A stretch of 57,197 bases of DNA from an uncultured Bacteroides sp. (lineage in GTDB: Bacteria > Bacteroidota > Bacteroidia > Bacteroidales > Bacteroidaceae): positions 1 to 57,197 of the forward strand of contig CALUOO010000007.1 in the NCBI GenBank assembly GCA_944322345.1, written 5' to 3'. How positions within the stretch are numbered: position 1 is the stretch's first letter; each line of letters opens with the position of its first letter. The position numbers were made by a program, and so were the translations under genes. This document shows positions 1 through 57,197 of this stretch, in pieces. The notes beneath the pieces are model-generated. The model searched no databases. It was not told the DNA's origin and saw only the letters and a list, made by a program, of their open reading frames with translations.

Positions 1-233
1 TTCAGCGAAGCACGGATGTCCTCCAATGTTTCATTCAACTGGCGGGCTTTTTGTGTATTTCCTTTCGCCTTGCCCAATGTGGTATCCCATTTATCAGGTT
101 CTATATCCAGCTTTGAGCTGAATTGAGAAATTTCACCGTTAAGCGACAGACGAATCATAATACCCGCTTTTCCTTCCTTGTTCAGATAGTTCTTTCTTAG
201 ATAGAACAGAATCTTAAATGTACTCTTACTCAT
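1..233 (-). CDS. Tyrosine-type site-specific recombinase, N-terminal part (cut by window edge)
   Basis: Translating the complement from the ATG at 231-233 gives about 77 residues beginning MSKSTFKILFYLRKNYLNKE and continuing with a segment on the pattern GxxxIMIRLSLNGEISQFSSK, then KWD and a helical QLNETLEDIRASL stretch. This is the arm-type DNA-binding beta domain typical of Bacteroidales tyrosine recombinases. The catalytic domain (R-H-R-Y) would lie to the left, outside the window. The gene points away from tRNA-Ser, whose 3' end lies about 300 bp away, as expected for an integrative element or prophage inserted at a tRNA 3' end. The family is fairly sure; the type of element is unknown. 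Confidence 0.8.
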   Translation of the reverse strand, partial: MSKSTFKILFYLRKNYLNKEGKAGIMIRLSLNGEISQFSSKLDIEPDKWDTTLGKAKGNTQKARQLNETLEDIRASL

Positions 234-317
234 ATCCTTTTTTAATTTAGCTCCGTTACAGTGGGTGTAATGACTTCCCTCTGCAAAGGAATAATTAATA
301 ATTGGGTTACAAGCAGA

Positions 318-439
318 CATTTGAACGTCAATGAGCGACAAATCAAGGACTTACATCGAAAATCGTTACTATTTATATAGGCTATTTTTTAGTAACGATT
401 TAGTAACGGAACTTTGTCTGAAGTGGGCATTTGAATGTC
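318..439. repeat. Repeats between integrase and tRNA (candidate recombinase arm sites)
   Basis: The 300 bp between the recombinase start and tRNA-Ser holds several short repeats. CATTTGAAYGTC occurs as direct copies at 318-329 and 428-439, exactly 110 bp apart. CGTTACT at 364-370 is inverted against AGTAACG at 391-397 and 402-408. Their place beside an integrase gene suits arm-type integrase sites or an operator for the integrase promoter. The function is inferred; the repeats are seen directly. Confidence 0.45.
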
Positions 440-461
440 TTTCGGTTGTCCACCGGATAAA

Positions 462-499
462 TAGAAAAAGTCCCGTAAAACGTTGATTTTACGGGACTT
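462..499 (-). terminator. Rho-independent terminator downstream of tRNA-Ser
   Basis: A perfect 12-bp inverted repeat (469-480 with 487-498, stem AGTCCCGTAAAA, 6-nt loop) is followed on the minus strand by TTTTTC. It lies about 36 bp past the 3' end of tRNA-Ser in the direction of tRNA transcription, so it most likely ends the tRNA transcript. It would also insulate the recombinase. Confidence 0.75.
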
Positions 500-534
500 G
501 TCTTAATTTGACTACCTAATGTCTTAGGTTTCAG

Positions 535-619
535 CGGAGAGACAGGGATTCGAACCCCGGGTACCTCGCGGTACAACGGTTTTCAAGACCGCCGCAATCG
601 ACCACTCTGCCACCTCTCC
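535..619 (-). tRNA. tRNA-Ser (anticodon UGA)
   Basis: The complement reads GGAGAGG...TGGCAGAGTGG...CTTGAAA...GGTTCGAATCC...CTCTCCG. The acceptor stem pairs GGAGAG with CTCTCC, the anticodon loop is CTTGAAA (anticodon TGA), the long variable arm is typical of class II tRNA-Ser, and the T loop TTCGAAT is standard. CCA is not encoded. The 3' end faces the recombinase gene, so this tRNA is a likely attachment site. Confidence 0.95.
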
Positions 620-661
620 TAAAGACTTATAAAAAGATTCTATACTTTTCTAAAAGCGGTG

Positions 662-692
662 CAAAGTTACGAATCATTTTTAATTTTACAAA
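662..692 (-). promoter_or_regulatory. Promoter of tRNA-Ser
   Basis: On the minus strand TAACTTTG (662-669) matches the Bacteroides -7 element TAnnTTTG, and TTTG (689-692) lies 19 bp upstream, the ideal -33 spacing. Transcription would start about 655 and run into the tRNA at 619. Confidence 0.7.
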
Positions 693-746
693 CCTTCTTA
701 TTATTTTTTTCCAATATAATAAATCTACCTCTCCCCATTTATTGGT

Positions 747-795
747 ATTTTATGTTGAAAAGCATAAAATCGCACATATTTATGCTATCTATGTG
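747..795. promoter_or_regulatory. Two inverted repeats upstream of pflB (possible operators)
   Basis: ATTTTATG (747-754) and CATAAAAT (763-770) form a perfect 8-bp inverted repeat with an 8-bp spacer. CACATA (773-778) and TATGTG (790-795) form a second one with an 11-bp spacer. Both lie just upstream of the pflB -7 element at 808-815, where an activator or repressor of a fermentation operon would bind. Neither matches the canonical FNR box. Confidence 0.4.
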
Positions 796-807
796 AAAAA
801 ACTATTG

Positions 808-815
808 TATTTTTG
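808..815 (+). promoter_or_regulatory. pflB promoter -7 element
   Basis: TATTTTTG is an exact TAnnTTTG match 50 bp before the pflB start codon. No good TTTG is seen at -33, which suits an activator-dependent promoter using the inverted repeats just upstream. Confidence 0.6.
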
Positions 816-864
816 TTCGCTCTAAAGAGAACAAGGAATACACAAACCTTTTATTATTTTTATT

Positions 865-3093
865 ATGGAATTAAACAAAATATTCAAAGATGGTCTTTGG
901 AGCAGCGAAATCAACGTCAGAGATTTCGTAAGTAATAACATTACTCCTTACGAAGGAGACGCTTCTTTTCTGGAAGGACCTACAGAACGTACCAAAGCTG
1001 TGTGGAACCGTTGCCTCGAAGCATTAAATGAAGAAAGAGCAAATAACGGTATCCGTTCCTTAGACAACAAAACAGTATCTACTATCACCTCCCATAAAGC
1101 CGGATATATAGACAAAGAAAATGAACTCATCGTTGGCTTACAGACTGATGAACTATTGAAACGCGCCATCAAGCCATTTGGAGGTATCAAAGTGGTGGAA
1201 AAAGCATGCCGTGAGAATGGTGTAGAAGTAGACGAACATGTAAAAGATATCTTTACTCATTATCGTAAGACTCATAACGACGGTGTGTTCGATGCCTATA
1301 CCGAAGAAATCCGTTCATTCCGTTCATTAGGCTTTCTGACAGGACTTCCAGACAATTACGCTCGTGGACGTATTATCGGTGACTACCGGCGGATGGCTCT
1401 TTACGGTATTGACCGGCTAATCGAAGCTAAGCAAGACGATTTACGCCACCTGACAGGTCCCATGACAGAAGCTCGTATCAGACTACGTGAAGAGGTAGCA
1501 GAGCAAATCAAGGCTCTGAAAGATATGAAAATCATGGGCGAGTATTACGGACTCGACCTGAGCCGTCCTGCCTACACAGCACAAGAAGCTGTACAATGGG
1601 TATATATGGCTTATCTGGCAGCAGTAAAAGAACAGGATGGTGCAGCCATGTCGCTCGGCAACGTTTCTTCTTTCCTTGATATATATATAGAATATGAGCT
1701 GAACAAGGGAACTATCACAGAATCCTTTGCACAGGAACTGATCGACCAATTCGTCATCAAACTACGTATGGTGCGCCATCTGCGTATGCAATCATACAAC
1801 GATATCTTTGCCGGAGATCCTACATGGGTGACCGAATCACTGGGTGGACGATTCAACGACGGACGTACGAAAGTGACCAAGACCTCATTCCGCTTCCTAC
1901 AGACACTCTACAATCTGGGACCGTCACCGGAGCCTAACCTGACCGTGCTCTGGAGTCCTGAACTTCCTGAAGGATTCAAGGAATTCTGTGCAAAAGTATC
2001 TATCGACACCTCTTCGATCCAATACGAGAACGATGATCTGATGCGCGAAGTACGCCAATCGGACGATTACGGTATCGCATGCTGCGTTTCTTATCAGGAG
2101 ATTGGCAAACAAATCCAATTCTTCGGTGCACGATGCAACTTGGCAAAGGCTCTGCTGCTTGCCATCAACGGCGGACGCTGCGAGAACACCGGCACTGTAA
2201 TGGTGAAAGGCATCCCCGTGCTGACAAGCGACGTACTGAACTTCGAAGAAGTAATGAGCAACTACAAGAAGGTGCTGAAAGAGATTGCCCGTGTCTACAA
2301 CGAAGCAATGAACATCATCCACTACATGCACGACAAGTATTACTACGAGAAGGCACAGATGGCGCTCATCGATACTAACCCACACATCAACCTTGCCTAC
2401 GGAGTGGCCGGACTCTCGATTGCCCTCGACTCTCTGTCCGCCATCAAGTATGCGAAAGTGACGGCACGCCGCAACGATATCGGACTGACCGAAGGTTTCG
2501 ACATCGAAGGCGAGTTCCCCTGCTTCGGCAACGACAACGACAAGGTTGACCATCTTGGCGTAGACTTGGTGTACTATTTCAGCGAAGAACTGAAGAAGTT
2601 GCCTGTCTACAAGAACGCTCGTCCGACACTGTCGCTGCTCACCATCACGTCGAACGTAATGTATGGCAAGAAGACCGGCGCCACTCCCGACGGACGTGCC
2701 AAGGGAGTAGCCTTCGCTCCGGGAGCCAACCCCATGCACGGACGCGACAAGAACGGTGCTATCGCCTCGCTCAGCTCGGTGGCTAAACTGCGCTACCGCG
2801 ACTCGCAGGACGGCATCAGCAACACATTCTCCATCATCCCCCGTTCGCTGGGAGCAACACGCGAGGATCAGGTAGAGAACCTTGTGACCATGATGGACGG
2901 ATACTTCACCAAGGGAGCACACCACCTGAACGTGAACGTGCTGAACCGCGACACGCTCTACGACGCAATGGAACATCCCGAGAAATATCCGCAACTCACC
3001 ATCCGCGTATCGGGCTACGCTGTCAACTTCGTAAAACTGAGCCGCGAGCATCAGCTCGAAGTCATCAGCCGCAGCTTCCACGAACGCATGTAA
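865..3093 (+). CDS. pflB: Formate C-acetyltransferase (pyruvate formate-lyase)
   Basis: This glycyl-radical enzyme converts pyruvate and CoA to acetyl-CoA and formate in anaerobic fermentation. At 742 residues it is close to the usual length of about 750. The catalytic cysteine pair lies in GIACCVSY (C406-C407), and the radical glycine lies in RVSGYAVNF near the C-terminus (G717). The start ATG follows an AT-rich leader with a Bacteroides promoter at 808-815. The activase gene follows 14 bp downstream, so the two form an operon. The first third of the gene is AT-richer in codon choice than the last third, where CTG, CGC and GAC dominate. Confidence 0.97.
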
Positions 3094-3107
3094 GAAGTAG
3101 AAAAGAT

Positions 3108-3836
3108 ATGACTATCAACGTACATTCATACGAAAGTATGGGAACATTCGACGGGCCGGGATTGCGGCTCGTCGTTTTTCTGCAAGGCTGCCAGTTCCGC
3201 TGCCTCTACTGCGCCAACCCCGATACCATCTCACCGCAGGGAGGAAGACCTACCGAAGCGGAAGAAATCATCCGCATGGCTGTCAACCAAAAGCCATTCT
3301 TCGGACGACGGGGAGGTGTCACCTTCTCCGGAGGCGAGCCCACGTTTCAGGCAAAGGCGCTGATTCCCATCGTCCGCCGACTGAAGGAGGAAGGCATACA
3401 TGTCTGCCTCGACAGCAACGGAGGCATCTGGAACAGCGACGTGGAAGAGTTGCTGGGGCTGACAGACTTAGTGTTGCTCGACATAAAAGAACGGAACGAC
3501 GAGGCACACCGTCTGCTGACGGGACGAAGTAACGGACAGACACTGCGCACCGCCGAATGGCTGGAACGGAACGGACGCCCCTTCTGGCTGCGCTACGTAC
3601 TGGTGCCCGAATACAGCGACCGTGAGGAAGACATCCGCCTGCTGGGCGAGACGCTGGGTAGCTACCGGATGATCGGGCGCGTCGAACTCCTGCCCTACCA
3701 CACACTGGGCGTACACAAGTACGAGGCGATGGGCTTGGAGTATCAGCTGAAAGATGTAAAAGAGAACACTCCCCAGCAGCTCGACCGCGCTGCCGCACTG
3801 CTGAGGGAATACTTCGCAAACGTGGTGGTAAACTGA
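3108..3836 (+). CDS. pflA: Pyruvate formate-lyase activating enzyme (radical SAM)
   Basis: This radical SAM enzyme installs the glycyl radical on pyruvate formate-lyase. The CxxxCxxC cluster motif is seen as GCQFRCLYCANPD (C28, C32, C35), followed by the glycine-rich VTFSGGEPTFQ motif that contacts SAM. The 242-residue length is normal. It begins 14 bp after pflB, and tight coupling of lyase and activase is the rule in this family. Downstream lie a weak hairpin and the palindromic array at 4016-4099. Confidence 0.96.
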   Translation: MTINVHSYESMGTFDGPGLRLVVFLQGCQFRCLYCANPDTISPQGGRPTEAEEIIRMAVNQKPFFGRRGGVTFSGGEPTFQAKALIPIVRRLKEEGIHVCLDSNGGIWNSDVEELLGLTDLVLLDIKERNDEAHRLLTGRSNGQTLRTAEWLERNGRPFWLRYVLVPEYSDREEDIRLLGETLGSYRMIGRVELLPYHTLGVHKYEAMGLEYQLKDVKENTPQQLDRAAALLREYFANVVVN

Positions 3837-3874
3837 CAAGAAACGCCGCCACCCCTATTCCCCTCTTGTCTGAA

Positions 3875-3907
3875 ACGGCTGCCCCTCCTATGGCGAAGGG
3901 CGGCCGT
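3875..3907 (+). terminator. Hairpin downstream of pflA
   Basis: ACGGCTGCCC (3875-3884) pairs with GGGCGGCCGT (3898-3907) with one G-U wobble and a 13-nt loop, about 40 bp after the pflA stop. No strong T-run follows, so termination is plausible but not certain. Confidence 0.45.
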
Positions 3908-4015
3908 CTCTGTATCTACCCTCTCCCACTTCGGTAGGAAAGCCTCTCTACATAAGCAGATATTCTCCATCAGATATGTTAACATTCTTCCTATCTTCAG
4001 TAAGGAATCTCTGTT

Positions 4016-4099
4016 CGACGTCGCCGAATATATATTCGGCGACGTCGTATATGTATTCGGCGCTGCCGAATACATGTTCACCGATGCCGAACAAAGAAT
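4016..4099. repeat. 21-bp periodic palindromic array (array E)
   Basis: Four units of 21 bp (4016-4036, 4037-4057, 4058-4078, 4079-4099) share CG-CG and GCCGAATA-type elements. The first 32 bp (4016-4047) are a perfect palindrome centred on ATAT. Next, ATGTATTCGGC (4051-4061) is inverted against GCCGAATACAT (4065-4075) with a 3-bp spacer. The array sits between the convergent pflA and transglutaminase genes. No reading frame or terminator T-run explains it. The unit length and intergenic placement match five other arrays in this window. The rest of the 455-bp gap holds the two terminator hairpins and CTTCATATGAAG, a 12-bp palindrome near 4100. Confidence 0.8.
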
Positions 4100-4224
4100 A
4101 CTTCATATGAAGCAGAACCACACTTCCTGTTCCTTAAAAAGACAGATAAGTGTCCAATCAACTTTTTATAAGTATCCCTCTCTCCGACAGCAGCGTATGT
4201 ACACACGGGTAGAAAGGCATCTAC

Positions 4225-4265
4225 AAAGAGAGGGGACAGAGAGCCTCATCGCCCTCTGTCCCCTC
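4225..4265 (-). terminator. Terminator of the transglutaminase-like gene
   Basis: A perfect 12-bp inverted repeat (4230-4241 with 4254-4265, stem GAGGGGACAGAG) lies 26 bp past the stop codon on the minus strand. It is followed there by CTCTTTG, a modest T-rich run. Confidence 0.65.
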
Positions 4266-4291
4266 ACTCAGCCCGGTGCGGGAGGAAGTAT

Positions 4292-7120
4292 CTACAGACC
4301 GCGCACCACCTTCATCAACTGCTCGCCCAGCCCGATGGTGTATCCCTGCGACACGAACACAACGCGGTTGAACGTGTCGGCAATGATAAACAGCGGCAGG
4401 CTCTCCTTATGTTTCAGCTCCATCCCCTCCACAATCTGCTGCTGTATGCTGTGGTCGGTATCGATGCCATAGATAACGGTCGACGGCAGACCGGGGAACT
4501 CTTCGGGACGGAACTTGCGGCTTTGCGCCTCGTCGGGGAAGAGCAGTACCAACTTCCTGCCCCACTTCTCCAGCTCGGCACTCATGGCAGCAATGTCCTT
4601 CAGCGCATGATTGGTCGGTTCCTGTCCCACGCCCAGAACACCGACTACGAAATAGCCGCGTCCGCATGCCTGAAGCAGACTTTGCGTCTCGCCCGTATCC
4701 ATCCGGCGGAAGAGAGACTCGGAGTTGAAGTTGCCGATGACGGCGACCTTCTCACCCGAAGGGCGGAGAGTGAAGGGTATCCGGAGGGCACCCGGCTCGG
4801 AGACGTAATCGTGAGTACCGTTTACGTTGCTGCTCCGCCATATGTCATAGCAGTCGGTAGCCTCCTTGTGGGGCACAACAAAGGAAGAAAGATGCGCCAA
4901 CACCCCGCCGTTTGCCAAGCGTGTGCCGGTGGTCAGCAGGTAATAGCCGCCGTACAGATAGCCATCGTTGCGGAACTCGTTGTTGTCAGAGTTCAGCAGC
5001 TTCGCCTGCCCGTCCGCTATTTCCGAGAGGGTGTACTTGTCATAATACTTCACCCTGTTGTCGTAAGGATTCAGCAGCGGCTTTTCGTCCACGTAGAAGC
5101 GGAAAGGAGTGCGTGCAGGCTGCGGTTGCTCCTCCCCGTCGAAGCGGACAATCTTGAACGCTCTTTCTCCACCCAATACCACTTCGGATGGCGCTACAAA
5201 GTAGCCTACCTGCCCGTCCATCGGACGGATACGTGCTGGAATGCCCAGCGAGCGCGCCAGTGCCACGAAGAAGATGTCACGCGAATGGCTGTCAGCCACC
5301 CGTGCACGCCATACTCCCTCAGGCGAGATGGGGATAGCCTGCGAGTTGTACGTATTGTCTACCTTTATATATTTGCCTGTCCATTCTGCCAATGACTCCG
5401 GGTTCTTGCGAAACGCCTCCGCCTCGTCTTTGGAGAACTGCGACTGGAAAAAGGCGCGGTAGGAAGTCAGCATCTCGTTGTCAATGCGCGGGTTCAATAT
5501 ATCGGTGGTTTCGTGTAGAGGGACGTCAGCACACAGTTTCATCGGAATGCAACAACGATAGACCGGATCATGGGCATCCTCCGTATGCATAAAGTGGTCT
5601 GCCAACACTTCATAAGAAACATCGCGCAAGTCCTTTTCCGAAAGCTGATGAAGCAATGCCAACCCCTTGTAGAGTTTTCCCTGCTTATACGCCTCTTGAA
5701 GAAAACGGCAGATAACAGCATGATTTCCCCGCGCCTTCTCTACCAGCGAAGAGACTTGCAGATGCCATAAGCTGTTCTTTATGCGCTTATCCAATTTCTC
5801 CCACTCTACTGCCTTGATATCGGCAAGAATGGAATCTGTCTGTTCACTTGTCGGGAATGTCGCTACATATGTATTCCGTATGGAGTCTTCCTGCGCCATG
5901 CGGCGGTCGTTCTCTGCACGCTGTTCAGGAGTCACTTCGGGAAGCTGTGCATTCTCAACAGGAGGAACGATGTCAATATCCACGTCGAACACATCCCCTT
6001 CTTTCTTGTCCAATGCCAGCACCAACTCCTGCTGTTTACCGAACGACAACTTGGCAAAGCCGAAACGTCCGTTGTCCGCAGATGCCCATACCAGCATATC
6101 ACCGAGTCCGGCACTCATCGACACCTTTCCATCTGCATCTGTATATTTTGTAGCTACCGTATAGAACTCGGCATAATTATATACCTTGAATTCCACTCTT
6201 GCATGTGCTACGGGCTGTCCACCCTCATTTTTTACAGTCACCGTTGCCTTAGCAGTAGGAGCATAATTCGCCGTCACATTGATTTCGGTATAATTCGGTG
6301 TCTCTGACATTACCTCTTCTGTTCCGGTATAACGTCCGAAAACCTTGGTATGCATCAACATTCCCCGGCTGGCAGGTGCATTAAACCATCCCAGATTCAA
6401 TACCGGCTCAGGTTCGCAGGCTCCCAAGAAATACCACTTTCCGTCAGCCCATGCTTCCACCCAAGCGTGATTGTCATCTGTATGTGCCCACCGAGGTGTA
6501 TACACCTGCCTAGCAGGAATACCAACAGAACGCAGTGCAGCTACGGCAAAAGTAGACTCTTCTCCACAACGCCCGTATGCCGTCTTCACCGAAGCTAATG
6601 GCGAGCTGGTACGTGCATCACTCGGACGATACACCACTTTCTCATGACACCAATGATTCACCTCAAGAATAGCATCCTTCATTGAAAGTCCCTTTACCCG
6701 TTCTTTCAACTCCGCATAAAACACCTTGCGTGAATCGTCCAAGTTCTCATTGTTCACACGAATAGGAAGTACAAAGTGCCGATAGAGTTCATCAGAGACT
6801 TCTTTTCCCCACGTCATTTCCTTACGCGTCTGTTCTGATTGACGGATATTTTCCAAATAGTACTCACCCGAATAGTCCGTTATATCCCCTATAGGCATAT
6901 AAGCATACAAGAATATCAATGCCTCTCGTTCAGCAGATGTCAAACCTTCCTTATCAACTATTGCAGACAAATCTCCATAAGGAAGATCTTTCTGTTTTTG
7001 CTCAAAATCCTTCATTACCTGCTCTCGATAAGATGGATCTTTTAGAAAGTGAGAATCATTGCATGATAACATTACCACAGACAAAAGCGGCACACAAAAA
7101 AAGCGAATCAGTGTTTTCAT
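4292..7120 (-). CDS. Transglutaminase-like lipoprotein with C-terminal thioredoxin-like domain
   Basis: The 942-residue protein starts with a lipoprotein signal (MKTLIRFFCVPLLSVVMLSC, acylated Cys followed by N). A transglutaminase-like core follows, with GRCGEES (C185), then DNHAWVEAW supplying the His and GKWYFLG downstream. A beta-sandwich segment (about 270-370) follows. Near residue 600 a second, weaker transglutaminase-like stretch includes FFVALARSLGIPARI. The last 150 residues look like a thioredoxin/peroxiredoxin fold (VAVIGNFNSES, KLVLLFPDE, PLFIIADTFNRVVF), but no CxxC is evident there. It is probably periplasmic or surface-anchored; its substrate is unknown, and peptide cleavage is as likely as crosslinking. 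It is a single gene facing pflA. Codon use turns GC-richer toward its 3' end. Confidence 0.85.
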   Translation of the reverse strand: MKTLIRFFCVPLLSVVMLSCNDSHFLKDPSYREQVMKDFEQKQKDLPYGDLSAIVDKEGLTSAEREALIFLYAYMPIGDITDYSGEYYLENIRQSEQTRKEMTWGKEVSDELYRHFVLPIRVNNENLDDSRKVFYAELKERVKGLSMKDAILEVNHWCHEKVVYRPSDARTSSPLASVKTAYGRCGEESTFAVAALRSVGIPARQVYTPRWAHTDDNHAWVEAWADGKWYFLGACEPEPVLNLGWFNAPASRGMLMHTKVFGRYTGTEEVMSETPNYTEINVTANYAPTAKATVTVKNEGGQPVAHARVEFKVYNYAEFYTVATKYTDADGKVSMSAGLGDMLVWASADNGRFGFAKLSFGKQQELVLALDKKEGDVFDVDIDIVPPVENAQLPEVTPEQRAENDRRMAQEDSIRNTYVATFPTSEQTDSILADIKAVEWEKLDKRIKNSLWHLQVSSLVEKARGNHAVICRFLQEAYKQGKLYKGLALLHQLSEKDLRDVSYEVLADHFMHTEDAHDPVYRCCIPMKLCADVPLHETTDILNPRIDNEMLTSYRAFFQSQFSKDEAEAFRKNPESLAEWTGKYIKVDNTYNSQAIPISPEGVWRARVADSHSRDIFFVALARSLGIPARIRPMDGQVGYFVAPSEVVLGGERAFKIVRFDGEEQPQPARTPFRFYVDEKPLLNPYDNRVKYYDKYTLSEIADGQAKLLNSDNNEFRNDGYLYGGYYLLTTGTRLANGGVLAHLSSFVVPHKEATDCYDIWRSSNVNGTHDYVSEPGALRIPFTLRPSGEKVAVIGNFNSESLFRRMDTGETQSLLQACGRGYFVVGVLGVGQEPTNHALKDIAAMSAELEKWGRKLVLLFPDEAQSRKFRPEEFPGLPSTVIYGIDTDHSIQQQIVEGMELKHKESLPLFIIADTFNRVVFVSQGYTIGLGEQLMKVVRGL

Positions 7121-7320
7121 CTTCGATATATTTTTCTATTATACAAGGTATAAAAAGCATTTTTGCAAAAATACGATATTTTTCTATAAGCCTACCTAGA
7201 GGCAGGGATTATCTGTCACAATCTTGTAATATAGAAACGAAAACAAATCCCATTAGCAATAAAAATCAAATAAAAAAGAAAAAAAACATGTTTTATAGCA
7301 CATATTTCAAAAAATCATCG

Positions 7321-7328
7321 TACATTTG
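7321..7328 (+). promoter_or_regulatory. Promoter of the 45-residue small gene
   Basis: TACATTTG matches TAnnTTTG exactly, 73 bp before the small ATG at 7401. The leader between them carries a hairpin at 7360-7380. The rest of the 280-bp gap upstream is AT-rich and should also hold the divergent promoter of the transglutaminase gene, which I could not place. Confidence 0.6.
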
Positions 7329-7359
7329 CAGCGTAATAAGAAAAGAAAAATGTAAAACC

Positions 7360-7380
7360 GTTCTCCAAAACGTGGAGAAC
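7360..7380 (+). promoter_or_regulatory. 5' leader hairpin of the small gene
   Basis: GTTCTCCA (7360-7367) pairs perfectly with TGGAGAAC (7373-7380) around a 5-nt loop, ending 20 bp before the start codon. It lies inside the predicted transcript just upstream of the purine-rich AAAGAGGAAA. It may stabilise the mRNA or control translation. Confidence 0.5.
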
Positions 7381-7400
7381 AAAAAAAGAGGAAACAAATT

Positions 7401-7538
7401 ATGAAAAAGAATTTAAATGAAAAAATTATGATGCTACAATATCGCATCAAACGTTATCAGTCAATGGGAAATGGTATTATGTGCCAATCTTTGAATGGTA
7501 AACTTCAAAAGCTGCTGAATCAGCAGACTGCTATGTAA
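7401..7538 (+). CDS. Small basic protein, 45 residues, unknown function
   Basis: The frame starts MKKNLNEKIMMLQYRIKRYQ and ends LLNQQTAM with a TAA at 7536-7538. It is preceded by AGAGGAAAC as a ribosome-binding region, by a consensus promoter (7321-7328) and a leader hairpin, and followed by a clear terminator (7569-7604). It is therefore a complete stand-alone small gene. The product is Lys/Arg/Gln-rich, probably helical, with no membrane segment. I do not recognise the family. The complete transcription unit is the best evidence that it is real; an sRNA with an incidental frame is the alternative. Confidence 0.7.
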   Translation: MKKNLNEKIMMLQYRIKRYQSMGNGIMCQSLNGKLQKLLNQQTAM

Positions 7539-7568
7539 AATAGAGAATAACATAATACAATAAAATTT

Positions 7569-7604
7569 AGGAGTGGTAAGGTAAATTCTTTCCACTCCTT
7601 TTTT
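7569..7604 (+). terminator. Rho-independent terminator of the small gene
   Basis: AGGAGTGG (7569-7576) pairs perfectly with CCACTCCT (7592-7599), followed by TTTTTC, 30 bp after the stop codon. Confidence 0.85.
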
Positions 7605-7631
7605 CATATTATAAATGCATCCTGGTGGAGA

Positions 7632-9578
7632 TTATATTTTTTCTACTACAAACTTATATTCTCCCTTTATTTTCTGTTTAGAATCTTTCAGTGAAATACG
7701 ATAGATTTCTTTGCCCCATACCCTGGATAGACGTGAATCCTCTAATCGGACAGTATCAACCTTCACTTCAAACTGAGTTGGATATTTCAGCCTTGCCTTT
7801 TGTCCTTTCACCTCTATTATAATTTCACCTAAAGCCGGTTTGGTTACTTTTCCCCATGTCATAAAATTTACACAATTAGAATTTAAAGTTTCTTTCAACT
7901 TATAGCGGTCACAAATAGTCAATTTATTCTTTCCCAACTGATAAGAACGTATCCAACTCTCCACTTTTGCTTCCGCAGGATAAGCCTTGGATATATCTAC
8001 TGAAAATTTTTGCTGTTGCTCATGGCAAACAGTACTAGTAGCTTTATATCGTTGACCAAAACGTTGTGAAACACCATTAATTAAAGGAAGATTATGATAA
8101 TCACTCTGCATAGTCCAAATAGTATATCTTTCACTACTAAACGTTTTTTTAGTATAAGTACCCACTCCTGCATCAATAAACATAGGAAGATTCTTTATAT
8201 ATAAAGAAAATGTCCCCACATCGTTATGATTATGGCTTTCATTATTAAAACCACCTTTAGCAGCAAAGAACATTTCTGATTTATTTGCCATATAGCAGAA
8301 CTCAGTATCCGGATACCATGTCACATCAGGGACGTCGTGCTTCGGTGTAATACCAGAAAGCTCATTACACACCAATAGTGACTGAAGAGAACGAAAGACA
8401 TCGTTACCCATTGTAGGAAAAGGTTTCTTACCTCCCAACAGATAAGCTGCAAAATGAATCATTTCACTACTCTTTACAGCTTTTCCATAACGGTAAATCA
8501 AAGAGGGGTCTCCTCCCCCTTTTGCAGAAGCATCTGCAAAATTCACCACCCATCCATCGCCAATATAAGAGCGGGAAATATATTCACCCATCCGCTGAAT
8601 CATAGGTTCATGAAACAATGACAATGACAATTCTCCATTCGTTCCCTCTGACAACATCTGCAAATAATCAAATAATTTCCCTGCAGCGTGTGACCAATAA
8701 GAGGGGCCTTCTTCACAAGCACCATCAGCTTTTACGAAATTAAGAAAACGATCAACTGATTGCATCGTACGATAGACTGCTTTAGCCAAACGATCTCTAT
8801 CATTCTCCATCAAAAGAAAACACTGCAATACATTAGAGTTACACCAAGGATTCCAATTATTAATCACCTGTCCAGATTTCCAATGAAACGCCATCCACCA
8901 CATACGATCGTTGTCCATATAAGGGTCAAGAATCCGATCTTTTATCACTTGGCTTATCCGAAGAGATATTACAGGATCTATCTTATCGAACGAAGCATGA
9001 AAGAAATAGTGTATCCATGCCAATAATGCTCCATAGCCACCGGAAGAGATATCAATCACCTGTTCACGAAAATCAGGTAATGAACGATGGGTACTTTGAT
9101 AAGGCAAATGTGCAGACAACACCCACGAAGTCATTTCGCAGCTCATAAATACTCCATCTATCAATTGATCAATGAAACGCCCCTTACCTTCAGCCAATTC
9201 AGCAAGCATCAAAGTATTAAGAGCTTTCAGATTGGCATCGTAAGGATTTTGCATCACATTTCTGTCTCCTGAACGTTCAAACTCCAAATAAGCTGTAGCT
9301 GGAACCAACTTCCATTTATAATCAAGCAACTTCTCGCCCGAAATAATCAGTCGTTCCCGATTCTCTCCTAACAGTGTTTCCCATCCTTCTCTGTCTGCAT
9401 AAGAAGGATAAGGTACCCATTGCTGTTTCATTAATAATATATCCCGCAAACGAGATTCATCAGCTAATTGTTGCAACAGATTTCGTTCTTCATAAGCAAC
9501 AGCGTGTTTTGGTAGAAAACTTCCAATGATTACCATCACAATTAATAGCAGGAAATGTTTTGTCCGATTCGTGACCAT
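7632..9578 (-). CDS. Heparinase II/III-family polysaccharide lyase-like protein
   Basis: The protein of about 648 residues has a hydrophobic signal peptide ending near KHAVAYEE, an N-terminal alpha-barrel region and a C-terminal beta-sandwich. The heparinase II/III signature is FFAAKGGFNNESHNHNDVGT, in which the NHND segment and nearby His/Tyr residues carry family catalytic or metal ligands. Related enzymes cleave uronate-containing glycans such as heparin, alginate or hyaluronan; the substrate here cannot be read. The ATG at 9576-9578 is preferred over an in-frame TTG two codons upstream. No SusC/SusD pair is adjacent, so it is not in an obvious utilisation locus. Codon use is AT-rich. Confidence 0.82.
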   Translation of the reverse strand: MVTNRTKHFLLLIVMVIIGSFLPKHAVAYEERNLLQQLADESRLRDILLMKQQWVPYPSYADREGWETLLGENRERLIISGEKLLDYKWKLVPATAYLEFERSGDRNVMQNPYDANLKALNTLMLAELAEGKGRFIDQLIDGVFMSCEMTSWVLSAHLPYQSTHRSLPDFREQVIDISSGGYGALLAWIHYFFHASFDKIDPVISLRISQVIKDRILDPYMDNDRMWWMAFHWKSGQVINNWNPWCNSNVLQCFLLMENDRDRLAKAVYRTMQSVDRFLNFVKADGACEEGPSYWSHAAGKLFDYLQMLSEGTNGELSLSLFHEPMIQRMGEYISRSYIGDGWVVNFADASAKGGGDPSLIYRYGKAVKSSEMIHFAAYLLGGKKPFPTMGNDVFRSLQSLLVCNELSGITPKHDVPDVTWYPDTEFCYMANKSEMFFAAKGGFNNESHNHNDVGTFSLYIKNLPMFIDAGVGTYTKKTFSSERYTIWTMQSDYHNLPLINGVSQRFGQRYKATSTVCHEQQQKFSVDISKAYPAEAKVESWIRSYQLGKNKLTICDRYKLKETLNSNCVNFMTWGKVTKPALGEIIIEVKGQKARLKYPTQFEVKVDTVRLEDSRLSRVWGKEIYRISLKDSKQKIKGEYKFVVEKI

Positions 9579-9610
9579 AAGCAAACGTTTATTAGTAGTT
9601 AGTAGGAGTA

Positions 9611-9618
9611 CAAAGTTA
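9611..9618 (-). promoter_or_regulatory. Promoter of the heparinase-family gene
   Basis: On the minus strand TAACTTTG is an exact -7 match 33 bp upstream of the preferred ATG. Array A (9681-9819) lies just upstream of this promoter, so it is probably outside the transcript. Confidence 0.55.
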
Positions 9619-9680
9619 TATATTATCTTGAAACAACGAACTCTAAAAACAAATTACGAAAAATCCGCTGTAATCCTTAT

Positions 9681-9819
9681 TATTGGAAAAGGTTACCCAA
9701 CATATTGGCAAAGGTTAGCTGACATATTGGGAAAGGTTATCCAACATGTTGGAAAAGGTTAGCTGACATATTGGGAAAGGTTATCCAACATGTTGGAAAA
9801 GGTTAGCTGACAAACCCCT
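9681..9819. repeat. 22-bp tandem array (array A)
   Basis: Five clean 22-bp units start at 9688, 9710, 9732, 9754 and 9776; a degenerate sixth starts at 9798 and a partial one precedes 9688. Every unit begins AAAGGTTA and nearly all carry ACATATTGG or ACATGTTGG. Two subtypes alternate: one contains CCAACATGTTGG, a 12-bp palindrome, and the other AGCTGACATATTGG. There are no unique spacers, so this is not a CRISPR array. It lies between dinB and the heparinase-family gene, both on the minus strand. The same family recurs inverted at 25856-25950, again between two co-directional genes and in the same orientation relative to their transcription. Confidence 0.92.
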
Positions 9820-9827
9820 CCTACAAG

Positions 9828-10913
9828 CTATTCCCAATCACTAAACTCAAAGCTCAGTTGTTCCCAATCACCATGATGTTCTGTCTTTTCTTCACGAGGA
9901 TTAGATACTGAAAGACCTATCAGCCGTATAGGACGTTGTTGATAATCTACGTGCTTCAACAATTCTTTAGCAAGAGGAAGAATAGTTTCCAGTGTCACAA
10001 GGTCTTTTACTTGAGTAATGCTTCGAGTTATTTGGCTAAAATCATAAAATTTAATCTTCAAAGTGAGAGTATTTCCACGAAAATCTTTTCTCTTTAACCT
10101 TTCTACCAATTCCACTGCTACATGATAAAGTTCAATAATAACCGATGAATAAAGAGATACATCTTTTTCTAATGTATGCTCACATCCAATAGATTTACGG
10201 ATTCGTACAGATTCCACTTGTCGTTCATCAATACCACGGGCAAATTCATAATACAAAGTTCCAACTTTTCCAAAATGGCGTTTCAACATTTCAAGCGAAC
10301 ACTGTCTCAACTGAAAGCCGTTACTGATTCCCAAAGCATGCATTTTCTTGGCTGTTACCGGTCCTACCCCCCAGAAAGATTCAATAGGCAAATGCGCAAT
10401 AAAATCAAGCGCTTGTTCCGGATGAATAGTACACAATCCATCTGGTTTACGGTAATCGGAAGCAACTTTAGCCAAAAACTTATTATAAGAAACTCCGGCA
10501 GAAGCGATTAAGTGCAGCCGTTCACGAATGCGCAATTTAATTTCTTTGGCAATATCTACAGCCAAAGGTATTTGCTTCTTATTTTCAGTGACGTCCAAAA
10601 AAGCCTCATCCAAGGAAAGTGGCTCTATTATATCTGTGTAATCATGAAAAATTTCATGTATTTGCCGAGACACTTCTTTATAAACATCCATTCTGCCGGG
10701 AATAAATATCAAATGAGGACAAAGTCTCTTTGCCTTTTGAGAAGACATTGCAGAACGGACTCCATAGCGCCTAGCCTCATAACTGGCAGCAGCCACTACT
10801 CCCCGCTCTTCAGCATGTCCTACCGCCAAAGGTTTTCCACGCAACTCCGGATGATCACGCTGCTCAACCGAAGCATAAAAAGCATCCATATCAATATGTA
10901 TAATCTTTTGCAA
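9828..10913 (-). CDS. dinB: DNA polymerase IV (Y-family translesion polymerase)
   Basis: The 361-residue protein starts KIIHIDMDAFYASVEQRD, with the first catalytic Asp of the palm, and carries SLDEAFLDVTE with the second acidic pair. The little-finger domain follows, and the C-terminal QLSFEF resembles a sliding-clamp-binding motif. I chose the TTG start at 10911-10913 (giving MQKIIHIDMDAF). The longer frame up to 10976 would include its own promoter (10961-10968), and DinB proteins normally begin two or three residues before the first beta strand. It is transcribed divergently from the GH31 gene. Confidence 0.93.
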   Translation of the reverse strand: MQKIIHIDMDAFYASVEQRDHPELRGKPLAVGHAEERGVVAAASYEARRYGVRSAMSSQKAKRLCPHLIFIPGRMDVYKEVSRQIHEIFHDYTDIIEPLSLDEAFLDVTENKKQIPLAVDIAKEIKLRIRERLHLIASAGVSYNKFLAKVASDYRKPDGLCTIHPEQALDFIAHLPIESFWGVGPVTAKKMHALGISNGFQLRQCSLEMLKRHFGKVGTLYYEFARGIDERQVESVRIRKSIGCEHTLEKDVSLYSSVIIELYHVAVELVERLKRKDFRGNTLTLKIKFYDFSQITRSITQVKDLVTLETILPLAKELLKHVDYQQRPIRLIGLSVSNPREEKTEHHGDWEQLSFEFSDWE

Positions 10914-10934
10914 ACGACTTTCTATATTTTTCCG

Positions 10935-10942
10935 TATATTTG
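10935..10942 (+). promoter_or_regulatory. Promoter of the GH31 gene
   Basis: TATATTTG is an exact -7 match on the plus strand, 66 bp before the ATG at 11008. It faces the dinB promoter 18 bp away, so the two transcripts overlap at their 5' ends and the promoters may interfere. Confidence 0.55.
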
Positions 10943-10960
10943 ACCCCCATAATCGGAGCA

Positions 10961-10992
10961 CAAATATAATACTCATGCTCTATAACACCAAA
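10961..10992 (-). promoter_or_regulatory. Promoter of dinB
   Basis: On the minus strand TATATTTG (10961-10968) and TTTG (10989-10992) are 20 bp apart, a near-ideal Bacteroides promoter. It lies upstream of the TTG start at 10913 and decides against the longer reading frame. Confidence 0.6.
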
Positions 10993-11007
10993 TCATATAA
11001 AAATACA

Positions 11008-11409
11008 ATGAAAACCTTACCCCCTAAAAAATGCAAGACCGCGAGAATATGCGGCATTCTAGGCTTAACACTTGTGACCTCTTTTGGCTATGTACCTACA
11101 TATGCCTCGTCTCCAACAACAAGACAGATACTAGAGGTCTACGATAATCCGGTAATTGCTGGTACACGCCTTATTAATCCAACAACAGTAGAGATTGTGT
11201 TCTCTGAAACTAGCCCATTAACTCTTGATTTTTACGGAGATAACATCTTTCGCATGTTTCAAGACCGTTCAGGAGGCATTATTCGACAGCCAGAGGCCAA
11301 TCCTCCGGCACAAATTCTAGTGAATACCCCCCGTAAACAACCTAGGAAAGTCACTTTGGAAGAAAAAACGGAACAATTATTATCTCAACCCAACGCATAC
11401 AAGTGGTAA
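11008..11409 (+). pseudogene. GH31 glycosidase, N-terminal fragment (frameshifted)
   Basis: From the ATG at 11008 the frame encodes a signal peptide (MKTLPPKKCKTARICG, then a hydrophobic run to TYAS) and the start of the GH31 N-terminal beta-sandwich. It then runs out of frame to a stop at 11409. One extra A in the A6 tract at 11363-11368 would join it to the next frame and give KNGTIIISTQRIQVVINKQNG, a typical beta-strand pair for this position. The gene is therefore broken by one missing base. It is either a real inactivating mutation, a slippage-controlled switch, or a homopolymer sequencing error. Confidence 0.8.
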
Positions 11410-14400
11410 TAAACAAGCAAAACGGATTGTTCCAGATTACAGATCTTGCCAATAATACAACTGTAGTAGAATCAGTCGAGCCCATACATTATACAGAAAA
11501 AGCTACAGAAGTTGTTCTAAAAGAACATCCCGAAGAGTATTTCTATGGAGGTGGTGTGCAAAACGGACGTTTTTCACACAAAGGCAAAATCATCGCCATT
11601 GTCAATACCAACAGTTGGACAGACGGTGGCGTGGCATCTCCTACCCCTTTTTATTGGTCAACCAAAGGATACGGAATAATGTGGCACACCTTCAAACAAG
11701 GTCATTATGATTTCGGGAGTACTCAGAAAGGAATCGTTAAACTGTCACACGACACTAATTATTTAGACCTCTTCTTCATGGTGGATAATACTCCTGTTGC
11801 CCTTCTAAATGACTTCTATCAGCTTACAGGACATCCTGTCTTATTGCCAAAATTCGGATTCTATGAAGGACATCTGAATGCCTACAATCGCGACTATTGG
11901 AAAGAAGATGAAAAAGGAATTCTTTTCGAAGATGGCAAGAAATATAAAGAAAGTCAAAAAGACAACGGAGGTATCAAGGAATCATTGAACGGAGAAAAAA
12001 ACAACTATCAATTCTCTGCACGAGCTGTTATCGATCGTTACAACACTTATGATATGCCATTGGGATGGATACTTCCTAACGATGGTTATGGAGCAGGATA
12101 TGGCCAAACCGGTACTCTAGTAGGAAACATCCAAAATTTGAAAGAGTTGGGAGATTATGCACGTCAAAAAGGAGTCGAAATAGGCTTGTGGACACAATCT
12201 GACTTACACCCTAAAAAAGGAGTTGAAGCATTATTACAACGAGATATTGTCAGAGAAGTAAGAGACGCAGGAGTACGCGTTTTAAAAACAGACGTAGCAT
12301 GGGTAGGTGCAGGATATTCATTCGGACTTAATGGAGTAGCAGATGTGGCCAATATCATGCCTTACTATGGAAACGAAGCACGTCCTTTCATTATTTCACT
12401 TGATGGATGGGCAGGGACACAACGCTATGCTGGTATCTGGACTGGTGATCAAACCGGTGGTGAATGGGAATATATCCGTTTCCACATTCCGACTTACATC
12501 GGATCTGGTCTGTCCGGGCAACCCAACATTTGTTCTGATATGGACGGTATTTTTGGTGGCAAAAATGTTCCTGTTAATGTGCGAGATTTCCAATGGAAAA
12601 CATTTACCCCTATGCAACTGAACATGGATGGATGGGGAAGTAACCCGAAATATCCACATATTTTAGGAGAACCAGCAACTTCCATCAACCGATGGTATCT
12701 GAAAATGAAATCCGAATTTATGCCATATACATACAGTATCGCACATGAAGCGATTGATGGGCAGCCAATGATACGAGCCATGTTCCTCGACTACCCTAAC
12801 AATTATACATTAGGAACTTCTACTCGTTATCAATTTATGTATGGACCTTATGTATTGGTTGCACCTGTCTATCAAAATACGAAAGCTGACAAAGAAGGAA
12901 ATGACATACGAAACGGAATCTATTTGCCCGAGGGGAATTGGATTGATTATTATACTGGAGAGCTGTATGAAGGAAACTGCATCTTAAATAACTTTGATAC
13001 TCCCCTTTGGAAACTTCCGTTGTTCGTCAAACAAGGTGCCATCATCCCCATGACATCTGCACACAACAATGTAAAACAAATTAATCCAGGTTTGCGTATA
13101 TATGACATGTATCCATACGGGCATAGTACGTTCACAGAATATGACGACGATGGAACAACTGAAGCATACCAGCGTGGCGAATACATAACTACCAAAATTA
13201 CTTCAGACCTGATTGAAAATAACCTCAACATACAAATACAACCAACATCGGGTAGCTTTAAAGGAATAGCTATTCGCAAAGCAACATTACTGCGAATCAA
13301 TGCGACAGATAAATTCAAAAAGTTGACCGTAAAAATAGGAGAGAAAAAAATAAAAGTGAGCGAAGCCAGATCTTTCGAAGCACTTGAAAAAGGAGTCAAC
13401 CTCTACTATTATGAGGCACAACCCGAAATGAACAAATTTGCTACTCCAGGAAGTGCATTCGCAGAAAAATCAATTATCAAGAATCCTGTAATCTATATCA
13501 AAATAGACAGTGTAGATATACAAAAAGATGAAATAGAAGTACAGATGAAAGGATATCGGTTTCAGCCACAAAACAAATACCTGCATTCAGAAGGGACACT
13601 CACAGCTCCTGTTGTTCAGCTAACCGACGAACATACTGAGGCCTATACACTAACACCATCGTGGAATAAAGTAGAAAATGCAGACTATTATGAAATTGAG
13701 CACAACGGTATGATATACACTACCATCCGCGATACACATCTACTATTCGAAGATCTGAATCCGGAAACGGAATACAGTTTTAAGGTTCGTGCCATAAACA
13801 AAGATGGCAAATCCGACTGGTCTACTGTAACTGCTACAACCAAAGCAAATCCATTAGAGCATGCTATCACAGGTGTAACAGGTGAAACCAGTTGTGAAAA
13901 TCAAGGAGGACAAGGAATAGATCGATTATTCAACTTTGACGAATCCGACACATGGCATACAGCTTGGAGTAAAACGGCTACTCCATTCAGTATAACAATC
14001 GATCTCAAGAGTATCAACATTCTTGACAAACTTCAATATCTGCCTCGACTCGATGCAGGCAATGGGACGTTATTACAAGGATCTATCTCTTACAGCATGG
14101 ATAAGGCAAACTGGACAGAATGTGGACATTTCGACTGGAAAGGAGGAGACATAAAAGAGTTTACCTTTGACAAAAAGCCTACCGCACGCTATATATGTAT
14201 AAAAGTAGAAAAGGCTGTAGGTAACTTTGGATCAGGGCGAGAATTATATATCTTCCGCGTACCTGGTTCAGAAAGCTATTTACCTGGGGACATTAATCTG
14301 GACAGTAAAATTGACGAGAACGACCTAACCTCTTATATGAACTATACCGGTCTGAAAAAAGGCGATGCCGATTTTGACTATGTAAGCAAGGGAGATTTAA

Positions 14401-14876
14401 ACAATAACGGATTAATTGATGCTTATGACATCTCTGCTGTAGCTACTCAATTGGAAGGTGGAGTTAAAATACAGAAGAAAGATACACTGCATATACAAGT
14501 GGACATACGCACCAACAAAAAAAGTTTCCGTACTGGAGAAATCTTGGAATTGACATTAAATGGAAAAGAATTGAAAGCTATCAACGGAATTAGTCTTGCA
14601 CTACCTTACAACACGGATGACTGGGAATATATAAGTATAGATTCTTCTAATTTAAAAGAGATGAAAGATATGACACGTGACCGCCTTCATACTGATGGAT
14701 CAAAAGTACTCTATCCTACATTTGTTAACATAGGCAACAAACCAGTGCTAGAAGGAGACCAGCCACTAATGACTATCCGGTTAAAAGCCAAACGAACCGT
14801 AACTTCCATCCCAAAAGCAAGTAAAATTCTCGTAGTTGACAAACAGATGAATTACCTCTACTGGTTGGAAGAATAA
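11403..14876 (+). CDS. GH31 alpha-glycosidase with FN3, F5/8-type and dockerin-like domains (5' end lost to frameshift)
   Basis: This frame holds the catalytic barrel and C-terminal modules of the gene that begins at 11008; its GTG at 11403 is an open-frame limit, not a believable start. The GH31 nucleophile Asp is in RVLKTDVAW (D297 here) and the acid/base Asp in IWTGDQTGG (D349). A beta domain follows, then a fibronectin type III module (about 740-820), an F5/8 type C carbohydrate-binding module (about 825-955) and a dockerin type I-like pair of calcium loops (GDINLDSKIDENDL and GDLNNNGLIDAYDI). The protein is probably secreted and acts on alpha-glucosides, alpha-xylosides or alpha-galactosides; the exact substrate is not readable. 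There are no neighbouring SusCD genes. Confidence 0.88.
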   Translation: MVINKQNGLFQITDLANNTTVVESVEPIHYTEKATEVVLKEHPEEYFYGGGVQNGRFSHKGKIIAIVNTNSWTDGGVASPTPFYWSTKGYGIMWHTFKQGHYDFGSTQKGIVKLSHDTNYLDLFFMVDNTPVALLNDFYQLTGHPVLLPKFGFYEGHLNAYNRDYWKEDEKGILFEDGKKYKESQKDNGGIKESLNGEKNNYQFSARAVIDRYNTYDMPLGWILPNDGYGAGYGQTGTLVGNIQNLKELGDYARQKGVEIGLWTQSDLHPKKGVEALLQRDIVREVRDAGVRVLKTDVAWVGAGYSFGLNGVADVANIMPYYGNEARPFIISLDGWAGTQRYAGIWTGDQTGGEWEYIRFHIPTYIGSGLSGQPNICSDMDGIFGGKNVPVNVRDFQWKTFTPMQLNMDGWGSNPKYPHILGEPATSINRWYLKMKSEFMPYTYSIAHEAIDGQPMIRAMFLDYPNNYTLGTSTRYQFMYGPYVLVAPVYQNTKADKEGNDIRNGIYLPEGNWIDYYTGELYEGNCILNNFDTPLWKLPLFVKQGAIIPMTSAHNNVKQINPGLRIYDMYPYGHSTFTEYDDDGTTEAYQRGEYITTKITSDLIENNLNIQIQPTSGSFKGIAIRKATLLRINATDKFKKLTVKIGEKKIKVSEARSFEALEKGVNLYYYEAQPEMNKFATPGSAFAEKSIIKNPVIYIKIDSVDIQKDEIEVQMKGYRFQPQNKYLHSEGTLTAPVVQLTDEHTEAYTLTPSWNKVENADYYEIEHNGMIYTTIRDTHLLFEDLNPETEYSFKVRAINKDGKSDWSTVTATTKANPLEHAITGVTGETSCENQGGQGIDRLFNFDESDTWHTAWSKTATPFSITIDLKSINILDKLQYLPRLDAGNGTLLQGSISYSMDKANWTECGHFDWKGGDIKEFTFDKKPTARYICIKVEKAVGNFGSGRELYIFRVPGSESYLPGDINLDSKIDENDLTSYMNYTGLKKGDADFDYVSKGDLNNNGLIDAYDISAVATQLEGGVKIQKKDTLHIQVDIRTNKKSFRTGEILELTLNGKELKAINGISLALPYNTDDWEYISIDSSNLKEMKDMTRDRLHTDGSKVLYPTFVNIGNKPVLEGDQPLMTIRLKAKRTVTSIPKASKILVVDKQMNYLYWLEE

Positions 14877-14881
14877 AAAAT

Positions 14882-14924
14882 CAATTCCCGGAAGAAAGAC
14901 TTAATGCTAATCTTCCGGGAATTG
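14882..14924. terminator. Bidirectional terminator between GH31 and the beta-barrel gene
   Basis: CAATTCCCGGAAGA (14882-14895) is perfectly inverted at 14911-14924, flanked by A-rich sequence on the left and TTTTA on the right. It serves both convergent genes. Confidence 0.85.
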
Positions 14925-14956
14925 TTTTATAGTCAGTCTGCCAGATAACCCAATAA

Positions 14957-15442
14957 TTAGAAATAGAAACCAAAACCCACTTTTATTCCAAACCGAGAAA
15001 GATCATCATCATTGAAACGCCATTTATAATATACAGCCGGTTCGATAGTCACTGTACGTGACAAAAAGAAAGCATATCCAGCTTCAATCCCTACTCCCCA
15101 ATCATTATGATCATATCCTCCTTTCAGACGATAGCGTTCCCAATCAAGGCCAGCTCCCAAATAAACACCTGTAGTATTAAAATAAAAACGAACTCCTGTT
15201 CCTAGCGAATATTTATCAATCTCCTTTGCCCAATCGGCTCCCATATTTACCAAAAGCGCAAATCCATCTGCTAAAAATGAACCAGCTTGTGCCTCTATGC
15301 CAAACTTCGCATCGTCATTCTTACTATACGAAAAATCTAATCCTGTAATAGAAGGATTAAGAATTATTGTTCCTTTCTCAAACTGTGCCCGTGCTGCCAC
15401 TGTGACAACCAACAGACAAACAAGCATCACTAACTTCTTCAT
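14957..15442 (-). CDS. Small outer-membrane beta-barrel protein
   Basis: The 161-residue protein has a signal peptide (MKKLVMLVCLLVVTVAARAQ) and then alternating beta strands ending in GIKVGFGFYF, the aromatic C-terminus expected for insertion by the BAM machinery. The size suggests an eight-stranded barrel of the OmpW/OprF-like porin-family type. It begins 8 bp after the small membrane-protein gene at 15451-15672, so the two probably share a transcript. The specific function is unknown. Confidence 0.75.
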   Translation of the reverse strand: MKKLVMLVCLLVVTVAARAQFEKGTIILNPSITGLDFSYSKNDDAKFGIEAQAGSFLADGFALLVNMGADWAKEIDKYSLGTGVRFYFNTTGVYLGAGLDWERYRLKGGYDHNDWGVGIEAGYAFFLSRTVTIEPAVYYKWRFNDDDLSRFGIKVGFGFYF

Positions 15443-15450
15443 AAAATTAT

Positions 15451-15672
15451 CTATTTTAATCTATTTTTTTCATAACGTTCGCGAATCTGCTCTTTCTTAC
15501 GCAACACCCACCACAAAAGTAATACCACTACATAAGCCCCTGCTATAGTAAGATACTTTTCTGCCCGGTCAATCTCTGTATTACGAGGTAACAGATAAGC
15601 TGCCGTTACAGATATATAAATCAAGAACGCTACTGCGATCTTTGTTGATTTTCGCATTCTCGTCATTCTCAT
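15451..15672 (-). CDS. Small membrane protein with two transmembrane segments
   Basis: The 73-residue protein has a basic N-terminus (MRMTRMRKSTK), a first hydrophobic helix (IAVAFLIYISVTAAYLL), a second (TIAGAYVVVLLLWWVL) and a highly basic cytoplasmic tail. It lies 8 bp upstream of the beta-barrel gene on the same strand. The family is not recognised. Spacing and membrane topology make it a believable gene. Confidence 0.65.
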   Translation of the reverse strand: MRMTRMRKSTKIAVAFLIYISVTAAYLLPRNTEIDRAEKYLTIAGAYVVVLLLWWVLRKKEQIRERYEKNRLK

Positions 15673-15733
15673 ATAAATCTCATTTTCAACAATTACAAAT
15701 TACCTAATACATGTGTATCTATCCGATTATTCT

Positions 15734-17158
15734 TTATCGTAAACCAGTCTTCTGTCTCTTCAGCCAAACAAAGAACCATACAACTGCCACCAGTACTCCT
15801 CCGAAACCAATACCATAAGATAATACATGTGAGCAACCCAATCCTTCAGGAGCAATACAAATATACGTTGTACAAACACAAGTCATAAACAAAGCAGGTA
15901 TTAATGTAACCCAATACGGTTTCTTTGATATCACCAAATAAACTGTTATTGCCCACAGAGTAAAAACAGACAACGTCTGATTGGCCCATGCAAAGTATCG
16001 CCAAATCATATTAAAACCATCGGAATCACGTAAGCTATACAGTAGCAATCCGATAGCGACTGCAAACATCGGAATACAAATATATAACCGACGACGCATG
16101 CTCTTCTGCTCTATTCCTAAAAAGTCTGCCACAATCAATCGAGCAGAACGAAACGCCGTATCACCAGAAGTAACAGGAGCCGCAATTACCCCTAAAATAG
16201 CAAGTACACCACCAACTGTCCCCAGCCATTCTCTTGTGATAGAATCCACTATAACAGAAGCGTTGCTCTCTTCCATTCCATTTTCATGGAAGAAATATGT
16301 AGCGGCAGCTGCCCATATCAAAGCTACAATTCCTTCTGTAATCATGGCTCCGTAAAATACAGGACGTCCGTGACGTTCTGAAGTCATACAGCGTGCCATC
16401 AATGGACTTTGTGTAGCATGGAAACCTGAAATAGCTCCACAAGCTATACTGACAAACATTATAGGGAATATAGGCAGATTCTCTGCATCCGGATTAGTAT
16501 TCTGAAGTCCATCCCAAAATTCCGGCAATGCAGGATGATAGACATAAAGCATTACCAGAATGCCTACAGCCATAAACAATAATGCCACGGCAAAAACAGG
16601 ATAGATTTTTCCTATAATCTTATCAACCGGCAATAACGTAGCGAGAATATAATAAGCAAAAACGACTATAATCCAGAAAGTAGTATCCAGACTTTCAGGA
16701 GTCAGTTTTGCAAGCAATCCTGCAGGTCCAGCCACAAAAACCGCTCCGACAAGAATCATCAGTATCACCGTAAATCCGCGCATCACCTGCTTGGTAGTCA
16801 CACCTAAATAACGACCGATAATCTCAGGCAGACTTTCACCATCATGTCGTAACGACAACATACCTGAGAAAAAGTCATGTACAGCTCCGGCAAAAATACT
16901 TCCCAATACAATCCACAAGTATGAGGAAGTTCCGAATTTAGCCCCCATGATTGCACCGAATATAGGCCCCAATCCTGCTATATTAAGAAATTGAATCATG
17001 AATATTCTCCATGTAGACAATGGGATATAATCCACTCCATCGGCTTTTGTCAAAGCCGGAGTCTTACGGTCATCCGGGCCAAAGATACGTTCCATCAAAC
17101 GACCGTATGTAAAATAACCTGCTATCAATGCCAGCAGACACAACGTAAATGTAATCAT
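15734..17158 (-). CDS. cstA: Carbon starvation protein A (peptide/pyruvate transporter family)
   Basis: A polytopic inner-membrane protein of about 474 residues, rich in hydrophobic helices. It carries the CstA-family segments DGVDYIPLSTWRIFMIQFLNIAG, AGPIFGAIMGAKFG and GFHATQSPLMARC. Family members take up peptides or pyruvate. I chose the ATG at 17156-17158 (MITFTLCLL), because the longer frame to 17236 would cross a Bacteroides promoter at 17193-17200. It is shorter than the E. coli protein (about 700), as is common for Bacteroidales members. It is divergent from the GHL10 gene. Confidence 0.9.
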   Translation of the reverse strand: MITFTLCLLALIAGYFTYGRLMERIFGPDDRKTPALTKADGVDYIPLSTWRIFMIQFLNIAGLGPIFGAIMGAKFGTSSYLWIVLGSIFAGAVHDFFSGMLSLRHDGESLPEIIGRYLGVTTKQVMRGFTVILMILVGAVFVAGPAGLLAKLTPESLDTTFWIIVVFAYYILATLLPVDKIIGKIYPVFAVALLFMAVGILVMLYVYHPALPEFWDGLQNTNPDAENLPIFPIMFVSIACGAISGFHATQSPLMARCMTSERHGRPVFYGAMITEGIVALIWAAAATYFFHENGMEESNASVIVDSITREWLGTVGGVLAILGVIAAPVTSGDTAFRSARLIVADFLGIEQKSMRRRLYICIPMFAVAIGLLLYSLRDSDGFNMIWRYFAWANQTLSVFTLWAITVYLVISKKPYWVTLIPALFMTCVCTTYICIAPEGLGCSHVLSYGIGFGGVLVAVVWFFVWLKRQKTGLR

Positions 17159-17192
17159 GGTTAGTGATATAAATAGTTTGACATAATCGACG

Positions 17193-17200
17193 CAAATGTA
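17193..17200 (-). promoter_or_regulatory. cstA promoter -7 element
   Basis: On the minus strand TACATTTG matches TAnnTTTG 35 bp before the chosen cstA start. Confidence 0.55.
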
Positions 17201-17242
17201 ACATAATCTAATGAAATAGCACAGGAATACCGACACTTTTAC

Positions 17243-17250
17243 TAACTTTG
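17243..17250 (+). promoter_or_regulatory. Promoter of the GHL10-TonB receptor pair
   Basis: TAACTTTG is an exact -7 match 28 bp before the GHL10 start codon. No clear -33 TTTG is seen. Confidence 0.5.
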
Positions 17251-17278
17251 CCGAGCTTTAAGACAAAAAATAAAAAGT

Positions 17279-18730
17279 ATGCGCCGACTTACCTCCGTTC
17301 TTTTACTTTTGTTGTTTTTTCTCACCATTGCTGCACAGCCAAAGCATGAAGTACGTGCCGCATGGATTACAACTGCATACGGACTAGACTGGCCACATAC
17401 CCGTGCGACTGATCCACAAAGTATACGCAAACAAAAGCAGGAATTGACTGAGATACTGGATAGGCTAAAAATTGCCAACTTCAACACAGTTCTGTTTCAG
17501 GCACGTACAAGGGGAGATGTGTTCTATCCATCGGCTATTGAGCCATTCAGCTCTCTACTTACGGGGAAAACCGGAGGGAATCCGGGATACGACCCGCTTG
17601 CTTTCGTCATAGAAGAATGCCACAAGCGAGGGATGGAGTGTCATGCATGGATGGTAGCCATACCATTGGGCAATAAATCACAAGTAAACTCCCTAGGCAA
17701 TCGTTCTGTGGTACGACAAAAGAAAGACCTCTGTGTGGCATATAAGAACGAATACTTCCTGAATCCGGGACATCCGGGGACAAAAGTCTATCTGATGAAG
17801 CTCGTACAGGAGATTGTAAGCAATTACGACATAGACGGCATCCACCTCGACTACCTGCGTTATCCGGAAAATGCCACGACCTTCCCCGACCGGAATGACT
17901 ATCGGCGGCGCAACGAAGGACGCAGCCTTGAACAGTGGAGAAGAGACAACCTTTCGGAAATTGTACGCTATATATACAAGGGCGTCAAGGCCATGAAACC
18001 ATGGGTGAAAGTGAGTACATGCCCTGTAGGCAAGTTTCGCGACACCACACGCTATTCGTCGAAAGGATGGAATGCCTTCTACACCGTCTGTCAGGATCCG
18101 CAAGGATGGCTGAACGAAGGTATCATGGACCAGATTTATCCCATGATGTATTTTCAGGGAAACAACTTCTACCCGTTTGCACTCGACTGGCAAGAGCAGA
18201 GCAACGGCCGGCACATTATTCCCGGATTGGGGATCTATTTCCTTGACCCGAAGGAAGGGAACTGGAAACTGGAAGAGATAGAACGGCAACTCTACTTTAT
18301 CCGAAAGCACCAGATGGCAGGCGAAGGATTCTTCCGTACCCAGCATCTGATGGACAACACACAGGGCATCTATGATGCACTGACCGACCATTTCTACACC
18401 TACCCTGCCCTGCAACCGCCCATGCCGTGGCTAGACAGCACACCACCTTCGGCTCCTACGGACGGTACGGTCCGGCAGACAGAAGACGGATATACGGAGC
18501 TGACATGGCAGCCTGCCACAGACAACGACACTCAGAACCCACCGACATACGTCATCTACGCATCAGACACCCGTCCCGTAGATACCGGGCAGGCACAGAA
18601 TATAGTGGCGGTGGGAATCAGAGGGACAAGCTACCTGTATGCTCCTCTGCTGCCATGGGAGAAAAAGAAATATTTTGCCGTAACAGCCGTCGACCGTTAC
18701 GGGAACGAAAGCGAAGCCATACAATTATAA
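17279..18730 (+). CDS. GHL10-type glycoside hydrolase-like lipoprotein/secreted protein
   Basis: The 483-residue protein has a signal peptide (MRRLTSVLLLLLFFLTIAAQ). A GHL10 (DUF187-type) TIM barrel follows, with motifs EVRAAWITT, NTVLFQARTRGD, CHKRGMECHAWM, DGIHLDYLRYP and DQIYPMMYFQG. The last 85 residues form a fibronectin type III-like module. Related proteins are thought to cleave glycans, possibly peptidoglycan; activity is largely uncharacterised. It lies 30 bp upstream of a TonB-dependent receptor and probably shares its transcript. A paralogue lies at 31394-32902. Codon use changes from AT-rich to GC-rich within the gene, near 17750. Confidence 0.85.
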   Translation: MRRLTSVLLLLLFFLTIAAQPKHEVRAAWITTAYGLDWPHTRATDPQSIRKQKQELTEILDRLKIANFNTVLFQARTRGDVFYPSAIEPFSSLLTGKTGGNPGYDPLAFVIEECHKRGMECHAWMVAIPLGNKSQVNSLGNRSVVRQKKDLCVAYKNEYFLNPGHPGTKVYLMKLVQEIVSNYDIDGIHLDYLRYPENATTFPDRNDYRRRNEGRSLEQWRRDNLSEIVRYIYKGVKAMKPWVKVSTCPVGKFRDTTRYSSKGWNAFYTVCQDPQGWLNEGIMDQIYPMMYFQGNNFYPFALDWQEQSNGRHIIPGLGIYFLDPKEGNWKLEEIERQLYFIRKHQMAGEGFFRTQHLMDNTQGIYDALTDHFYTYPALQPPMPWLDSTPPSAPTDGTVRQTEDGYTELTWQPATDNDTQNPPTYVIYASDTRPVDTGQAQNIVAVGIRGTSYLYAPLLPWEKKKYFAVTAVDRYGNESEAIQL

Positions 18731-18760
18731 CCGGAATCAGTAATTCAAACAACAATATCA

Positions 18761-20647
18761 ATGACAAGACGAACCAATCTGCTGGCACTTGCCTGCATGC
18801 TTACCGCAGGACTCTGCGCCCACGAACAGGGAGACAGCCTGAGAAACGAGAAGAAATACCGCCTCGACGAAGTGGTAGTCACCGGGACGCGCAACGAGAC
18901 AGACATCCGTCATCTGCCGATGACCATCTCCGTAGTAGACCGGGAGAAACTTGAACAGACCTACCGCCCCAACATCCTGCCCACGCTGAACGAACTGGTG
19001 CCGGGACTATTCTCCACCTCACGAAGCACAATGGGCTACGGAGTATCCACAGGAGCTGCCGGAGGAATGACACTGCGCGGCATCGGCGGAAGCCCCACTG
19101 CGGGACTGCTGGTGCTGATCGACGGACATCCGCAATACATGGGCATCATGGGACATCCCATTGCCGATGCCTATCAGACCATGCTTGCCGAACGGGTGGA
19201 GGTGCTACGCAACCCGGCATCCGTACTCTACGGATCGAATGCCATGGGAGGAGTCATCAACATCGTCACACGAAAGGTAGAGGAAGACGGACAACGGTCG
19301 GACATACAGATGAGCGGAGGTTCGTATGGCACATTCCAGTCCGAGATCACCAGCCGCGGACGACAGGGACGGTTTACCAACATCATCTCCGGATCGTACA
19401 ACCGCTCGGACGGACACCGCAGCGACATGGGATTCGAGCAGTATGCCGGATATGCCAAAGTGGGCTTGGAGCTCAGCGACAACTGGCGGCTGTGGGGCGA
19501 CGCCAACATCACCCGCTTCTACGCCTCCAACCCCGGGACAGTCAGCTCGCCGCTGCTGGACAATGACTCGCGCATCGACCGCGGAATGGCATCTGCCGCA
19601 CTGGAGAACCACTACCGCCGCACGTCGGGAGCCCTGAGCTTCTTCTACAACTGGGGACAACACCGCATCAACGACGGATATGCACCCGGCAGCACTCCGC
19701 AGGAGGCCATCTTCCACTCGAAAGACCGCATGATGGGCATCTCGTGGTATCAGAGTGCCACGCTCTTCGAGGGCAACCGTCTGACGGTGGGCATCGACTA
19801 CCAGCACTTCGGCGGAGAGACATGGGACAAGGTGATAGAGACCGGCGAAGAGATTCCCGACCTCGACAAGTCGATGGACGAAGTGGCGGGATACATCGAC
19901 CTGCGTCAGGACATCCGCCCGTGGCTGACGCTCAATGCCGGGCTGCGCGTAGACCACCACTCACACACGGGCACCGAGCTGGTTCCGCAAGGCGGACTCG
20001 CCTTCCGCCTGCCCCGACAGTCGGAACTGCGCGCCATGGTGAGCAAAGGATTCCGCAACCCCACCATCCGCGAGCTCTACTTCCTGCCGCCCAAGAACGA
20101 CGCACTGGAGGCCGAACGGCTGGTAAGCTACGAACTCTCGTTTGCCCAACGCCTTCTTGCCGACCGGCTCAACTACTCCGTCAGCCTGTTCTACATCAAC
20201 GGCGACAACATCATCACCACCGTCCCCGTGGACGGACGCCCGCGCTTCATGAACACCGGCGAGATAGAGAACTGGGGAGCAGAAGCACAAGTCTCCTACC
20301 GCCTCTCTGCCCGTTGGAGCTTCAATGCCAACTACAGCTGGCTGCACATGGAACAGCCCGTCATCTCGTCGCCCGAGCACAAGCTCTACGCCGGAGCCGA
20401 CTACCGCCACGGACGCTGGACGCTATCGACCGGCATACAGTTTGTGGACAACCTCTACACCACCGTAGGCAAGGATGCCCAGACGGAGACCTTCACCCTG
20501 TGGAACATGCAGGCGGGATACCGCTTCAACCGCTTCATCCACCTCTTTGCCAAAGGAGAGAACCTGCTGGCACAACGCTACGAGACGATGGCCGGATACC
20601 CCATGCCGCGCGCCACGTTCATGGGAGGCATCAGGCTGAGCCTGTAA
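18761..20647 (+). CDS. TonB-dependent outer-membrane receptor
   Basis: The 628-residue protein has a signal peptide ending near AGLCA. A plug domain follows (YRLDEVVVTGTRNETDIRHLP as the TonB-box region, LIDGHPQYMG, VEVLRNPASVLYGSNAMGGVINIVT), and then a 22-strand barrel ending in GIRLSL. It lacks the SusC N-terminal carboxypeptidase-regulatory domain, and no SusD is adjacent. It is therefore more like siderophore, heme or cobalamin receptors than a glycan SusC. It sits in a transcription unit with the GHL10 gene. Strong GC-rich codon use contrasts with most of the window. Confidence 0.93.
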   Translation: MTRRTNLLALACMLTAGLCAHEQGDSLRNEKKYRLDEVVVTGTRNETDIRHLPMTISVVDREKLEQTYRPNILPTLNELVPGLFSTSRSTMGYGVSTGAAGGMTLRGIGGSPTAGLLVLIDGHPQYMGIMGHPIADAYQTMLAERVEVLRNPASVLYGSNAMGGVINIVTRKVEEDGQRSDIQMSGGSYGTFQSEITSRGRQGRFTNIISGSYNRSDGHRSDMGFEQYAGYAKVGLELSDNWRLWGDANITRFYASNPGTVSSPLLDNDSRIDRGMASAALENHYRRTSGALSFFYNWGQHRINDGYAPGSTPQEAIFHSKDRMMGISWYQSATLFEGNRLTVGIDYQHFGGETWDKVIETGEEIPDLDKSMDEVAGYIDLRQDIRPWLTLNAGLRVDHHSHTGTELVPQGGLAFRLPRQSELRAMVSKGFRNPTIRELYFLPPKNDALEAERLVSYELSFAQRLLADRLNYSVSLFYINGDNIITTVPVDGRPRFMNTGEIENWGAEAQVSYRLSARWSFNANYSWLHMEQPVISSPEHKLYAGADYRHGRWTLSTGIQFVDNLYTTVGKDAQTETFTLWNMQAGYRFNRFIHLFAKGENLLAQRYETMAGYPMPRATFMGGIRLSL

Positions 20648-20672
20648 CGGATACCACCTCTCACCCATACAG

Positions 20673-20713
20673 ACAAAGGGCTGCACCCTCTCGATAAGGA
20701 TGCAGCCCTTTGT
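20673..20713. terminator. Bidirectional terminator between TonB receptor and DUF6261-like gene
   Basis: ACAAAGGGCTGCA (20673-20685) is perfectly inverted at 20701-20713. It lies between two convergent genes. T-runs are short on both sides. Confidence 0.75.
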
Positions 20714-20743
20714 CATACTCTACGCTTCCGACAGAAGCACGGA

Positions 20744-21556
20744 TCAGACAATCGGATCGGGCGACTCGCCATCATCATCTCCGCCCGGGATGATGGGGTC
20801 GGGAGATTCGCCGCCACCGTCACCGCCCGAAGGGACTCCCGAAGCGCTGGATCCCGAGCCTGCTATATCAGCATATACCCCCACCGTACCGTTCACATCG
20901 TCGATAAAGGTATTGATCTCCTCCGTCGGCTGGACAATGGCATACGCATTCACCATCTGTACAATCTGCTCGTAGAGGCTGTTTGCCTGCCCCGTCACGT
21001 CGTCCGACTTCATATCACCCAGCTCCTGCTGCTTGTTCATCTCTTTCCCCTTACTCTCCAGCGCCTCGGCGAAAGCCTCGTTTGCCTCGCGCAGAGCTTC
21101 CACTTCGGCATCCAGCCCGAGCGCAGTCACGGCAGCTGTATTGGCTTCGGCCGACAACACCTCCAGCATTCCCTTTACTTCTGCCGTCTCCTTGCTATAT
21201 TCGTGCTGACCGATGCCGCGATAGGTAGTAAGCTGCGGATACAGCAGCCTTGCGGCATTCCGCTTCTCGCTCACCGGCGAAGTCCGATAAGCATTGACCA
21301 CGCTATTGATAACCCCCACAGCATTGTCGCGCACCTTGTCGGTGTCGGCAAGATTGGCAGTTGCAATGAACGAACGTTGGCGGTTGACTATGGAAGAGAG
21401 TGTATCCAATGCCTTTTTATAAGCAGGTTCCAGCGTCTCAATGTGAAGTTTGGCAGGCGTAGCCTTCTGGATGTACTTGTAAATCGTGTCGTGGAATAAT
21501 TTGCAAGAGCCGATAGTCATCTTGCTCATTGCGAATGTACGAATCTGTTTTACCAT
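20744..21556 (-). CDS. DUF6261-like protein with Gly/Asp-rich tail ending GESPDPIV
   Basis: The 270-residue protein has no signal peptide or membrane segment. Residues 1-210 are predicted mostly helical (for example LHIETLEPAYKKALDTL and EVEALREANEAFAEAL), resembling the Bacteroidetes DUF6261 family; this assignment is from memory. The last 40 residues are a low-complexity linker (GSGSSASGVPSGGDGGGESPDPI...GGDDDGESPDPIV) with two copies of ESPDPI. The terminal GESPDPIV is identical to the end of the HU-family protein at 54638-55117, although the rest of the two proteins is unrelated and the codons differ. Repeat array C lies 68 bp upstream, probably in the leader RNA. Function unknown; a role with nucleoid proteins is inferred. 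Confidence 0.75.
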   Translation of the reverse strand: MVKQIRTFAMSKMTIGSCKLFHDTIYKYIQKATPAKLHIETLEPAYKKALDTLSSIVNRQRSFIATANLADTDKVRDNAVGVINSVVNAYRTSPVSEKRNAARLLYPQLTTYRGIGQHEYSKETAEVKGMLEVLSAEANTAAVTALGLDAEVEALREANEAFAEALESKGKEMNKQQELGDMKSDDVTGQANSLYEQIVQMVNAYAIVQPTEEINTFIDDVNGTVGVYADIAGSGSSASGVPSGGDGGGESPDPIIPGGDDDGESPDPIV

Positions 21557-21623
21557 GATGAAAAAATTTAAGAACGTTAATACTGACAGTTAATTATAGC
21601 CCTATTTCTGATTGTTTTCCCAG

Positions 21624-21806
21624 CCCAACCGGTCGGGCGAGTCACCCAAGGGCTCCGGAAGCGTGCCCAACCGGTCAGACAAGCCGCCGGAGAGCTACGG
21701 AGACATCCCCAACCGGTCGGGCAAGCCACCCAAGGGCTCCGGAAGTGTGCCCAACCGGTCAGGCAAACCGCCGGAGAGCTACGGAGGCATCCCCAACCGG
21801 TCGGGC
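21624..21806. repeat. 42-bp (2 x 21) tandem array (array C)
   Basis: Four full units of 42 bp (21624-21665, 21666-21707, 21708-21749, 21750-21791) and a 15-bp partial unit each begin CCCAACCGGTC. Units 1 and 3, and 2 and 4, are near-identical, so the higher-order period is 84 bp. Each 42-bp unit divides into two 21-bp halves with related starts (CCCAACCGG, CCCAAGGG or CCGGAGAG). Because 21 is a multiple of 3, several frames stay open by chance. It lies upstream of the DUF6261-like gene (minus) and purL (plus). A near-consensus minus-strand promoter (TTATTTTG, 21857-21864) would place the array inside the DUF6261-like leader. Confidence 0.93.
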
Positions 21807-21960
21807 TGCTTCGACGGTAAAGATAATAAAATAAACCGGAATGTCGGCAGAATCTCCAAAATAAAAAGAATAAAAGACAAAATTCCACCAGTTTCCAACC
21901 ATCACCATTCCGTGAGGAATGACACAGACGGACATATGTGCCGAAAAGCCCCCGAAACGT

Positions 21961-21991
21961 TTTGCGTTGCAGCCAATTTACACTATCTTTG
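21961..21991 (+). promoter_or_regulatory. purL promoter
   Basis: TTTG (21961-21964) and TATCTTTG (21984-21991) are exactly 19 bp apart, a textbook Bacteroides promoter, 43 bp before the purL ATG. Confidence 0.8.
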
Positions 21992-22034
21992 CCCGCAGTA
22001 AACGAAACATATCAATCAATATAGCGATAAACTT

Positions 22035-25000
22035 ATGATTTCTTTCTACAGAACTCCTCAGAAAAGCGTGATAGCCGTAGAATCGGCAAACGCCATCGCA
22101 CAGGCAGACAGCGAAAAGCTCTGCTGGCTTTTTGGAGAAGCCAAACCCGAAAGTGAAGACCAACTGACCGGCTGCTTCGTCGGTCCCCGCAAGGAGATGA
22201 TCACCCCGTGGAGCACCAATGCCGTAGAAATCACCCAGAACATGGGCATCGAAGGCATCCTCCGCATCGAAGAGTACTTCCCCGTGAAGGACGAGAACGC
22301 CGACTACGACCCCATGCTGCAACGCATGTACAAGGGACTCGACCAACAGGTGTTCACCACCAACCGTCAGCCCGAACCCATCGTCTACATCGACGACCTC
22401 GAGGCATACAACGAACAGGAGGGACTGGCACTGTCGAAAGAAGAGATGGATTATCTGAAAAAGGTAGAAGCCGACCTCGGACGCAAGCTGACAGACTCTG
22501 AAGTATTCGGCTTCGCACAGATCAACTCCGAACACTGCCGCCACAAAATCTTCGGCGGAACATTCATCATCGACGGCGTAGAACAGGAATCCTCCCTCTT
22601 CCAGATGATCAAGAAGACCACACAGGAGAATCCCAACAAAATCATATCCGCCTACAAGGACAACGTGGCCTTCGCCGAAGGACCAGTCATCGAGCAGTTC
22701 GCTCCCGCCGACCACTCCAAACCCGACTATTTCCAGATAAAAGACATAAAGAGCGTCATCTCGCTGAAGGCCGAGACACACAACTTCCCCACCACCGTAG
22801 AACCCTTCAACGGAGCCTCAACCGGAACCGGAGGCGAAATCCGCGACCGTATGGGCGGTGGAAAAGGCTCGTGGCCGATTGCCGGTACAGCCGTCTACAT
22901 GACCTCTTATCCCCGCACCGACGAAGGCCGCACGTGGGAAGAACTGCTGCCCGTACGCAAGTGGCTCTACCAGACTCCGGAACAGATACTCATCAAGGCA
23001 TCCAACGGAGCCAGCGACTTCGGTAACAAGTTCGGACAGCCGCTTATCTGCGGTTCGGTGCTGACATTCGAACATCAGGAAGCCAAAGACGAACCACTCT
23101 ACGGCTACGACAAGGTAATCATGCTTGCCGGCGGTGTAGGCTACGGCACACAGCGCGACTGCCTCAAGGGCACCCCCGAAGCAGGCAACAAGGTGGTAGT
23201 GATGGGTGGCGACAACTACCGCATCGGACTGGGTGGAGGCTCAGTATCCTCCGTCGACACAGGCCGATACAGCAGCGGCATCGAGCTGAACGCCGTCCAG
23301 CGTGCCAACGCCGAGATGCAGAAGCGTGCCTACAACGTGGTACGTGCCCTCTGCGAAGAAGAGACCAACCCGGTAGTATCCATCCACGACCACGGATCGG
23401 CCGGTCACGTCAACTGTCTGTCGGAACTTGTAGAAGAGTGTGGCGGACTGATTGACATGAGCAAACTCCCCATCGGCGACAAGACACTCTCGGCCAAGGA
23501 AATCATCGCCAACGAGAGTCAGGAACGCATGGGATTGCTCATCAAGGAAGAAGCCATCGAACACGTACGCAAGATTGCCGAACGCGAACGCGCTCCGATG
23601 TACGTGGTAGGTGAAACCACCGGCGACCACCGCTTCGCCTTCCAGCAGGCAGACGGTGTACGTCCGTTCGACCTTGCCGTCGACCAGATGTTCGGCTCTT
23701 CACCCAAGACATACATGGTAGACAAGACCGTAGAACACCACTACTCAATGCCCCAATACGAACTGTCGAAGCTGCACGAATACCTGACCAACGTGCTTCA
23801 GCTGGAGGCTGTAGCCTGCAAGGACTGGCTGACCAACAAGGTAGACCGCTCCGTAACAGGAAAGATTGCACGCCAGCAGTGTCAGGGCGAGCTCCAATTG
23901 CCGTTGAGCGACTGCGGTGTGGTAGCTCTCGACTATCGCGGCGAAAAAGGTATCGCCACTTCACTGGGACACGCTCCACAAGCTGCACTTGCCGATCCGG
24001 CTGCCGGCTCCGTGCTCTCTGTCAGCGAAGCACTGACCAACCTTGTATGGGCTCCGCTTGCCGACGGACTGGACAGCGTATCACTCTCAGCCAACTGGAT
24101 GTGGCCATGCCGTTCGCAGGAAGGAGAGGATGCCCGCCTCTATACAGCCGTTAAGGCTCTGAGTGACTTCTGCTGTGCACTGCAGATCAACGTTCCTACC
24201 GGAAAAGACTCGCTGTCTATGACACAGAAATATCCGAACGGCGAGAAGGTTATCTCTCCGGGAACAGTCATCGTTTCTGCTGGCGGCGAAGTATCCGACG
24301 TAAAGAAAGTGGTATCACCCGTACTGGTCAACAACGAAAAGACAACGCTTTATCATATCGATTTCAGCTTCGACCAGTTGAAACTGGGAGGCTCGGCCTT
24401 TGCCCAGTCGCTTGGCAAGGTGGGAAGCGAAGTTCCTACAGTGCAGGATCCGGAATATTTCCGCGATGCATTCCTTGCCATACAGACACTTGTCAACAAA
24501 GGACTGATTCTTGCCGGACACGACATCTCTGCCGGAGGACTTATCACCACACTGCTTGAGATGTGCTTCTCTAACGTGGAAGGTGGTCTGGAAATCAATC
24601 TCGACAAGATGAAGGAGAAAGACCTCATCAAGATTCTGTTTGCCGAGAATCCGGGTGTAGTAATCCAAGTCAGCGACAAGCACAAAGAAGAGGTGAAGAA
24701 GATATTGGAAGATGCAGGTGTAGGCTACATCAAGCTGGGTAAACCTACCGACGAGCGCCACATCCTCGTAACGAAGGACGACGCAACCTACCAGTTCGGC
24801 ATCGACTACATGCGCGATGTATGGTACTCTACCTCCTACCTGCTCGACCGCCGTCAGTCTATGAACGGTTGTGCCAAGAAGCGTTTCGAGAATTACAAGA
24901 TGCAGCCGGTTGAGTTTGCCTTCATGCCCGAATTCAAAGGCAAGTTCTCACAATACGGCATTACTCCCGACCGACGTACACCAAGCGGCGTGCGTGCTGC

Positions 25001-25745
25001 CATCATCCGCGAGAAAGGAACAAACGGCGAGCGCGAAATGGCATACTCACTCTATCTTGCCGGCTTCGATGTGAAAGACGTCACTATGACCGACCTTATC
25101 AGTGGACGTGAGACACTGGAAGACGTAAACATGATTGTCTTCTGTGGAGGTTTCTCCAACTCCGACGTATTGGGATCGGCTAAAGGATGGGCAGGTGCCT
25201 TCCTGTTCAACCCAAAAGCCAAAGAAGCATTGGATAAATACTATGCACGTCAAGATACCCTGTCACTCGGAGTCTGCAACGGTTGCCAGCTGATGATGGA
25301 ACTCGATCTGATCAATCCGGAATATAAGAAAAAGGGCAAGATGCTGCACAACGACTCACACAAGTTCGAATCACGGTTCTTAGGAGTAACCATTCCTACC
25401 AACCGTAGCGTGATGTTCGGTTCGCTGAGCGGCAGCAAGCTGGGTATTTGGGTTGCCCACGGCGAAGGAAAGTTCTCATTGCCTTACGAAGAAGACAAAT
25501 ACAACATCGTTGCCAAGTACAGCTATGATGAGTATCCGGGCAATCCGAACGGCTCTGATTATTCTACCGCAGCAGTTGCCAGTGCAGACGGTCGTCACTT
25601 GGCCATCATGCCTCACCTCGAACGTGCCATCTTCCCATGGCAGAACGGCTGCTATCCTGCCGACCGTGTCAATAGTGATCAGGTGACTCCATGGATCGAA
25701 GCCTTTGTCAATGCACGCAAATGGATTGAAGAAAAGACCAAATAA
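22035..25745 (+). CDS. purL: Phosphoribosylformylglycinamidine synthase, single-chain form
   Basis: This is the fourth step of purine synthesis: FGAR + glutamine + ATP gives FGAM. The 1236-residue length fits the large single-chain type, which carries the PurS-like, synthetase and PurQ-like glutaminase domains in one protein. Synthetase motifs seen include INSEHCRHKIFGG, LKAETHNFPT and GGGEIRDRMGGGKG-like glycine loops. The C-terminal glutaminase has FCGGFSNSD and the nucleophile C1081 in SLGVCNGCQLMM. It has its own promoter and a terminator at 25788-25821. It is monocistronic and GC-rich in codon use. Confidence 0.97.
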   Translation: MISFYRTPQKSVIAVESANAIAQADSEKLCWLFGEAKPESEDQLTGCFVGPRKEMITPWSTNAVEITQNMGIEGILRIEEYFPVKDENADYDPMLQRMYKGLDQQVFTTNRQPEPIVYIDDLEAYNEQEGLALSKEEMDYLKKVEADLGRKLTDSEVFGFAQINSEHCRHKIFGGTFIIDGVEQESSLFQMIKKTTQENPNKIISAYKDNVAFAEGPVIEQFAPADHSKPDYFQIKDIKSVISLKAETHNFPTTVEPFNGASTGTGGEIRDRMGGGKGSWPIAGTAVYMTSYPRTDEGRTWEELLPVRKWLYQTPEQILIKASNGASDFGNKFGQPLICGSVLTFEHQEAKDEPLYGYDKVIMLAGGVGYGTQRDCLKGTPEAGNKVVVMGGDNYRIGLGGGSVSSVDTGRYSSGIELNAVQRANAEMQKRAYNVVRALCEEETNPVVSIHDHGSAGHVNCLSELVEECGGLIDMSKLPIGDKTLSAKEIIANESQERMGLLIKEEAIEHVRKIAERERAPMYVVGETTGDHRFAFQQADGVRPFDLAVDQMFGSSPKTYMVDKTVEHHYSMPQYELSKLHEYLTNVLQLEAVACKDWLTNKVDRSVTGKIARQQCQGELQLPLSDCGVVALDYRGEKGIATSLGHAPQAALADPAAGSVLSVSEALTNLVWAPLADGLDSVSLSANWMWPCRSQEGEDARLYTAVKALSDFCCALQINVPTGKDSLSMTQKYPNGEKVISPGTVIVSAGGEVSDVKKVVSPVLVNNEKTTLYHIDFSFDQLKLGGSAFAQSLGKVGSEVPTVQDPEYFRDAFLAIQTLVNKGLILAGHDISAGGLITTLLEMCFSNVEGGLEINLDKMKEKDLIKILFAENPGVVIQVSDKHKEEVKKILEDAGVGYIKLGKPTDERHILVTKDDATYQFGIDYMRDVWYSTSYLLDRRQSMNGCAKKRFENYKMQPVEFAFMPEFKGKFSQYGITPDRRTPSGVRAAIIREKGTNGEREMAYSLYLAGFDVKDVTMTDLISGRETLEDVNMIVFCGGFSNSDVLGSAKGWAGAFLFNPKAKEALDKYYARQDTLSLGVCNGCQLMMELDLINPEYKKKGKMLHNDSHKFESRFLGVTIPTNRSVMFGSLSGSKLGIWVAHGEGKFSLPYEEDKYNIVAKYSYDEYPGNPNGSDYSTAAVASADGRHLAIMPHLERAIFPWQNGCYPADRVNSDQVTPWIEAFVNARKWIEEKTK

Positions 25746-25787
25746 GTATTTTCATTGATACTTTTCTCAAATACAAAGTAAATTCTT

Positions 25788-25821
25788 CCCTCGAGGTCAA
25801 ACGACTTCGGGGGATTTTTTT
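25788..25821 (+). terminator. purL terminator
   Basis: CCCTCGAGGTC pairs with GACTTCGGGGG through G-U wobbles around a 4-nt loop, followed by a run of seven T. Confidence 0.75.
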
Positions 25822-25855
25822 ACTACTCCTCCCACTGAGAAATATCCCTCTACTT

Positions 25856-25950
25856 TCCAGTCTGTCAGCTAACCTTTCCCAACAGATTGGATAACCTTTG
25901 CCAATACGAGCCGTAACCTTTCCCAACATGTCAGCTAACCTTTCCCAACA
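25856..25950. repeat. 22-bp tandem array, same family as array A (array B)
   Basis: Four 22-bp units (25856-25877, 25878-25899, 25900-25921, 25922-25943) each end TAACCTTT, and a partial fifth follows. They are the reverse complement of array A units and show the same two subtypes (GGATAACCTTT and CAGCTAACCTTT). The array lies between the purL terminator and the promoter of the next gene, so it is probably not transcribed with either. In both arrays the flanking genes are co-directional and the repeat has the same orientation relative to them. Confidence 0.9.
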
Positions 25951-26042
25951 AAAGCACTCCTTTATTGTAAGCAAAGCGATGCTTTATATCAAGAAAAACA
26001 ATGTATTGCAGCTATTCTACCCTAAGAAAATATTTTATTTCT

Positions 26043-26072
26043 TTTGTTTTATCAAAATACTTTCTAATTTTG
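26043..26072 (+). promoter_or_regulatory. Promoter of the hybrid two-component regulator
   Basis: TTTG (26043-26046) and TAATTTTG (26065-26072) are 18 bp apart, 54 bp before the ATG at 26126. This supports starting the gene at 26126 rather than further upstream in the open frame. Confidence 0.65.
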
Positions 26073-26125
26073 TGAGTCTTTCTCTCTCAAGAAATGCGAC
26101 TACAACCTTTAAAATCATTACTTAC

Positions 26126-29100
26126 ATGAGAAGATGGCTTTTTATTATTATACTATTTGCTCCGATTCTTTGCATTGCACAAACATACAGATATTTGGGA
26201 GTAGAAGACGGACTGAGCAACCGGCAAGTCTATTGTATTCAAAAAGACAAGACAGGTTACATGTGGTTTCTTACCCACGAAGGCATTGACCGCTACAATG
26301 GCAAAGACTTCAAGCCCTATAAGCTGAAAGACAACGGAATAGAAGTCAACTCACGCTTAAATCTGAATTGGCTCTACATTGATTCGGCAGGAGTATTATG
26401 GGAAGTAGGCAAAAAAGGAAGTATCTTCAAATACAATCAGACATACGATAAATTTGAATGTGTATACAAACTTCCAGAAAGCAACAACAGTACCAATTCT
26501 TCTACTCCGGTCAGTTTTGGATGGATTGATAGAAATAATCACATCTGGCTTTGTAATGATGAAACAATTATCCTATATAACACTCATACTCAGCAGGTAC
26601 ATCCTATAAAGAATCAATTGCATGAGGCAATCACAGCTATTGAACAGATCAATGAAAATCAGTTTTTCATCGGAACAGAAACAGGAATTCACCAAGCCCG
26701 ACTGGGGAATAATACACTGGATATTATTCCTTGTGAAGCATTAGACAAGCTTCATCTACAAGTAAATGATCTTTACTTTGACACATCACTTGGGAAACTA
26801 TTCATAGGCACTTTCCAACGAGGAATCGCAATCTACGACACGACGAAAAGAACAACAGTCAAGCCATCATACAGTCTGTCGGATATCAGTATCTCGCGTA
26901 TAAAGCCTCTAAACAGGAAAGAGCTTCTGATAGCAACAGACGGAGGAGGTGTGTACAAGATGAATGCCGAGAATTATGATACTACGCCTTATATTATTGC
27001 CGACTACAACAGCAATAATGGCATGAACGGGAACAGTATCAATGACATCTATATCGACGAAGAAAACAGAATATGGATGGCAAATCATCCGATAGGAATC
27101 ACCATTCAGGATAATCGTTATTCTGACTATAAATGGATCAAACATTCTATTGGGAATCAGCAATCATTGGTCAATGACCAGGTAAATGCAATTATTGAAG
27201 ATAGCGAAGGAGACTTATGGTTTGGAACAAATAATGGAATCAGTCTGTTAAACTCCAAGACCGGCAAATGGACTTCTTTTTTAAGTTCATTTGGAGACAC
27301 CCACAACAACAGGAACCATACATTTCTAAAACTGTGTGAAGTAAAACCCGGTATTATATGGGCAGGAGGTTATTCATCTGGCATTTATGAAATCAACAAG
27401 AAAACTCTACAGAGTGAATACTTCACTCCTCTTAAATACACTGATGAGGACATAAAACCAGACAAATACATACGAGACATCTTTAAAGATTCATCCGGAT
27501 ATATATGGGTGGGAGGATATTATAATCTGAAGTATTTTGATATGAATACACAAGAAGTTAGACTTTATCCCGGGCTCAATTCCATTACCACCATTGCTGA
27601 AAAGAATGAAAAAGAGATGTGGATAGGAAGTGCCAACGGATTATACCTTTTGGATAAAAAGTCCGGAAAGTTCGAACAGCTTCATCTACCCGTAGAATCT
27701 ATCTACATCTATTCCCTGTATCAAGCTCAAAATGGACTGCTATACATAGGCACAGGTGGTTCTGGACTACTAGTATATAATCCTAATACAAAAGAATTTA
27801 CCCACTACTATACAGAAAATTCGGCATTAATATCCAACAATATCTACACCATCCTGTCAGATAAAGACAAAAATATATTGTTGGCTACCGAAAATGGGCT
27901 TGCCAGTTTTTATCCCCAAAGCAATACCTTCCATAACTGGACAAAAGAGATGGGACTTATGACAACCCATTTCAATGCCCTATCGGGTACACTACGTAAA
28001 AACAACTATTTCATACTGGGAAGCATTGACGGGGCTGTGGAATTTCACAAAGACATGAAACTTCCACAAAAATACACATCCAAAATGGTTTTAAGCGATT
28101 TCAAACTGTTCTACGAAACAGTTTATCCAGGGATGAAAGATTCTCCCCTACGAATGGATATTGACAAGACTAAGGAGTTAAAGCTAAAATATAATCAAAA
28201 CATCTTCTCACTGATGGTGTCATCCATCAATTACGATTATCCCTCCAATATACTGTACTCATGGAAACTTGAAGGATTCTACGAAGAATGGAGTACTCCT
28301 GGCACAGAAAATATCATTCGATATACCAATCTGGCTCCCGGGAAATATACACTTCGAATCCGTGCCGTATCCAATGAAGACAAAAGAATCATATTAGGAG
28401 AGAGAAGTATGGACATTATTGTTGCAAAACCATTCTGGCTATCCATTTGGGCATTATTACTCTACATAACACTAGGCATTTTTATCTTTACAATAGGACT
28501 GCGAATATTAATTCTAAAAAAACAACGGAAAATTTCAGAAGATAAGATACAATTCTTCATCAACACTGCCCATGACATACGTACACCGCTTACGCTTATA
28601 AAAGCACCCTTAGAAGATGTAGCCGAAAATGAGTCACTTACTAAAGAAGGAAGTGATAATATTGATACAGCCCTAAGAAATGTAAATGCACTACTCCAGC
28701 TGATTACGAACCTGATCAATTTCGAAAAAACAGATGTTTACACCTCAGAACTCTATATTTCAGAGCATGAATTGAGTGCTTTTATGAACGATATCTTCAA
28801 ATCGTTTCAACCATATGCAAAAGCTAAAAACATTACATTCACATATGAAAGCAATTTCCGTTACCTGAACGTATGGTTCGACGAAGAAAAAATGGAATCA
28901 ATCCTGAAAAATATTATTTCAAATGCTATCAAATACACTCCAGACAATGGTAGTGTCGCAATATGCGTCACAACAAGTAATGACTATTGGCAAGTAGAAG
29001 TAAAAGACACAGGAATAGGAATTCCGGATAAAGAACAGAAAAACCTGTTCAAACTTCATTTCCGAGGCAGTAATACAATTAATTCTAAAATAACAGGAAG

Positions 29101-30130
29101 TGGAATAGGACTGATGCTGGTTTGGAAACTAGTCCGACTGCATAAAGGAAAAATCAAGGTATCGAGCACAGAAAACCAAGGTACTTCCATCCGGATATCT
29201 TTCCCAAAAGAAAATAAAGGATTAAGAAAGCATTTAAATAGTCCAAATTGGGAAATAGAAAGTAAAGAACAGACAATTATCACAGAACAACGCAACAAAG
29301 AGACAATAAAAAAAGAGTTCAACCCACACCATCAACGAATTCTAGTTGTAGAAGACAATGATGAATTACGTAATTATCTGTTACAGACATTATCTAATGA
29401 GTATAATGTGCAGACATGCTCCAACGGGAAAGAAGCTCTGGTTATCATACCAGAATATAAGCCAGAATTGGTAATTTCAGATATCATGATGCCAGAAATG
29501 CGTGGAGACGAATTATGTACAGCAATAAAAAATAATATTGAGATTTCACACATTCCGGTCATATTATTAACAGCCTTAAGTAATGAAAAAGAAATCTTAT
29601 CAAGTCTTCAGACTGGTGCAGATGAATACATCAGCAAACCATTCAATATTAGTATATTAAAAGCGACTATCGCCAATTTATTAAAGAACCGCGCTCTATT
29701 ACGTCAGAAATATGCCAATCTGGAATTGGACACCAAAGGTAGAGAAAAAGAGTGCATAAATTGTTCACAAGATATAGACTGGAAGTTCATTGCTACCGTA
29801 CGAAAACAAGTAGAAGATAATATTGACAATCCTGCACTAACTGTAGATTTACTCTGTGCTCTCGTCGGCATGAGCCGAACAAGTTTTTACAATAAATTAA
29901 GAGCACTGACAGACCAGGCCCCAGCAGACTATATACGGTTAATTCGCCTAAAAAGAGCTGCGGAACTATTAAGAAGTGACAATTACAGTATCACTGAAAT
30001 TGCAGAAATGACGGGATTCAATGACGCTAAATATTTTCGTGAAGTATTTAAGAAACATTTTAAAATGAGCCCAAGTCAATATGGTAAAGAGAATAAGAAA
30101 CATGAAAGAAAAGGAGATTTAAAAGAATGA
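26126..30130 (+). CDS. Hybrid two-component system regulator (HTCS)
   Basis: The protein of about 1334 residues begins MRRWLFIIILFAPILCIAQ, a signal or anchor segment. A periplasmic two-bladed beta-propeller sensor follows, with repeats of the type DGLSNRQVYCIQKDKTGYMW, then a Y_Y_Y domain and a transmembrane helix (WALLLYITLGIFIFTIGL). The cytoplasmic part has a histidine kinase with H816 in NTAHDIRTPLTL and ATP-binding NIISNAIKYT and DTGIGIP, a receiver with D1119 in VISDIMMPE, and an AraC-type DNA-binding domain. Such proteins usually sense glycan fragments and control nearby SusCD loci. Here the coupled genes are transporters (overlap ATGA), which is unusual. The ligand is unknown. Confidence 0.95.
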   Translation: MRRWLFIIILFAPILCIAQTYRYLGVEDGLSNRQVYCIQKDKTGYMWFLTHEGIDRYNGKDFKPYKLKDNGIEVNSRLNLNWLYIDSAGVLWEVGKKGSIFKYNQTYDKFECVYKLPESNNSTNSSTPVSFGWIDRNNHIWLCNDETIILYNTHTQQVHPIKNQLHEAITAIEQINENQFFIGTETGIHQARLGNNTLDIIPCEALDKLHLQVNDLYFDTSLGKLFIGTFQRGIAIYDTTKRTTVKPSYSLSDISISRIKPLNRKELLIATDGGGVYKMNAENYDTTPYIIADYNSNNGMNGNSINDIYIDEENRIWMANHPIGITIQDNRYSDYKWIKHSIGNQQSLVNDQVNAIIEDSEGDLWFGTNNGISLLNSKTGKWTSFLSSFGDTHNNRNHTFLKLCEVKPGIIWAGGYSSGIYEINKKTLQSEYFTPLKYTDEDIKPDKYIRDIFKDSSGYIWVGGYYNLKYFDMNTQEVRLYPGLNSITTIAEKNEKEMWIGSANGLYLLDKKSGKFEQLHLPVESIYIYSLYQAQNGLLYIGTGGSGLLVYNPNTKEFTHYYTENSALISNNIYTILSDKDKNILLATENGLASFYPQSNTFHNWTKEMGLMTTHFNALSGTLRKNNYFILGSIDGAVEFHKDMKLPQKYTSKMVLSDFKLFYETVYPGMKDSPLRMDIDKTKELKLKYNQNIFSLMVSSINYDYPSNILYSWKLEGFYEEWSTPGTENIIRYTNLAPGKYTLRIRAVSNEDKRIILGERSMDIIVAKPFWLSIWALLLYITLGIFIFTIGLRILILKKQRKISEDKIQFFINTAHDIRTPLTLIKAPLEDVAENESLTKEGSDNIDTALRNVNALLQLITNLINFEKTDVYTSELYISEHELSAFMNDIFKSFQPYAKAKNITFTYESNFRYLNVWFDEEKMESILKNIISNAIKYTPDNGSVAICVTTSNDYWQVEVKDTGIGIPDKEQKNLFKLHFRGSNTINSKITGSGIGLMLVWKLVRLHKGKIKVSSTENQGTSIRISFPKENKGLRKHLNSPNWEIESKEQTIITEQRNKETIKKEFNPHHQRILVVEDNDELRNYLLQTLSNEYNVQTCSNGKEALVIIPEYKPELVISDIMMPEMRGDELCTAIKNNIEISHIPVILLTALSNEKEILSSLQTGADEYISKPFNISILKATIANLLKNRALLRQKYANLELDTKGREKECINCSQDIDWKFIATVRKQVEDNIDNPALTVDLLCALVGMSRTSFYNKLRALTDQAPADYIRLIRLKRAAELLRSDNYSITEIAEMTGFNDAKYFREVFKKHFKMSPSQYGKENKKHERKGDLKE

Positions 30131-30702
30131 ATATTTATATTGAATCATTTAGCATATTTTTCAAGATCGGAGCCTTTACCATTGGAGGTGGTTATGCAAT
30201 GGTACCGTTAATAGAAAACGAAATTGTAACCAAACGTCAATGGATATCTCGGGAAGAATTTGTCGATTTACTTGCCATATCCCAATCTGCTCCGGGAATC
30301 TTAGCAGTCAATATCTCCATTTTCATTGGATATAAACTGAGAGGAATACGAGGAAGCATTGTAAACGTATTAGGAACAGTACTTCCTTCGTTTATTATCA
30401 TATTGGCTATAGCTTTATTCTTTCATACATTTAAAGACAATGCAACAATTGAACGTATATTCAAAGGAATCCGCCCTGCTGTAGTGGCATTAATTGCCGC
30501 CCCTACATTCAGCATGGCTAAATCTGCTAAAATTAATCGCTACAATTTATGGATACCCATTGTTTCAGCATTACTTATTTGGTTATTAGGATTCTCTCCT
30601 ATCTGGATTATTATCGCTGCTGGAGCAGGAGGATTTGTATGGGGTAAAATTAAAAAAGAGAAAAATAAAAAGGAAGAATTGACATCTGGAAAAAACAGAT
30701 AA
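30127..30702 (+). CDS. Chromate-transporter family half-protein 1
   Basis: The 191-residue membrane protein has the CHR-domain start FFKIGAFTIGGGYAMVPLIE, then FVDLLAISQSAPGILAVNISIFIGYKLRG and several hydrophobic helices. It is half the length of a fused ChrA and is followed by a second half, so the two probably form a heterodimer. Its ATG overlaps the stop codon of the regulator gene by 4 bp, which implies translational coupling. Whether it carries chromate, sulfate or another anion is unknown. Confidence 0.9.
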   Translation: MNIYIESFSIFFKIGAFTIGGGYAMVPLIENEIVTKRQWISREEFVDLLAISQSAPGILAVNISIFIGYKLRGIRGSIVNVLGTVLPSFIIILAIALFFHTFKDNATIERIFKGIRPAVVALIAAPTFSMAKSAKINRYNLWIPIVSALLIWLLGFSPIWIIIAAGAGGFVWGKIKKEKNKKEELTSGKNR

Positions 30703-30764
30703 AATTAGAGAATTCTCTCTGTCAAATCGCCTATGTTACATAATTAAAAACAAAAGTATTTGCA

Positions 30765-31316
30765 ATGATCTATTTACAACTATTTTATACATTTTTTAAA
30801 ATTGGTTTATTTGGGTTTGGAGGAGGATATGCAATGCTATCAATGATTCAAGGGGAAGTTGTAACACGCCATGAATGGATTAGCCCTCAAGAATTTACGG
30901 ATATTGTAGCCATTAGCCAAATGACTCCAGGACCTATCGGAATCAATGCTGCTACATATGTAGGATTTACTTCTACAGGAACTATATGGGGATCTGTTAT
31001 AGCTACTTTTGCTGTAGTACTTCCCTCCTTTATATTAATGCTGACTATCAGTAAATTCTTCCTCAAATATCAAAAAAATCCTGTCGTAGAATCTATCTTC
31101 AGCGGATTGCGTCCTGCGGTAGTGGGATTATTAGCTTCTGCCGCCCTAGTATTAATGAACACTGAAAACTTTGGGACACCAACAGACGATAGTTATTCAT
31201 TCATTATCAGTCTTCTCATTTTTATTATTACCTTCATTGGAACGAAAAAGTACAAAATCAATCCTATACTGATGATTGTAATATGTGGTATAGTCGGCTG
31301 GATATTATATGAATAA
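30765..31316 (+). CDS. Chromate-transporter family half-protein 2
   Basis: The 183-residue partner of the preceding gene begins FFKIGLFGFGGGYAMLSMIQGE and continues FTDIVAISQMTPGPIGINAATYVGF, the second CHR-domain version (TPGP instead of APG). It has about six hydrophobic helices. It begins 62 bp after the first half and ends before a long terminator. The pair resembles the short ChrA1/ChrA2 transporters of many bacteria. Confidence 0.9.
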   Translation: MIYLQLFYTFFKIGLFGFGGGYAMLSMIQGEVVTRHEWISPQEFTDIVAISQMTPGPIGINAATYVGFTSTGTIWGSVIATFAVVLPSFILMLTISKFFLKYQKNPVVESIFSGLRPAVVGLLASAALVLMNTENFGTPTDDSYSFIISLLIFIITFIGTKKYKINPILMIVICGIVGWILYE

Positions 31317-31320
31317 AAAA

Positions 31321-31385
31321 TAAAGAGTCTGATAAAGAATGTAGAATCTCAAAGTCATTCTACCTTTATCAGACTCTTTATTTTT
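31321..31385. terminator. Long bidirectional terminator
   Basis: A 17-bp perfect stem (31321-31337 with 31364-31380) continues, after a short break, into a second perfect stem (GTAGAAT 31341-31347 with ATTCTAC 31357-31363). It is flanked by A-runs and T-runs and lies between convergent genes. Confidence 0.9.
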
Positions 31386-31393
31386 ACTATAAT

Positions 31394-32902
31394 TTATAGT
31401 TTTATTTTTTTACTTACTGAACGTGACTCATTATGTAAACGGTCTAATGCAGTAACGACATAACGGTATTTTGTTTTCCCATCATTGTAAGGCAACTTAT
31501 AGAAAGTGTTTCGAGTGACTGTTACAATATGTGAGGGATCATCAATATCAACCTTCTCATCCGAACGAAAACGATAAACTACATATTGTACAGCCTTATC
31601 CATCTCTGTTTTAGCTTTCGGAGCAGTCCAAAAAAGAATATATCCATCTTCTGTCCACACACCCTTAACTTTTCTCACCTTACCAGGTGCCTTATTGTCA
31701 ATAAAATCAAAGACAGGAGGCAACGCCGGATATCTATGATATTCTTTCATCAGTGCATCTCGATATAGCCCCACATTATTTGTCACTGCAGACGCATACC
31801 ATTGGCAACTTCCTTGAATTGTCTGATAATTACGCTGCCAAGCCATTTTACGAGGTAATTGATTAATAGATGAATTTTGAGGATCGGCATGTTGTATCGT
31901 ATTCATCACTGACTGACCAATAAAAATCGGACGTCCTTCAGAATGTTTTGCCCACCAATCTACCAATGTAGCATAATCTGCTGCCTTATGACCTATCTCC
32001 CAATATATCTGGGGTATATTATAATCAATCCACCCCTCACGAGCCCAAAGCAAAACATCGGCATATAAATCATCATAGTTTTGTAAACCATTGGTACGAC
32101 TTCCTAATGGATCAGATGATTGATTACGATAGATACCAAATGGACTAATTCCAAACTTCACCCATGGTTTAATAGAACGGACTGTCTCGTGTAATTTCTT
32201 GATCAATATATTAACATTACTTCTTCTCCAATCATCTTTGTTACTGAATCCTCCTCCATAACGTGCGAAACTTTCATCATCAGGGAAATCAATACCATTT
32301 ACAGGATAAGGATAGAAATAGTCATCCATATGAATCGCATCCACATCATAGCGCGAAACAATATCAGCTACAATCTTACAGATGTATTCACGACTTTCCG
32401 GAAGTGCAGGATCAAAATACAACTGATTATTATAAGTAACAAACCATTCAGGATGTTCGTGATAAATATGAGTAGGCGCTAGCTGAACATTTAGTGAAGT
32501 CTTTACACGATATGGATTAATCCATGCATGAAATTCCATTCCTCGTTTATGGCATTCATTAATCATAAACAACATCGGATCCCAAAGCGGAGAAGGTGCT
32601 TTCCCTTGTGTTCCTGTCAAAAAACGGCTCCATGGCTCATATCCTGATGCATATAAAGCATCCGCTTCAGGACGTACTTGAAAAATAATTGCATTAATTC
32701 CTGCTTCCTGAAGTGAATTTAATTGTCCCACTAGTGTCTGTTTCATCTGATCAGGAGCCATTCCCTTAAACTGTCCATTGACCGCCTGTATCCAGGCTCC
32801 ACGAAACTCCCGTTTAGGATATTTTGTATCTACAACCTGTCCTGTTGCATTGATACAAATCAGCATAAACAACAAAAAAAATAAATGATTCTTCTGATTC
32901 AT
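31394..32902 (-). CDS. GHL10-type glycoside hydrolase-like secreted protein (paralogue)
   Basis: The 502-residue protein has a signal peptide (MNQKNHLFFLLFMLICINATGQ). The barrel motifs EFRGAWIQAV, NAIIFQVRPEADALY, CHKRGMEFHAWINPYR, DAIHMDDYFYP and IDYNIPQIYWEIG are present, and a C-terminal FN3-like region follows. It aligns along its length with the protein at 17279-18730, but has DDYFYP where that one has DYLRYP. A promoter lies at 32932-32939. The LysR gene upstream is on the same strand. The enzymatic substrate is unknown. Confidence 0.87.
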   Translation of the reverse strand: MNQKNHLFFLLFMLICINATGQVVDTKYPKREFRGAWIQAVNGQFKGMAPDQMKQTLVGQLNSLQEAGINAIIFQVRPEADALYASGYEPWSRFLTGTQGKAPSPLWDPMLFMINECHKRGMEFHAWINPYRVKTSLNVQLAPTHIYHEHPEWFVTYNNQLYFDPALPESREYICKIVADIVSRYDVDAIHMDDYFYPYPVNGIDFPDDESFARYGGGFSNKDDWRRSNVNILIKKLHETVRSIKPWVKFGISPFGIYRNQSSDPLGSRTNGLQNYDDLYADVLLWAREGWIDYNIPQIYWEIGHKAADYATLVDWWAKHSEGRPIFIGQSVMNTIQHADPQNSSINQLPRKMAWQRNYQTIQGSCQWYASAVTNNVGLYRDALMKEYHRYPALPPVFDFIDNKAPGKVRKVKGVWTEDGYILFWTAPKAKTEMDKAVQYVVYRFRSDEKVDIDDPSHIVTVTRNTFYKLPYNDGKTKYRYVVTALDRLHNESRSVSKKIKL

Positions 32903-32931
32903 ACAATCTTAATTCATATAAAATTACGAGG

Positions 32932-32939
32932 CAAATGTA
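32932..32939 (-). promoter_or_regulatory. Promoter of the second GHL10 gene
   Basis: On the minus strand TACATTTG matches the -7 consensus 30 bp before the start codon. Confidence 0.55.
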
Positions 32940-32959
32940 CAATAATAAAATGAGGTATC

Positions 32960-33856
32960 CTATAGACTCTTACCATGATGATCTGCAAAACGTATGAATA
33001 CCTGAGAAAGCCCTCCTTCCTGACCTTGCAAACGAACGAAATGAAATTCCCGATGCATAGGCATATCTTTAATTTCTACTACTCGAAAATCACCAGCAAG
33101 CAATTCTTTACGTACAGATCGAACAGAGACAATGCCCATACAATCTGTATGCTCCAAAAAAAGTTTAATACTTTCTGTACTTCCTAAATACATCTGTACA
33201 TTTAAAGAAGAAAGTTTCAAATTATGAAAAGACAATGCACGTTCAAAAACGTCTAACGTACCCGAACCTCTCTCACGCAAAACCAATGGAATATTCACCA
33301 AATCACATGGAGTAATTTCATCCTGATTTATCAGCTTATTTTTGCTATGTACAATTGCAACCAATTCATCTTGTAAAAATGGAATATATTTCAAATTAGG
33401 TAACCGAAAAATACCCTCTACCAGTCCTAAATCAATACGATGTTCCTGAAGAGCTCTTTCTATTTCACGAGAGTTACTATTAAATAATGAAAGATTTATC
33501 TGTGGAAAACGAGAGATAAAATTTGCCAGCAAAGGAGGAAGTACATACTGAGCAATAGTGGTACTTGCTCCTAAACGCAACTCTCCAATATACTCATCAT
33601 GCAACAAATGCATTTCATAATCCAAACATTTATAGTCATCTAGAATCTTTTCACAATGTTTTAACAATAAATTCCCAGCATCTGTCAATAAAATACGGTT
33701 ACCTTGACGATCAAAAAGGCGTACCTGATAAAGATTCTCTAATTCTTGGATATGCTTAGTTATGGCAGGTTGACTGATAAATAATTCCTGAGAAGCTTTT
33801 GTAAAACTCAGATTTTTTGCTACACACTGGAAAACCTTTAACCGAAAATCAGACAT
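32960..33856 (-). CDS. LysR-family transcriptional regulator
   Basis: The 298-residue protein has an N-terminal winged helix-turn-helix (FQCVAKNLSFTKASQELFISQPAITKHIQELE, helix-turn-helix about residues 15-40). A periplasmic-binding-protein-like effector domain follows, with segments ELRLGASTTIAQYVLPPLLANF and GMGIVSVRS-like strands. LysR regulators often control a divergent neighbour, but here both neighbours are on the same strand, so the target is unclear. The effector is unknown. Confidence 0.92.
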   Translation of the reverse strand: MSDFRLKVFQCVAKNLSFTKASQELFISQPAITKHIQELENLYQVRLFDRQGNRILLTDAGNLLLKHCEKILDDYKCLDYEMHLLHDEYIGELRLGASTTIAQYVLPPLLANFISRFPQINLSLFNSNSREIERALQEHRIDLGLVEGIFRLPNLKYIPFLQDELVAIVHSKNKLINQDEITPCDLVNIPLVLRERGSGTLDVFERALSFHNLKLSSLNVQMYLGSTESIKLFLEHTDCMGIVSVRSVRKELLAGDFRVVEIKDMPMHREFHFVRLQGQEGGLSQVFIRFADHHGKSL

Positions 33857-33903
33857 ACTAAAGAATCTATAAATTTCAGATTTTCATTATTATGACAGAT
33901 AAA

Positions 33904-34488
33904 CTAAAGCTCATCAGACTTAATACCTAAAGCATGCATCACAGGAAAAGCTAACATATCCCAACGATACTTCACAGGAATATTAGGTTCATTCATTCGA
34001 AATTGAAAGATTTCTTTATCCTCCGAATCATTAAGAACCTTTATAACCTTTTCTTCATATTCCTCAACAAAAGGGATAATTACCACTTTCTTTACATCCT
34101 TTGAATTCAGAACTATAGATAACAATTCTATAAACAAATCACCTCGTGATACCATTTCCTCAGAAGTTATGCTAGAAAATAAACATTCTCCACATATACT
34201 TTGAAAAGCAACACCATCTAATTCTTTCACTAAATCTGCAGGAATACAATTAAGTAAGCGTGAAGATAACTTATCATAAACCATCAATACATGTATACTA
34301 TTTTCACCTTCCTTCAGACCTGCATCCAATAGTAAACAAGTAATCAATACCGACAAATCTATTTTACATAATGGGCGCTGAAGTGATTCTTCAAAATATG
34401 CCTTTACATCCCTAATCACAAAATTAAGAAAAGCCGAATCTATTAGAACTACAGTTTCCGAAAACTTAATCTCCGAAGTATTTTCCAT
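33904..34488 (-). CDS. Unknown cytoplasmic protein, about 194 residues
   Basis: No signal peptide or membrane helix is seen. The protein is acidic, with hydrophobic strands (VVLIDSAFLNFVIRDV, VVIIPFVEEYEEKV) that suggest an alpha/beta fold. I prefer the ATG at 34486-34488 over the in-frame GTG three codons upstream. It is upstream of the LysR gene on the same strand and divergent from clpB. I do not recognise the family; it may be a conserved Bacteroidales protein. Codon use is AT-rich, like its neighbours. Confidence 0.7.
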   Translation of the reverse strand: MENTSEIKFSETVVLIDSAFLNFVIRDVKAYFEESLQRPLCKIDLSVLITCLLLDAGLKEGENSIHVLMVYDKLSSRLLNCIPADLVKELDGVAFQSICGECLFSSITSEEMVSRGDLFIELLSIVLNSKDVKKVVIIPFVEEYEEKVIKVLNDSEDKEIFQFRMNEPNIPVKYRWDMLAFPVMHALGIKSDEL

Positions 34489-34497
34489 ATGTCCCAC

Positions 34498-34756
34498 TAT
34501 AAATTAATTGAACCTTCTATTTTCTCTTAAACTTAATTAGTGGGTAAAGATACTATAATAGTTCTATCTTATTATCTCATTCACCTATTTTTCTCACATG
34601 AATCATGCAATTTTGTCAAAAGCGAGTAGCCAAATAGCGCCATTTTGTCTACACTCCAAACAATTTAGCTGAAAAAATGTCAGTTTTAATGCTTGGCAAA
34701 TCTTTTGAATAACTTATAGCGTCAACAAGAGATGAAAAAGAAAGGAGAACAAATAT
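34498..34756. promoter_or_regulatory. Divergent intergenic region upstream of clpB
   Basis: This 259-bp gap between the divergent unknown gene and clpB holds two TTTTGTC words (in 34612-34651) and CTTGGCAAATC...TTGAAT around 34692-34710. The latter partly resembles a sigma-54 -24/-12 element (GG present, GA in place of GC). No exact TAnnTTTG site is seen near clpB. A clear AAAGGAG ribosome site precedes the clpB ATG. The sigma assignment is weak. Confidence 0.3.
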
Positions 34757-37345
34757 ATGAACTTTAGTAACTTTACTATTAAATCGCAAGAAGCTGTACA
34801 AGAAGCAGTCAACTCGGTACAAACTCGAGGGCAACAAGCAATAGAAACAGCTCACATTTTGCAAGGAATAATGAAAGTTGGAGAAAATATAACCAACTTC
34901 CTTTTCCAGAAATTAGGAATAAATGGACAACAGATCCGTCTAATGTTAGATAAGCAAATAAATTCGTACCCGAAAGTTTCAGGAGGAGAACCTTATTTAA
35001 GTAGAGAAGCAAATGAAGTATTACAGAAAGCGACGCAATATTCCAAAGAAATGGGTGATGAATTCGTTTCATTAGAACATATTCTGTTAGCACTTCTTAC
35101 GGTAAAGAGTACAGTCTCTACTATCTTAAAAGATGCAGGCATGACAGAGAACGAACTTCGGAACGCTATTAATGAACTTCGAAAGGGTGAGAAAGTAACC
35201 TCACAATCCAGTGAAGATACTTATCAAGCATTGGAAAAATATGCTATTAACCTAAATGAAGCAGCACGAAGTGGAAAGCTTGATCCTGTCATAGGACGTG
35301 ATGAAGAAATACGACGAGTACTTCAGATATTAAGCCGCCGTACCAAAAACAATCCGATTCTGATAGGAGAACCAGGAACTGGTAAAACTGCTATTGTAGA
35401 AGGATTAGCACATCGTATTCTAAGAGGTGATGTACCTGAAAATCTAAAGAATAAACAGGTATATTCATTAGACATGGGAGCATTGGTGGCTGGAGCTAAA
35501 TACAAAGGAGAATTTGAGGAACGATTAAAATCTGTAGTCAACGAAGTCAAAAAATCAGAAGGAAATATTATTCTGTTTATTGATGAAATACATACATTGG
35601 TTGGCGCTGGAAAAAGTGAAGGTGCAATGGATGCAGCTAACATTCTGAAACCAGCCTTGGCACGAGGTGAACTTCGTTCTATCGGTGCAACTACATTAGA
35701 TGAGTATCAAAAATACTTTGAAAAAGATAAGGCATTGGAACGCCGTTTTCAAATTGTACAAGTAGATGAACCAGACAATCTTAGTACAATTTCCATTTTA
35801 CGTGGACTAAAAGAGCGTTACGAAAATCATCATCATGTACGTATCAAAGACGATGCCATCATCGCTGCTGTAGAATTAAGTAGTCGTTACATTACTGACC
35901 GTTTCTTACCAGACAAAGCTATCGATCTAATGGACGAAGCAGCTGCCAAATTACGAATGGAAGTAGATTCTGTACCAGAGGAATTGGATGAAATTTCGCG
36001 TAAAATCAAACAGTTGGAAATAGAACGCGAAGCCATCAAGCGTGAAAACGATCAGCCTAAACTAGAAATGATAGGTAAAGAGCTAGCTGAACTTAAAGAA
36101 CAAGAAAAATCGTACAAAGCGAAATGGCAAAGTGAGAAAAAACTGATGGATAAAATCCAGCAGAATAAAGTTCAAATAGAAACACTGAAATTCGAAGCAG
36201 AAAAGGCTGAGCGTGAAGGCGATTATGGTAAAGTCGCAGAAATTCGTTATGGAAAACTTCAAGCTTTAAATAAGGAGATTGAGGAAACTCAACAGAAACT
36301 ACATGAAATGCAAGGAGACAAGGCTATGATTAAAGAAGAAGTAGATGCCGAAGATATCGCAGATGTAGTTTCTCGATGGACAGGAATTCCAGTAAGTAAA
36401 ATGATGCAAAGTGAAAAAGATAAATTGTTACATCTAGAAGAAGAACTCCACAAGCGAGTAATCGGTCAGGACGAAGCAATCCAAGCCGTTGCTGATGCAG
36501 TAAGACGTAGTCGCGCCGGATTGCAAGATCCTAAACGTCCTATAGGATCGTTCATTTTTCTAGGCACAACAGGTGTAGGTAAAACAGAATTAGCTAAAGC
36601 TCTTGCAGAGTTTTTGTTCGACGATGAAACAATGATGACACGTATCGACATGAGTGAATATCAGGAGAAACATAGCGTGTCTCGATTAGTAGGAGCACCT
36701 CCGGGATATGTCGGATATGATGAAGGCGGACAGTTGACAGAAGCCATTCGACGGAAGCCTTACTCAGTTGTTTTGTTTGATGAGATTGAAAAAGCTCACC
36801 CAGATGTATTCAACATCCTATTACAAGTGCTAGATGACGGTCGTCTGACAGATAATAAAGGAAGGGTGGTCAACTTTAAAAATACCATCATCATTATGAC
36901 ATCTAACATGGGAAGTAGCTATATACAAAGCCAAATGGAGAAGATGAACGGAACAAACAAGGAAGCCGTAATCGATGAAACTAAAAAAGAGGTAATGAAC
37001 ATGTTAAAGAAGACAATCCGGCCAGAGTTCTTGAACCGTATTGACGAGACTATTATGTTCCTGCCTCTGACAGAATCAGAGATTAAACAAATTGTCCTCT
37101 TACAAATTAAGGGAGTACAAAAAATGCTTTCTGAAAATGGTGTAGAACTTCATATGAGTGATGCCGCAATCAACTTTCTAGCTAAAGTAGGATATGATCC
37201 GGAATTTGGCGCACGTCCTGTAAAAAGGGCTATCCAACGCTATCTTCTAAACGATTTATCAAAAAAATTGTTGTCACAGGAAGTTGATCGAAGCAAAATA
37301 ATTCATGTAGACGTTTCTGAAGATGGATTAATATTTAAGAACTAA
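34757..37345 (+). CDS. clpB: ATP-dependent disaggregase ClpB
   Basis: The 862-residue Hsp100 chaperone rescues aggregated proteins together with DnaK. The N-domain is followed by nucleotide-binding domain 1 (Walker A GEPGTGKT near residue 204, Walker [12 protein letters not shown]), then the coiled-coil middle domain (about 405-525, rich in [11 protein letters not shown]-type heptads) that separates ClpB from ClpA. Nucleotide-binding domain 2 (Walker A GTTGVGKT near 603, [11 protein letters not shown]) and the C-terminal domain follow. It is a single gene with AAAGGAG before the ATG. Expression is likely heat- or stress-controlled, from the divergent region upstream. Confidence 0.97.
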
Positions 37346-37376
37346 ATAAAGTTATAAAGATACTCAAATGTTATTT

Positions 37377-37415
37377 ACTCGGGTTTACGCAATCCAACGT
37401 ATTCCCGAGTTTTTT
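37377..37415 (+). terminator. clpB terminator
   Basis: ACTCGGG (37377-37383) pairs with CCCGAGT (37404-37410), followed by six T. Confidence 0.8.
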
Positions 37416-37466
37416 ATTGACACTGTCCAAAATTTTTTTGTAATACAACAAAGTAAATTTGATCAA

Positions 37467-39737
37467 TTACTCATAAATGTACTCCACATCCGATTTTTTA
37501 AAACGAATAATGCGAGTATCTTTAGTTCCAGCTCCATTAACAACAGAATAAAGCCCTCTCATACTACCTGTAAAATACCATCCCTCACCTTTTGGAGAAT
37601 AAACCGTAAATAACATGTTATTATAATGTCCATGATAAATTCCATCGTTATTCCATTGTGCAGATGCTCCATACCAAACAATCGGTTCATAGTCTATATG
37701 ATCATTGTTGTACATAGAAATATAAATCAAATCATTTAGCTCGACAGTACCAATCTTTACATCATTTCGACGACGCTGTCGCCGTTGGATTGTTGTATCT
37801 CCATTCCATGATGTTTTATGTGAACCATCCCACATCAGCCATATAGTACCACTTATTGAACTAAAGATACGATTATATTCTTCCATTGATGGAATCTCAT
37901 AGCCATCAGGCGCTAAGAGTCTCGGATCTAACTTATTCATATGTATACTGGTATTATGATCATATCCGTCCAATTTAGCAACACCATTATCATCAATCAC
38001 TTGTAGTCCCAATCCACTATCACCTTGATACTCCCACTTCCAAAGCTCAAAAAACTCTTCCGGAGTACAAGTCTGTAAATAATCAAACAGGGTCTTTCCA
38101 ACCTTCACTGCTGGATCATCTGAAGACAATACCTGATCATTGAAATCTTTGACATTCCCTTTAGCATTATATTTACACCACCATACTCCATTGAAATAAG
38201 TTACAGGCAATCCCCAATTTCGACGTACCACCGTATATTCTTCCCGGCCACTTCCATCAATTTTATTAGATATAATCAATTTTGCTTCCTGTCTACGTCC
38301 ATTAGCCGTTGTATCGTTTGGCTTCCATCCTGCTATTACACGAATCCTATTCGGATTTCCTCCTTGTGGAAGCAATTTGATCCATTCATCTTCACCTGCT
38401 TCATACTCTACTGACAATTCTTTAGAAACAGGTAAAACAAACACTCCTAATTCATTATCAATATAACGTTCAAAATCGCAAACATCACTATTCTGAAACT
38501 GTAACATTCCTTCAAGTTTTGTAGGATTTTCTTGTAATGTAATAGTCAGACAATCTTCAGGATAAATTTCCTTCAATCCTTTACGTCGGAACTGCAATTT
38601 TACATTCTGTGTAGGAACTCCAATTCTCCATTTTTCCTTTACAATACGAAACAAATTACGATTAATTGAATTCGGATGATTAATAGGTTCAATTATTAAC
38701 GGTATGGAAGAATCAGATAAACATTCCAGTTCATCATTACAATCTACAGCCAATATTGCATCAATTGATGTATAAGGAAATATTATTTTATCACCTTCTG
38801 GCATAACTGTTACCCCACTAGGAAATTCAGAATAAATCCGGTCTACCAAAATTTTACTGTCCCAATCAGGATGCAAATTAGAGGCGCCTCCATTCTCCCA
38901 TTCCGCAACATCGACTTTTATTTCCGAAGAAGCCAAATCCTTACGTATCGTCAACGTATAAATAGTATTTCGCTTCAATACATCTGGTAAATCTACCTCT
39001 TGTACAAAAGTCCGATCTCCAATTACTAACTCCACTTCTACCTTCAAATCAGAATTTACCTGCTCATATACATACATAACTCCCAGTGAATCCTGTTGCA
39101 AAGAAGGCGAAAAATTAATTTCCATATCTTGTTTTACGGCTTTCTCAGGAGAAACTATTGGTTCTTTCTGAAACAAATAAGTTTGTAGATCCACATTTTT
39201 AAAAATAATTTTCTTTACTGCAACCTTATCCGACTTTAAAAGAAGATCAAACCGCACAACCCCTCTTTGCAAATTCATTTTCAAAGATGACCCTGTCTGT
39301 TCTCCAAGAGCAATAGCCCCAGTAGCAAAAGGAGTAACCACTCCTCTATCTGCAAAAACTGTCATATCCAACCATTCATCCTCAGTAATACCTTGATTCT
39401 TCAATGTTCGCAAATCTAATATATCAGCTGCATTAGCCAACATATAAAGACGTCCTGAAGAAGCATGAAGTTTTATATAGTACCCTGCCTCATTTTCAAC
39501 TAAATCTGTATATACTTCAGACAAAACACCATTTTCAAACACACATGCTTGCATATTTTTTATATCATCTTCTCCTTTTAAAGAAGAACCATCTGTATTC
39601 AAATTACTTAAAGAAGTCTTTACAAACACCATTTCGTTTCCTACTATCATCTTCTGTCCCACATATTCTTCAACGCATGAAGTAAGCAACAAGAGTACTA
39701 GGATTCCTGTCCAATATGAATATTTCTTTATATACAT
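37467..39737 (-). CDS. Large surface lipoprotein, FimB/Mfa2-like N-terminus with adhesin-like C-terminus
   Basis: The lipoprotein signal is MYIKKYSYWTGILVLLLLTSC (the ATG at 39735-39737 gives a normal signal length; an ATG eight codons upstream is possible). The N-terminal 280 residues resemble FimB/Mfa2-type fimbrial subunits (ACVFENGVL, GRLYMLANAADI, LQRGVVRFDLLL, RNTIYTLTIRKD). The C-terminal half carries GVWWCKYNAKGNVKDF, APDGYEIPSMEEYN and GWYFTGSMRG, like lectin or FISUMP-type surface domains, and ends EYIYE. The frameshifted adhesin at 40688-42903 has the same C-terminal plan. It is the last gene of the surface cluster. Confidence 0.75.
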   Translation of the reverse strand: MYIKKYSYWTGILVLLLLTSCVEEYVGQKMIVGNEMVFVKTSLSNLNTDGSSLKGEDDIKNMQACVFENGVLSEVYTDLVENEAGYYIKLHASSGRLYMLANAADILDLRTLKNQGITEDEWLDMTVFADRGVVTPFATGAIALGEQTGSSLKMNLQRGVVRFDLLLKSDKVAVKKIIFKNVDLQTYLFQKEPIVSPEKAVKQDMEINFSPSLQQDSLGVMYVYEQVNSDLKVEVELVIGDRTFVQEVDLPDVLKRNTIYTLTIRKDLASSEIKVDVAEWENGGASNLHPDWDSKILVDRIYSEFPSGVTVMPEGDKIIFPYTSIDAILAVDCNDELECLSDSSIPLIIEPINHPNSINRNLFRIVKEKWRIGVPTQNVKLQFRRKGLKEIYPEDCLTITLQENPTKLEGMLQFQNSDVCDFERYIDNELGVFVLPVSKELSVEYEAGEDEWIKLLPQGGNPNRIRVIAGWKPNDTTANGRRQEAKLIISNKIDGSGREEYTVVRRNWGLPVTYFNGVWWCKYNAKGNVKDFNDQVLSSDDPAVKVGKTLFDYLQTCTPEEFFELWKWEYQGDSGLGLQVIDDNGVAKLDGYDHNTSIHMNKLDPRLLAPDGYEIPSMEEYNRIFSSISGTIWLMWDGSHKTSWNGDTTIQRRQRRRNDVKIGTVELNDLIYISMYNNDHIDYEPIVWYGASAQWNNDGIYHGHYNNMLFTVYSPKGEGWYFTGSMRGLYSVVNGAGTKDTRIIRFKKSDVEYIYE

Positions 39738-39769
39738 TATGCTATTTTTAAGTATCAACATTCTTTAAT

Positions 39770-40660
39770 CTATATACCCGAAAATGGTACAATCTCTGTA
39801 TCACTGCCATTTTCCCAATCCTCCAGACTGACATCTACCCAAACATCAATCCAATCCTTACGTACCGTAATCGTATATACAGTATTTCGCTTCAAAGAAG
39901 TACTCAATGTCTGAACAATCTCTTTTCGTTTTCCATTAACCAACAAAGTAACAATTAACTGAATATTAGAATTTTCTTGTTCATATACATATAACACTCC
40001 AGAATGGTTTGTGCTTAAAGCCTCTATAAAATCAACTGTTATATTCTTCCAGGATACGTTTTCAGGTGACAACTTACCTCCATCTTGTGGAAAAAGATAA
40101 GCAGACTGAGCCACATTTGTCAATTCCAATTTTTCCACTAATATTTCTTCCAACGAATTTATTTTGAGATCAAAACGAGCAACTCCACGTTTCATTGTCA
40201 AAAGATAATTATTGTTTGAAGAAGATTCATCCATCGAAACAACTCCTGTAAAGAAATGAGTAGTCTTTTCATTACTAGGAGTTATTACAGTTTTCATCCA
40301 TTCCGCCTCATTAACATTCTGATTCTTCATCTCGTATAAATCAATGATTCCCGCAGTATTTGCCAATAAGTACAATGTACCAGAACAATGTTCTAATTCC
40401 AGTTTATACCCTTTCTCTGTTTTTTCTAGATTATCAAATACATGTGTCATTTTACCGTTTTCAAAAAGGCAAGCTTTCATATCGGAAATTTCATTTTCTC
40501 CTTCAAGCATTTCCCCTGCTCCATCAAAAGTTGTAAAATTAGTAGTTACAACCGAAGTTTGAGTATTACCAGAGAATCTGTCATCAGAATCATTGGAACA
40601 TGCAATTGTAAACACACTTCCCAATATCACCACAACAATGCTTAATTTCTTCATTTTCAT
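39770..40660 (-). CDS. Short FimB/Mfa2-like fimbrial lipoprotein
   Basis: The 296-residue lipoprotein (MKMKKLSIVVVILGSVFTIAC, then SNDSDD) contains only the fimbrial-type module shared with its neighbours: ACLFENGKM, GTLYLLANTAGI, MKRGVARFDLKI and KRNTVYTITVRKDW. It ends at WENGSDTEIVPFSGI, where the two larger neighbours continue into an adhesin-like half. It may be the anchor or a length-control subunit of a surface fibre. It is spaced 27 bp from the upstream gene and closely precedes the next, consistent with an operon. Confidence 0.75.
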   Translation of the reverse strand: MKMKKLSIVVVILGSVFTIACSNDSDDRFSGNTQTSVVTTNFTTFDGAGEMLEGENEISDMKACLFENGKMTHVFDNLEKTEKGYKLELEHCSGTLYLLANTAGIIDLYEMKNQNVNEAEWMKTVITPSNEKTTHFFTGVVSMDESSSNNNYLLTMKRGVARFDLKINSLEEILVEKLELTNVAQSAYLFPQDGGKLSPENVSWKNITVDFIEALSTNHSGVLYVYEQENSNIQLIVTLLVNGKRKEIVQTLSTSLKRNTVYTITVRKDWIDVWVDVSLEDWENGSDTEIVPFSGI

Positions 40661-40687
40661 ACTACTTGTCTTGTTTAATTATTAAAA

Positions 40688-42496
40688 TCATTCATAAATA
40701 TACTCAACCGGAGTCTTTATACACCGTATTGTACGAGTTTTCTGCGCATTATGGTTAGCATATTTAAACCAATTTCCTCGACCATCCGCTCTTGAATATC
40801 CTTCCATCATCCAAGTAGAATTAGCGTTTCCATAAGTTGCTAACAAAATCATCATATTATATATTTTCTTATTTGCATCTGCTTGGTGTCCTAGGCCACA
40901 TAAAATCCAATGATTTCCTTCATAACTAAAATCATAAAAAGTAACAGGCCCGTAATTCAAACCATTGAATGCAATTGTACGTTCAATGATTTTAAAATTA
41001 AGACGTTGTCCCAATTGATTATTAAATCCATCTTCTTTATAACCTAGATTACAATTATTTCCCCATGTAAAAAAGCGAAAATGATTATAATCCGGAATTT
41101 GATACCCCTCAGGTGCCATCATTGCAGCATCCATTGTTCCAAAATTATCAGTAGAATTAGAAAAACCTCTGTAATAAAATTCTGTTCCATCATGTGTCAA
41201 TTCCAATCCTTGTTGATTTCCTGCTTGATACTGATCACCTAATATCCATAAGAACTCTTCATCCGAACACTTTTCTAAATAATCCCCTAAATTTTCATTA
41301 CTTGCAGGATCATCACTTATTAAAATTTGATCTGAAAAATCCTTCACATTACCACGGAGGTTATATTTACACCACCATATACCATTCATATTCACTACAG
41401 GAAGCCCCCAATTACGGCGTTTAATAGTATAAACTTCGCGATGAGTACCATCTATATCTGAAACTATTAATTCTGCAATCTGCTCACGACCATCTGCCAA
41501 AGGATCATTTGGCTTCCAACCACCTAACAAACGACAAGTCCTATCATCTTCCCAATCCAATTTCATCCATTTAGCTTCTTGTTCATTGAACTTTAATTCC
41601 ACTTCTTTCCCTTCTGGTAACATCATTTTTCCCAGTACGCCATCAACATATCCATCAAAATCACATTCACCATTTTCATCAAATTTGATGCGTCCTAATA
41701 TTGTAACCGGATTAGGAGTAAATACTAATACAACTCTCCCTGTATATACAGACTGGCGACGTACATTCAAATACATATATTCTTGTGCACTTCCTGGCAT
41801 TTTCTGTCTACTAGTAACATAAACTTTTGACACTTGATTCAGAGACCTACTGTTATGTACAGAAACATTTACCCCATCAATCCAACCATCTATAACAACT
41901 TCTGCATACTCTTCAGCCAACACTGCTAACTGAAAATCACTTTTCCAATAAGGTACAAACACTGTATCACATCGTTCATTTATAACAACTCCCTCAGACA
42001 GCTGAGAAGCAGCCGTATCTATTATACCTTTCAGCTGATTCTCTGATGACGAAGAAGAACCAACATCCCAATTCTCTGAAAGGACTTTCACTTGAATATC
42101 TGTTCCGTTTCCATACACCTTTAATGTATAAATTGAATTACGCTTTATTTCGGGCAACGTAGTCTTAAGTCGATGCCATGCCCCTTGAATATTCATTTGA
42201 ATCTCAACTTCATATTTTGCTCCCTCTTGCTCACACACATAGAACAACATAGTCCTTCCATTTTCAAAGGGCTGTTTTCCAAAATCCTTCCACAAGTCTA
42301 TAACTTCACCCTCCTTAACAGTAGCATTCATTTCACGTTCATTTACATAGCCATTAGGTGAAATACCCTTAATCAATATTTCATTGACTTGTACTCCCTC
42401 AAAAGAAGAATCTAAATCGATACGCGACACACTACGTTTCAAAATTACAGATAGTGATTTTTTCCCCTCATCCAACTCTGTTTTTCCTGCCATCAC
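40688..42496 (-). pseudogene. Surface adhesin lipoprotein, C-terminal part (frameshifted)
   Basis: The frame continues the N-terminal fragment at 42493-42903. Its first residues (MAGKTELDEGKKSLSVILKRSVSRIDL) align with the middle of the fimbrial module in both neighbours (for example LKMNLQRGVVRFDL). The rest repeats the adhesin-like half: GIWWCKYNLRGNVKDFSDQ, APEGYQIPDYNHF, and an EYIYE end. The GTG at its open-frame limit overlaps the TGA of the first part. With one more G in the G7 tract the two parts fuse in frame. As written, the gene is off unless reinitiation or slippage occurs. Confidence 0.78.
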
Positions 42497-42903
42497 CCCC
42501 CCTCAGAAGTCATCTCATCAGACATGGCTTTTAATGACAAAAAATCATCCAATGTAGTAATACCTAATTTAAACCCAGCTTTTGCCACTATATCGGAAGC
42601 ATTTGCTAGGAAATAAACTGTACCTCTCATCTGACTTGGTTGCAATCGAAAAGTTCCTGTTTCATCAGGTAGCAAATGATCATAACATTCTTCCAGTACT
42701 CCATCCTCAAAACGAAACCCTTGTATTATACTAATTTTTGATTCTATATGAGAAAATACATCGGATGTTTCTCCTGATATAGACAGACGAATGGTAGCCG
42801 TTCTCTCTAAAAATGAATTCTGCAAATTATCTTCAGATGTACATGCACACAGAAGAAACAGGCAAACACTCCATAAAAAGTTCTGATTTATTCTTACCAT
42901 CAT
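42493..42903 (-). pseudogene. Surface adhesin lipoprotein, N-terminal part with poly-G frameshift
   Basis: The lipoprotein signal (MMVRINQNFLWSVCLFLLCAC) and the first half of a FimB/Mfa2-like module (GFRFEDGVL, GTVYFLANASDIV) run to DEMTSEGG and then TGA. The stop follows directly on a run of seven G on the coding strand (42496-42502 as C). An eighth G would read through into the next frame. A short G tract inside the exported part of a surface adhesin gene is a classic site for slipped-strand phase variation, but a one-base sequencing deficit looks the same. Confidence 0.78.
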
Positions 42904-42939
42904 TTATTTCCTTTTTATTCAACAAATTAATAACAGTCC

Positions 42940-44823
42940 TTATTTGTATAAATAAGGATTACTAGAACTATTTAAATAAGAAGAGGCATTTACAGGAAGT
43001 TTATCCAAATTATTCACATAGAAATGATTCATCAATTCTTGTGCCCATGGACCATATGTAAATGAACTATTGTGCCCATATCCCATTACATGCCCCAACT
43101 CATGAAACATAATTTCACAAGAATAAGTATTCCAATAGTGCTGTAACCATGCTTGTTGATAAGCACCAAATGTACTACCTCCTCCCAATCCAATTACTCC
43201 ATTTCCTGGATAGACTAATCCAACTTGCAAAGTACGTTCCTGTCTCATTTGTCGAAGTACCTTATCTACTTCTACCAATTTGCCATTATCATCATAAAGT
43301 CTATCTGCATTCTGTTTCAAAATTTCTTCATGTTCAGGCATATCAATCATATAAGTAAAATTAAGAAAAAGAGCTACTGATTCTCGACAGTGTACTGGCC
43401 TAATTCCCATCCAATTTCCGACAGGCCCTCCATCATTTCTATCTGGATTACCCCCATACAGTCCCCAATAAATATTCCATCCATGCTTTATTTCCTTGAG
43501 CTTATACCAATAATTGTCCGAAGATTCTATCTTAAATACAGCATTTTGTAATACGTCAACTGATTGTTTCGGAATTTCGATTATTTTACCTGATTCTGTC
43601 CGTGCCATAGAACTACGTTGTATCAACACAGTCTCTTCGTAAAAATCTGCAAATGCTGGAATAGAATCAAAATATGCCAAATCAATATACTCTCCACTAA
43701 TCTCTGGGATATACGTTTTTACCAAAACATCTTTCAAACTACGGGGAGAATAAAAGCGAACATGCAATTTCCCTTCATTAGTAATTGAAACCTGTAAAGG
43801 ACGAGCTGTATTAAATTTCCGTTGAGATTGATCAGTATAGATTTCCTTACGTTCATTATCTTGCAAGATTTTACTATAGTTTCCTTCTTTATATGCAGCT
43901 TGATTAAGAAACATAACAACAGATTTATCATCTGGATGATGTACGGAAGTTTCTATAGTATGAATCTGGTTTGAAATTACTTCTCCTTGATTAAATTCAT
44001 AAACTTGCTGGAGTTGTTCTCTACGATAATTTTCTGTAGAAAGTGTTATTTCTCCACATAAAGGCATGCTATCAACGACTGGCAAAAAGAAATAGGAATA
44101 TTGCTGATTCAAACTAATTATATCCATCTCTCCGTTGCTTTCACCTCCCCACTTACCATTTCCAGAAAGTTTCGTATAAAAACGGGCATTATTAAGTTGT
44201 ACAGCTTTATCAATCACCGTATTACGAATGTACGGATTTTGATATTCAAATTCAAAATCAATCCGACTAATAATACGTTTCATCTTTACTTCTTGCTGAT
44301 ATATCGCAATCTCGCGATCACCATTTTCTGTCATTTGAGAAATGACAGAAAACGGAATACGAGAATAAAAATATTCTGCTTCTAATGGTTTCTGTAAATC
44401 TTTTGGGAAAATCAACCAATCATTATCGCCATGGCTAAGCTCTCTAATTTCTACACGATCTTTTGTATTATCTCCCTTGATTCCCAGTACTAATAAATAA
44501 TAATCACCTTCATGTAATCCCTCAGCATAAATTTCAGAAGTAGCTGAATCATAGAACGATTTTATATTCTCTACACAATACCCATGCTGGTTAACAATGT
44601 AAAAATAGACCTGATCATAATCAACAGGCTCTTCCATATCAGAAGCACGAACTTTATCGTTCTCATACTTCTGTTTCTGCAATTTAAAAATAACTTGTGC
44701 AGCACTATTATCTGAATCTGTCCAAGGTTCTTCCTGACTACATGAAGCAAACAATAATACACATATAAAAGCGACAAAAGAAATCTTCTTTGTTAAGTAA
44801 TTTAAGTTATTCACAATGTTCAT
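42940..44823 (-). CDS. Metzincin-like zinc metalloprotease lipoprotein with fimbrial-type N-terminus
   Basis: The 627-residue lipoprotein has its acylated Cys in VLLFASCSQEE. The N-terminal 280 residues have the strand pattern of the neighbouring fimbrial-type proteins (YYLLVLGIKGD, KRIISRIDFEFEY). Near the C-terminus, FHELGHVMGYGH gives a full metzincin zinc motif HExxHxxGxxH (H574, E575, H578, H584). A candidate Met-turn Met lies in QELMNHFY, 17 residues after the last zinc ligand. It is the first gene of the surface cluster and probably displays a protease on the cell surface or a fibre tip. The substrate is unknown; mucin, host protein or pilin maturation are all possible. Confidence 0.82.
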   Translation of the reverse strand: MNIVNNLNYLTKKISFVAFICVLLFASCSQEEPWTDSDNSAAQVIFKLQKQKYENDKVRASDMEEPVDYDQVYFYIVNQHGYCVENIKSFYDSATSEIYAEGLHEGDYYLLVLGIKGDNTKDRVEIRELSHGDNDWLIFPKDLQKPLEAEYFYSRIPFSVISQMTENGDREIAIYQQEVKMKRIISRIDFEFEYQNPYIRNTVIDKAVQLNNARFYTKLSGNGKWGGESNGEMDIISLNQQYSYFFLPVVDSMPLCGEITLSTENYRREQLQQVYEFNQGEVISNQIHTIETSVHHPDDKSVVMFLNQAAYKEGNYSKILQDNERKEIYTDQSQRKFNTARPLQVSITNEGKLHVRFYSPRSLKDVLVKTYIPEISGEYIDLAYFDSIPAFADFYEETVLIQRSSMARTESGKIIEIPKQSVDVLQNAVFKIESSDNYWYKLKEIKHGWNIYWGLYGGNPDRNDGGPVGNWMGIRPVHCRESVALFLNFTYMIDMPEHEEILKQNADRLYDDNGKLVEVDKVLRQMRQERTLQVGLVYPGNGVIGLGGGSTFGAYQQAWLQHYWNTYSCEIMFHELGHVMGYGHNSSFTYGPWAQELMNHFYVNNLDKLPVNASSYLNSSSNPYLYK

Positions 44824-44910
44824 AATTTTACTTTTTCCCTAAACTAAAATCTCATAATCCTGTTATCCTAAATCTCTGTATTTTGCATTTTTTAAATCAT
44901 CTAGTTGCCG

Positions 44911-44936
44911 CTGCAACTTATCAATTTAACTTGCAG
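44911..44936. promoter_or_regulatory. Quasi-palindrome in the leader of the surface-lipoprotein operon
   Basis: CTGCAACTTA (44911-44920) and TAACTTGCAG (44927-44936) form a near-perfect inverted repeat (one mismatch, 6-bp spacer). It lies between the candidate promoter at 44997-45025 and the protease start at 44823. It could be an operator or an RNA hairpin. The rest of this 180-bp gap shows nothing else. Confidence 0.4.
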
Positions 44937-44996
44937 TATAAAACGTCTTTTTCACTTATTTTGTTCAAACCACTCTAGTAGCAGCCTATTTGGCTT

Positions 44997-45025
44997 CAAA
45001 ACTACAATAAGTGGGAAACTCCAAA
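44997..45025 (-). promoter_or_regulatory. Candidate promoter of the surface-lipoprotein operon
   Basis: On the minus strand TAGTTTTG (44997-45004) matches TAnnTTTG, with TTTG (45022-45025) 17 bp upstream. It overlaps the stop codon of the HU-wHTH gene, so the operon could be read from here or by read-through. Confidence 0.4.
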
Positions 45026-45622
45026 CCATCCAGGTACTGGGAAGTAAAAAGGTGACCGCAAATATCCAGGATGTGTCAATTTTCCCTCCTCAACCCTTTT
45101 TTGTAGACGACGAAGCGCAGTAGCTTTTCTTAATCCGCACAACGAACAAAGTTGACGGGTAGTAATGCATACATGCTCTTTAAAAAATTCCTCCAATTTT
45201 TTATCAATCTCTTCGTCGCTCAATTCCTGTGAACGATGCGTTTCTGCAACTTTCTCAAAAGTAACTCCTTTCAATTCTCTGAGTAAACTCTTTTCTGGTG
45301 TAAAAACAACTCCAGTACAATGTATGTTTTCTGCTCTAATCTCTTTGGGAGAAGATACAGCATGCGATTCAGCCTTTATACGAAATGACCCTATACCATC
45401 TACATGTACACTATTTCCTGAAGATAATTCTTGCTTAAAAACATTGATAAACTCTATAAAAACTCCCATAACATCACTTTTCCGCAAACTACTCCGAGAT
45501 TCTATCGTTTCTGCTAAATCTTCCAAAGTCACAGTATCACGTACAACCAAACGAGCATGATATTTATTCTCATCAGCATCTTTTGGTTGGGGAGTCAAAA
45601 AAAAATCATAAAGTGCATTCAT
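45002..45622 (-). CDS. HU-family (HU-HIG) DNA-binding protein with C-terminal wHTH
   Basis: The 206-residue cytoplasmic protein has an HU-like domain (about 20-125: ARLVVRDTVTLEDLAETIESRSSLRKSDV, then HVDGIGSFRIKAESH). A C-terminal segment (about 140-206: VCITTRQLCSLCGLRKATALRRLQKRVEEGKL) looks like a winged helix-turn-helix. This matches the HU-wHTH branch of the Bacteroidetes HU-HIG family. It lies immediately upstream of, and co-directional with, the surface-lipoprotein operon, so it may regulate it. Array F (45722-45790) lies 100 bp upstream, inside its predicted leader. The HU family is sure; its role here is inferred. Confidence 0.82.
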   Translation of the reverse strand: MNALYDFFLTPQPKDADENKYHARLVVRDTVTLEDLAETIESRSSLRKSDVMGVFIEFINVFKQELSSGNSVHVDGIGSFRIKAESHAVSSPKEIRAENIHCTGVVFTPEKSLLRELKGVTFEKVAETHRSQELSDEEIDKKLEEFFKEHVCITTRQLCSLCGLRKATALRRLQKRVEEGKLTHPGYLRSPFYFPVPGWFGVSHLL

Positions 45623-45721
45623 TATTCATTCAATTTTGTGTAATAAGTAAACTCAACATACTACTGTTCTAGTTGATTATTAATATCTCTTCATTAACCC
45701 ACATAAGCATCAAAATCTTTC

Positions 45722-45790
45722 TCATATATTGTGAATAAGAAAAATCATATTATATGAAATAACTAACTCACAATATGTGAAACAAGAAAG
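45722..45790. repeat. 23-bp periodic palindromic array (array F)
   Basis: Three 23-bp units (45722-45744, 45745-45767, 45768-45790) each begin with a palindrome-like core (TCATATATTGTGA, TCATATTATATGA, TCACAATATGTGA) followed by an A-rich stretch. The array lies between the HU-wHTH start (45622, minus) and its candidate promoter (45828-45835). The unit sequence is unrelated to the other arrays, but the period and placement are the same. The remainder of the 283-bp gap is AT-rich with nothing else clear. Confidence 0.7.
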
Positions 45791-45827
45791 ATAACAGTGC
45801 GAAAATAGAATCTTACTTCGAAAAAAG

Positions 45828-45835
45828 CAAAGATA
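45828..45835 (-). promoter_or_regulatory. Candidate promoter of the HU-wHTH gene
   Basis: On the minus strand TATCTTTG is an exact -7 match about 205 bp upstream of the start codon, which puts array F in the 5' leader. No good -33 element is seen. Confidence 0.45.
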
Positions 45836-45905
45836 AAGAACAAAGGCCCGAAAAAATTTCGAGTCTTTAACATTTTAATCCATCATTTCGATAAAACAAC
45901 AAAGA

Positions 45906-47360
45906 CTATTGTTTCCTTTTCAAAAAAATCCGATTCGTAATTGTAGAGGGAAGTTCCGATTCATAATGAGTAACCATAATCATAGTTTTATTCGGACGGC
46001 AACTAAATGCCTCTATTATTTTTTTCACCCGCTTCCGATTATAAGTATCCAGCCCATGCAAAGGTTCATCTAGTATTAACAACTCCGGATCTTTCACAAA
46101 GGCACGAGCCAGCAAAACTAATCTTTGCTCACCGCTAGAGAGCTGTAAAAAAGATCTGTCTTTTAACGGAGCTATTCCAAAAATTTCCATCCACCACTCA
46201 CAAACCTCCAATTGTTCTGGATAAGTACGTTTATACAAACCTATACTATCATGTAAGCCACTAGCCACTATTTCAACTGCTGGCAGATTTTTCAAATAAG
46301 CACGATGCATTTCAGGACTAACATATCCTATGTGTTTTTTAATTTCCCAAATACTTTCTCCTGTACCTCTTTTCTTACCAAATAAATTAATATCACAAGC
46401 ATATGACTGTGGATTATCTGCACAAACCAAGCTCAATAAAGTTGACTTTCCTGCACCGTTTTCTCCACTCAACGCCCATTTTTCACCTTGTCTGATAGTC
46501 CAATCTACATCTTTCAGAATTGTATGCTCACCATAACGCACGCTTACATGATTTAACTGCACTACTTCCTCAGAATCATATGCAGTACTAGCACACGGTA
46601 ATTGGATAATACGTTGCTGCAATTCATCAAAAGAAGGCTCTACATAACGCTCACGAAAAATTTCCAAATAACTGTTTCGATCGATTTTTTGAGAGACTTT
46701 CATTTCATTTACCGGAATCACATGAGTAATAAAAGAGGGGATATCGTCCAACATCGAAAGTACCAGAATAATCTGGACAGAAGCCCATTTTGTCAAACGC
46801 TCCAACAGAGAGAGTAATAATGTACGTGCTGAAACATCTAAACCAATGAATGGGTTATCCATAATCAATACACGGGGAGCGGTCAACAATGCTTTTGTCA
46901 GCTGAAACTTACGGAGTTCTCCACTAGAAAGAAGAATAATTTTTTTTTCAAGCATTGGTTCTATTTGAAATAGCTCAAACAAATCTTTCATTAACCGTTC
47001 ATCTTTCACTTCTCCCAACATATCCTTAACTGTCGGTATCTCTTCTTGATCATGCATGTTCCAACGCTGCTGATAGTAATAAGTGGCATCAGCTGCTCCA
47101 TAAGTATCTCGAAAAGCAATATACTTTACATTATCGTAAATAGTCTGAGACGCAGACGGAGAAAAATCATATTTCAACGTTCCTTCTTTCAATGGATATT
47201 TCCCAGTCAACATATCCACCAAAATACTTTTTCCACTGCCATTAGGCCCTACAATAGCAATATGCTCATCAGCAGCAATGTCAATTGTAACCGGCCGAGC
47301 CAAACGTACCGATACATTACGGGCTATACCACCCGACATTCTAAATGTATACTGTTTCAT
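45906..47360 (-). CDS. Double ABC ATPase, ModF-like
   Basis: The protein of about 484 residues contains two complete ABC ATPase domains and no membrane segment. Domain 1 has Walker A GPNGSGKS, signature LSSGELRK and Walker B VLIMDNP (Asp-Asn in place of the usual Asp-Glu). Domain 2 has Walker A GENGAGKS, signature LSSGEQRL and Walker B LLILDEP. The plan matches ModF/YlmA-type proteins, once linked to molybdate transport but without a known permease here. The altered first Walker B suggests domain 1 may be weak in hydrolysis. The ATG at 47358-47360 is preferred to an in-frame TTG. It is the last gene of the ruvC operon. Confidence 0.85.
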   Translation of the reverse strand: MKQYTFRMSGGIARNVSVRLARPVTIDIAADEHIAIVGPNGSGKSILVDMLTGKYPLKEGTLKYDFSPSASQTIYDNVKYIAFRDTYGAADATYYYQQRWNMHDQEEIPTVKDMLGEVKDERLMKDLFELFQIEPMLEKKIILLSSGELRKFQLTKALLTAPRVLIMDNPFIGLDVSARTLLLSLLERLTKWASVQIILVLSMLDDIPSFITHVIPVNEMKVSQKIDRNSYLEIFRERYVEPSFDELQQRIIQLPCASTAYDSEEVVQLNHVSVRYGEHTILKDVDWTIRQGEKWALSGENGAGKSTLLSLVCADNPQSYACDINLFGKKRGTGESIWEIKKHIGYVSPEMHRAYLKNLPAVEIVASGLHDSIGLYKRTYPEQLEVCEWWMEIFGIAPLKDRSFLQLSSGEQRLVLLARAFVKDPELLILDEPLHGLDTYNRKRVKKIIEAFSCRPNKTMIMVTHYESELPSTITNRIFLKRKQ

Positions 47361-47379
47361 TTGTTCAAATTTCAATTCA

Positions 47380-49386
47380 CTATTTATACATAATCAATGC
47401 AGACTGTGCAGGAACCATAACATCTGTCCCATACAAAACACCTAATCCACGTATGTCTATATTTCCATCTTTACAGACTACAGTATATTTTCCTTCTGGT
47501 ACGACCAAACGAGCCGGAAGAGTACGAGAATTGAATGCCACTATTATCTCCCCCCAATCGTCACCATTAGCATGATCTTTCAGCTGAAAGGCTACCAGAT
47601 TATCCCCTTCTACAGACAAAAATTCCAAATGTTTCCTAACCTTATCTGCATCGCCCATCCTAAAAGCTGGATGTTTTTTACGAAGGTCTATCAGACGCTT
47701 ATAATACATCATGAGATCTCCATTCTTTGTCTTGTCTCTCCAATCAATTGCATTAACAGAATCCGGACTTTTATAACTATTATCCTCACCTTTCTTATCT
47801 CTCATCACTTCCTCTCCTGCATACAAAAAAGGAATTCCCTGAGAGGTAAAAACTACTGTCTGAGCAAGTTTATCCAAACGAACTAGCTGATCATCGGTAA
47901 TACCAGGCATAGCTGCCTTCAGACGATCGACCAAACAAAGCCCATCGTGACAAGAAACATAAGCAACCATCTGCACTGGCTGCAAAGCCCATGGAGACTG
48001 GCTATAATTTACTTCCTCATACCGTAACTGAGGATGCTGTATTCCACCTACAACACCAAACTTTACGCTCTCCTCTTGTCCCGAAATACCAGCAAGAAAT
48101 CCTCCCTTACGCTTATTCCCAACAGGGCCACAAAGTCCATCTCTTAATTCATCCGAGAAGGCTGCAATATCTGGCATACGAGAAATATTTTTCTTCATAG
48201 CCAATGAGTCTTGAGGATATTGAGGTGCTAAAGCAGCCCACCCTTCACCATAGACAACAATTGTGGGATCAATATCAGATAAGGCCTTTCTAACTGAATT
48301 CATCGTCTCTATATCGTGTACTCCCATCAAATCGAAACGGAAACCATCAATATGATATTCCTGTGCCCAATAACATACCGATTCTACTATAAACTTACGC
48401 ATCATAGGCCGCTCACTGGCTGTTTCATTGCCACAACCGGATCCGTTAGCAAGTGTTCCATCATCATTGTGACGATAAAAATATCCGGGAACGGTACGTT
48501 CGAAATTACTTTCACCCACATTGAATGTATGATTATATACCACATCCATAATGACACGAATACCTGCCCGATGAAGCGCCTGTACCATCTGCTTAAACTC
48601 CCTTATACGTACGGCAGGTTGATAGGGATCAGTAGCATATGAGCCCTCTGGCACGTTATAGTTCTGAGGGTCATATCCCCAATTATAAAGGTTCTTATCA
48701 AGTTGGGTCTCATTTATCGAAGCATAGTCGAAAGAAGGAAGTAAATGTACGTGAGTAACTCCTAACTCTATCAGATGGTCAATACCTGTCAGGTACTGAT
48801 CAGAATTCATCGTCCCATGCTCGGTAAGAGCAAGATACTTGCCACGATGCTTAACACCAGAAGTAGAGTCGGCCGAGAAGTCACGATGGTGCATCTCATA
48901 AATCATCATATCAGCCGGAGAGGATAATGGAGGACGTCGATCGGACTCCCATCCCTCAGGATTCGTTGTATTCCAGTCTATGATTGCAGCACGTTGTCCG
49001 TTTACTCCGACTGCACGCGCATTAATGCCCGGAGTATCTCCAAGCCATCGATCGTTGATTTTTACATTAAAGGTATAGAACTTTCCAAGCAAATCACGAT
49101 CGACTGTAACCGTCCATGTACCATCCTCACCGGGCTGCATCTTGATAGTCTCAAGGGGATGTCCGCCAATGCCTTCCTCATATAGCACCACCCGCACCTC
49201 ATCCGCCGGAGGTGACCAAAGCATAAAACGGGTAGACTGAGGGGTATATTCCATCTCTACAAGACTACCTTTACGAACCGGATAAAGCTCGTAAGAGGCA
49301 TAGGTTTTCTTCTTTTCCGTGCAACTCATAGCTGCTATTGACATACCAATTGTTATAACTCCTAAAGCGCGTCCCCAATTTTTCAT
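47380..49386 (-). CDS. Type I pullulanase lipoprotein (GH13)
   Basis: The 668-residue lipoprotein (MKNWGRALGVITIGMSIAAMSC, then TEKKK) cleaves alpha-1,6 bonds in pullulan or branched starch. A CBM48-like N-terminal beta domain precedes the barrel, with the type I signature YNWGYDPQNY. GH13 regions I-IV follow: DVVYNH, GFRFDLMG (nucleophile Asp), VYGEGWA (acid/base Glu) and VSCHDG. It lies 15 bp after ruvC and 19 bp before the ModF-like gene. It is probably cell-surface or periplasmic. Its 5' third is GC-richer than the rest. Confidence 0.93.
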   Translation of the reverse strand: MKNWGRALGVITIGMSIAAMSCTEKKKTYASYELYPVRKGSLVEMEYTPQSTRFMLWSPPADEVRVVLYEEGIGGHPLETIKMQPGEDGTWTVTVDRDLLGKFYTFNVKINDRWLGDTPGINARAVGVNGQRAAIIDWNTTNPEGWESDRRPPLSSPADMMIYEMHHRDFSADSTSGVKHRGKYLALTEHGTMNSDQYLTGIDHLIELGVTHVHLLPSFDYASINETQLDKNLYNWGYDPQNYNVPEGSYATDPYQPAVRIREFKQMVQALHRAGIRVIMDVVYNHTFNVGESNFERTVPGYFYRHNDDGTLANGSGCGNETASERPMMRKFIVESVCYWAQEYHIDGFRFDLMGVHDIETMNSVRKALSDIDPTIVVYGEGWAALAPQYPQDSLAMKKNISRMPDIAAFSDELRDGLCGPVGNKRKGGFLAGISGQEESVKFGVVGGIQHPQLRYEEVNYSQSPWALQPVQMVAYVSCHDGLCLVDRLKAAMPGITDDQLVRLDKLAQTVVFTSQGIPFLYAGEEVMRDKKGEDNSYKSPDSVNAIDWRDKTKNGDLMMYYKRLIDLRKKHPAFRMGDADKVRKHLEFLSVEGDNLVAFQLKDHANGDDWGEIIVAFNSRTLPARLVVPEGKYTVVCKDGNIDIRGLGVLYGTDVMVPAQSALIMYK

Positions 49387-49401
49387 AACTGCCTGCTCCT
49401 T

Positions 49402-49968
49402 TTATTTCACCCGATCGGGATTCTTTGATATAAAATCTTTCCAACTGCTATACCCTTTCTCGTGTACCGGACGCCCCATCTGAAGGAAGTGACAGTAGGC
49501 CGCAGCCAGTCCGTCGGTAGCATCCATAAAGACCGGCATGTCGTCTTTTGAAAAATGAAGAATGCGCTGAAGCATATCTGCCACCTGTTCCTTGGAAGCC
49601 TGCCCGTTGCCCGTAATGGCCATCTTGATCTTCAGAGGGGCATATTCCGTGATCGGGATGTCGCGGCTAAGGGCTACCGCCATGGCCACTCCCTGTGCCC
49701 GACCGAGCTTTAGCATCGACTGCACGTTCTTCCCGAAGAAGGGTGCCTCTATGGCAAGCTCATCGGGAAGGTAACTTTCGATAATGCTCAACACACGCTC
49801 GTGGATATGGCGAAGCTTCAGATAATGGTTGGCAAAGCGACGCAGGTCGATGATTCCCATTGCTACCAGCTCGGGCTTGGTGCCCTTTACACGCAGCACG
49901 CCGTATCCCATGATGGTGGTACCCGGATCTATCCCCAGTATGATCTTCTCCTTTACCGGCTGTATCAC
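49402..49968 (-). CDS. ruvC: Holliday junction resolvase RuvC
   Basis: The 188-residue endonuclease cuts Holliday junctions during recombination. Acidic residues of the RNase H-like fold are seen at LGIDPGTT (D14), [11 protein letters not shown] (Glu) and the final pair in [14 protein letters not shown]. The length is normal. Its start overlaps the stop of the DUF4286 gene by 4 bp, so translation is coupled. Confidence 0.96.
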
Positions 49969-50267
49969 TCTACAATCTCCATTAATGTAGGAAAGCCTAC
50001 CACCTTATCCTTGAATATTTTCTGCAGTTCGCCGTTAAGCTTCGCACCTTGCTCCAGATGCCAGCGGTGTAGCAGTGAGCTGCTTTCTACTTCCCACTGC
50101 AGGGAGTATGAGCTTCCCTCATCATGGTGACTCAGTATCCGACAGATACGGGGAGCACTCAGCGTGCCATGTTTCAACACTTCGGGAATATAACATTCCT
50201 TGATCCAAATGAGGAAATTGTCATGCACATCATCATCTACCTGAAAGGTTGTATTATAGACTAACAT
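49965..50267 (-). CDS. DUF4286-family protein
   Basis: The 100-residue cytoplasmic protein begins [19 protein letters not shown] and has an antibody-monooxygenase-like ferredoxin fold (Dabb/ABM-like) pattern of alternating strands and helices. It resembles the DUF4286 family. It is the first gene of the operon with ruvC, pullulanase and the ModF-like gene. No function is known. Confidence 0.82.
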
Positions 50268-50293
50268 ATCGCTTATTTATTGTTTTTATGGTG

Positions 50294-50301
50294 CAAACAT
50301 A
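50294..50301 (-). promoter_or_regulatory. Promoter of the DUF4286-ruvC operon
   Basis: On the minus strand TATGTTTG matches the -7 consensus 27 bp before the DUF4286 start codon. Confidence 0.55.
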
Positions 50302-50324
50302 GCAATTTAATCAGAATAATGTAT

Positions 50325-50332
50325 TATATTTG
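50325..50332 (+). promoter_or_regulatory. Promoter of tRNA-Ala
   Basis: TATATTTG matches the -7 consensus 45 bp upstream of the tRNA 5' end. Confidence 0.6.
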
Positions 50333-50376
50333 CCCCGTCAAATTAAGACTGCGGTTGTGTAAGCCTAAGGACAGAA

Positions 50377-50450
50377 GGGGCATTAGCTCATCTGGCTAGA
50401 GCGCGACACTGGCAGTGTCGAGGTGGCCGGTTCGAGTCCGGCATGCTCCA
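50377..50450 (+). tRNA. tRNA-Ala (anticodon GGC)
   Basis: The 74-nt tRNA begins GGGGCAT and its 3' arm is ATGCTCC plus discriminator A (one G-U in the acceptor stem). The D arm has TAGCTCA...CTGG, the anticodon loop is CTGGCAG (anticodon GGC, reading GCC) and the T loop is TTCGAGT. CCA is not encoded. A terminator follows at once. Confidence 0.95.
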
Positions 50451-50461
50451 CATTTTATGTA

Positions 50462-50497
50462 ACTCTCTGGGAGATGATTTCCCGGAGAGTTTTTTTG
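50462..50497 (+). terminator. tRNA-Ala terminator
   Basis: ACTCTCTGGGA (50462-50472) pairs with TCCCGGAGAGT (50480-50490) with one wobble, followed by a run of T to 50497. Confidence 0.85.
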
Positions 50498-50537
50498 TAT
50501 CCGCCAACCAGCCGGAACCTATGGATGCCTGTATCGG

Positions 50538-50573
50538 AAAAAAAGGGATGCACTGCATCACGCAGAACATCCC
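50538..50573 (-). terminator. Terminator of the GH78 gene
   Basis: On the minus strand GGGATG (50568-50573) pairs with CATCCC (50545-50550), followed by seven T. It lies about 48 bp past the stop codon. Confidence 0.75.
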
Positions 50574-50620
50574 CCAACTTTACATTATGACTTGAAAATG
50601 TAAAACCTACCGTATCTTAG

Positions 50621-53600
50621 TTACTTTCCACTGACTACAAACTCGTAACTGCCGGATTCCAGCTCAAGCACAGCCTTGTTGCGGGTGAACATAATGGACT
50701 GAACACCTTCGGATTTCACGGCTGCCTGCCCGTTTTCGGTTACCGTGGCATCTGCCGAAGGCAACTGAAGATGGAGTGAAGCTGTAGTGTTGGCAGGTAC
50801 GGATACCTTATATACGACAGAGCCATCGTCTCGCTTGGTCCATGCACTCTTAATGTCGCCATAGGGCGAAGCGAAGGAAGCGTTTACCCATGTGATATGT
50901 TCCTGTCCCTCGGGCAATACAGTGCGGTTGTCCGGCTCGGGACAAAGAAGGATGTGTTTGAAGCCCGGACGGTGTTCGTCAACATCTATGCCGGCCATCG
51001 TACGATACATCCACTCGGCCACAGCGCCGTATGAATAGTGGTTGAAAGAGTTCATCGTCACGGTGTTGAAGCCCTTTTCCTTGGTGTAAGAGTCCCATCG
51101 CTCCCATATCGTGGTAGCTCCCTGATCGATGCTATATAGCCATGAAGGGTTGTCACGCTGCAGTAGGAGGTTGTAGGCAACAGGGGTAGCACCATACTGA
51201 CTCAAGGTTTGATTGAGGATAGCCGTACCCACGAAGCCTGTGCTCAGGCGGTTGCCATTGGCGGCAATTTTGCCTACCAGTGTGGTAAGGGCGCGTTGCG
51301 TAGCCTCTTCCGAGGGGAGCAGGTTTAGCTTCAGCGCCAGCAGATAGGCCGTCTGGCTTTTTTCGCGCAGGTCGCCCTGTTCGTCGACGTAGCGTTTCTG
51401 AAACTCTTCCTTGATGTCTGCCGCAAGTTTACGGTATTGGCGCGACTTGATGTCGTACTCGTCGCCGCCCTCACGGCTGAGTGCTGCGGAGACTTTCTCC
51501 ATCAGTTGGGCTGTGTAGGCATAGTAGCAAACACTGATATAGCGGTTGGGAGTGGCTTCATAGGCAAGCCAGTCTCCAAATGCCGTGCCTGCTCCGTTGT
51601 AGTTAAAGCCATCTCCTACCTGTCGTGAGAGATACTCCATGTACTTCTCCATAGAGGTATAATTGTCTTCTAAGATGCCCCGATCGTTATACACCAGATA
51701 GATGGTCCAAGGGACTATGATACCGGCATCTGCCCATGCGGCCTGTCCGTGGGGTACTCCCCAACAGCTGGGAGCTACGCCCGGGTAGGCTCCATCCCCA
51801 AGTTGGTCATTGCGCATGTCGCCCATCCACTTCTCCAAGAAAGCCGCTACATTGGCATTGTAGGTAGCTGCGCGGCAGAACACCTGAGTATCTCCCGTCC
51901 ATCCAAGGCGTTCGTCGCGCTGCGGACAGTCTGTCGGGATGCTGAGGTAATTGCTTCTTTGCCCCCACAGAACGTTGCTGTAGAGCTGGTTGATGAGCGG
52001 GCTGCTGGTGGCGAAAGAAGAGCCTTCTTCGGTGACAGAGCCTACTACCTCGCCCTCGAGGGAGAGGATCTCGATGTCTTCGGTAGCCTTTACCTCACAG
52101 TACTGGAAGCCGAAGAAGGTGGTGGAAGGACGGAATTCCTCGCTTCGGCGGTCTCCCCGGAGGGTGTAGCGGAGCGTTGCCTTGGCCGTCCTAAGATTGG
52201 CTGTATAGATGCTTCCCGCAGGTCCGTCATCTCCTCGGGAAGGGTCGCCGGTGTCGTTAAGCATCTCTCCGAAGCGGAGAGTCATAGTGGTGCCGCGTTC
52301 GCCCTTCACCACAAAGTGTGGCCAACCTACCATATTCTGCCCCATATTGTAGACTGCCGTCTCGCCTTTCTTCAGCAGGATGGGTTGCGAACCTTTGATT
52401 TCGCGTGTCTTATTGATGCGTCTACCGGTCTCGCCATTATAGGTAACGATGCTGACAGGCTCCCTGTTGAGATAGGGGCGCATACGTACCGGGGGTCCTA
52501 CAAAGGCGGTCAGTTCGCCCTTGGGGTAAGTATTCTGTGCCGTTTTGAACCATTCCTTGTCGCGGAAGCTGGGTTTCATCCAGTTGCTCTCGAGGCGTGC
52601 GTCGTAGGTTTCGCCATGATAGATGTCGCCAAAGCGTACGGCGCCCGAGGTGGAAGAGAGCCACGAGAGGTCGGTAACAACCGTCTCCACAGTGCCGTCG
52701 GTATAGTTGACCACCAGCTTGGCTATGAATGCGGGAATCGTAGCGCGGTATTCGCCCTTGCTGACGTCGCCCGTAAACCATCCGCCGCTTACCTGTGCGC
52801 CGATGGCATTGAGCCCTTTCTGTAGCAGCGAGGTAACGTCGTAGCTCTGGTAATGAACGGTTTTCCGATAGTTAGTCCATCCCGGCTTCAGTTCGTCGTA
52901 CACCATGCTGCCATCCTTCTGAGGGGTTCCCACACGCTGTCCGTTGATAAACAGGTTGTAGATGCCCAGAGCCGAAGCATAGATGCGAGCCGAAGCCACC
53001 CGTCCGCTGAGCTTGAACTCCTTGCGGAACATTGGACAGCCCTTGTCTATAGGCTGGAATATACGATAGTCTCCCCCTTTCGAAAACACTTTCAACTTAT
53101 GATTGTTACCTATTGATATGACTTCTCCGCCTTCGAAGGGAGAGACCTTGCCTTCAAAGTCTTCTTTGAGAAGAACCTTTTTAACCGTACTGTTGCCCTC
53201 TTTCGAGTACTGTGTGAAGAGTACGTTATCAAAGACTGCCGTCTCTTCTCCGCTGGGTCCGTTGAAGGCGCGGAAGCCTACCGAACCGTTCTTGAGTTCC
53301 CCGAAGCTGTCTTCATACGTATCTACCAATACATTATTAATATAGGTCTCCACCTTCCCGTCTTTGGCATCCACCTTCAGGCGGAAAGGTTTCTCGAGCA
53401 GCTGTTCCTTTGTAAAATACTTCCCGATAGGCGTATCCGAGGTCCGAAGCTGTCCGCCCACATAGACGTGGCGGCGTATGAGGGGCTCAGACTCCTTGTT
53501 GAGGGTGATGACAGACCACATTCCCATGTTCGATGCGTCTTGTACGCCAAACAGCACAGAGGCATTGCCCTTGACGATAGCTACGTCTGACTCTAGTGTC

Positions 53601-54079
53601 ATCCATAGCCTGCCGGTGTTGATACCCGCCGGTTGCTCGGAAGAATCCTTAGGTATATCGGTAGCCTGAATCCACTCTGCGCCCGACCAACCCGAGTCTA
53701 ACAGTCCGGTTTCGAAAAAGGCGAGCTCCTGCGAGGTCTCTTCCTCGCCACGGTTGTTCCACGTAGTCACCCTCCAAAAGTAACGTTTCGAAGGTTGCAA
53801 GGCATCTCCCGCATAGCGTATGTGCAGGGATTCGTCGCTTTCTACCCTGCCCGATGTCCATTTCAAACGAGTGAAATCGGCATTTTCAGAGACTTCAATC
53901 CGATAGGCTTTCTGCCGAGTCCCCCTCTTCTCCGAAGTCATTTGCCAACTGAACCGGGGCGCTTCCGCATCTATCCCGACAGGATTCGTCTGATACTCTA
54001 CTTGAAGATTCACTACCGAAGCCTCAGCTGTGAGTATCGCTCCCCATAGGGCAAGAGTCGATAAAATGTTCCTTCTCAT
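50621..54079 (-). CDS. Alpha-L-rhamnosidase (GH78)
   Basis: The 1152-residue secreted enzyme (signal MRRNILSTLALWGAILTAEA) removes terminal L-rhamnose from glycans such as pectin side chains. An N-terminal FN3-like domain (LQVEYQTNPVGIDAEAPRFSWQM) is followed, at about residues 135-315, by an extra LamG/concanavalin-like domain (ETAVFDNVLF-type strands). The rhamnosidase beta domains and (alpha/alpha)6 barrel follow, with the GH78 signature DCPQRDERLGWTGD (about 715-730) and the later TIWERWDSY. The C-terminal beta domain includes TWVNASFASPYGDI. No SusCD pair is nearby. Promoter at 54168-54197. Confidence 0.93.
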   Translation of the reverse strand: MRRNILSTLALWGAILTAEASVVNLQVEYQTNPVGIDAEAPRFSWQMTSEKRGTRQKAYRIEVSENADFTRLKWTSGRVESDESLHIRYAGDALQPSKRYFWRVTTWNNRGEEETSQELAFFETGLLDSGWSGAEWIQATDIPKDSSEQPAGINTGRLWMTLESDVAIVKGNASVLFGVQDASNMGMWSVITLNKESEPLIRRHVYVGGQLRTSDTPIGKYFTKEQLLEKPFRLKVDAKDGKVETYINNVLVDTYEDSFGELKNGSVGFRAFNGPSGEETAVFDNVLFTQYSKEGNSTVKKVLLKEDFEGKVSPFEGGEVISIGNNHKLKVFSKGGDYRIFQPIDKGCPMFRKEFKLSGRVASARIYASALGIYNLFINGQRVGTPQKDGSMVYDELKPGWTNYRKTVHYQSYDVTSLLQKGLNAIGAQVSGGWFTGDVSKGEYRATIPAFIAKLVVNYTDGTVETVVTDLSWLSSTSGAVRFGDIYHGETYDARLESNWMKPSFRDKEWFKTAQNTYPKGELTAFVGPPVRMRPYLNREPVSIVTYNGETGRRINKTREIKGSQPILLKKGETAVYNMGQNMVGWPHFVVKGERGTTMTLRFGEMLNDTGDPSRGDDGPAGSIYTANLRTAKATLRYTLRGDRRSEEFRPSTTFFGFQYCEVKATEDIEILSLEGEVVGSVTEEGSSFATSSPLINQLYSNVLWGQRSNYLSIPTDCPQRDERLGWTGDTQVFCRAATYNANVAAFLEKWMGDMRNDQLGDGAYPGVAPSCWGVPHGQAAWADAGIIVPWTIYLVYNDRGILEDNYTSMEKYMEYLSRQVGDGFNYNGAGTAFGDWLAYEATPNRYISVCYYAYTAQLMEKVSAALSREGGDEYDIKSRQYRKLAADIKEEFQKRYVDEQGDLREKSQTAYLLALKLNLLPSEEATQRALTTLVGKIAANGNRLSTGFVGTAILNQTLSQYGATPVAYNLLLQRDNPSWLYSIDQGATTIWERWDSYTKEKGFNTVTMNSFNHYSYGAVAEWMYRTMAGIDVDEHRPGFKHILLCPEPDNRTVLPEGQEHITWVNASFASPYGDIKSAWTKRDDGSVVYKVSVPANTTASLHLQLPSADATVTENGQAAVKSEGVQSIMFTRNKAVLELESGSYEFVVSGK

Positions 54080-54167
54080 AATTCATCCGATATTGACGTA
54101 AGTATTAATAGTAGCAATCTCAGCATGACAACCCATGCTTTCCGCATCTTCAGTGATACGATTGATA

Positions 54168-54197
54168 CAAATATAAGGAAAATTAACCAGAATCAAA
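54168..54197 (-). promoter_or_regulatory. Promoter of the GH78 gene
   Basis: On the minus strand TATATTTG (54168-54175) and TTTG (54194-54197) are 18 bp apart, 89 bp before the rhamnosidase start. Confidence 0.65.
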
Positions 54198-54238
54198 AAA
54201 TAATCATCATAATATTGTCGTTATTTTAAAATTATTCT

Positions 54239-54246
54239 TAAATTTG
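54239..54246 (+). promoter_or_regulatory. Candidate promoter of the HU-Gly gene
   Basis: TAAATTTG matches TAnnTTTG on the plus strand. Transcription from here gives a leader of about 385 nt before the ATG at 54638, with array D (54502-54594) inside it. The long leader otherwise shows only GCCTTTAAGGC, an 11-bp palindrome near 54256-54266. Confidence 0.5.
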
Positions 54247-54501
54247 TGGATGAGAGCCTTTAAGGCAGTCGCTCTATGACATGATGGAAAGAGAAGGAAT
54301 GTCGGAACCTATAGTATCCTCAGTCCAACAGGATGAGCCGATAGCAGTAAAGCCATCGGAAAGTTGGGCAAAACAACAGAGAGAAATAACCTTAATAATA
54401 ATCAATAATACTTTACAGTTTGCCTTCGTACAGTCCGAGTCGTACTCCCGCACTCTACCCCTCTCAGAATAGGCTGTAGGCAGGTTTTCAGAGCAATTTG
54501 T

Positions 54502-54594
54502 CGAGAGTATCCCTCGAGCCCCTCGAGAGTATCCCTCGACATGCCCGAGAGTATCCCTCGACACCCTCGAGAGTATCCCTCGACATATCCGAGG
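54502..54594. repeat. 22-bp tandem array (array D)
   Basis: Four 22-bp units (54502-54523, 54524-54545, 54546-54567, 54568-54589) each begin CGAGAGTATCCCTCGA and end in a variable 6 bp; a partial unit follows. The constant 16 bp contains an imperfect inverted repeat (CGAGAG with CCCTCG), so each unit can form a small hairpin. The array ends 43 bp upstream of the HU-Gly start codon. The 6-bp ends are too short for CRISPR spacers. Confidence 0.93.
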
Positions 54595-54637
54595 CTTAGG
54601 CATACTGTAAGGGACAGTAAAGAAAGGAGACATTTAT

Positions 54638-55117
54638 ATGCTTTTCTGGAAGAGAGTACAGCAGGCTATAAATAAGAAATGGTATCCCCTAAGTGTTACC
54701 ATAGGAAAACCGGTTAATACCCAAGAGTTAGCAAACCGCATTGCGCGCGAAAGTACCGTATCGCCCGCCGATGCCCATGCCGTAATCCGAGCCATGCCTC
54801 AGGTGATGGCAGACTTTATGCAAGAGAGTCGCGCCGTTCACCTCGAAGGATTCGGATGGTTCCGCTACATCATTAAATCCAATGGGAAAGGGGTAGACAA
54901 GAAAGAAGACGTCAGTAACAAACAGATAGTCGGCATTCGTGTCCAGTTTACCCCCGAACGTGAGCGGGATATGGGAGGCGGCTATACAAGGTCGCTCGTA
55001 AGTGACGGCATCAGCTTTGCCGAATGGTTGGGCAAAGACGAAGACACAAACGATTTGCCGGGTGAAGAGAGCGGCGAAGAAGAAGGTGGAGGTGAGTCAC
55101 CCGACCCTATCGTCTGA
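54638..55117 (+). CDS. HU-family (HU-HIG) DNA-binding protein with Gly/acidic tail ending GESPDPIV
   Basis: The 159-residue cytoplasmic protein has an HU-like domain over residues 15-120 (KKWYPLSVTIGKPVNTQ, LANRIARESTVSPADAHAVIRA, then the DNA-arm strand HLEGFGWFRYIIKS and VQFTPERERD). A tail (about 130-159) is rich in Gly, Asp and Glu and ends GEEEGGGESPDPIV. It fits the glycine-rich branch of the HU-HIG family. A strong AAAGGAG precedes the ATG. The last eight residues equal those of the DUF6261-like protein at 20744-21556. Array D in its leader suggests self-binding or leader-based control. It is followed by a bidirectional terminator. Confidence 0.85.
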   Translation: MLFWKRVQQAINKKWYPLSVTIGKPVNTQELANRIARESTVSPADAHAVIRAMPQVMADFMQESRAVHLEGFGWFRYIIKSNGKGVDKKEDVSNKQIVGIRVQFTPERERDMGGGYTRSLVSDGISFAEWLGKDEDTNDLPGEESGEEEGGGESPDPIV

Positions 55118-55164
55118 CCGAAGCCCTCGTCCGGCACTTCCCAATCTTTCCTCTGTCATACAGA

Positions 55165-55197
55165 AAAAAGGCGTACAGCAACCCTGTACGCCTTTTT
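55165..55197. terminator. Bidirectional terminator between HU-Gly and TonB-C genes
   Basis: AAAAAGGCGTACAG (55165-55178) is perfectly inverted at 55184-55197 with a 5-nt loop. The stem ends in A and T runs, so it works in both directions for the two convergent genes. Confidence 0.9.
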
Positions 55198-55251
55198 CCC
55201 ATATATGCTTCTGTCCCTTCCCTACCGTCGGACAAACAGCCCGGCAGCCGG

Positions 55252-56277
55252 TTACTTCTTCTTCAGCTGCTTGTAACGCTCCACCCGGAAGGGTACATAG
55301 ATCGTATAGTTCGTCCCCACAGCATCCTCCCCCACAGTGGCCGGCATCCATCGCGGCATCTCTTTCACAATCCGCAATGCCTCTTCGGCAAAGGCCGGAT
55401 GGGTAGACTTCAAGATATGCGGACGCAGAACGGTGCCCGTCTTGTCTATCGTGAACTCACAAAGGGCATAGCCCTCTATGCCTTCCTTCAGCAGTTGGGC
55501 GGGATAGACCATGTGCTGCTCAACGTACTCGTCTGTCGAACCACTGAGCAGACGGGGCGCTTTGTCAATCTTCTTACCCGACAAGGTCTCCATCTGTGCC
55601 CCCACATGATAGATTCCCACATACGCAGGGCGCTTGTAGACGTCCGATTCCTCCTTGGTGCGTGCCTGCAAAGCCTTCAGCAGCGTAGCGGCTTCCTCGG
55701 TCAGCGCAGCTTCGGAGATATTCTTCCCCTGCGTCAACAGATAGGCCGACTGGCATACTTGGACAAGCTTCTCCATCAGCGAACCTTCCTCTGGCGACCA
55801 TTTCCGGCCTTCCATCACATGCCCCTTCGCATCCGCCGAAGCGAAGTAATATACCACTCCGTCTAGCCCAGCGGTGCTTCCGTCCAAATCCAAAACCTGC
55901 TTAGTCACCAGCTGGAAAATATCTCCCAGTGTCTTATATAAAGATTGCGTAATAAACACCGACTTCTTATTCACCTGCACACTCCCCTTATCTGCCTGCC
56001 AATAAGTACGCGACAATGTGTTCGACACCAAGCCATAACGCCCTCCAATGCGTTCTAGCGACATGGCATACTCAGGCGAGAAGGATGGTATAACTGTGAA
56101 ACAAGCATACGGAGGTTGCTGGAAACCAGTGTGCAACAAAGAAAATACATTACGGTAATATTCCCCCAATTCGCCTGTATAAGTATCGAACGACCTAACC
56201 GGCTCCAAGTAATCGGTCTGTGCAGTCAGACGAAACGTAAAAGCTAAAAAGGCAAGGAAGGTAAGAATCTTCTTCAT
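55252..56277 (-). CDS. Secreted protein with TonB C-terminal-like domain
   Basis: The 341-residue protein has a cleavable signal peptide (MKKILTFLAFLAFTFRLTAQ). A helical middle region (about 30-215) follows, with a DLDGSTAGLDGVVYYF strand pair, and then a C-terminal TonB-C domain (YPAQLLKEGIEGYALCEFTIDKTGTV, EEALRIVKEMPRWMPA). TonB proteins normally keep an uncleaved N-terminal anchor and a Pro-rich linker, both absent here. It is therefore probably a periplasmic protein using the fold for binding rather than an energy transducer. The operon is single. GC-richer codon use. Confidence 0.75.
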   Translation of the reverse strand: MKKILTFLAFLAFTFRLTAQTDYLEPVRSFDTYTGELGEYYRNVFSLLHTGFQQPPYACFTVIPSFSPEYAMSLERIGGRYGLVSNTLSRTYWQADKGSVQVNKKSVFITQSLYKTLGDIFQLVTKQVLDLDGSTAGLDGVVYYFASADAKGHVMEGRKWSPEEGSLMEKLVQVCQSAYLLTQGKNISEAALTEEAATLLKALQARTKEESDVYKRPAYVGIYHVGAQMETLSGKKIDKAPRLLSGSTDEYVEQHMVYPAQLLKEGIEGYALCEFTIDKTGTVLRPHILKSTHPAFAEEALRIVKEMPRWMPATVGEDAVGTNYTIYVPFRVERYKQLKKK

Positions 56278-56346
56278 ATCGTGTTGTTTTTAGGTATAAA
56301 TCGGCAACAAAGGTATAAATAATTTCGATGATTTATAATAAAGATA

Positions 56347-56354
56347 TATCTTTG
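56347..56354 (+). promoter_or_regulatory. pheS promoter -7 element
   Basis: TATCTTTG matches TAnnTTTG 43 bp before the pheS start codon. A direct repeat AGGTATAAA lies just upstream (in 56291-56320). Confidence 0.6.
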
Positions 56355-56396
56355 CAAGGTTTTTATCAGACAAACGAACAATAATATACAAGAAAT

Positions 56397-57197
56397 ATGA
56401 TAGCTAAAATTGAACAGCTTCTGAAAGAGGTAGAGGCAATGCAGGCCAGCAATCCCGATGAACTGGAGGCACTGCGCATCAAATACCTCAGCAAGAAGGG
56501 AGCCATCAATGAGCTGATGGCAGATTTTCGCAACGTTCCGGCAGAACAAAAGAAAGAAGTCGGTATCAAGCTGAATGAGCTGAAATCCAAAACACAGGAG
56601 AAAATTAATGCGCTGAAGGAACAATTCGAAAGCAACGACCACAGTTGCGACGGACTTGATCTGACACGTTCAGCCTACCCTATTGAACTGGGTACACGCC
56701 ATCCGCTTTCCATCGTACGGAACGAAATCATCGATATCTTTGCCCGTTTGGGATTCAGCATTGCCGAAGGTCCTGAAATAGAAGATGACTGGCACGTGTT
56801 CTCTGCCCTGAATTTTGCAGAAGATCATCCGGCACGCGACATGCAAGACACATTCTTCATCGAGTCTCACCCTGATGTCCTATTACGTACACATACCTCA
56901 TCCGTACAAAGCCGTGTGATGGAGACATCTCAGCCTCCTATCCGCATCATCTGCCCAGGACGTGTATACCGTAACGAAGCAATCAGCTATCGTGCTCACT
57001 GTTTCTTCCATCAGGTAGAAGCATTGTACGTGGACAAAAATGTATCATTCACTGACTTGAAACAGGTATTGCTATTATTCGCAAAAGAAATGTTCGGGGC
57101 CGATACAAAGATTCGCCTGCGTCCCTCCTACTTCCCGTTTACCGAACCAAGTGCAGAAATGGACATCAGTTGCAATATCTGCGGCGGTAAAGGATGC
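56397..57197 (+). CDS. pheS: Phenylalanyl-tRNA synthetase alpha subunit (cut by window end)
   Basis: The first 267 residues of the class II synthetase alpha chain are present. An N-terminal coiled coil (KIEQLLKEVEAMQASNPDEL) is followed by motif 1 and 2 regions: FSIAEGPEIEDDWHVF, ALNFAEDHPARDMQDTFF, LLRTHTSSVQSRVM, RVYRNEAISYRAHCFFHQVE and the beginning of the active-site sheet RPSYFPFTEPSAEMDI. It charges tRNA-Phe together with the PheT subunit. The frame is open at the right edge of the window. Confidence 0.97.
   Translation, partial: MIAKIEQLLKEVEAMQASNPDELEALRIKYLSKKGAINELMADFRNVPAEQKKEVGIKLNELKSKTQEKINALKEQFESNDHSCDGLDLTRSAYPIELGTRHPLSIVRNEIIDIFARLGFSIAEGPEIEDDWHVFSALNFAEDHPARDMQDTFFIESHPDVLLRTHTSSVQSRVMETSQPPIRIICPGRVYRNEAISYRAHCFFHQVEALYVDKNVSFTDLKQVLLLFAKEMFGADTKIRLRPSYFPFTEPSAEMDISCNICGGKGC

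Follow-up and report, generated by a model that had tools for sequence, protein, structure and literature searches.

The HU-HIG family (PF18291) comprises HU domains fused to a wHTH, an Ig or a Gly-rich motif, and its expansion in Bacteroidetes was reportedly proposed, in a 2017 study from the Aravind group, to deal with genome invaders. The Gly-rich form appears in the family name itself, and the one-line Pfam description holds nothing on a genome-specific terminal peptide common to other families. The proteins considered here include a HU-HIG protein, its paralogs, and a member of a second family, DUF6261 (PF19775), whose tails match those of HU-HIG proteins from the same genome in many of the genomes sampled. 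The tip of SSB, an OB-fold ssDNA-binding protein, is acidic, contains proline, ends in phenylalanine, is conserved across bacteria and binds several partners. The endings described below resemble it in combining an acidic flexible linker with a short end, often of the form x-Pro-hydrophobic (SPL, NPLG, YPM), and in offering a common docking point, if our proposal of a partner holds. They differ from it in being genome-specific, in being carried by many proteins and in ending IV, LA, AA, LG or otherwise. Encapsulin cargo peptides and T9SS C-terminal signals also provide a C-terminal address common to several proteins of a cell, whereas the tagged set here consists of HU-like, DUF6261 and phage tail-tube proteins.

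The window, which is the whole stretch of 57,197 nucleotides analyzed here from an uncultured Bacteroides sp. (contig CALUOO010000007.1), encodes a DUF6261 protein (PF19775, E 5.3e-40, 137.3 bits, cut-off 27) and a HU-HIG protein (PF18291, E 3.2e-18, 66.4 bits, cut-off 26.2), each a member of its family by gathering score. The C-terminal letters of the former are GGGESPDPIIPGGDDDGESPDPIV and the last residues of the latter are GGGESPDPIV, both proteins ending in GESPDPIV as the initial annotation had claimed. An AlphaFold2 model predicts the DUF6261 protein to be all-helical (mean pLDDT 91), with a tail in coil conformation from about residue 231 (block-mean pLDDT 52-65), and a PDB fold search with this model returned no relative at E <= 0.001. 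The predicted folds are thus unrelated, HU-like in one case and all-helical in the other, and the tag is written in unlike codons (GAGTCGCCCGATCCGATTGTC vs GAGTCACCCGACCCTATCGTC), which bears out the earlier view that the match is kept at the protein level. The second, internal copy previously noticed in the DUF6261 protein is present as well, as GESPDPI followed by IPGG, and is not identical to the terminal tag. The relevant features of the window are:

20744..21556, minus strand: DUF6261 gene; 270 aa, predicted helical body to about residue 231, then a low-confidence tail ending in GESPDPIV
20744..20767, minus strand: ESPDPIV tag and stop codon of the DUF6261 gene
20792..20812, minus strand: internal near-copy of the tag in the DUF6261 gene (coordinates derived from the translation)
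21624..21806, no strand: tandem array with a 42-bp period, 5' of the DUF6261 gene (TRF)
45002..45622, minus strand: HU-HIG paralog without the tag, a longer form that serves as an internal negative control
54501..54593, no strand: array with a 22-bp period, directly 5' of the HU-HIG gene (TRF)
54638..55117, plus strand: HU-HIG gene; 159 aa, Gly/acidic tail ending in GESPDPIV
55094..55117, plus strand: ESPDPIV tag and stop codon of the HU-HIG gene

The ending recurs throughout the genome of the window (G000; 3.23 Mb in 35 contigs). A pattern with a fixed stop codon and fixed E, P, D, I and V, residues 2 and 5 being partly open, gave 21 matches, all of them ESPDPIV-stop, against 0 for the reversed-pattern control; the terminal peptide is therefore shared beyond chance. 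The carriers are unlinked and amount to about 20 proteins: 8 DUF6261, 10 HU-HIG (9 full-length and 1 fragment at a contig edge), 2 HU-DUF4469 (HU-DNA_bdg plus DUF4469) and 1 Phage_tail_2 tail-tube gene. Counted independently of the tag pattern, all nine full-length Gly-tailed HU-HIG proteins end in GESPDPIV, and 8 of the 9 DUF6261 proteins found by profile (PF19775) carry the tag, the ninth (L044) being without it. Nine HU-HIG proteins tagged GESPDPIV share 24-46% identity with the window HU-HIG over the whole alignment. Neither the HU-HIG proteins with a long C-terminus (L001, L002 and L006) nor the short HU proteins L013 and L014 have the tag. Internal near-copies occur in 7 of the 8 tagged DUF6261 proteins, none of them identical to the terminal tag. 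By eye, no family recurred among the neighbors of tagged genes over 19 loci, bar L016/L029 and L022/L031; the neighboring genes of these loci are pairwise alike.

Similarity to the tip of SSB, to which the initial annotation had pointed, does not extend to membership: the ending is genome-specific and unlike between close species. Ile-Val, and not phenylalanine, terminates both window proteins, 8 of the 9 DUF6261 proteins and all nine Gly-tailed HU-HIG proteins of the window's genome, and the carriers are HU-HIG, DUF6261, HU-DUF4469 and Phage_tail_2 proteins instead of an OB-fold protein. Nor is the same tip found across species. In a survey of 151 genomes of the family, window's genome included and with serine as TCN only, SPDPIV-stop was confined to that genome (0 of the 150 others). 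Rarity of the ending elsewhere had been named in advance as an argument against a shared system; the peptide is literally rare, because relatives use other shared endings.

These endings are diverse. DUF6261 is present in 8 of the 41 genomes of a genus sample, G000 included, and in 4 of the 7 others it has an ending in common with the HU-HIG proteins of its own genome (LPDPLA in G155, SPL in G174, YP[MI]E in G175 and GIG in G173). Joint endings of the two families also occur in other genera of the family (DGEL in G036, EDGGL in G058, DEG[IV] or alike in G008 and GGLAG in G095), and further HU-HIG endings in other genomes are EAPDPTV, ETPDPAA, EAPDPAA, ESPDPTL, ENPLG and IVDDPTA. ENPLG was found in five genomes, so that a given tag can occur in more than one species. 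A 68% identical HU-HIG protein from a metagenome-derived Bacteroides contig carries GESPDPIV, and the C-terminus of a plasmid-encoded HU protein of Bacteroides finegoldii is GEAPDPAA. Uniformity is incomplete in several genomes. The last two tail residues vary in G002 (EAPDP followed by any two residues), and one DUF6261 protein there, two in G183, one in G188 and five in G140 match no HU tail of their own genome. G153 has little common ending (two of five). Among the 17 DUF6261 matches of G012, the 10 tails read have no common ending; the three PF18291 matches of this genome are all weak, and the comparison there covers DUF6261 tails alone. The tag is thus a peptide of 4-8 residues that is largely uniform within a genome and unlike between many species.

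Tail identity among HU-HIG proteins tracks the genome more than it tracks similarity of the body. We compared 112 non-wHTH proteins collected with the PF18291 profile instead of the tag, tagless ones included; identical proteins from the same genome, proteins below 100 aa and the tag-found proteins of G171 and G162 were left out. At body identities below 30%, the last four residues match in 90 of 230 same-genome pairs and in 106 of 4071 different-genome pairs, and different-genome pairs with at least 60% body identity match in 9 of 66 cases. Same-genome matches total 173, compared to a mean of 21.8 and a maximum of 45 in 2000 shuffles. In the wHTH-type HU-HIG control, 1 of 12 pairs matches; the C-terminal profile that defined this set was built from long HU-HIG proteins with few Gly and acidic residues, so that the set is not fully independent and the way it was chosen accounts in part for its lack of the tag. 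For the comparison between families, a match was defined as at least three of the last four residues, using HU proteins of at least 100 aa and leaving out identical duplicates, DUF6261 fragments below 150 aa and a spurious ORF in G138. The tail of the DUF6261 protein matches an HU tail of its own genome in 35 of 55 proteins from 16 genomes, versus 2.5% for HU tails of mismatched genomes, and none of 5000 permutations reached 35 (maximum 23). In 17 of the 24 genomes that have three or more sampled HU proteins, the same last three residues recur in at least three proteins, and 91 of the 138 proteins sampled carry the commonest last three residues of their own genome.

Two relatives, G171 and G162, show how such an ending changes. 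With Ala or Thr left open at one residue and the rest of the pattern fixed, all 16 matches in G171 are EAPDPAA and all 19 in G162 are ETPDPAA. Loci were read for 30 of these 35 matches and 29 of them have an HU body profile, the exception (L275) being a stretch of 29 residues from its first Met. HU-HIG proteins read independently of the tag agree in 3 of 3 cases in each genome. Ten reciprocal ortholog pairs of tagged genes, with 86-98% identity over the first 110 residues and a matching 3' flank in nine, all differ by Ala/Thr; the pairs were drawn only from genes with either tag, so that untagged orthologs could not appear among them. We read this pattern as that of a terminal peptide that is probably under selection and changes in step at unlinked loci.

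The tag is also found on phage proteins. Nine tail-tube proteins were identified in 7 genomes, and three of them (in G000, G164 and G058) carry the tag of their host. The tagged tail tube of the window's genome sits among terminase, portal, capsid, protease and tape-measure genes. Its counterpart in G164 adjoins capsid, portal and terminase genes and ends in IVDDPTA, as do 2 of the 3 non-wHTH HU-HIG proteins read in that genome. In both genomes, phage and host genes encode the tag with unlike codons. The tail tube of G058 ends in EDGGL, which is the tag of its host, and adjoins tape-measure and ECF sigma-factor genes; because none of the nine ORFs tested in this stretch matched a capsid or terminase family, it may belong to a tail-only particle. 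Three relatives of the G000 tail tube on viral contigs have no tag and end otherwise. In viral collections, ESPDPIV-stop is present on 8 contigs, in short frames throughout. EAPDPAA and ETPDPAA together are present on 14, of which 9 have HU-like genes (by eye) and the remaining ones short, unrelated or unread frames. ESPDPTL and GEENPLG account for 8 contigs, with short frames only or none read.

The initial annotation had placed a 21-22 bp array upstream of both window genes and had taken such arrays to mark one tagged system. The period holds for the HU-HIG gene (22 bp) but not for the DUF6261 gene (42 bp), and arrays do precede both families but also tagless proteins. Across genomes, with duplicates retained, an array with a period of 39-44 lies upstream of 44 of 63 DUF6261 genes, and one with a period of 19-24 upstream of 55 of 142 non-wHTH and 23 of 42 tagless wHTH-type HU-HIG matches. 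Arrays, of about 40-43 bp for DUF6261 and 22-23 bp for HU-HIG, are therefore a trait of the families and not of the tag. In the window's genome, an array of 40-42 bp precedes all eight tagged DUF6261 genes and one of 20-23 bp precedes 5 of the 9 full-length tagged HU-HIG genes. In G171 and G162, the 700 bp before the gene contain an array with a period of 19-24 bp at only 9 of the 30 loci read that carry the tag, and this figure, together with the wHTH-type arrays, led us to reject a coupling of array and tag as a rule. We likewise rejected the array units as common sites: of 14 gene-associated units compared with the G000 sequence, both window arrays included, none matched a locus other than its own. 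The natural reading would be that they are private sites for self-regulation. On the gene-sense strand, the window DUF6261 array is predicted to fold as one long RNA hairpin (z -5.4 vs shuffles), and the folding of the HU-HIG array (z -1.4) is not clearly above shuffles. No known RNA family was found at gathering thresholds in the arrays of 11 sources, the only hits being two tRNAs in the window. A promoter box, TAnnTTTG (-7), precedes 6 of 44 DUF6261 arrays (shuffle mean 0.9, maximum 4); it also falls between array and start codon in 8 of 44, so that the arrays may or may not be transcribed.

That a fixed peptide on a flexible Gly/acidic linker hints at a shared partner, as had been suggested from the two window genes, is strongly supported by these data and extends well beyond the pair. 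We consider it probable that the ending is a docking tag at the C-terminus, specific to each genome and read by one putative, co-evolving partner, since the peptide is largely uniform and genome-specific, persists on bodies of unrelated fold and has been copied onto some phage proteins. This partner would be a trans-acting host factor that binds the tag. Its role could lie in recruitment, turnover, sorting or self-recognition, of which recruitment by docking is our first choice. The body of each tagged protein would confer target specificity, presumably through nucleic-acid binding and perhaps at its own private upstream array, and the tail would bring every tagged protein to the one common partner. 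Any drift in the specificity of the partner would put all tails under selection to change with it, and the tag would be copied by phages that make use of this partner or block it. A bolder version, which we put forward tentatively and regard as possible without being likely, is that the tag is a species' own password: a C-terminal code of 4-8 residues on HU-like and DUF6261 proteins, by which a dedicated partner would sort a cell's own nucleic-acid-bound proteins from foreign ones. In an arms race, such a code would drift as a whole, with resident phages forging the current one of their host on their tail tubes.

Alternatively, the tag might be a putative C-terminal degron or degradation shield that is read by a protease or adaptor, in which case the carriers would have a common turnover and not a common working partner. 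Bacterial C-degrons are usually short C-terminal peptides on disordered tails, which is the format of the tag. The last residues of many tags are small or hydrophobic (AA, LA, IV, TL, LG), and the tagged prophage proteins would have host turnover in common. However, general proteases are conserved, so that concerted change from genome to genome would be unexpected, and proline near the end is unusual in known degrons; on balance, we find this explanation doubtful.

A putative export or surface-sorting signal, with the proteins acting outside the cell, is more improbable still. It would fit G134, where the one HU-HIG and the one DUF6261 protein tested both end instead in an InlB B-repeat domain (PF18998), a domain typical of surface proteins, and it would fit DUF4469, for which Pfam describes an Ig-like fold. 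Tail-tube proteins, however, carry the tag although they are assembled in the cytoplasm, and a given sorting machinery usually relies on signals that are conserved throughout a genus. No signal sequence was noticed by eye in the N-termini read.

Could a single tail have been spread without selection, by gene conversion or copying of a 3' cassette? The tag DNA of L015 and L020 is exactly alike, and synonymous identity of the tag is 0.53 in G171 and 0.55 in G162, above the 0.37 and 0.35 expected from codon usage, so some DNA-level sharing is possible there. In the window's genome, by contrast, synonymous identity is near the codon-usage expectation (0.42 vs 0.375, fragment L018 left out), and the serine of the tag is encoded by both TCN and AGT. 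The codon at the Ala/Thr difference retains its third base in 6 of the 10 ortholog pairs, linkers and downstream DNA of tagged loci are mostly unlike (L022/L031, which have downstream DNA in common, are an exception) and the internal copies have not been made uniform. Non-adaptive homogenization is accordingly a very unlikely source of the pattern. Common descent or chance, with the tail inherited along with gene families that are each multi-copy, is barely credible, given predicted folds that are unrelated, tails that track genome over body and a reversed control of 0.

We found no account of a shared tail tag in a literature search made without the letters of the tag, and the passages of PMC10434189 consulted do not mention it. 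Docking through short motifs at the C-terminus is a long-standing idea. To our knowledge, however, no terminal peptide has been described that is common to dozens of unlinked genes from unrelated families, uniform within a genome, unlike in sister species and copied by resident phage genes. The tag makes its putative partner directly findable by pull-down, and the single-residue (Ala/Thr) difference between two relatives provides a natural swap comparison. It thereby offers a sequence-level handle on the functionally dark HU-HIG and DUF6261 expansions of gut Bacteroides genomes.

Two further repeats occur besides the gene-private arrays, the tandem arrays upstream of DUF6261 and HU-HIG genes. 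One, a 21-bp tandem repeat, overlaps the beginning of a 132-aa ORF. The other is a dispersed 22/44-bp repeat with the core TAACCTTTCCCAACA, which is sited upstream of a heparinase-like gene and before a hybrid two-component regulator gene, with a third genomic site at L162. Unlike the gene-private arrays, the 22/44-bp repeat recurs in the genome.

Repeats and the tail-tube locus
window 4014-4091: 21-bp tandem repeat (ORF at 4074-4472)
window 9681-9812: 22/44-bp repeat
window 25865-25950: 22/44-bp repeat
L162, about 5009-5050: 22/44-bp repeat
L413:7690-13678 (G058:C13): ECF sigma factor, tail tube, tail chaperone-like protein and tape-measure protein

In the window's own genome, the genes flanking the tagged HU-DUF4469 genes (L016 and L029) were judged by eye to be fimbrillin- or lipoprotein-like. 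In another genome of the family, G134, one HU-HIG protein and one DUF6261 protein (L345, L323) share a C-terminal InlB B-repeat domain, which replaces the short tag. On plasmids (L406, L409 and L410), annotated HU genes lie close to genes for an N-acetylmuramoyl-L-alanine amidase and a 'smalltalk protein', and both Segatella copri copies share the ending NGDGLE.

In a third genome, G058, the tail tube encoded at L413 bears the host tag, EDGGL. None of the nine ORFs tested at this locus matched capsid or terminase families. The locus may encode a phage-tail-like particle together with a sigma factor dedicated to it.
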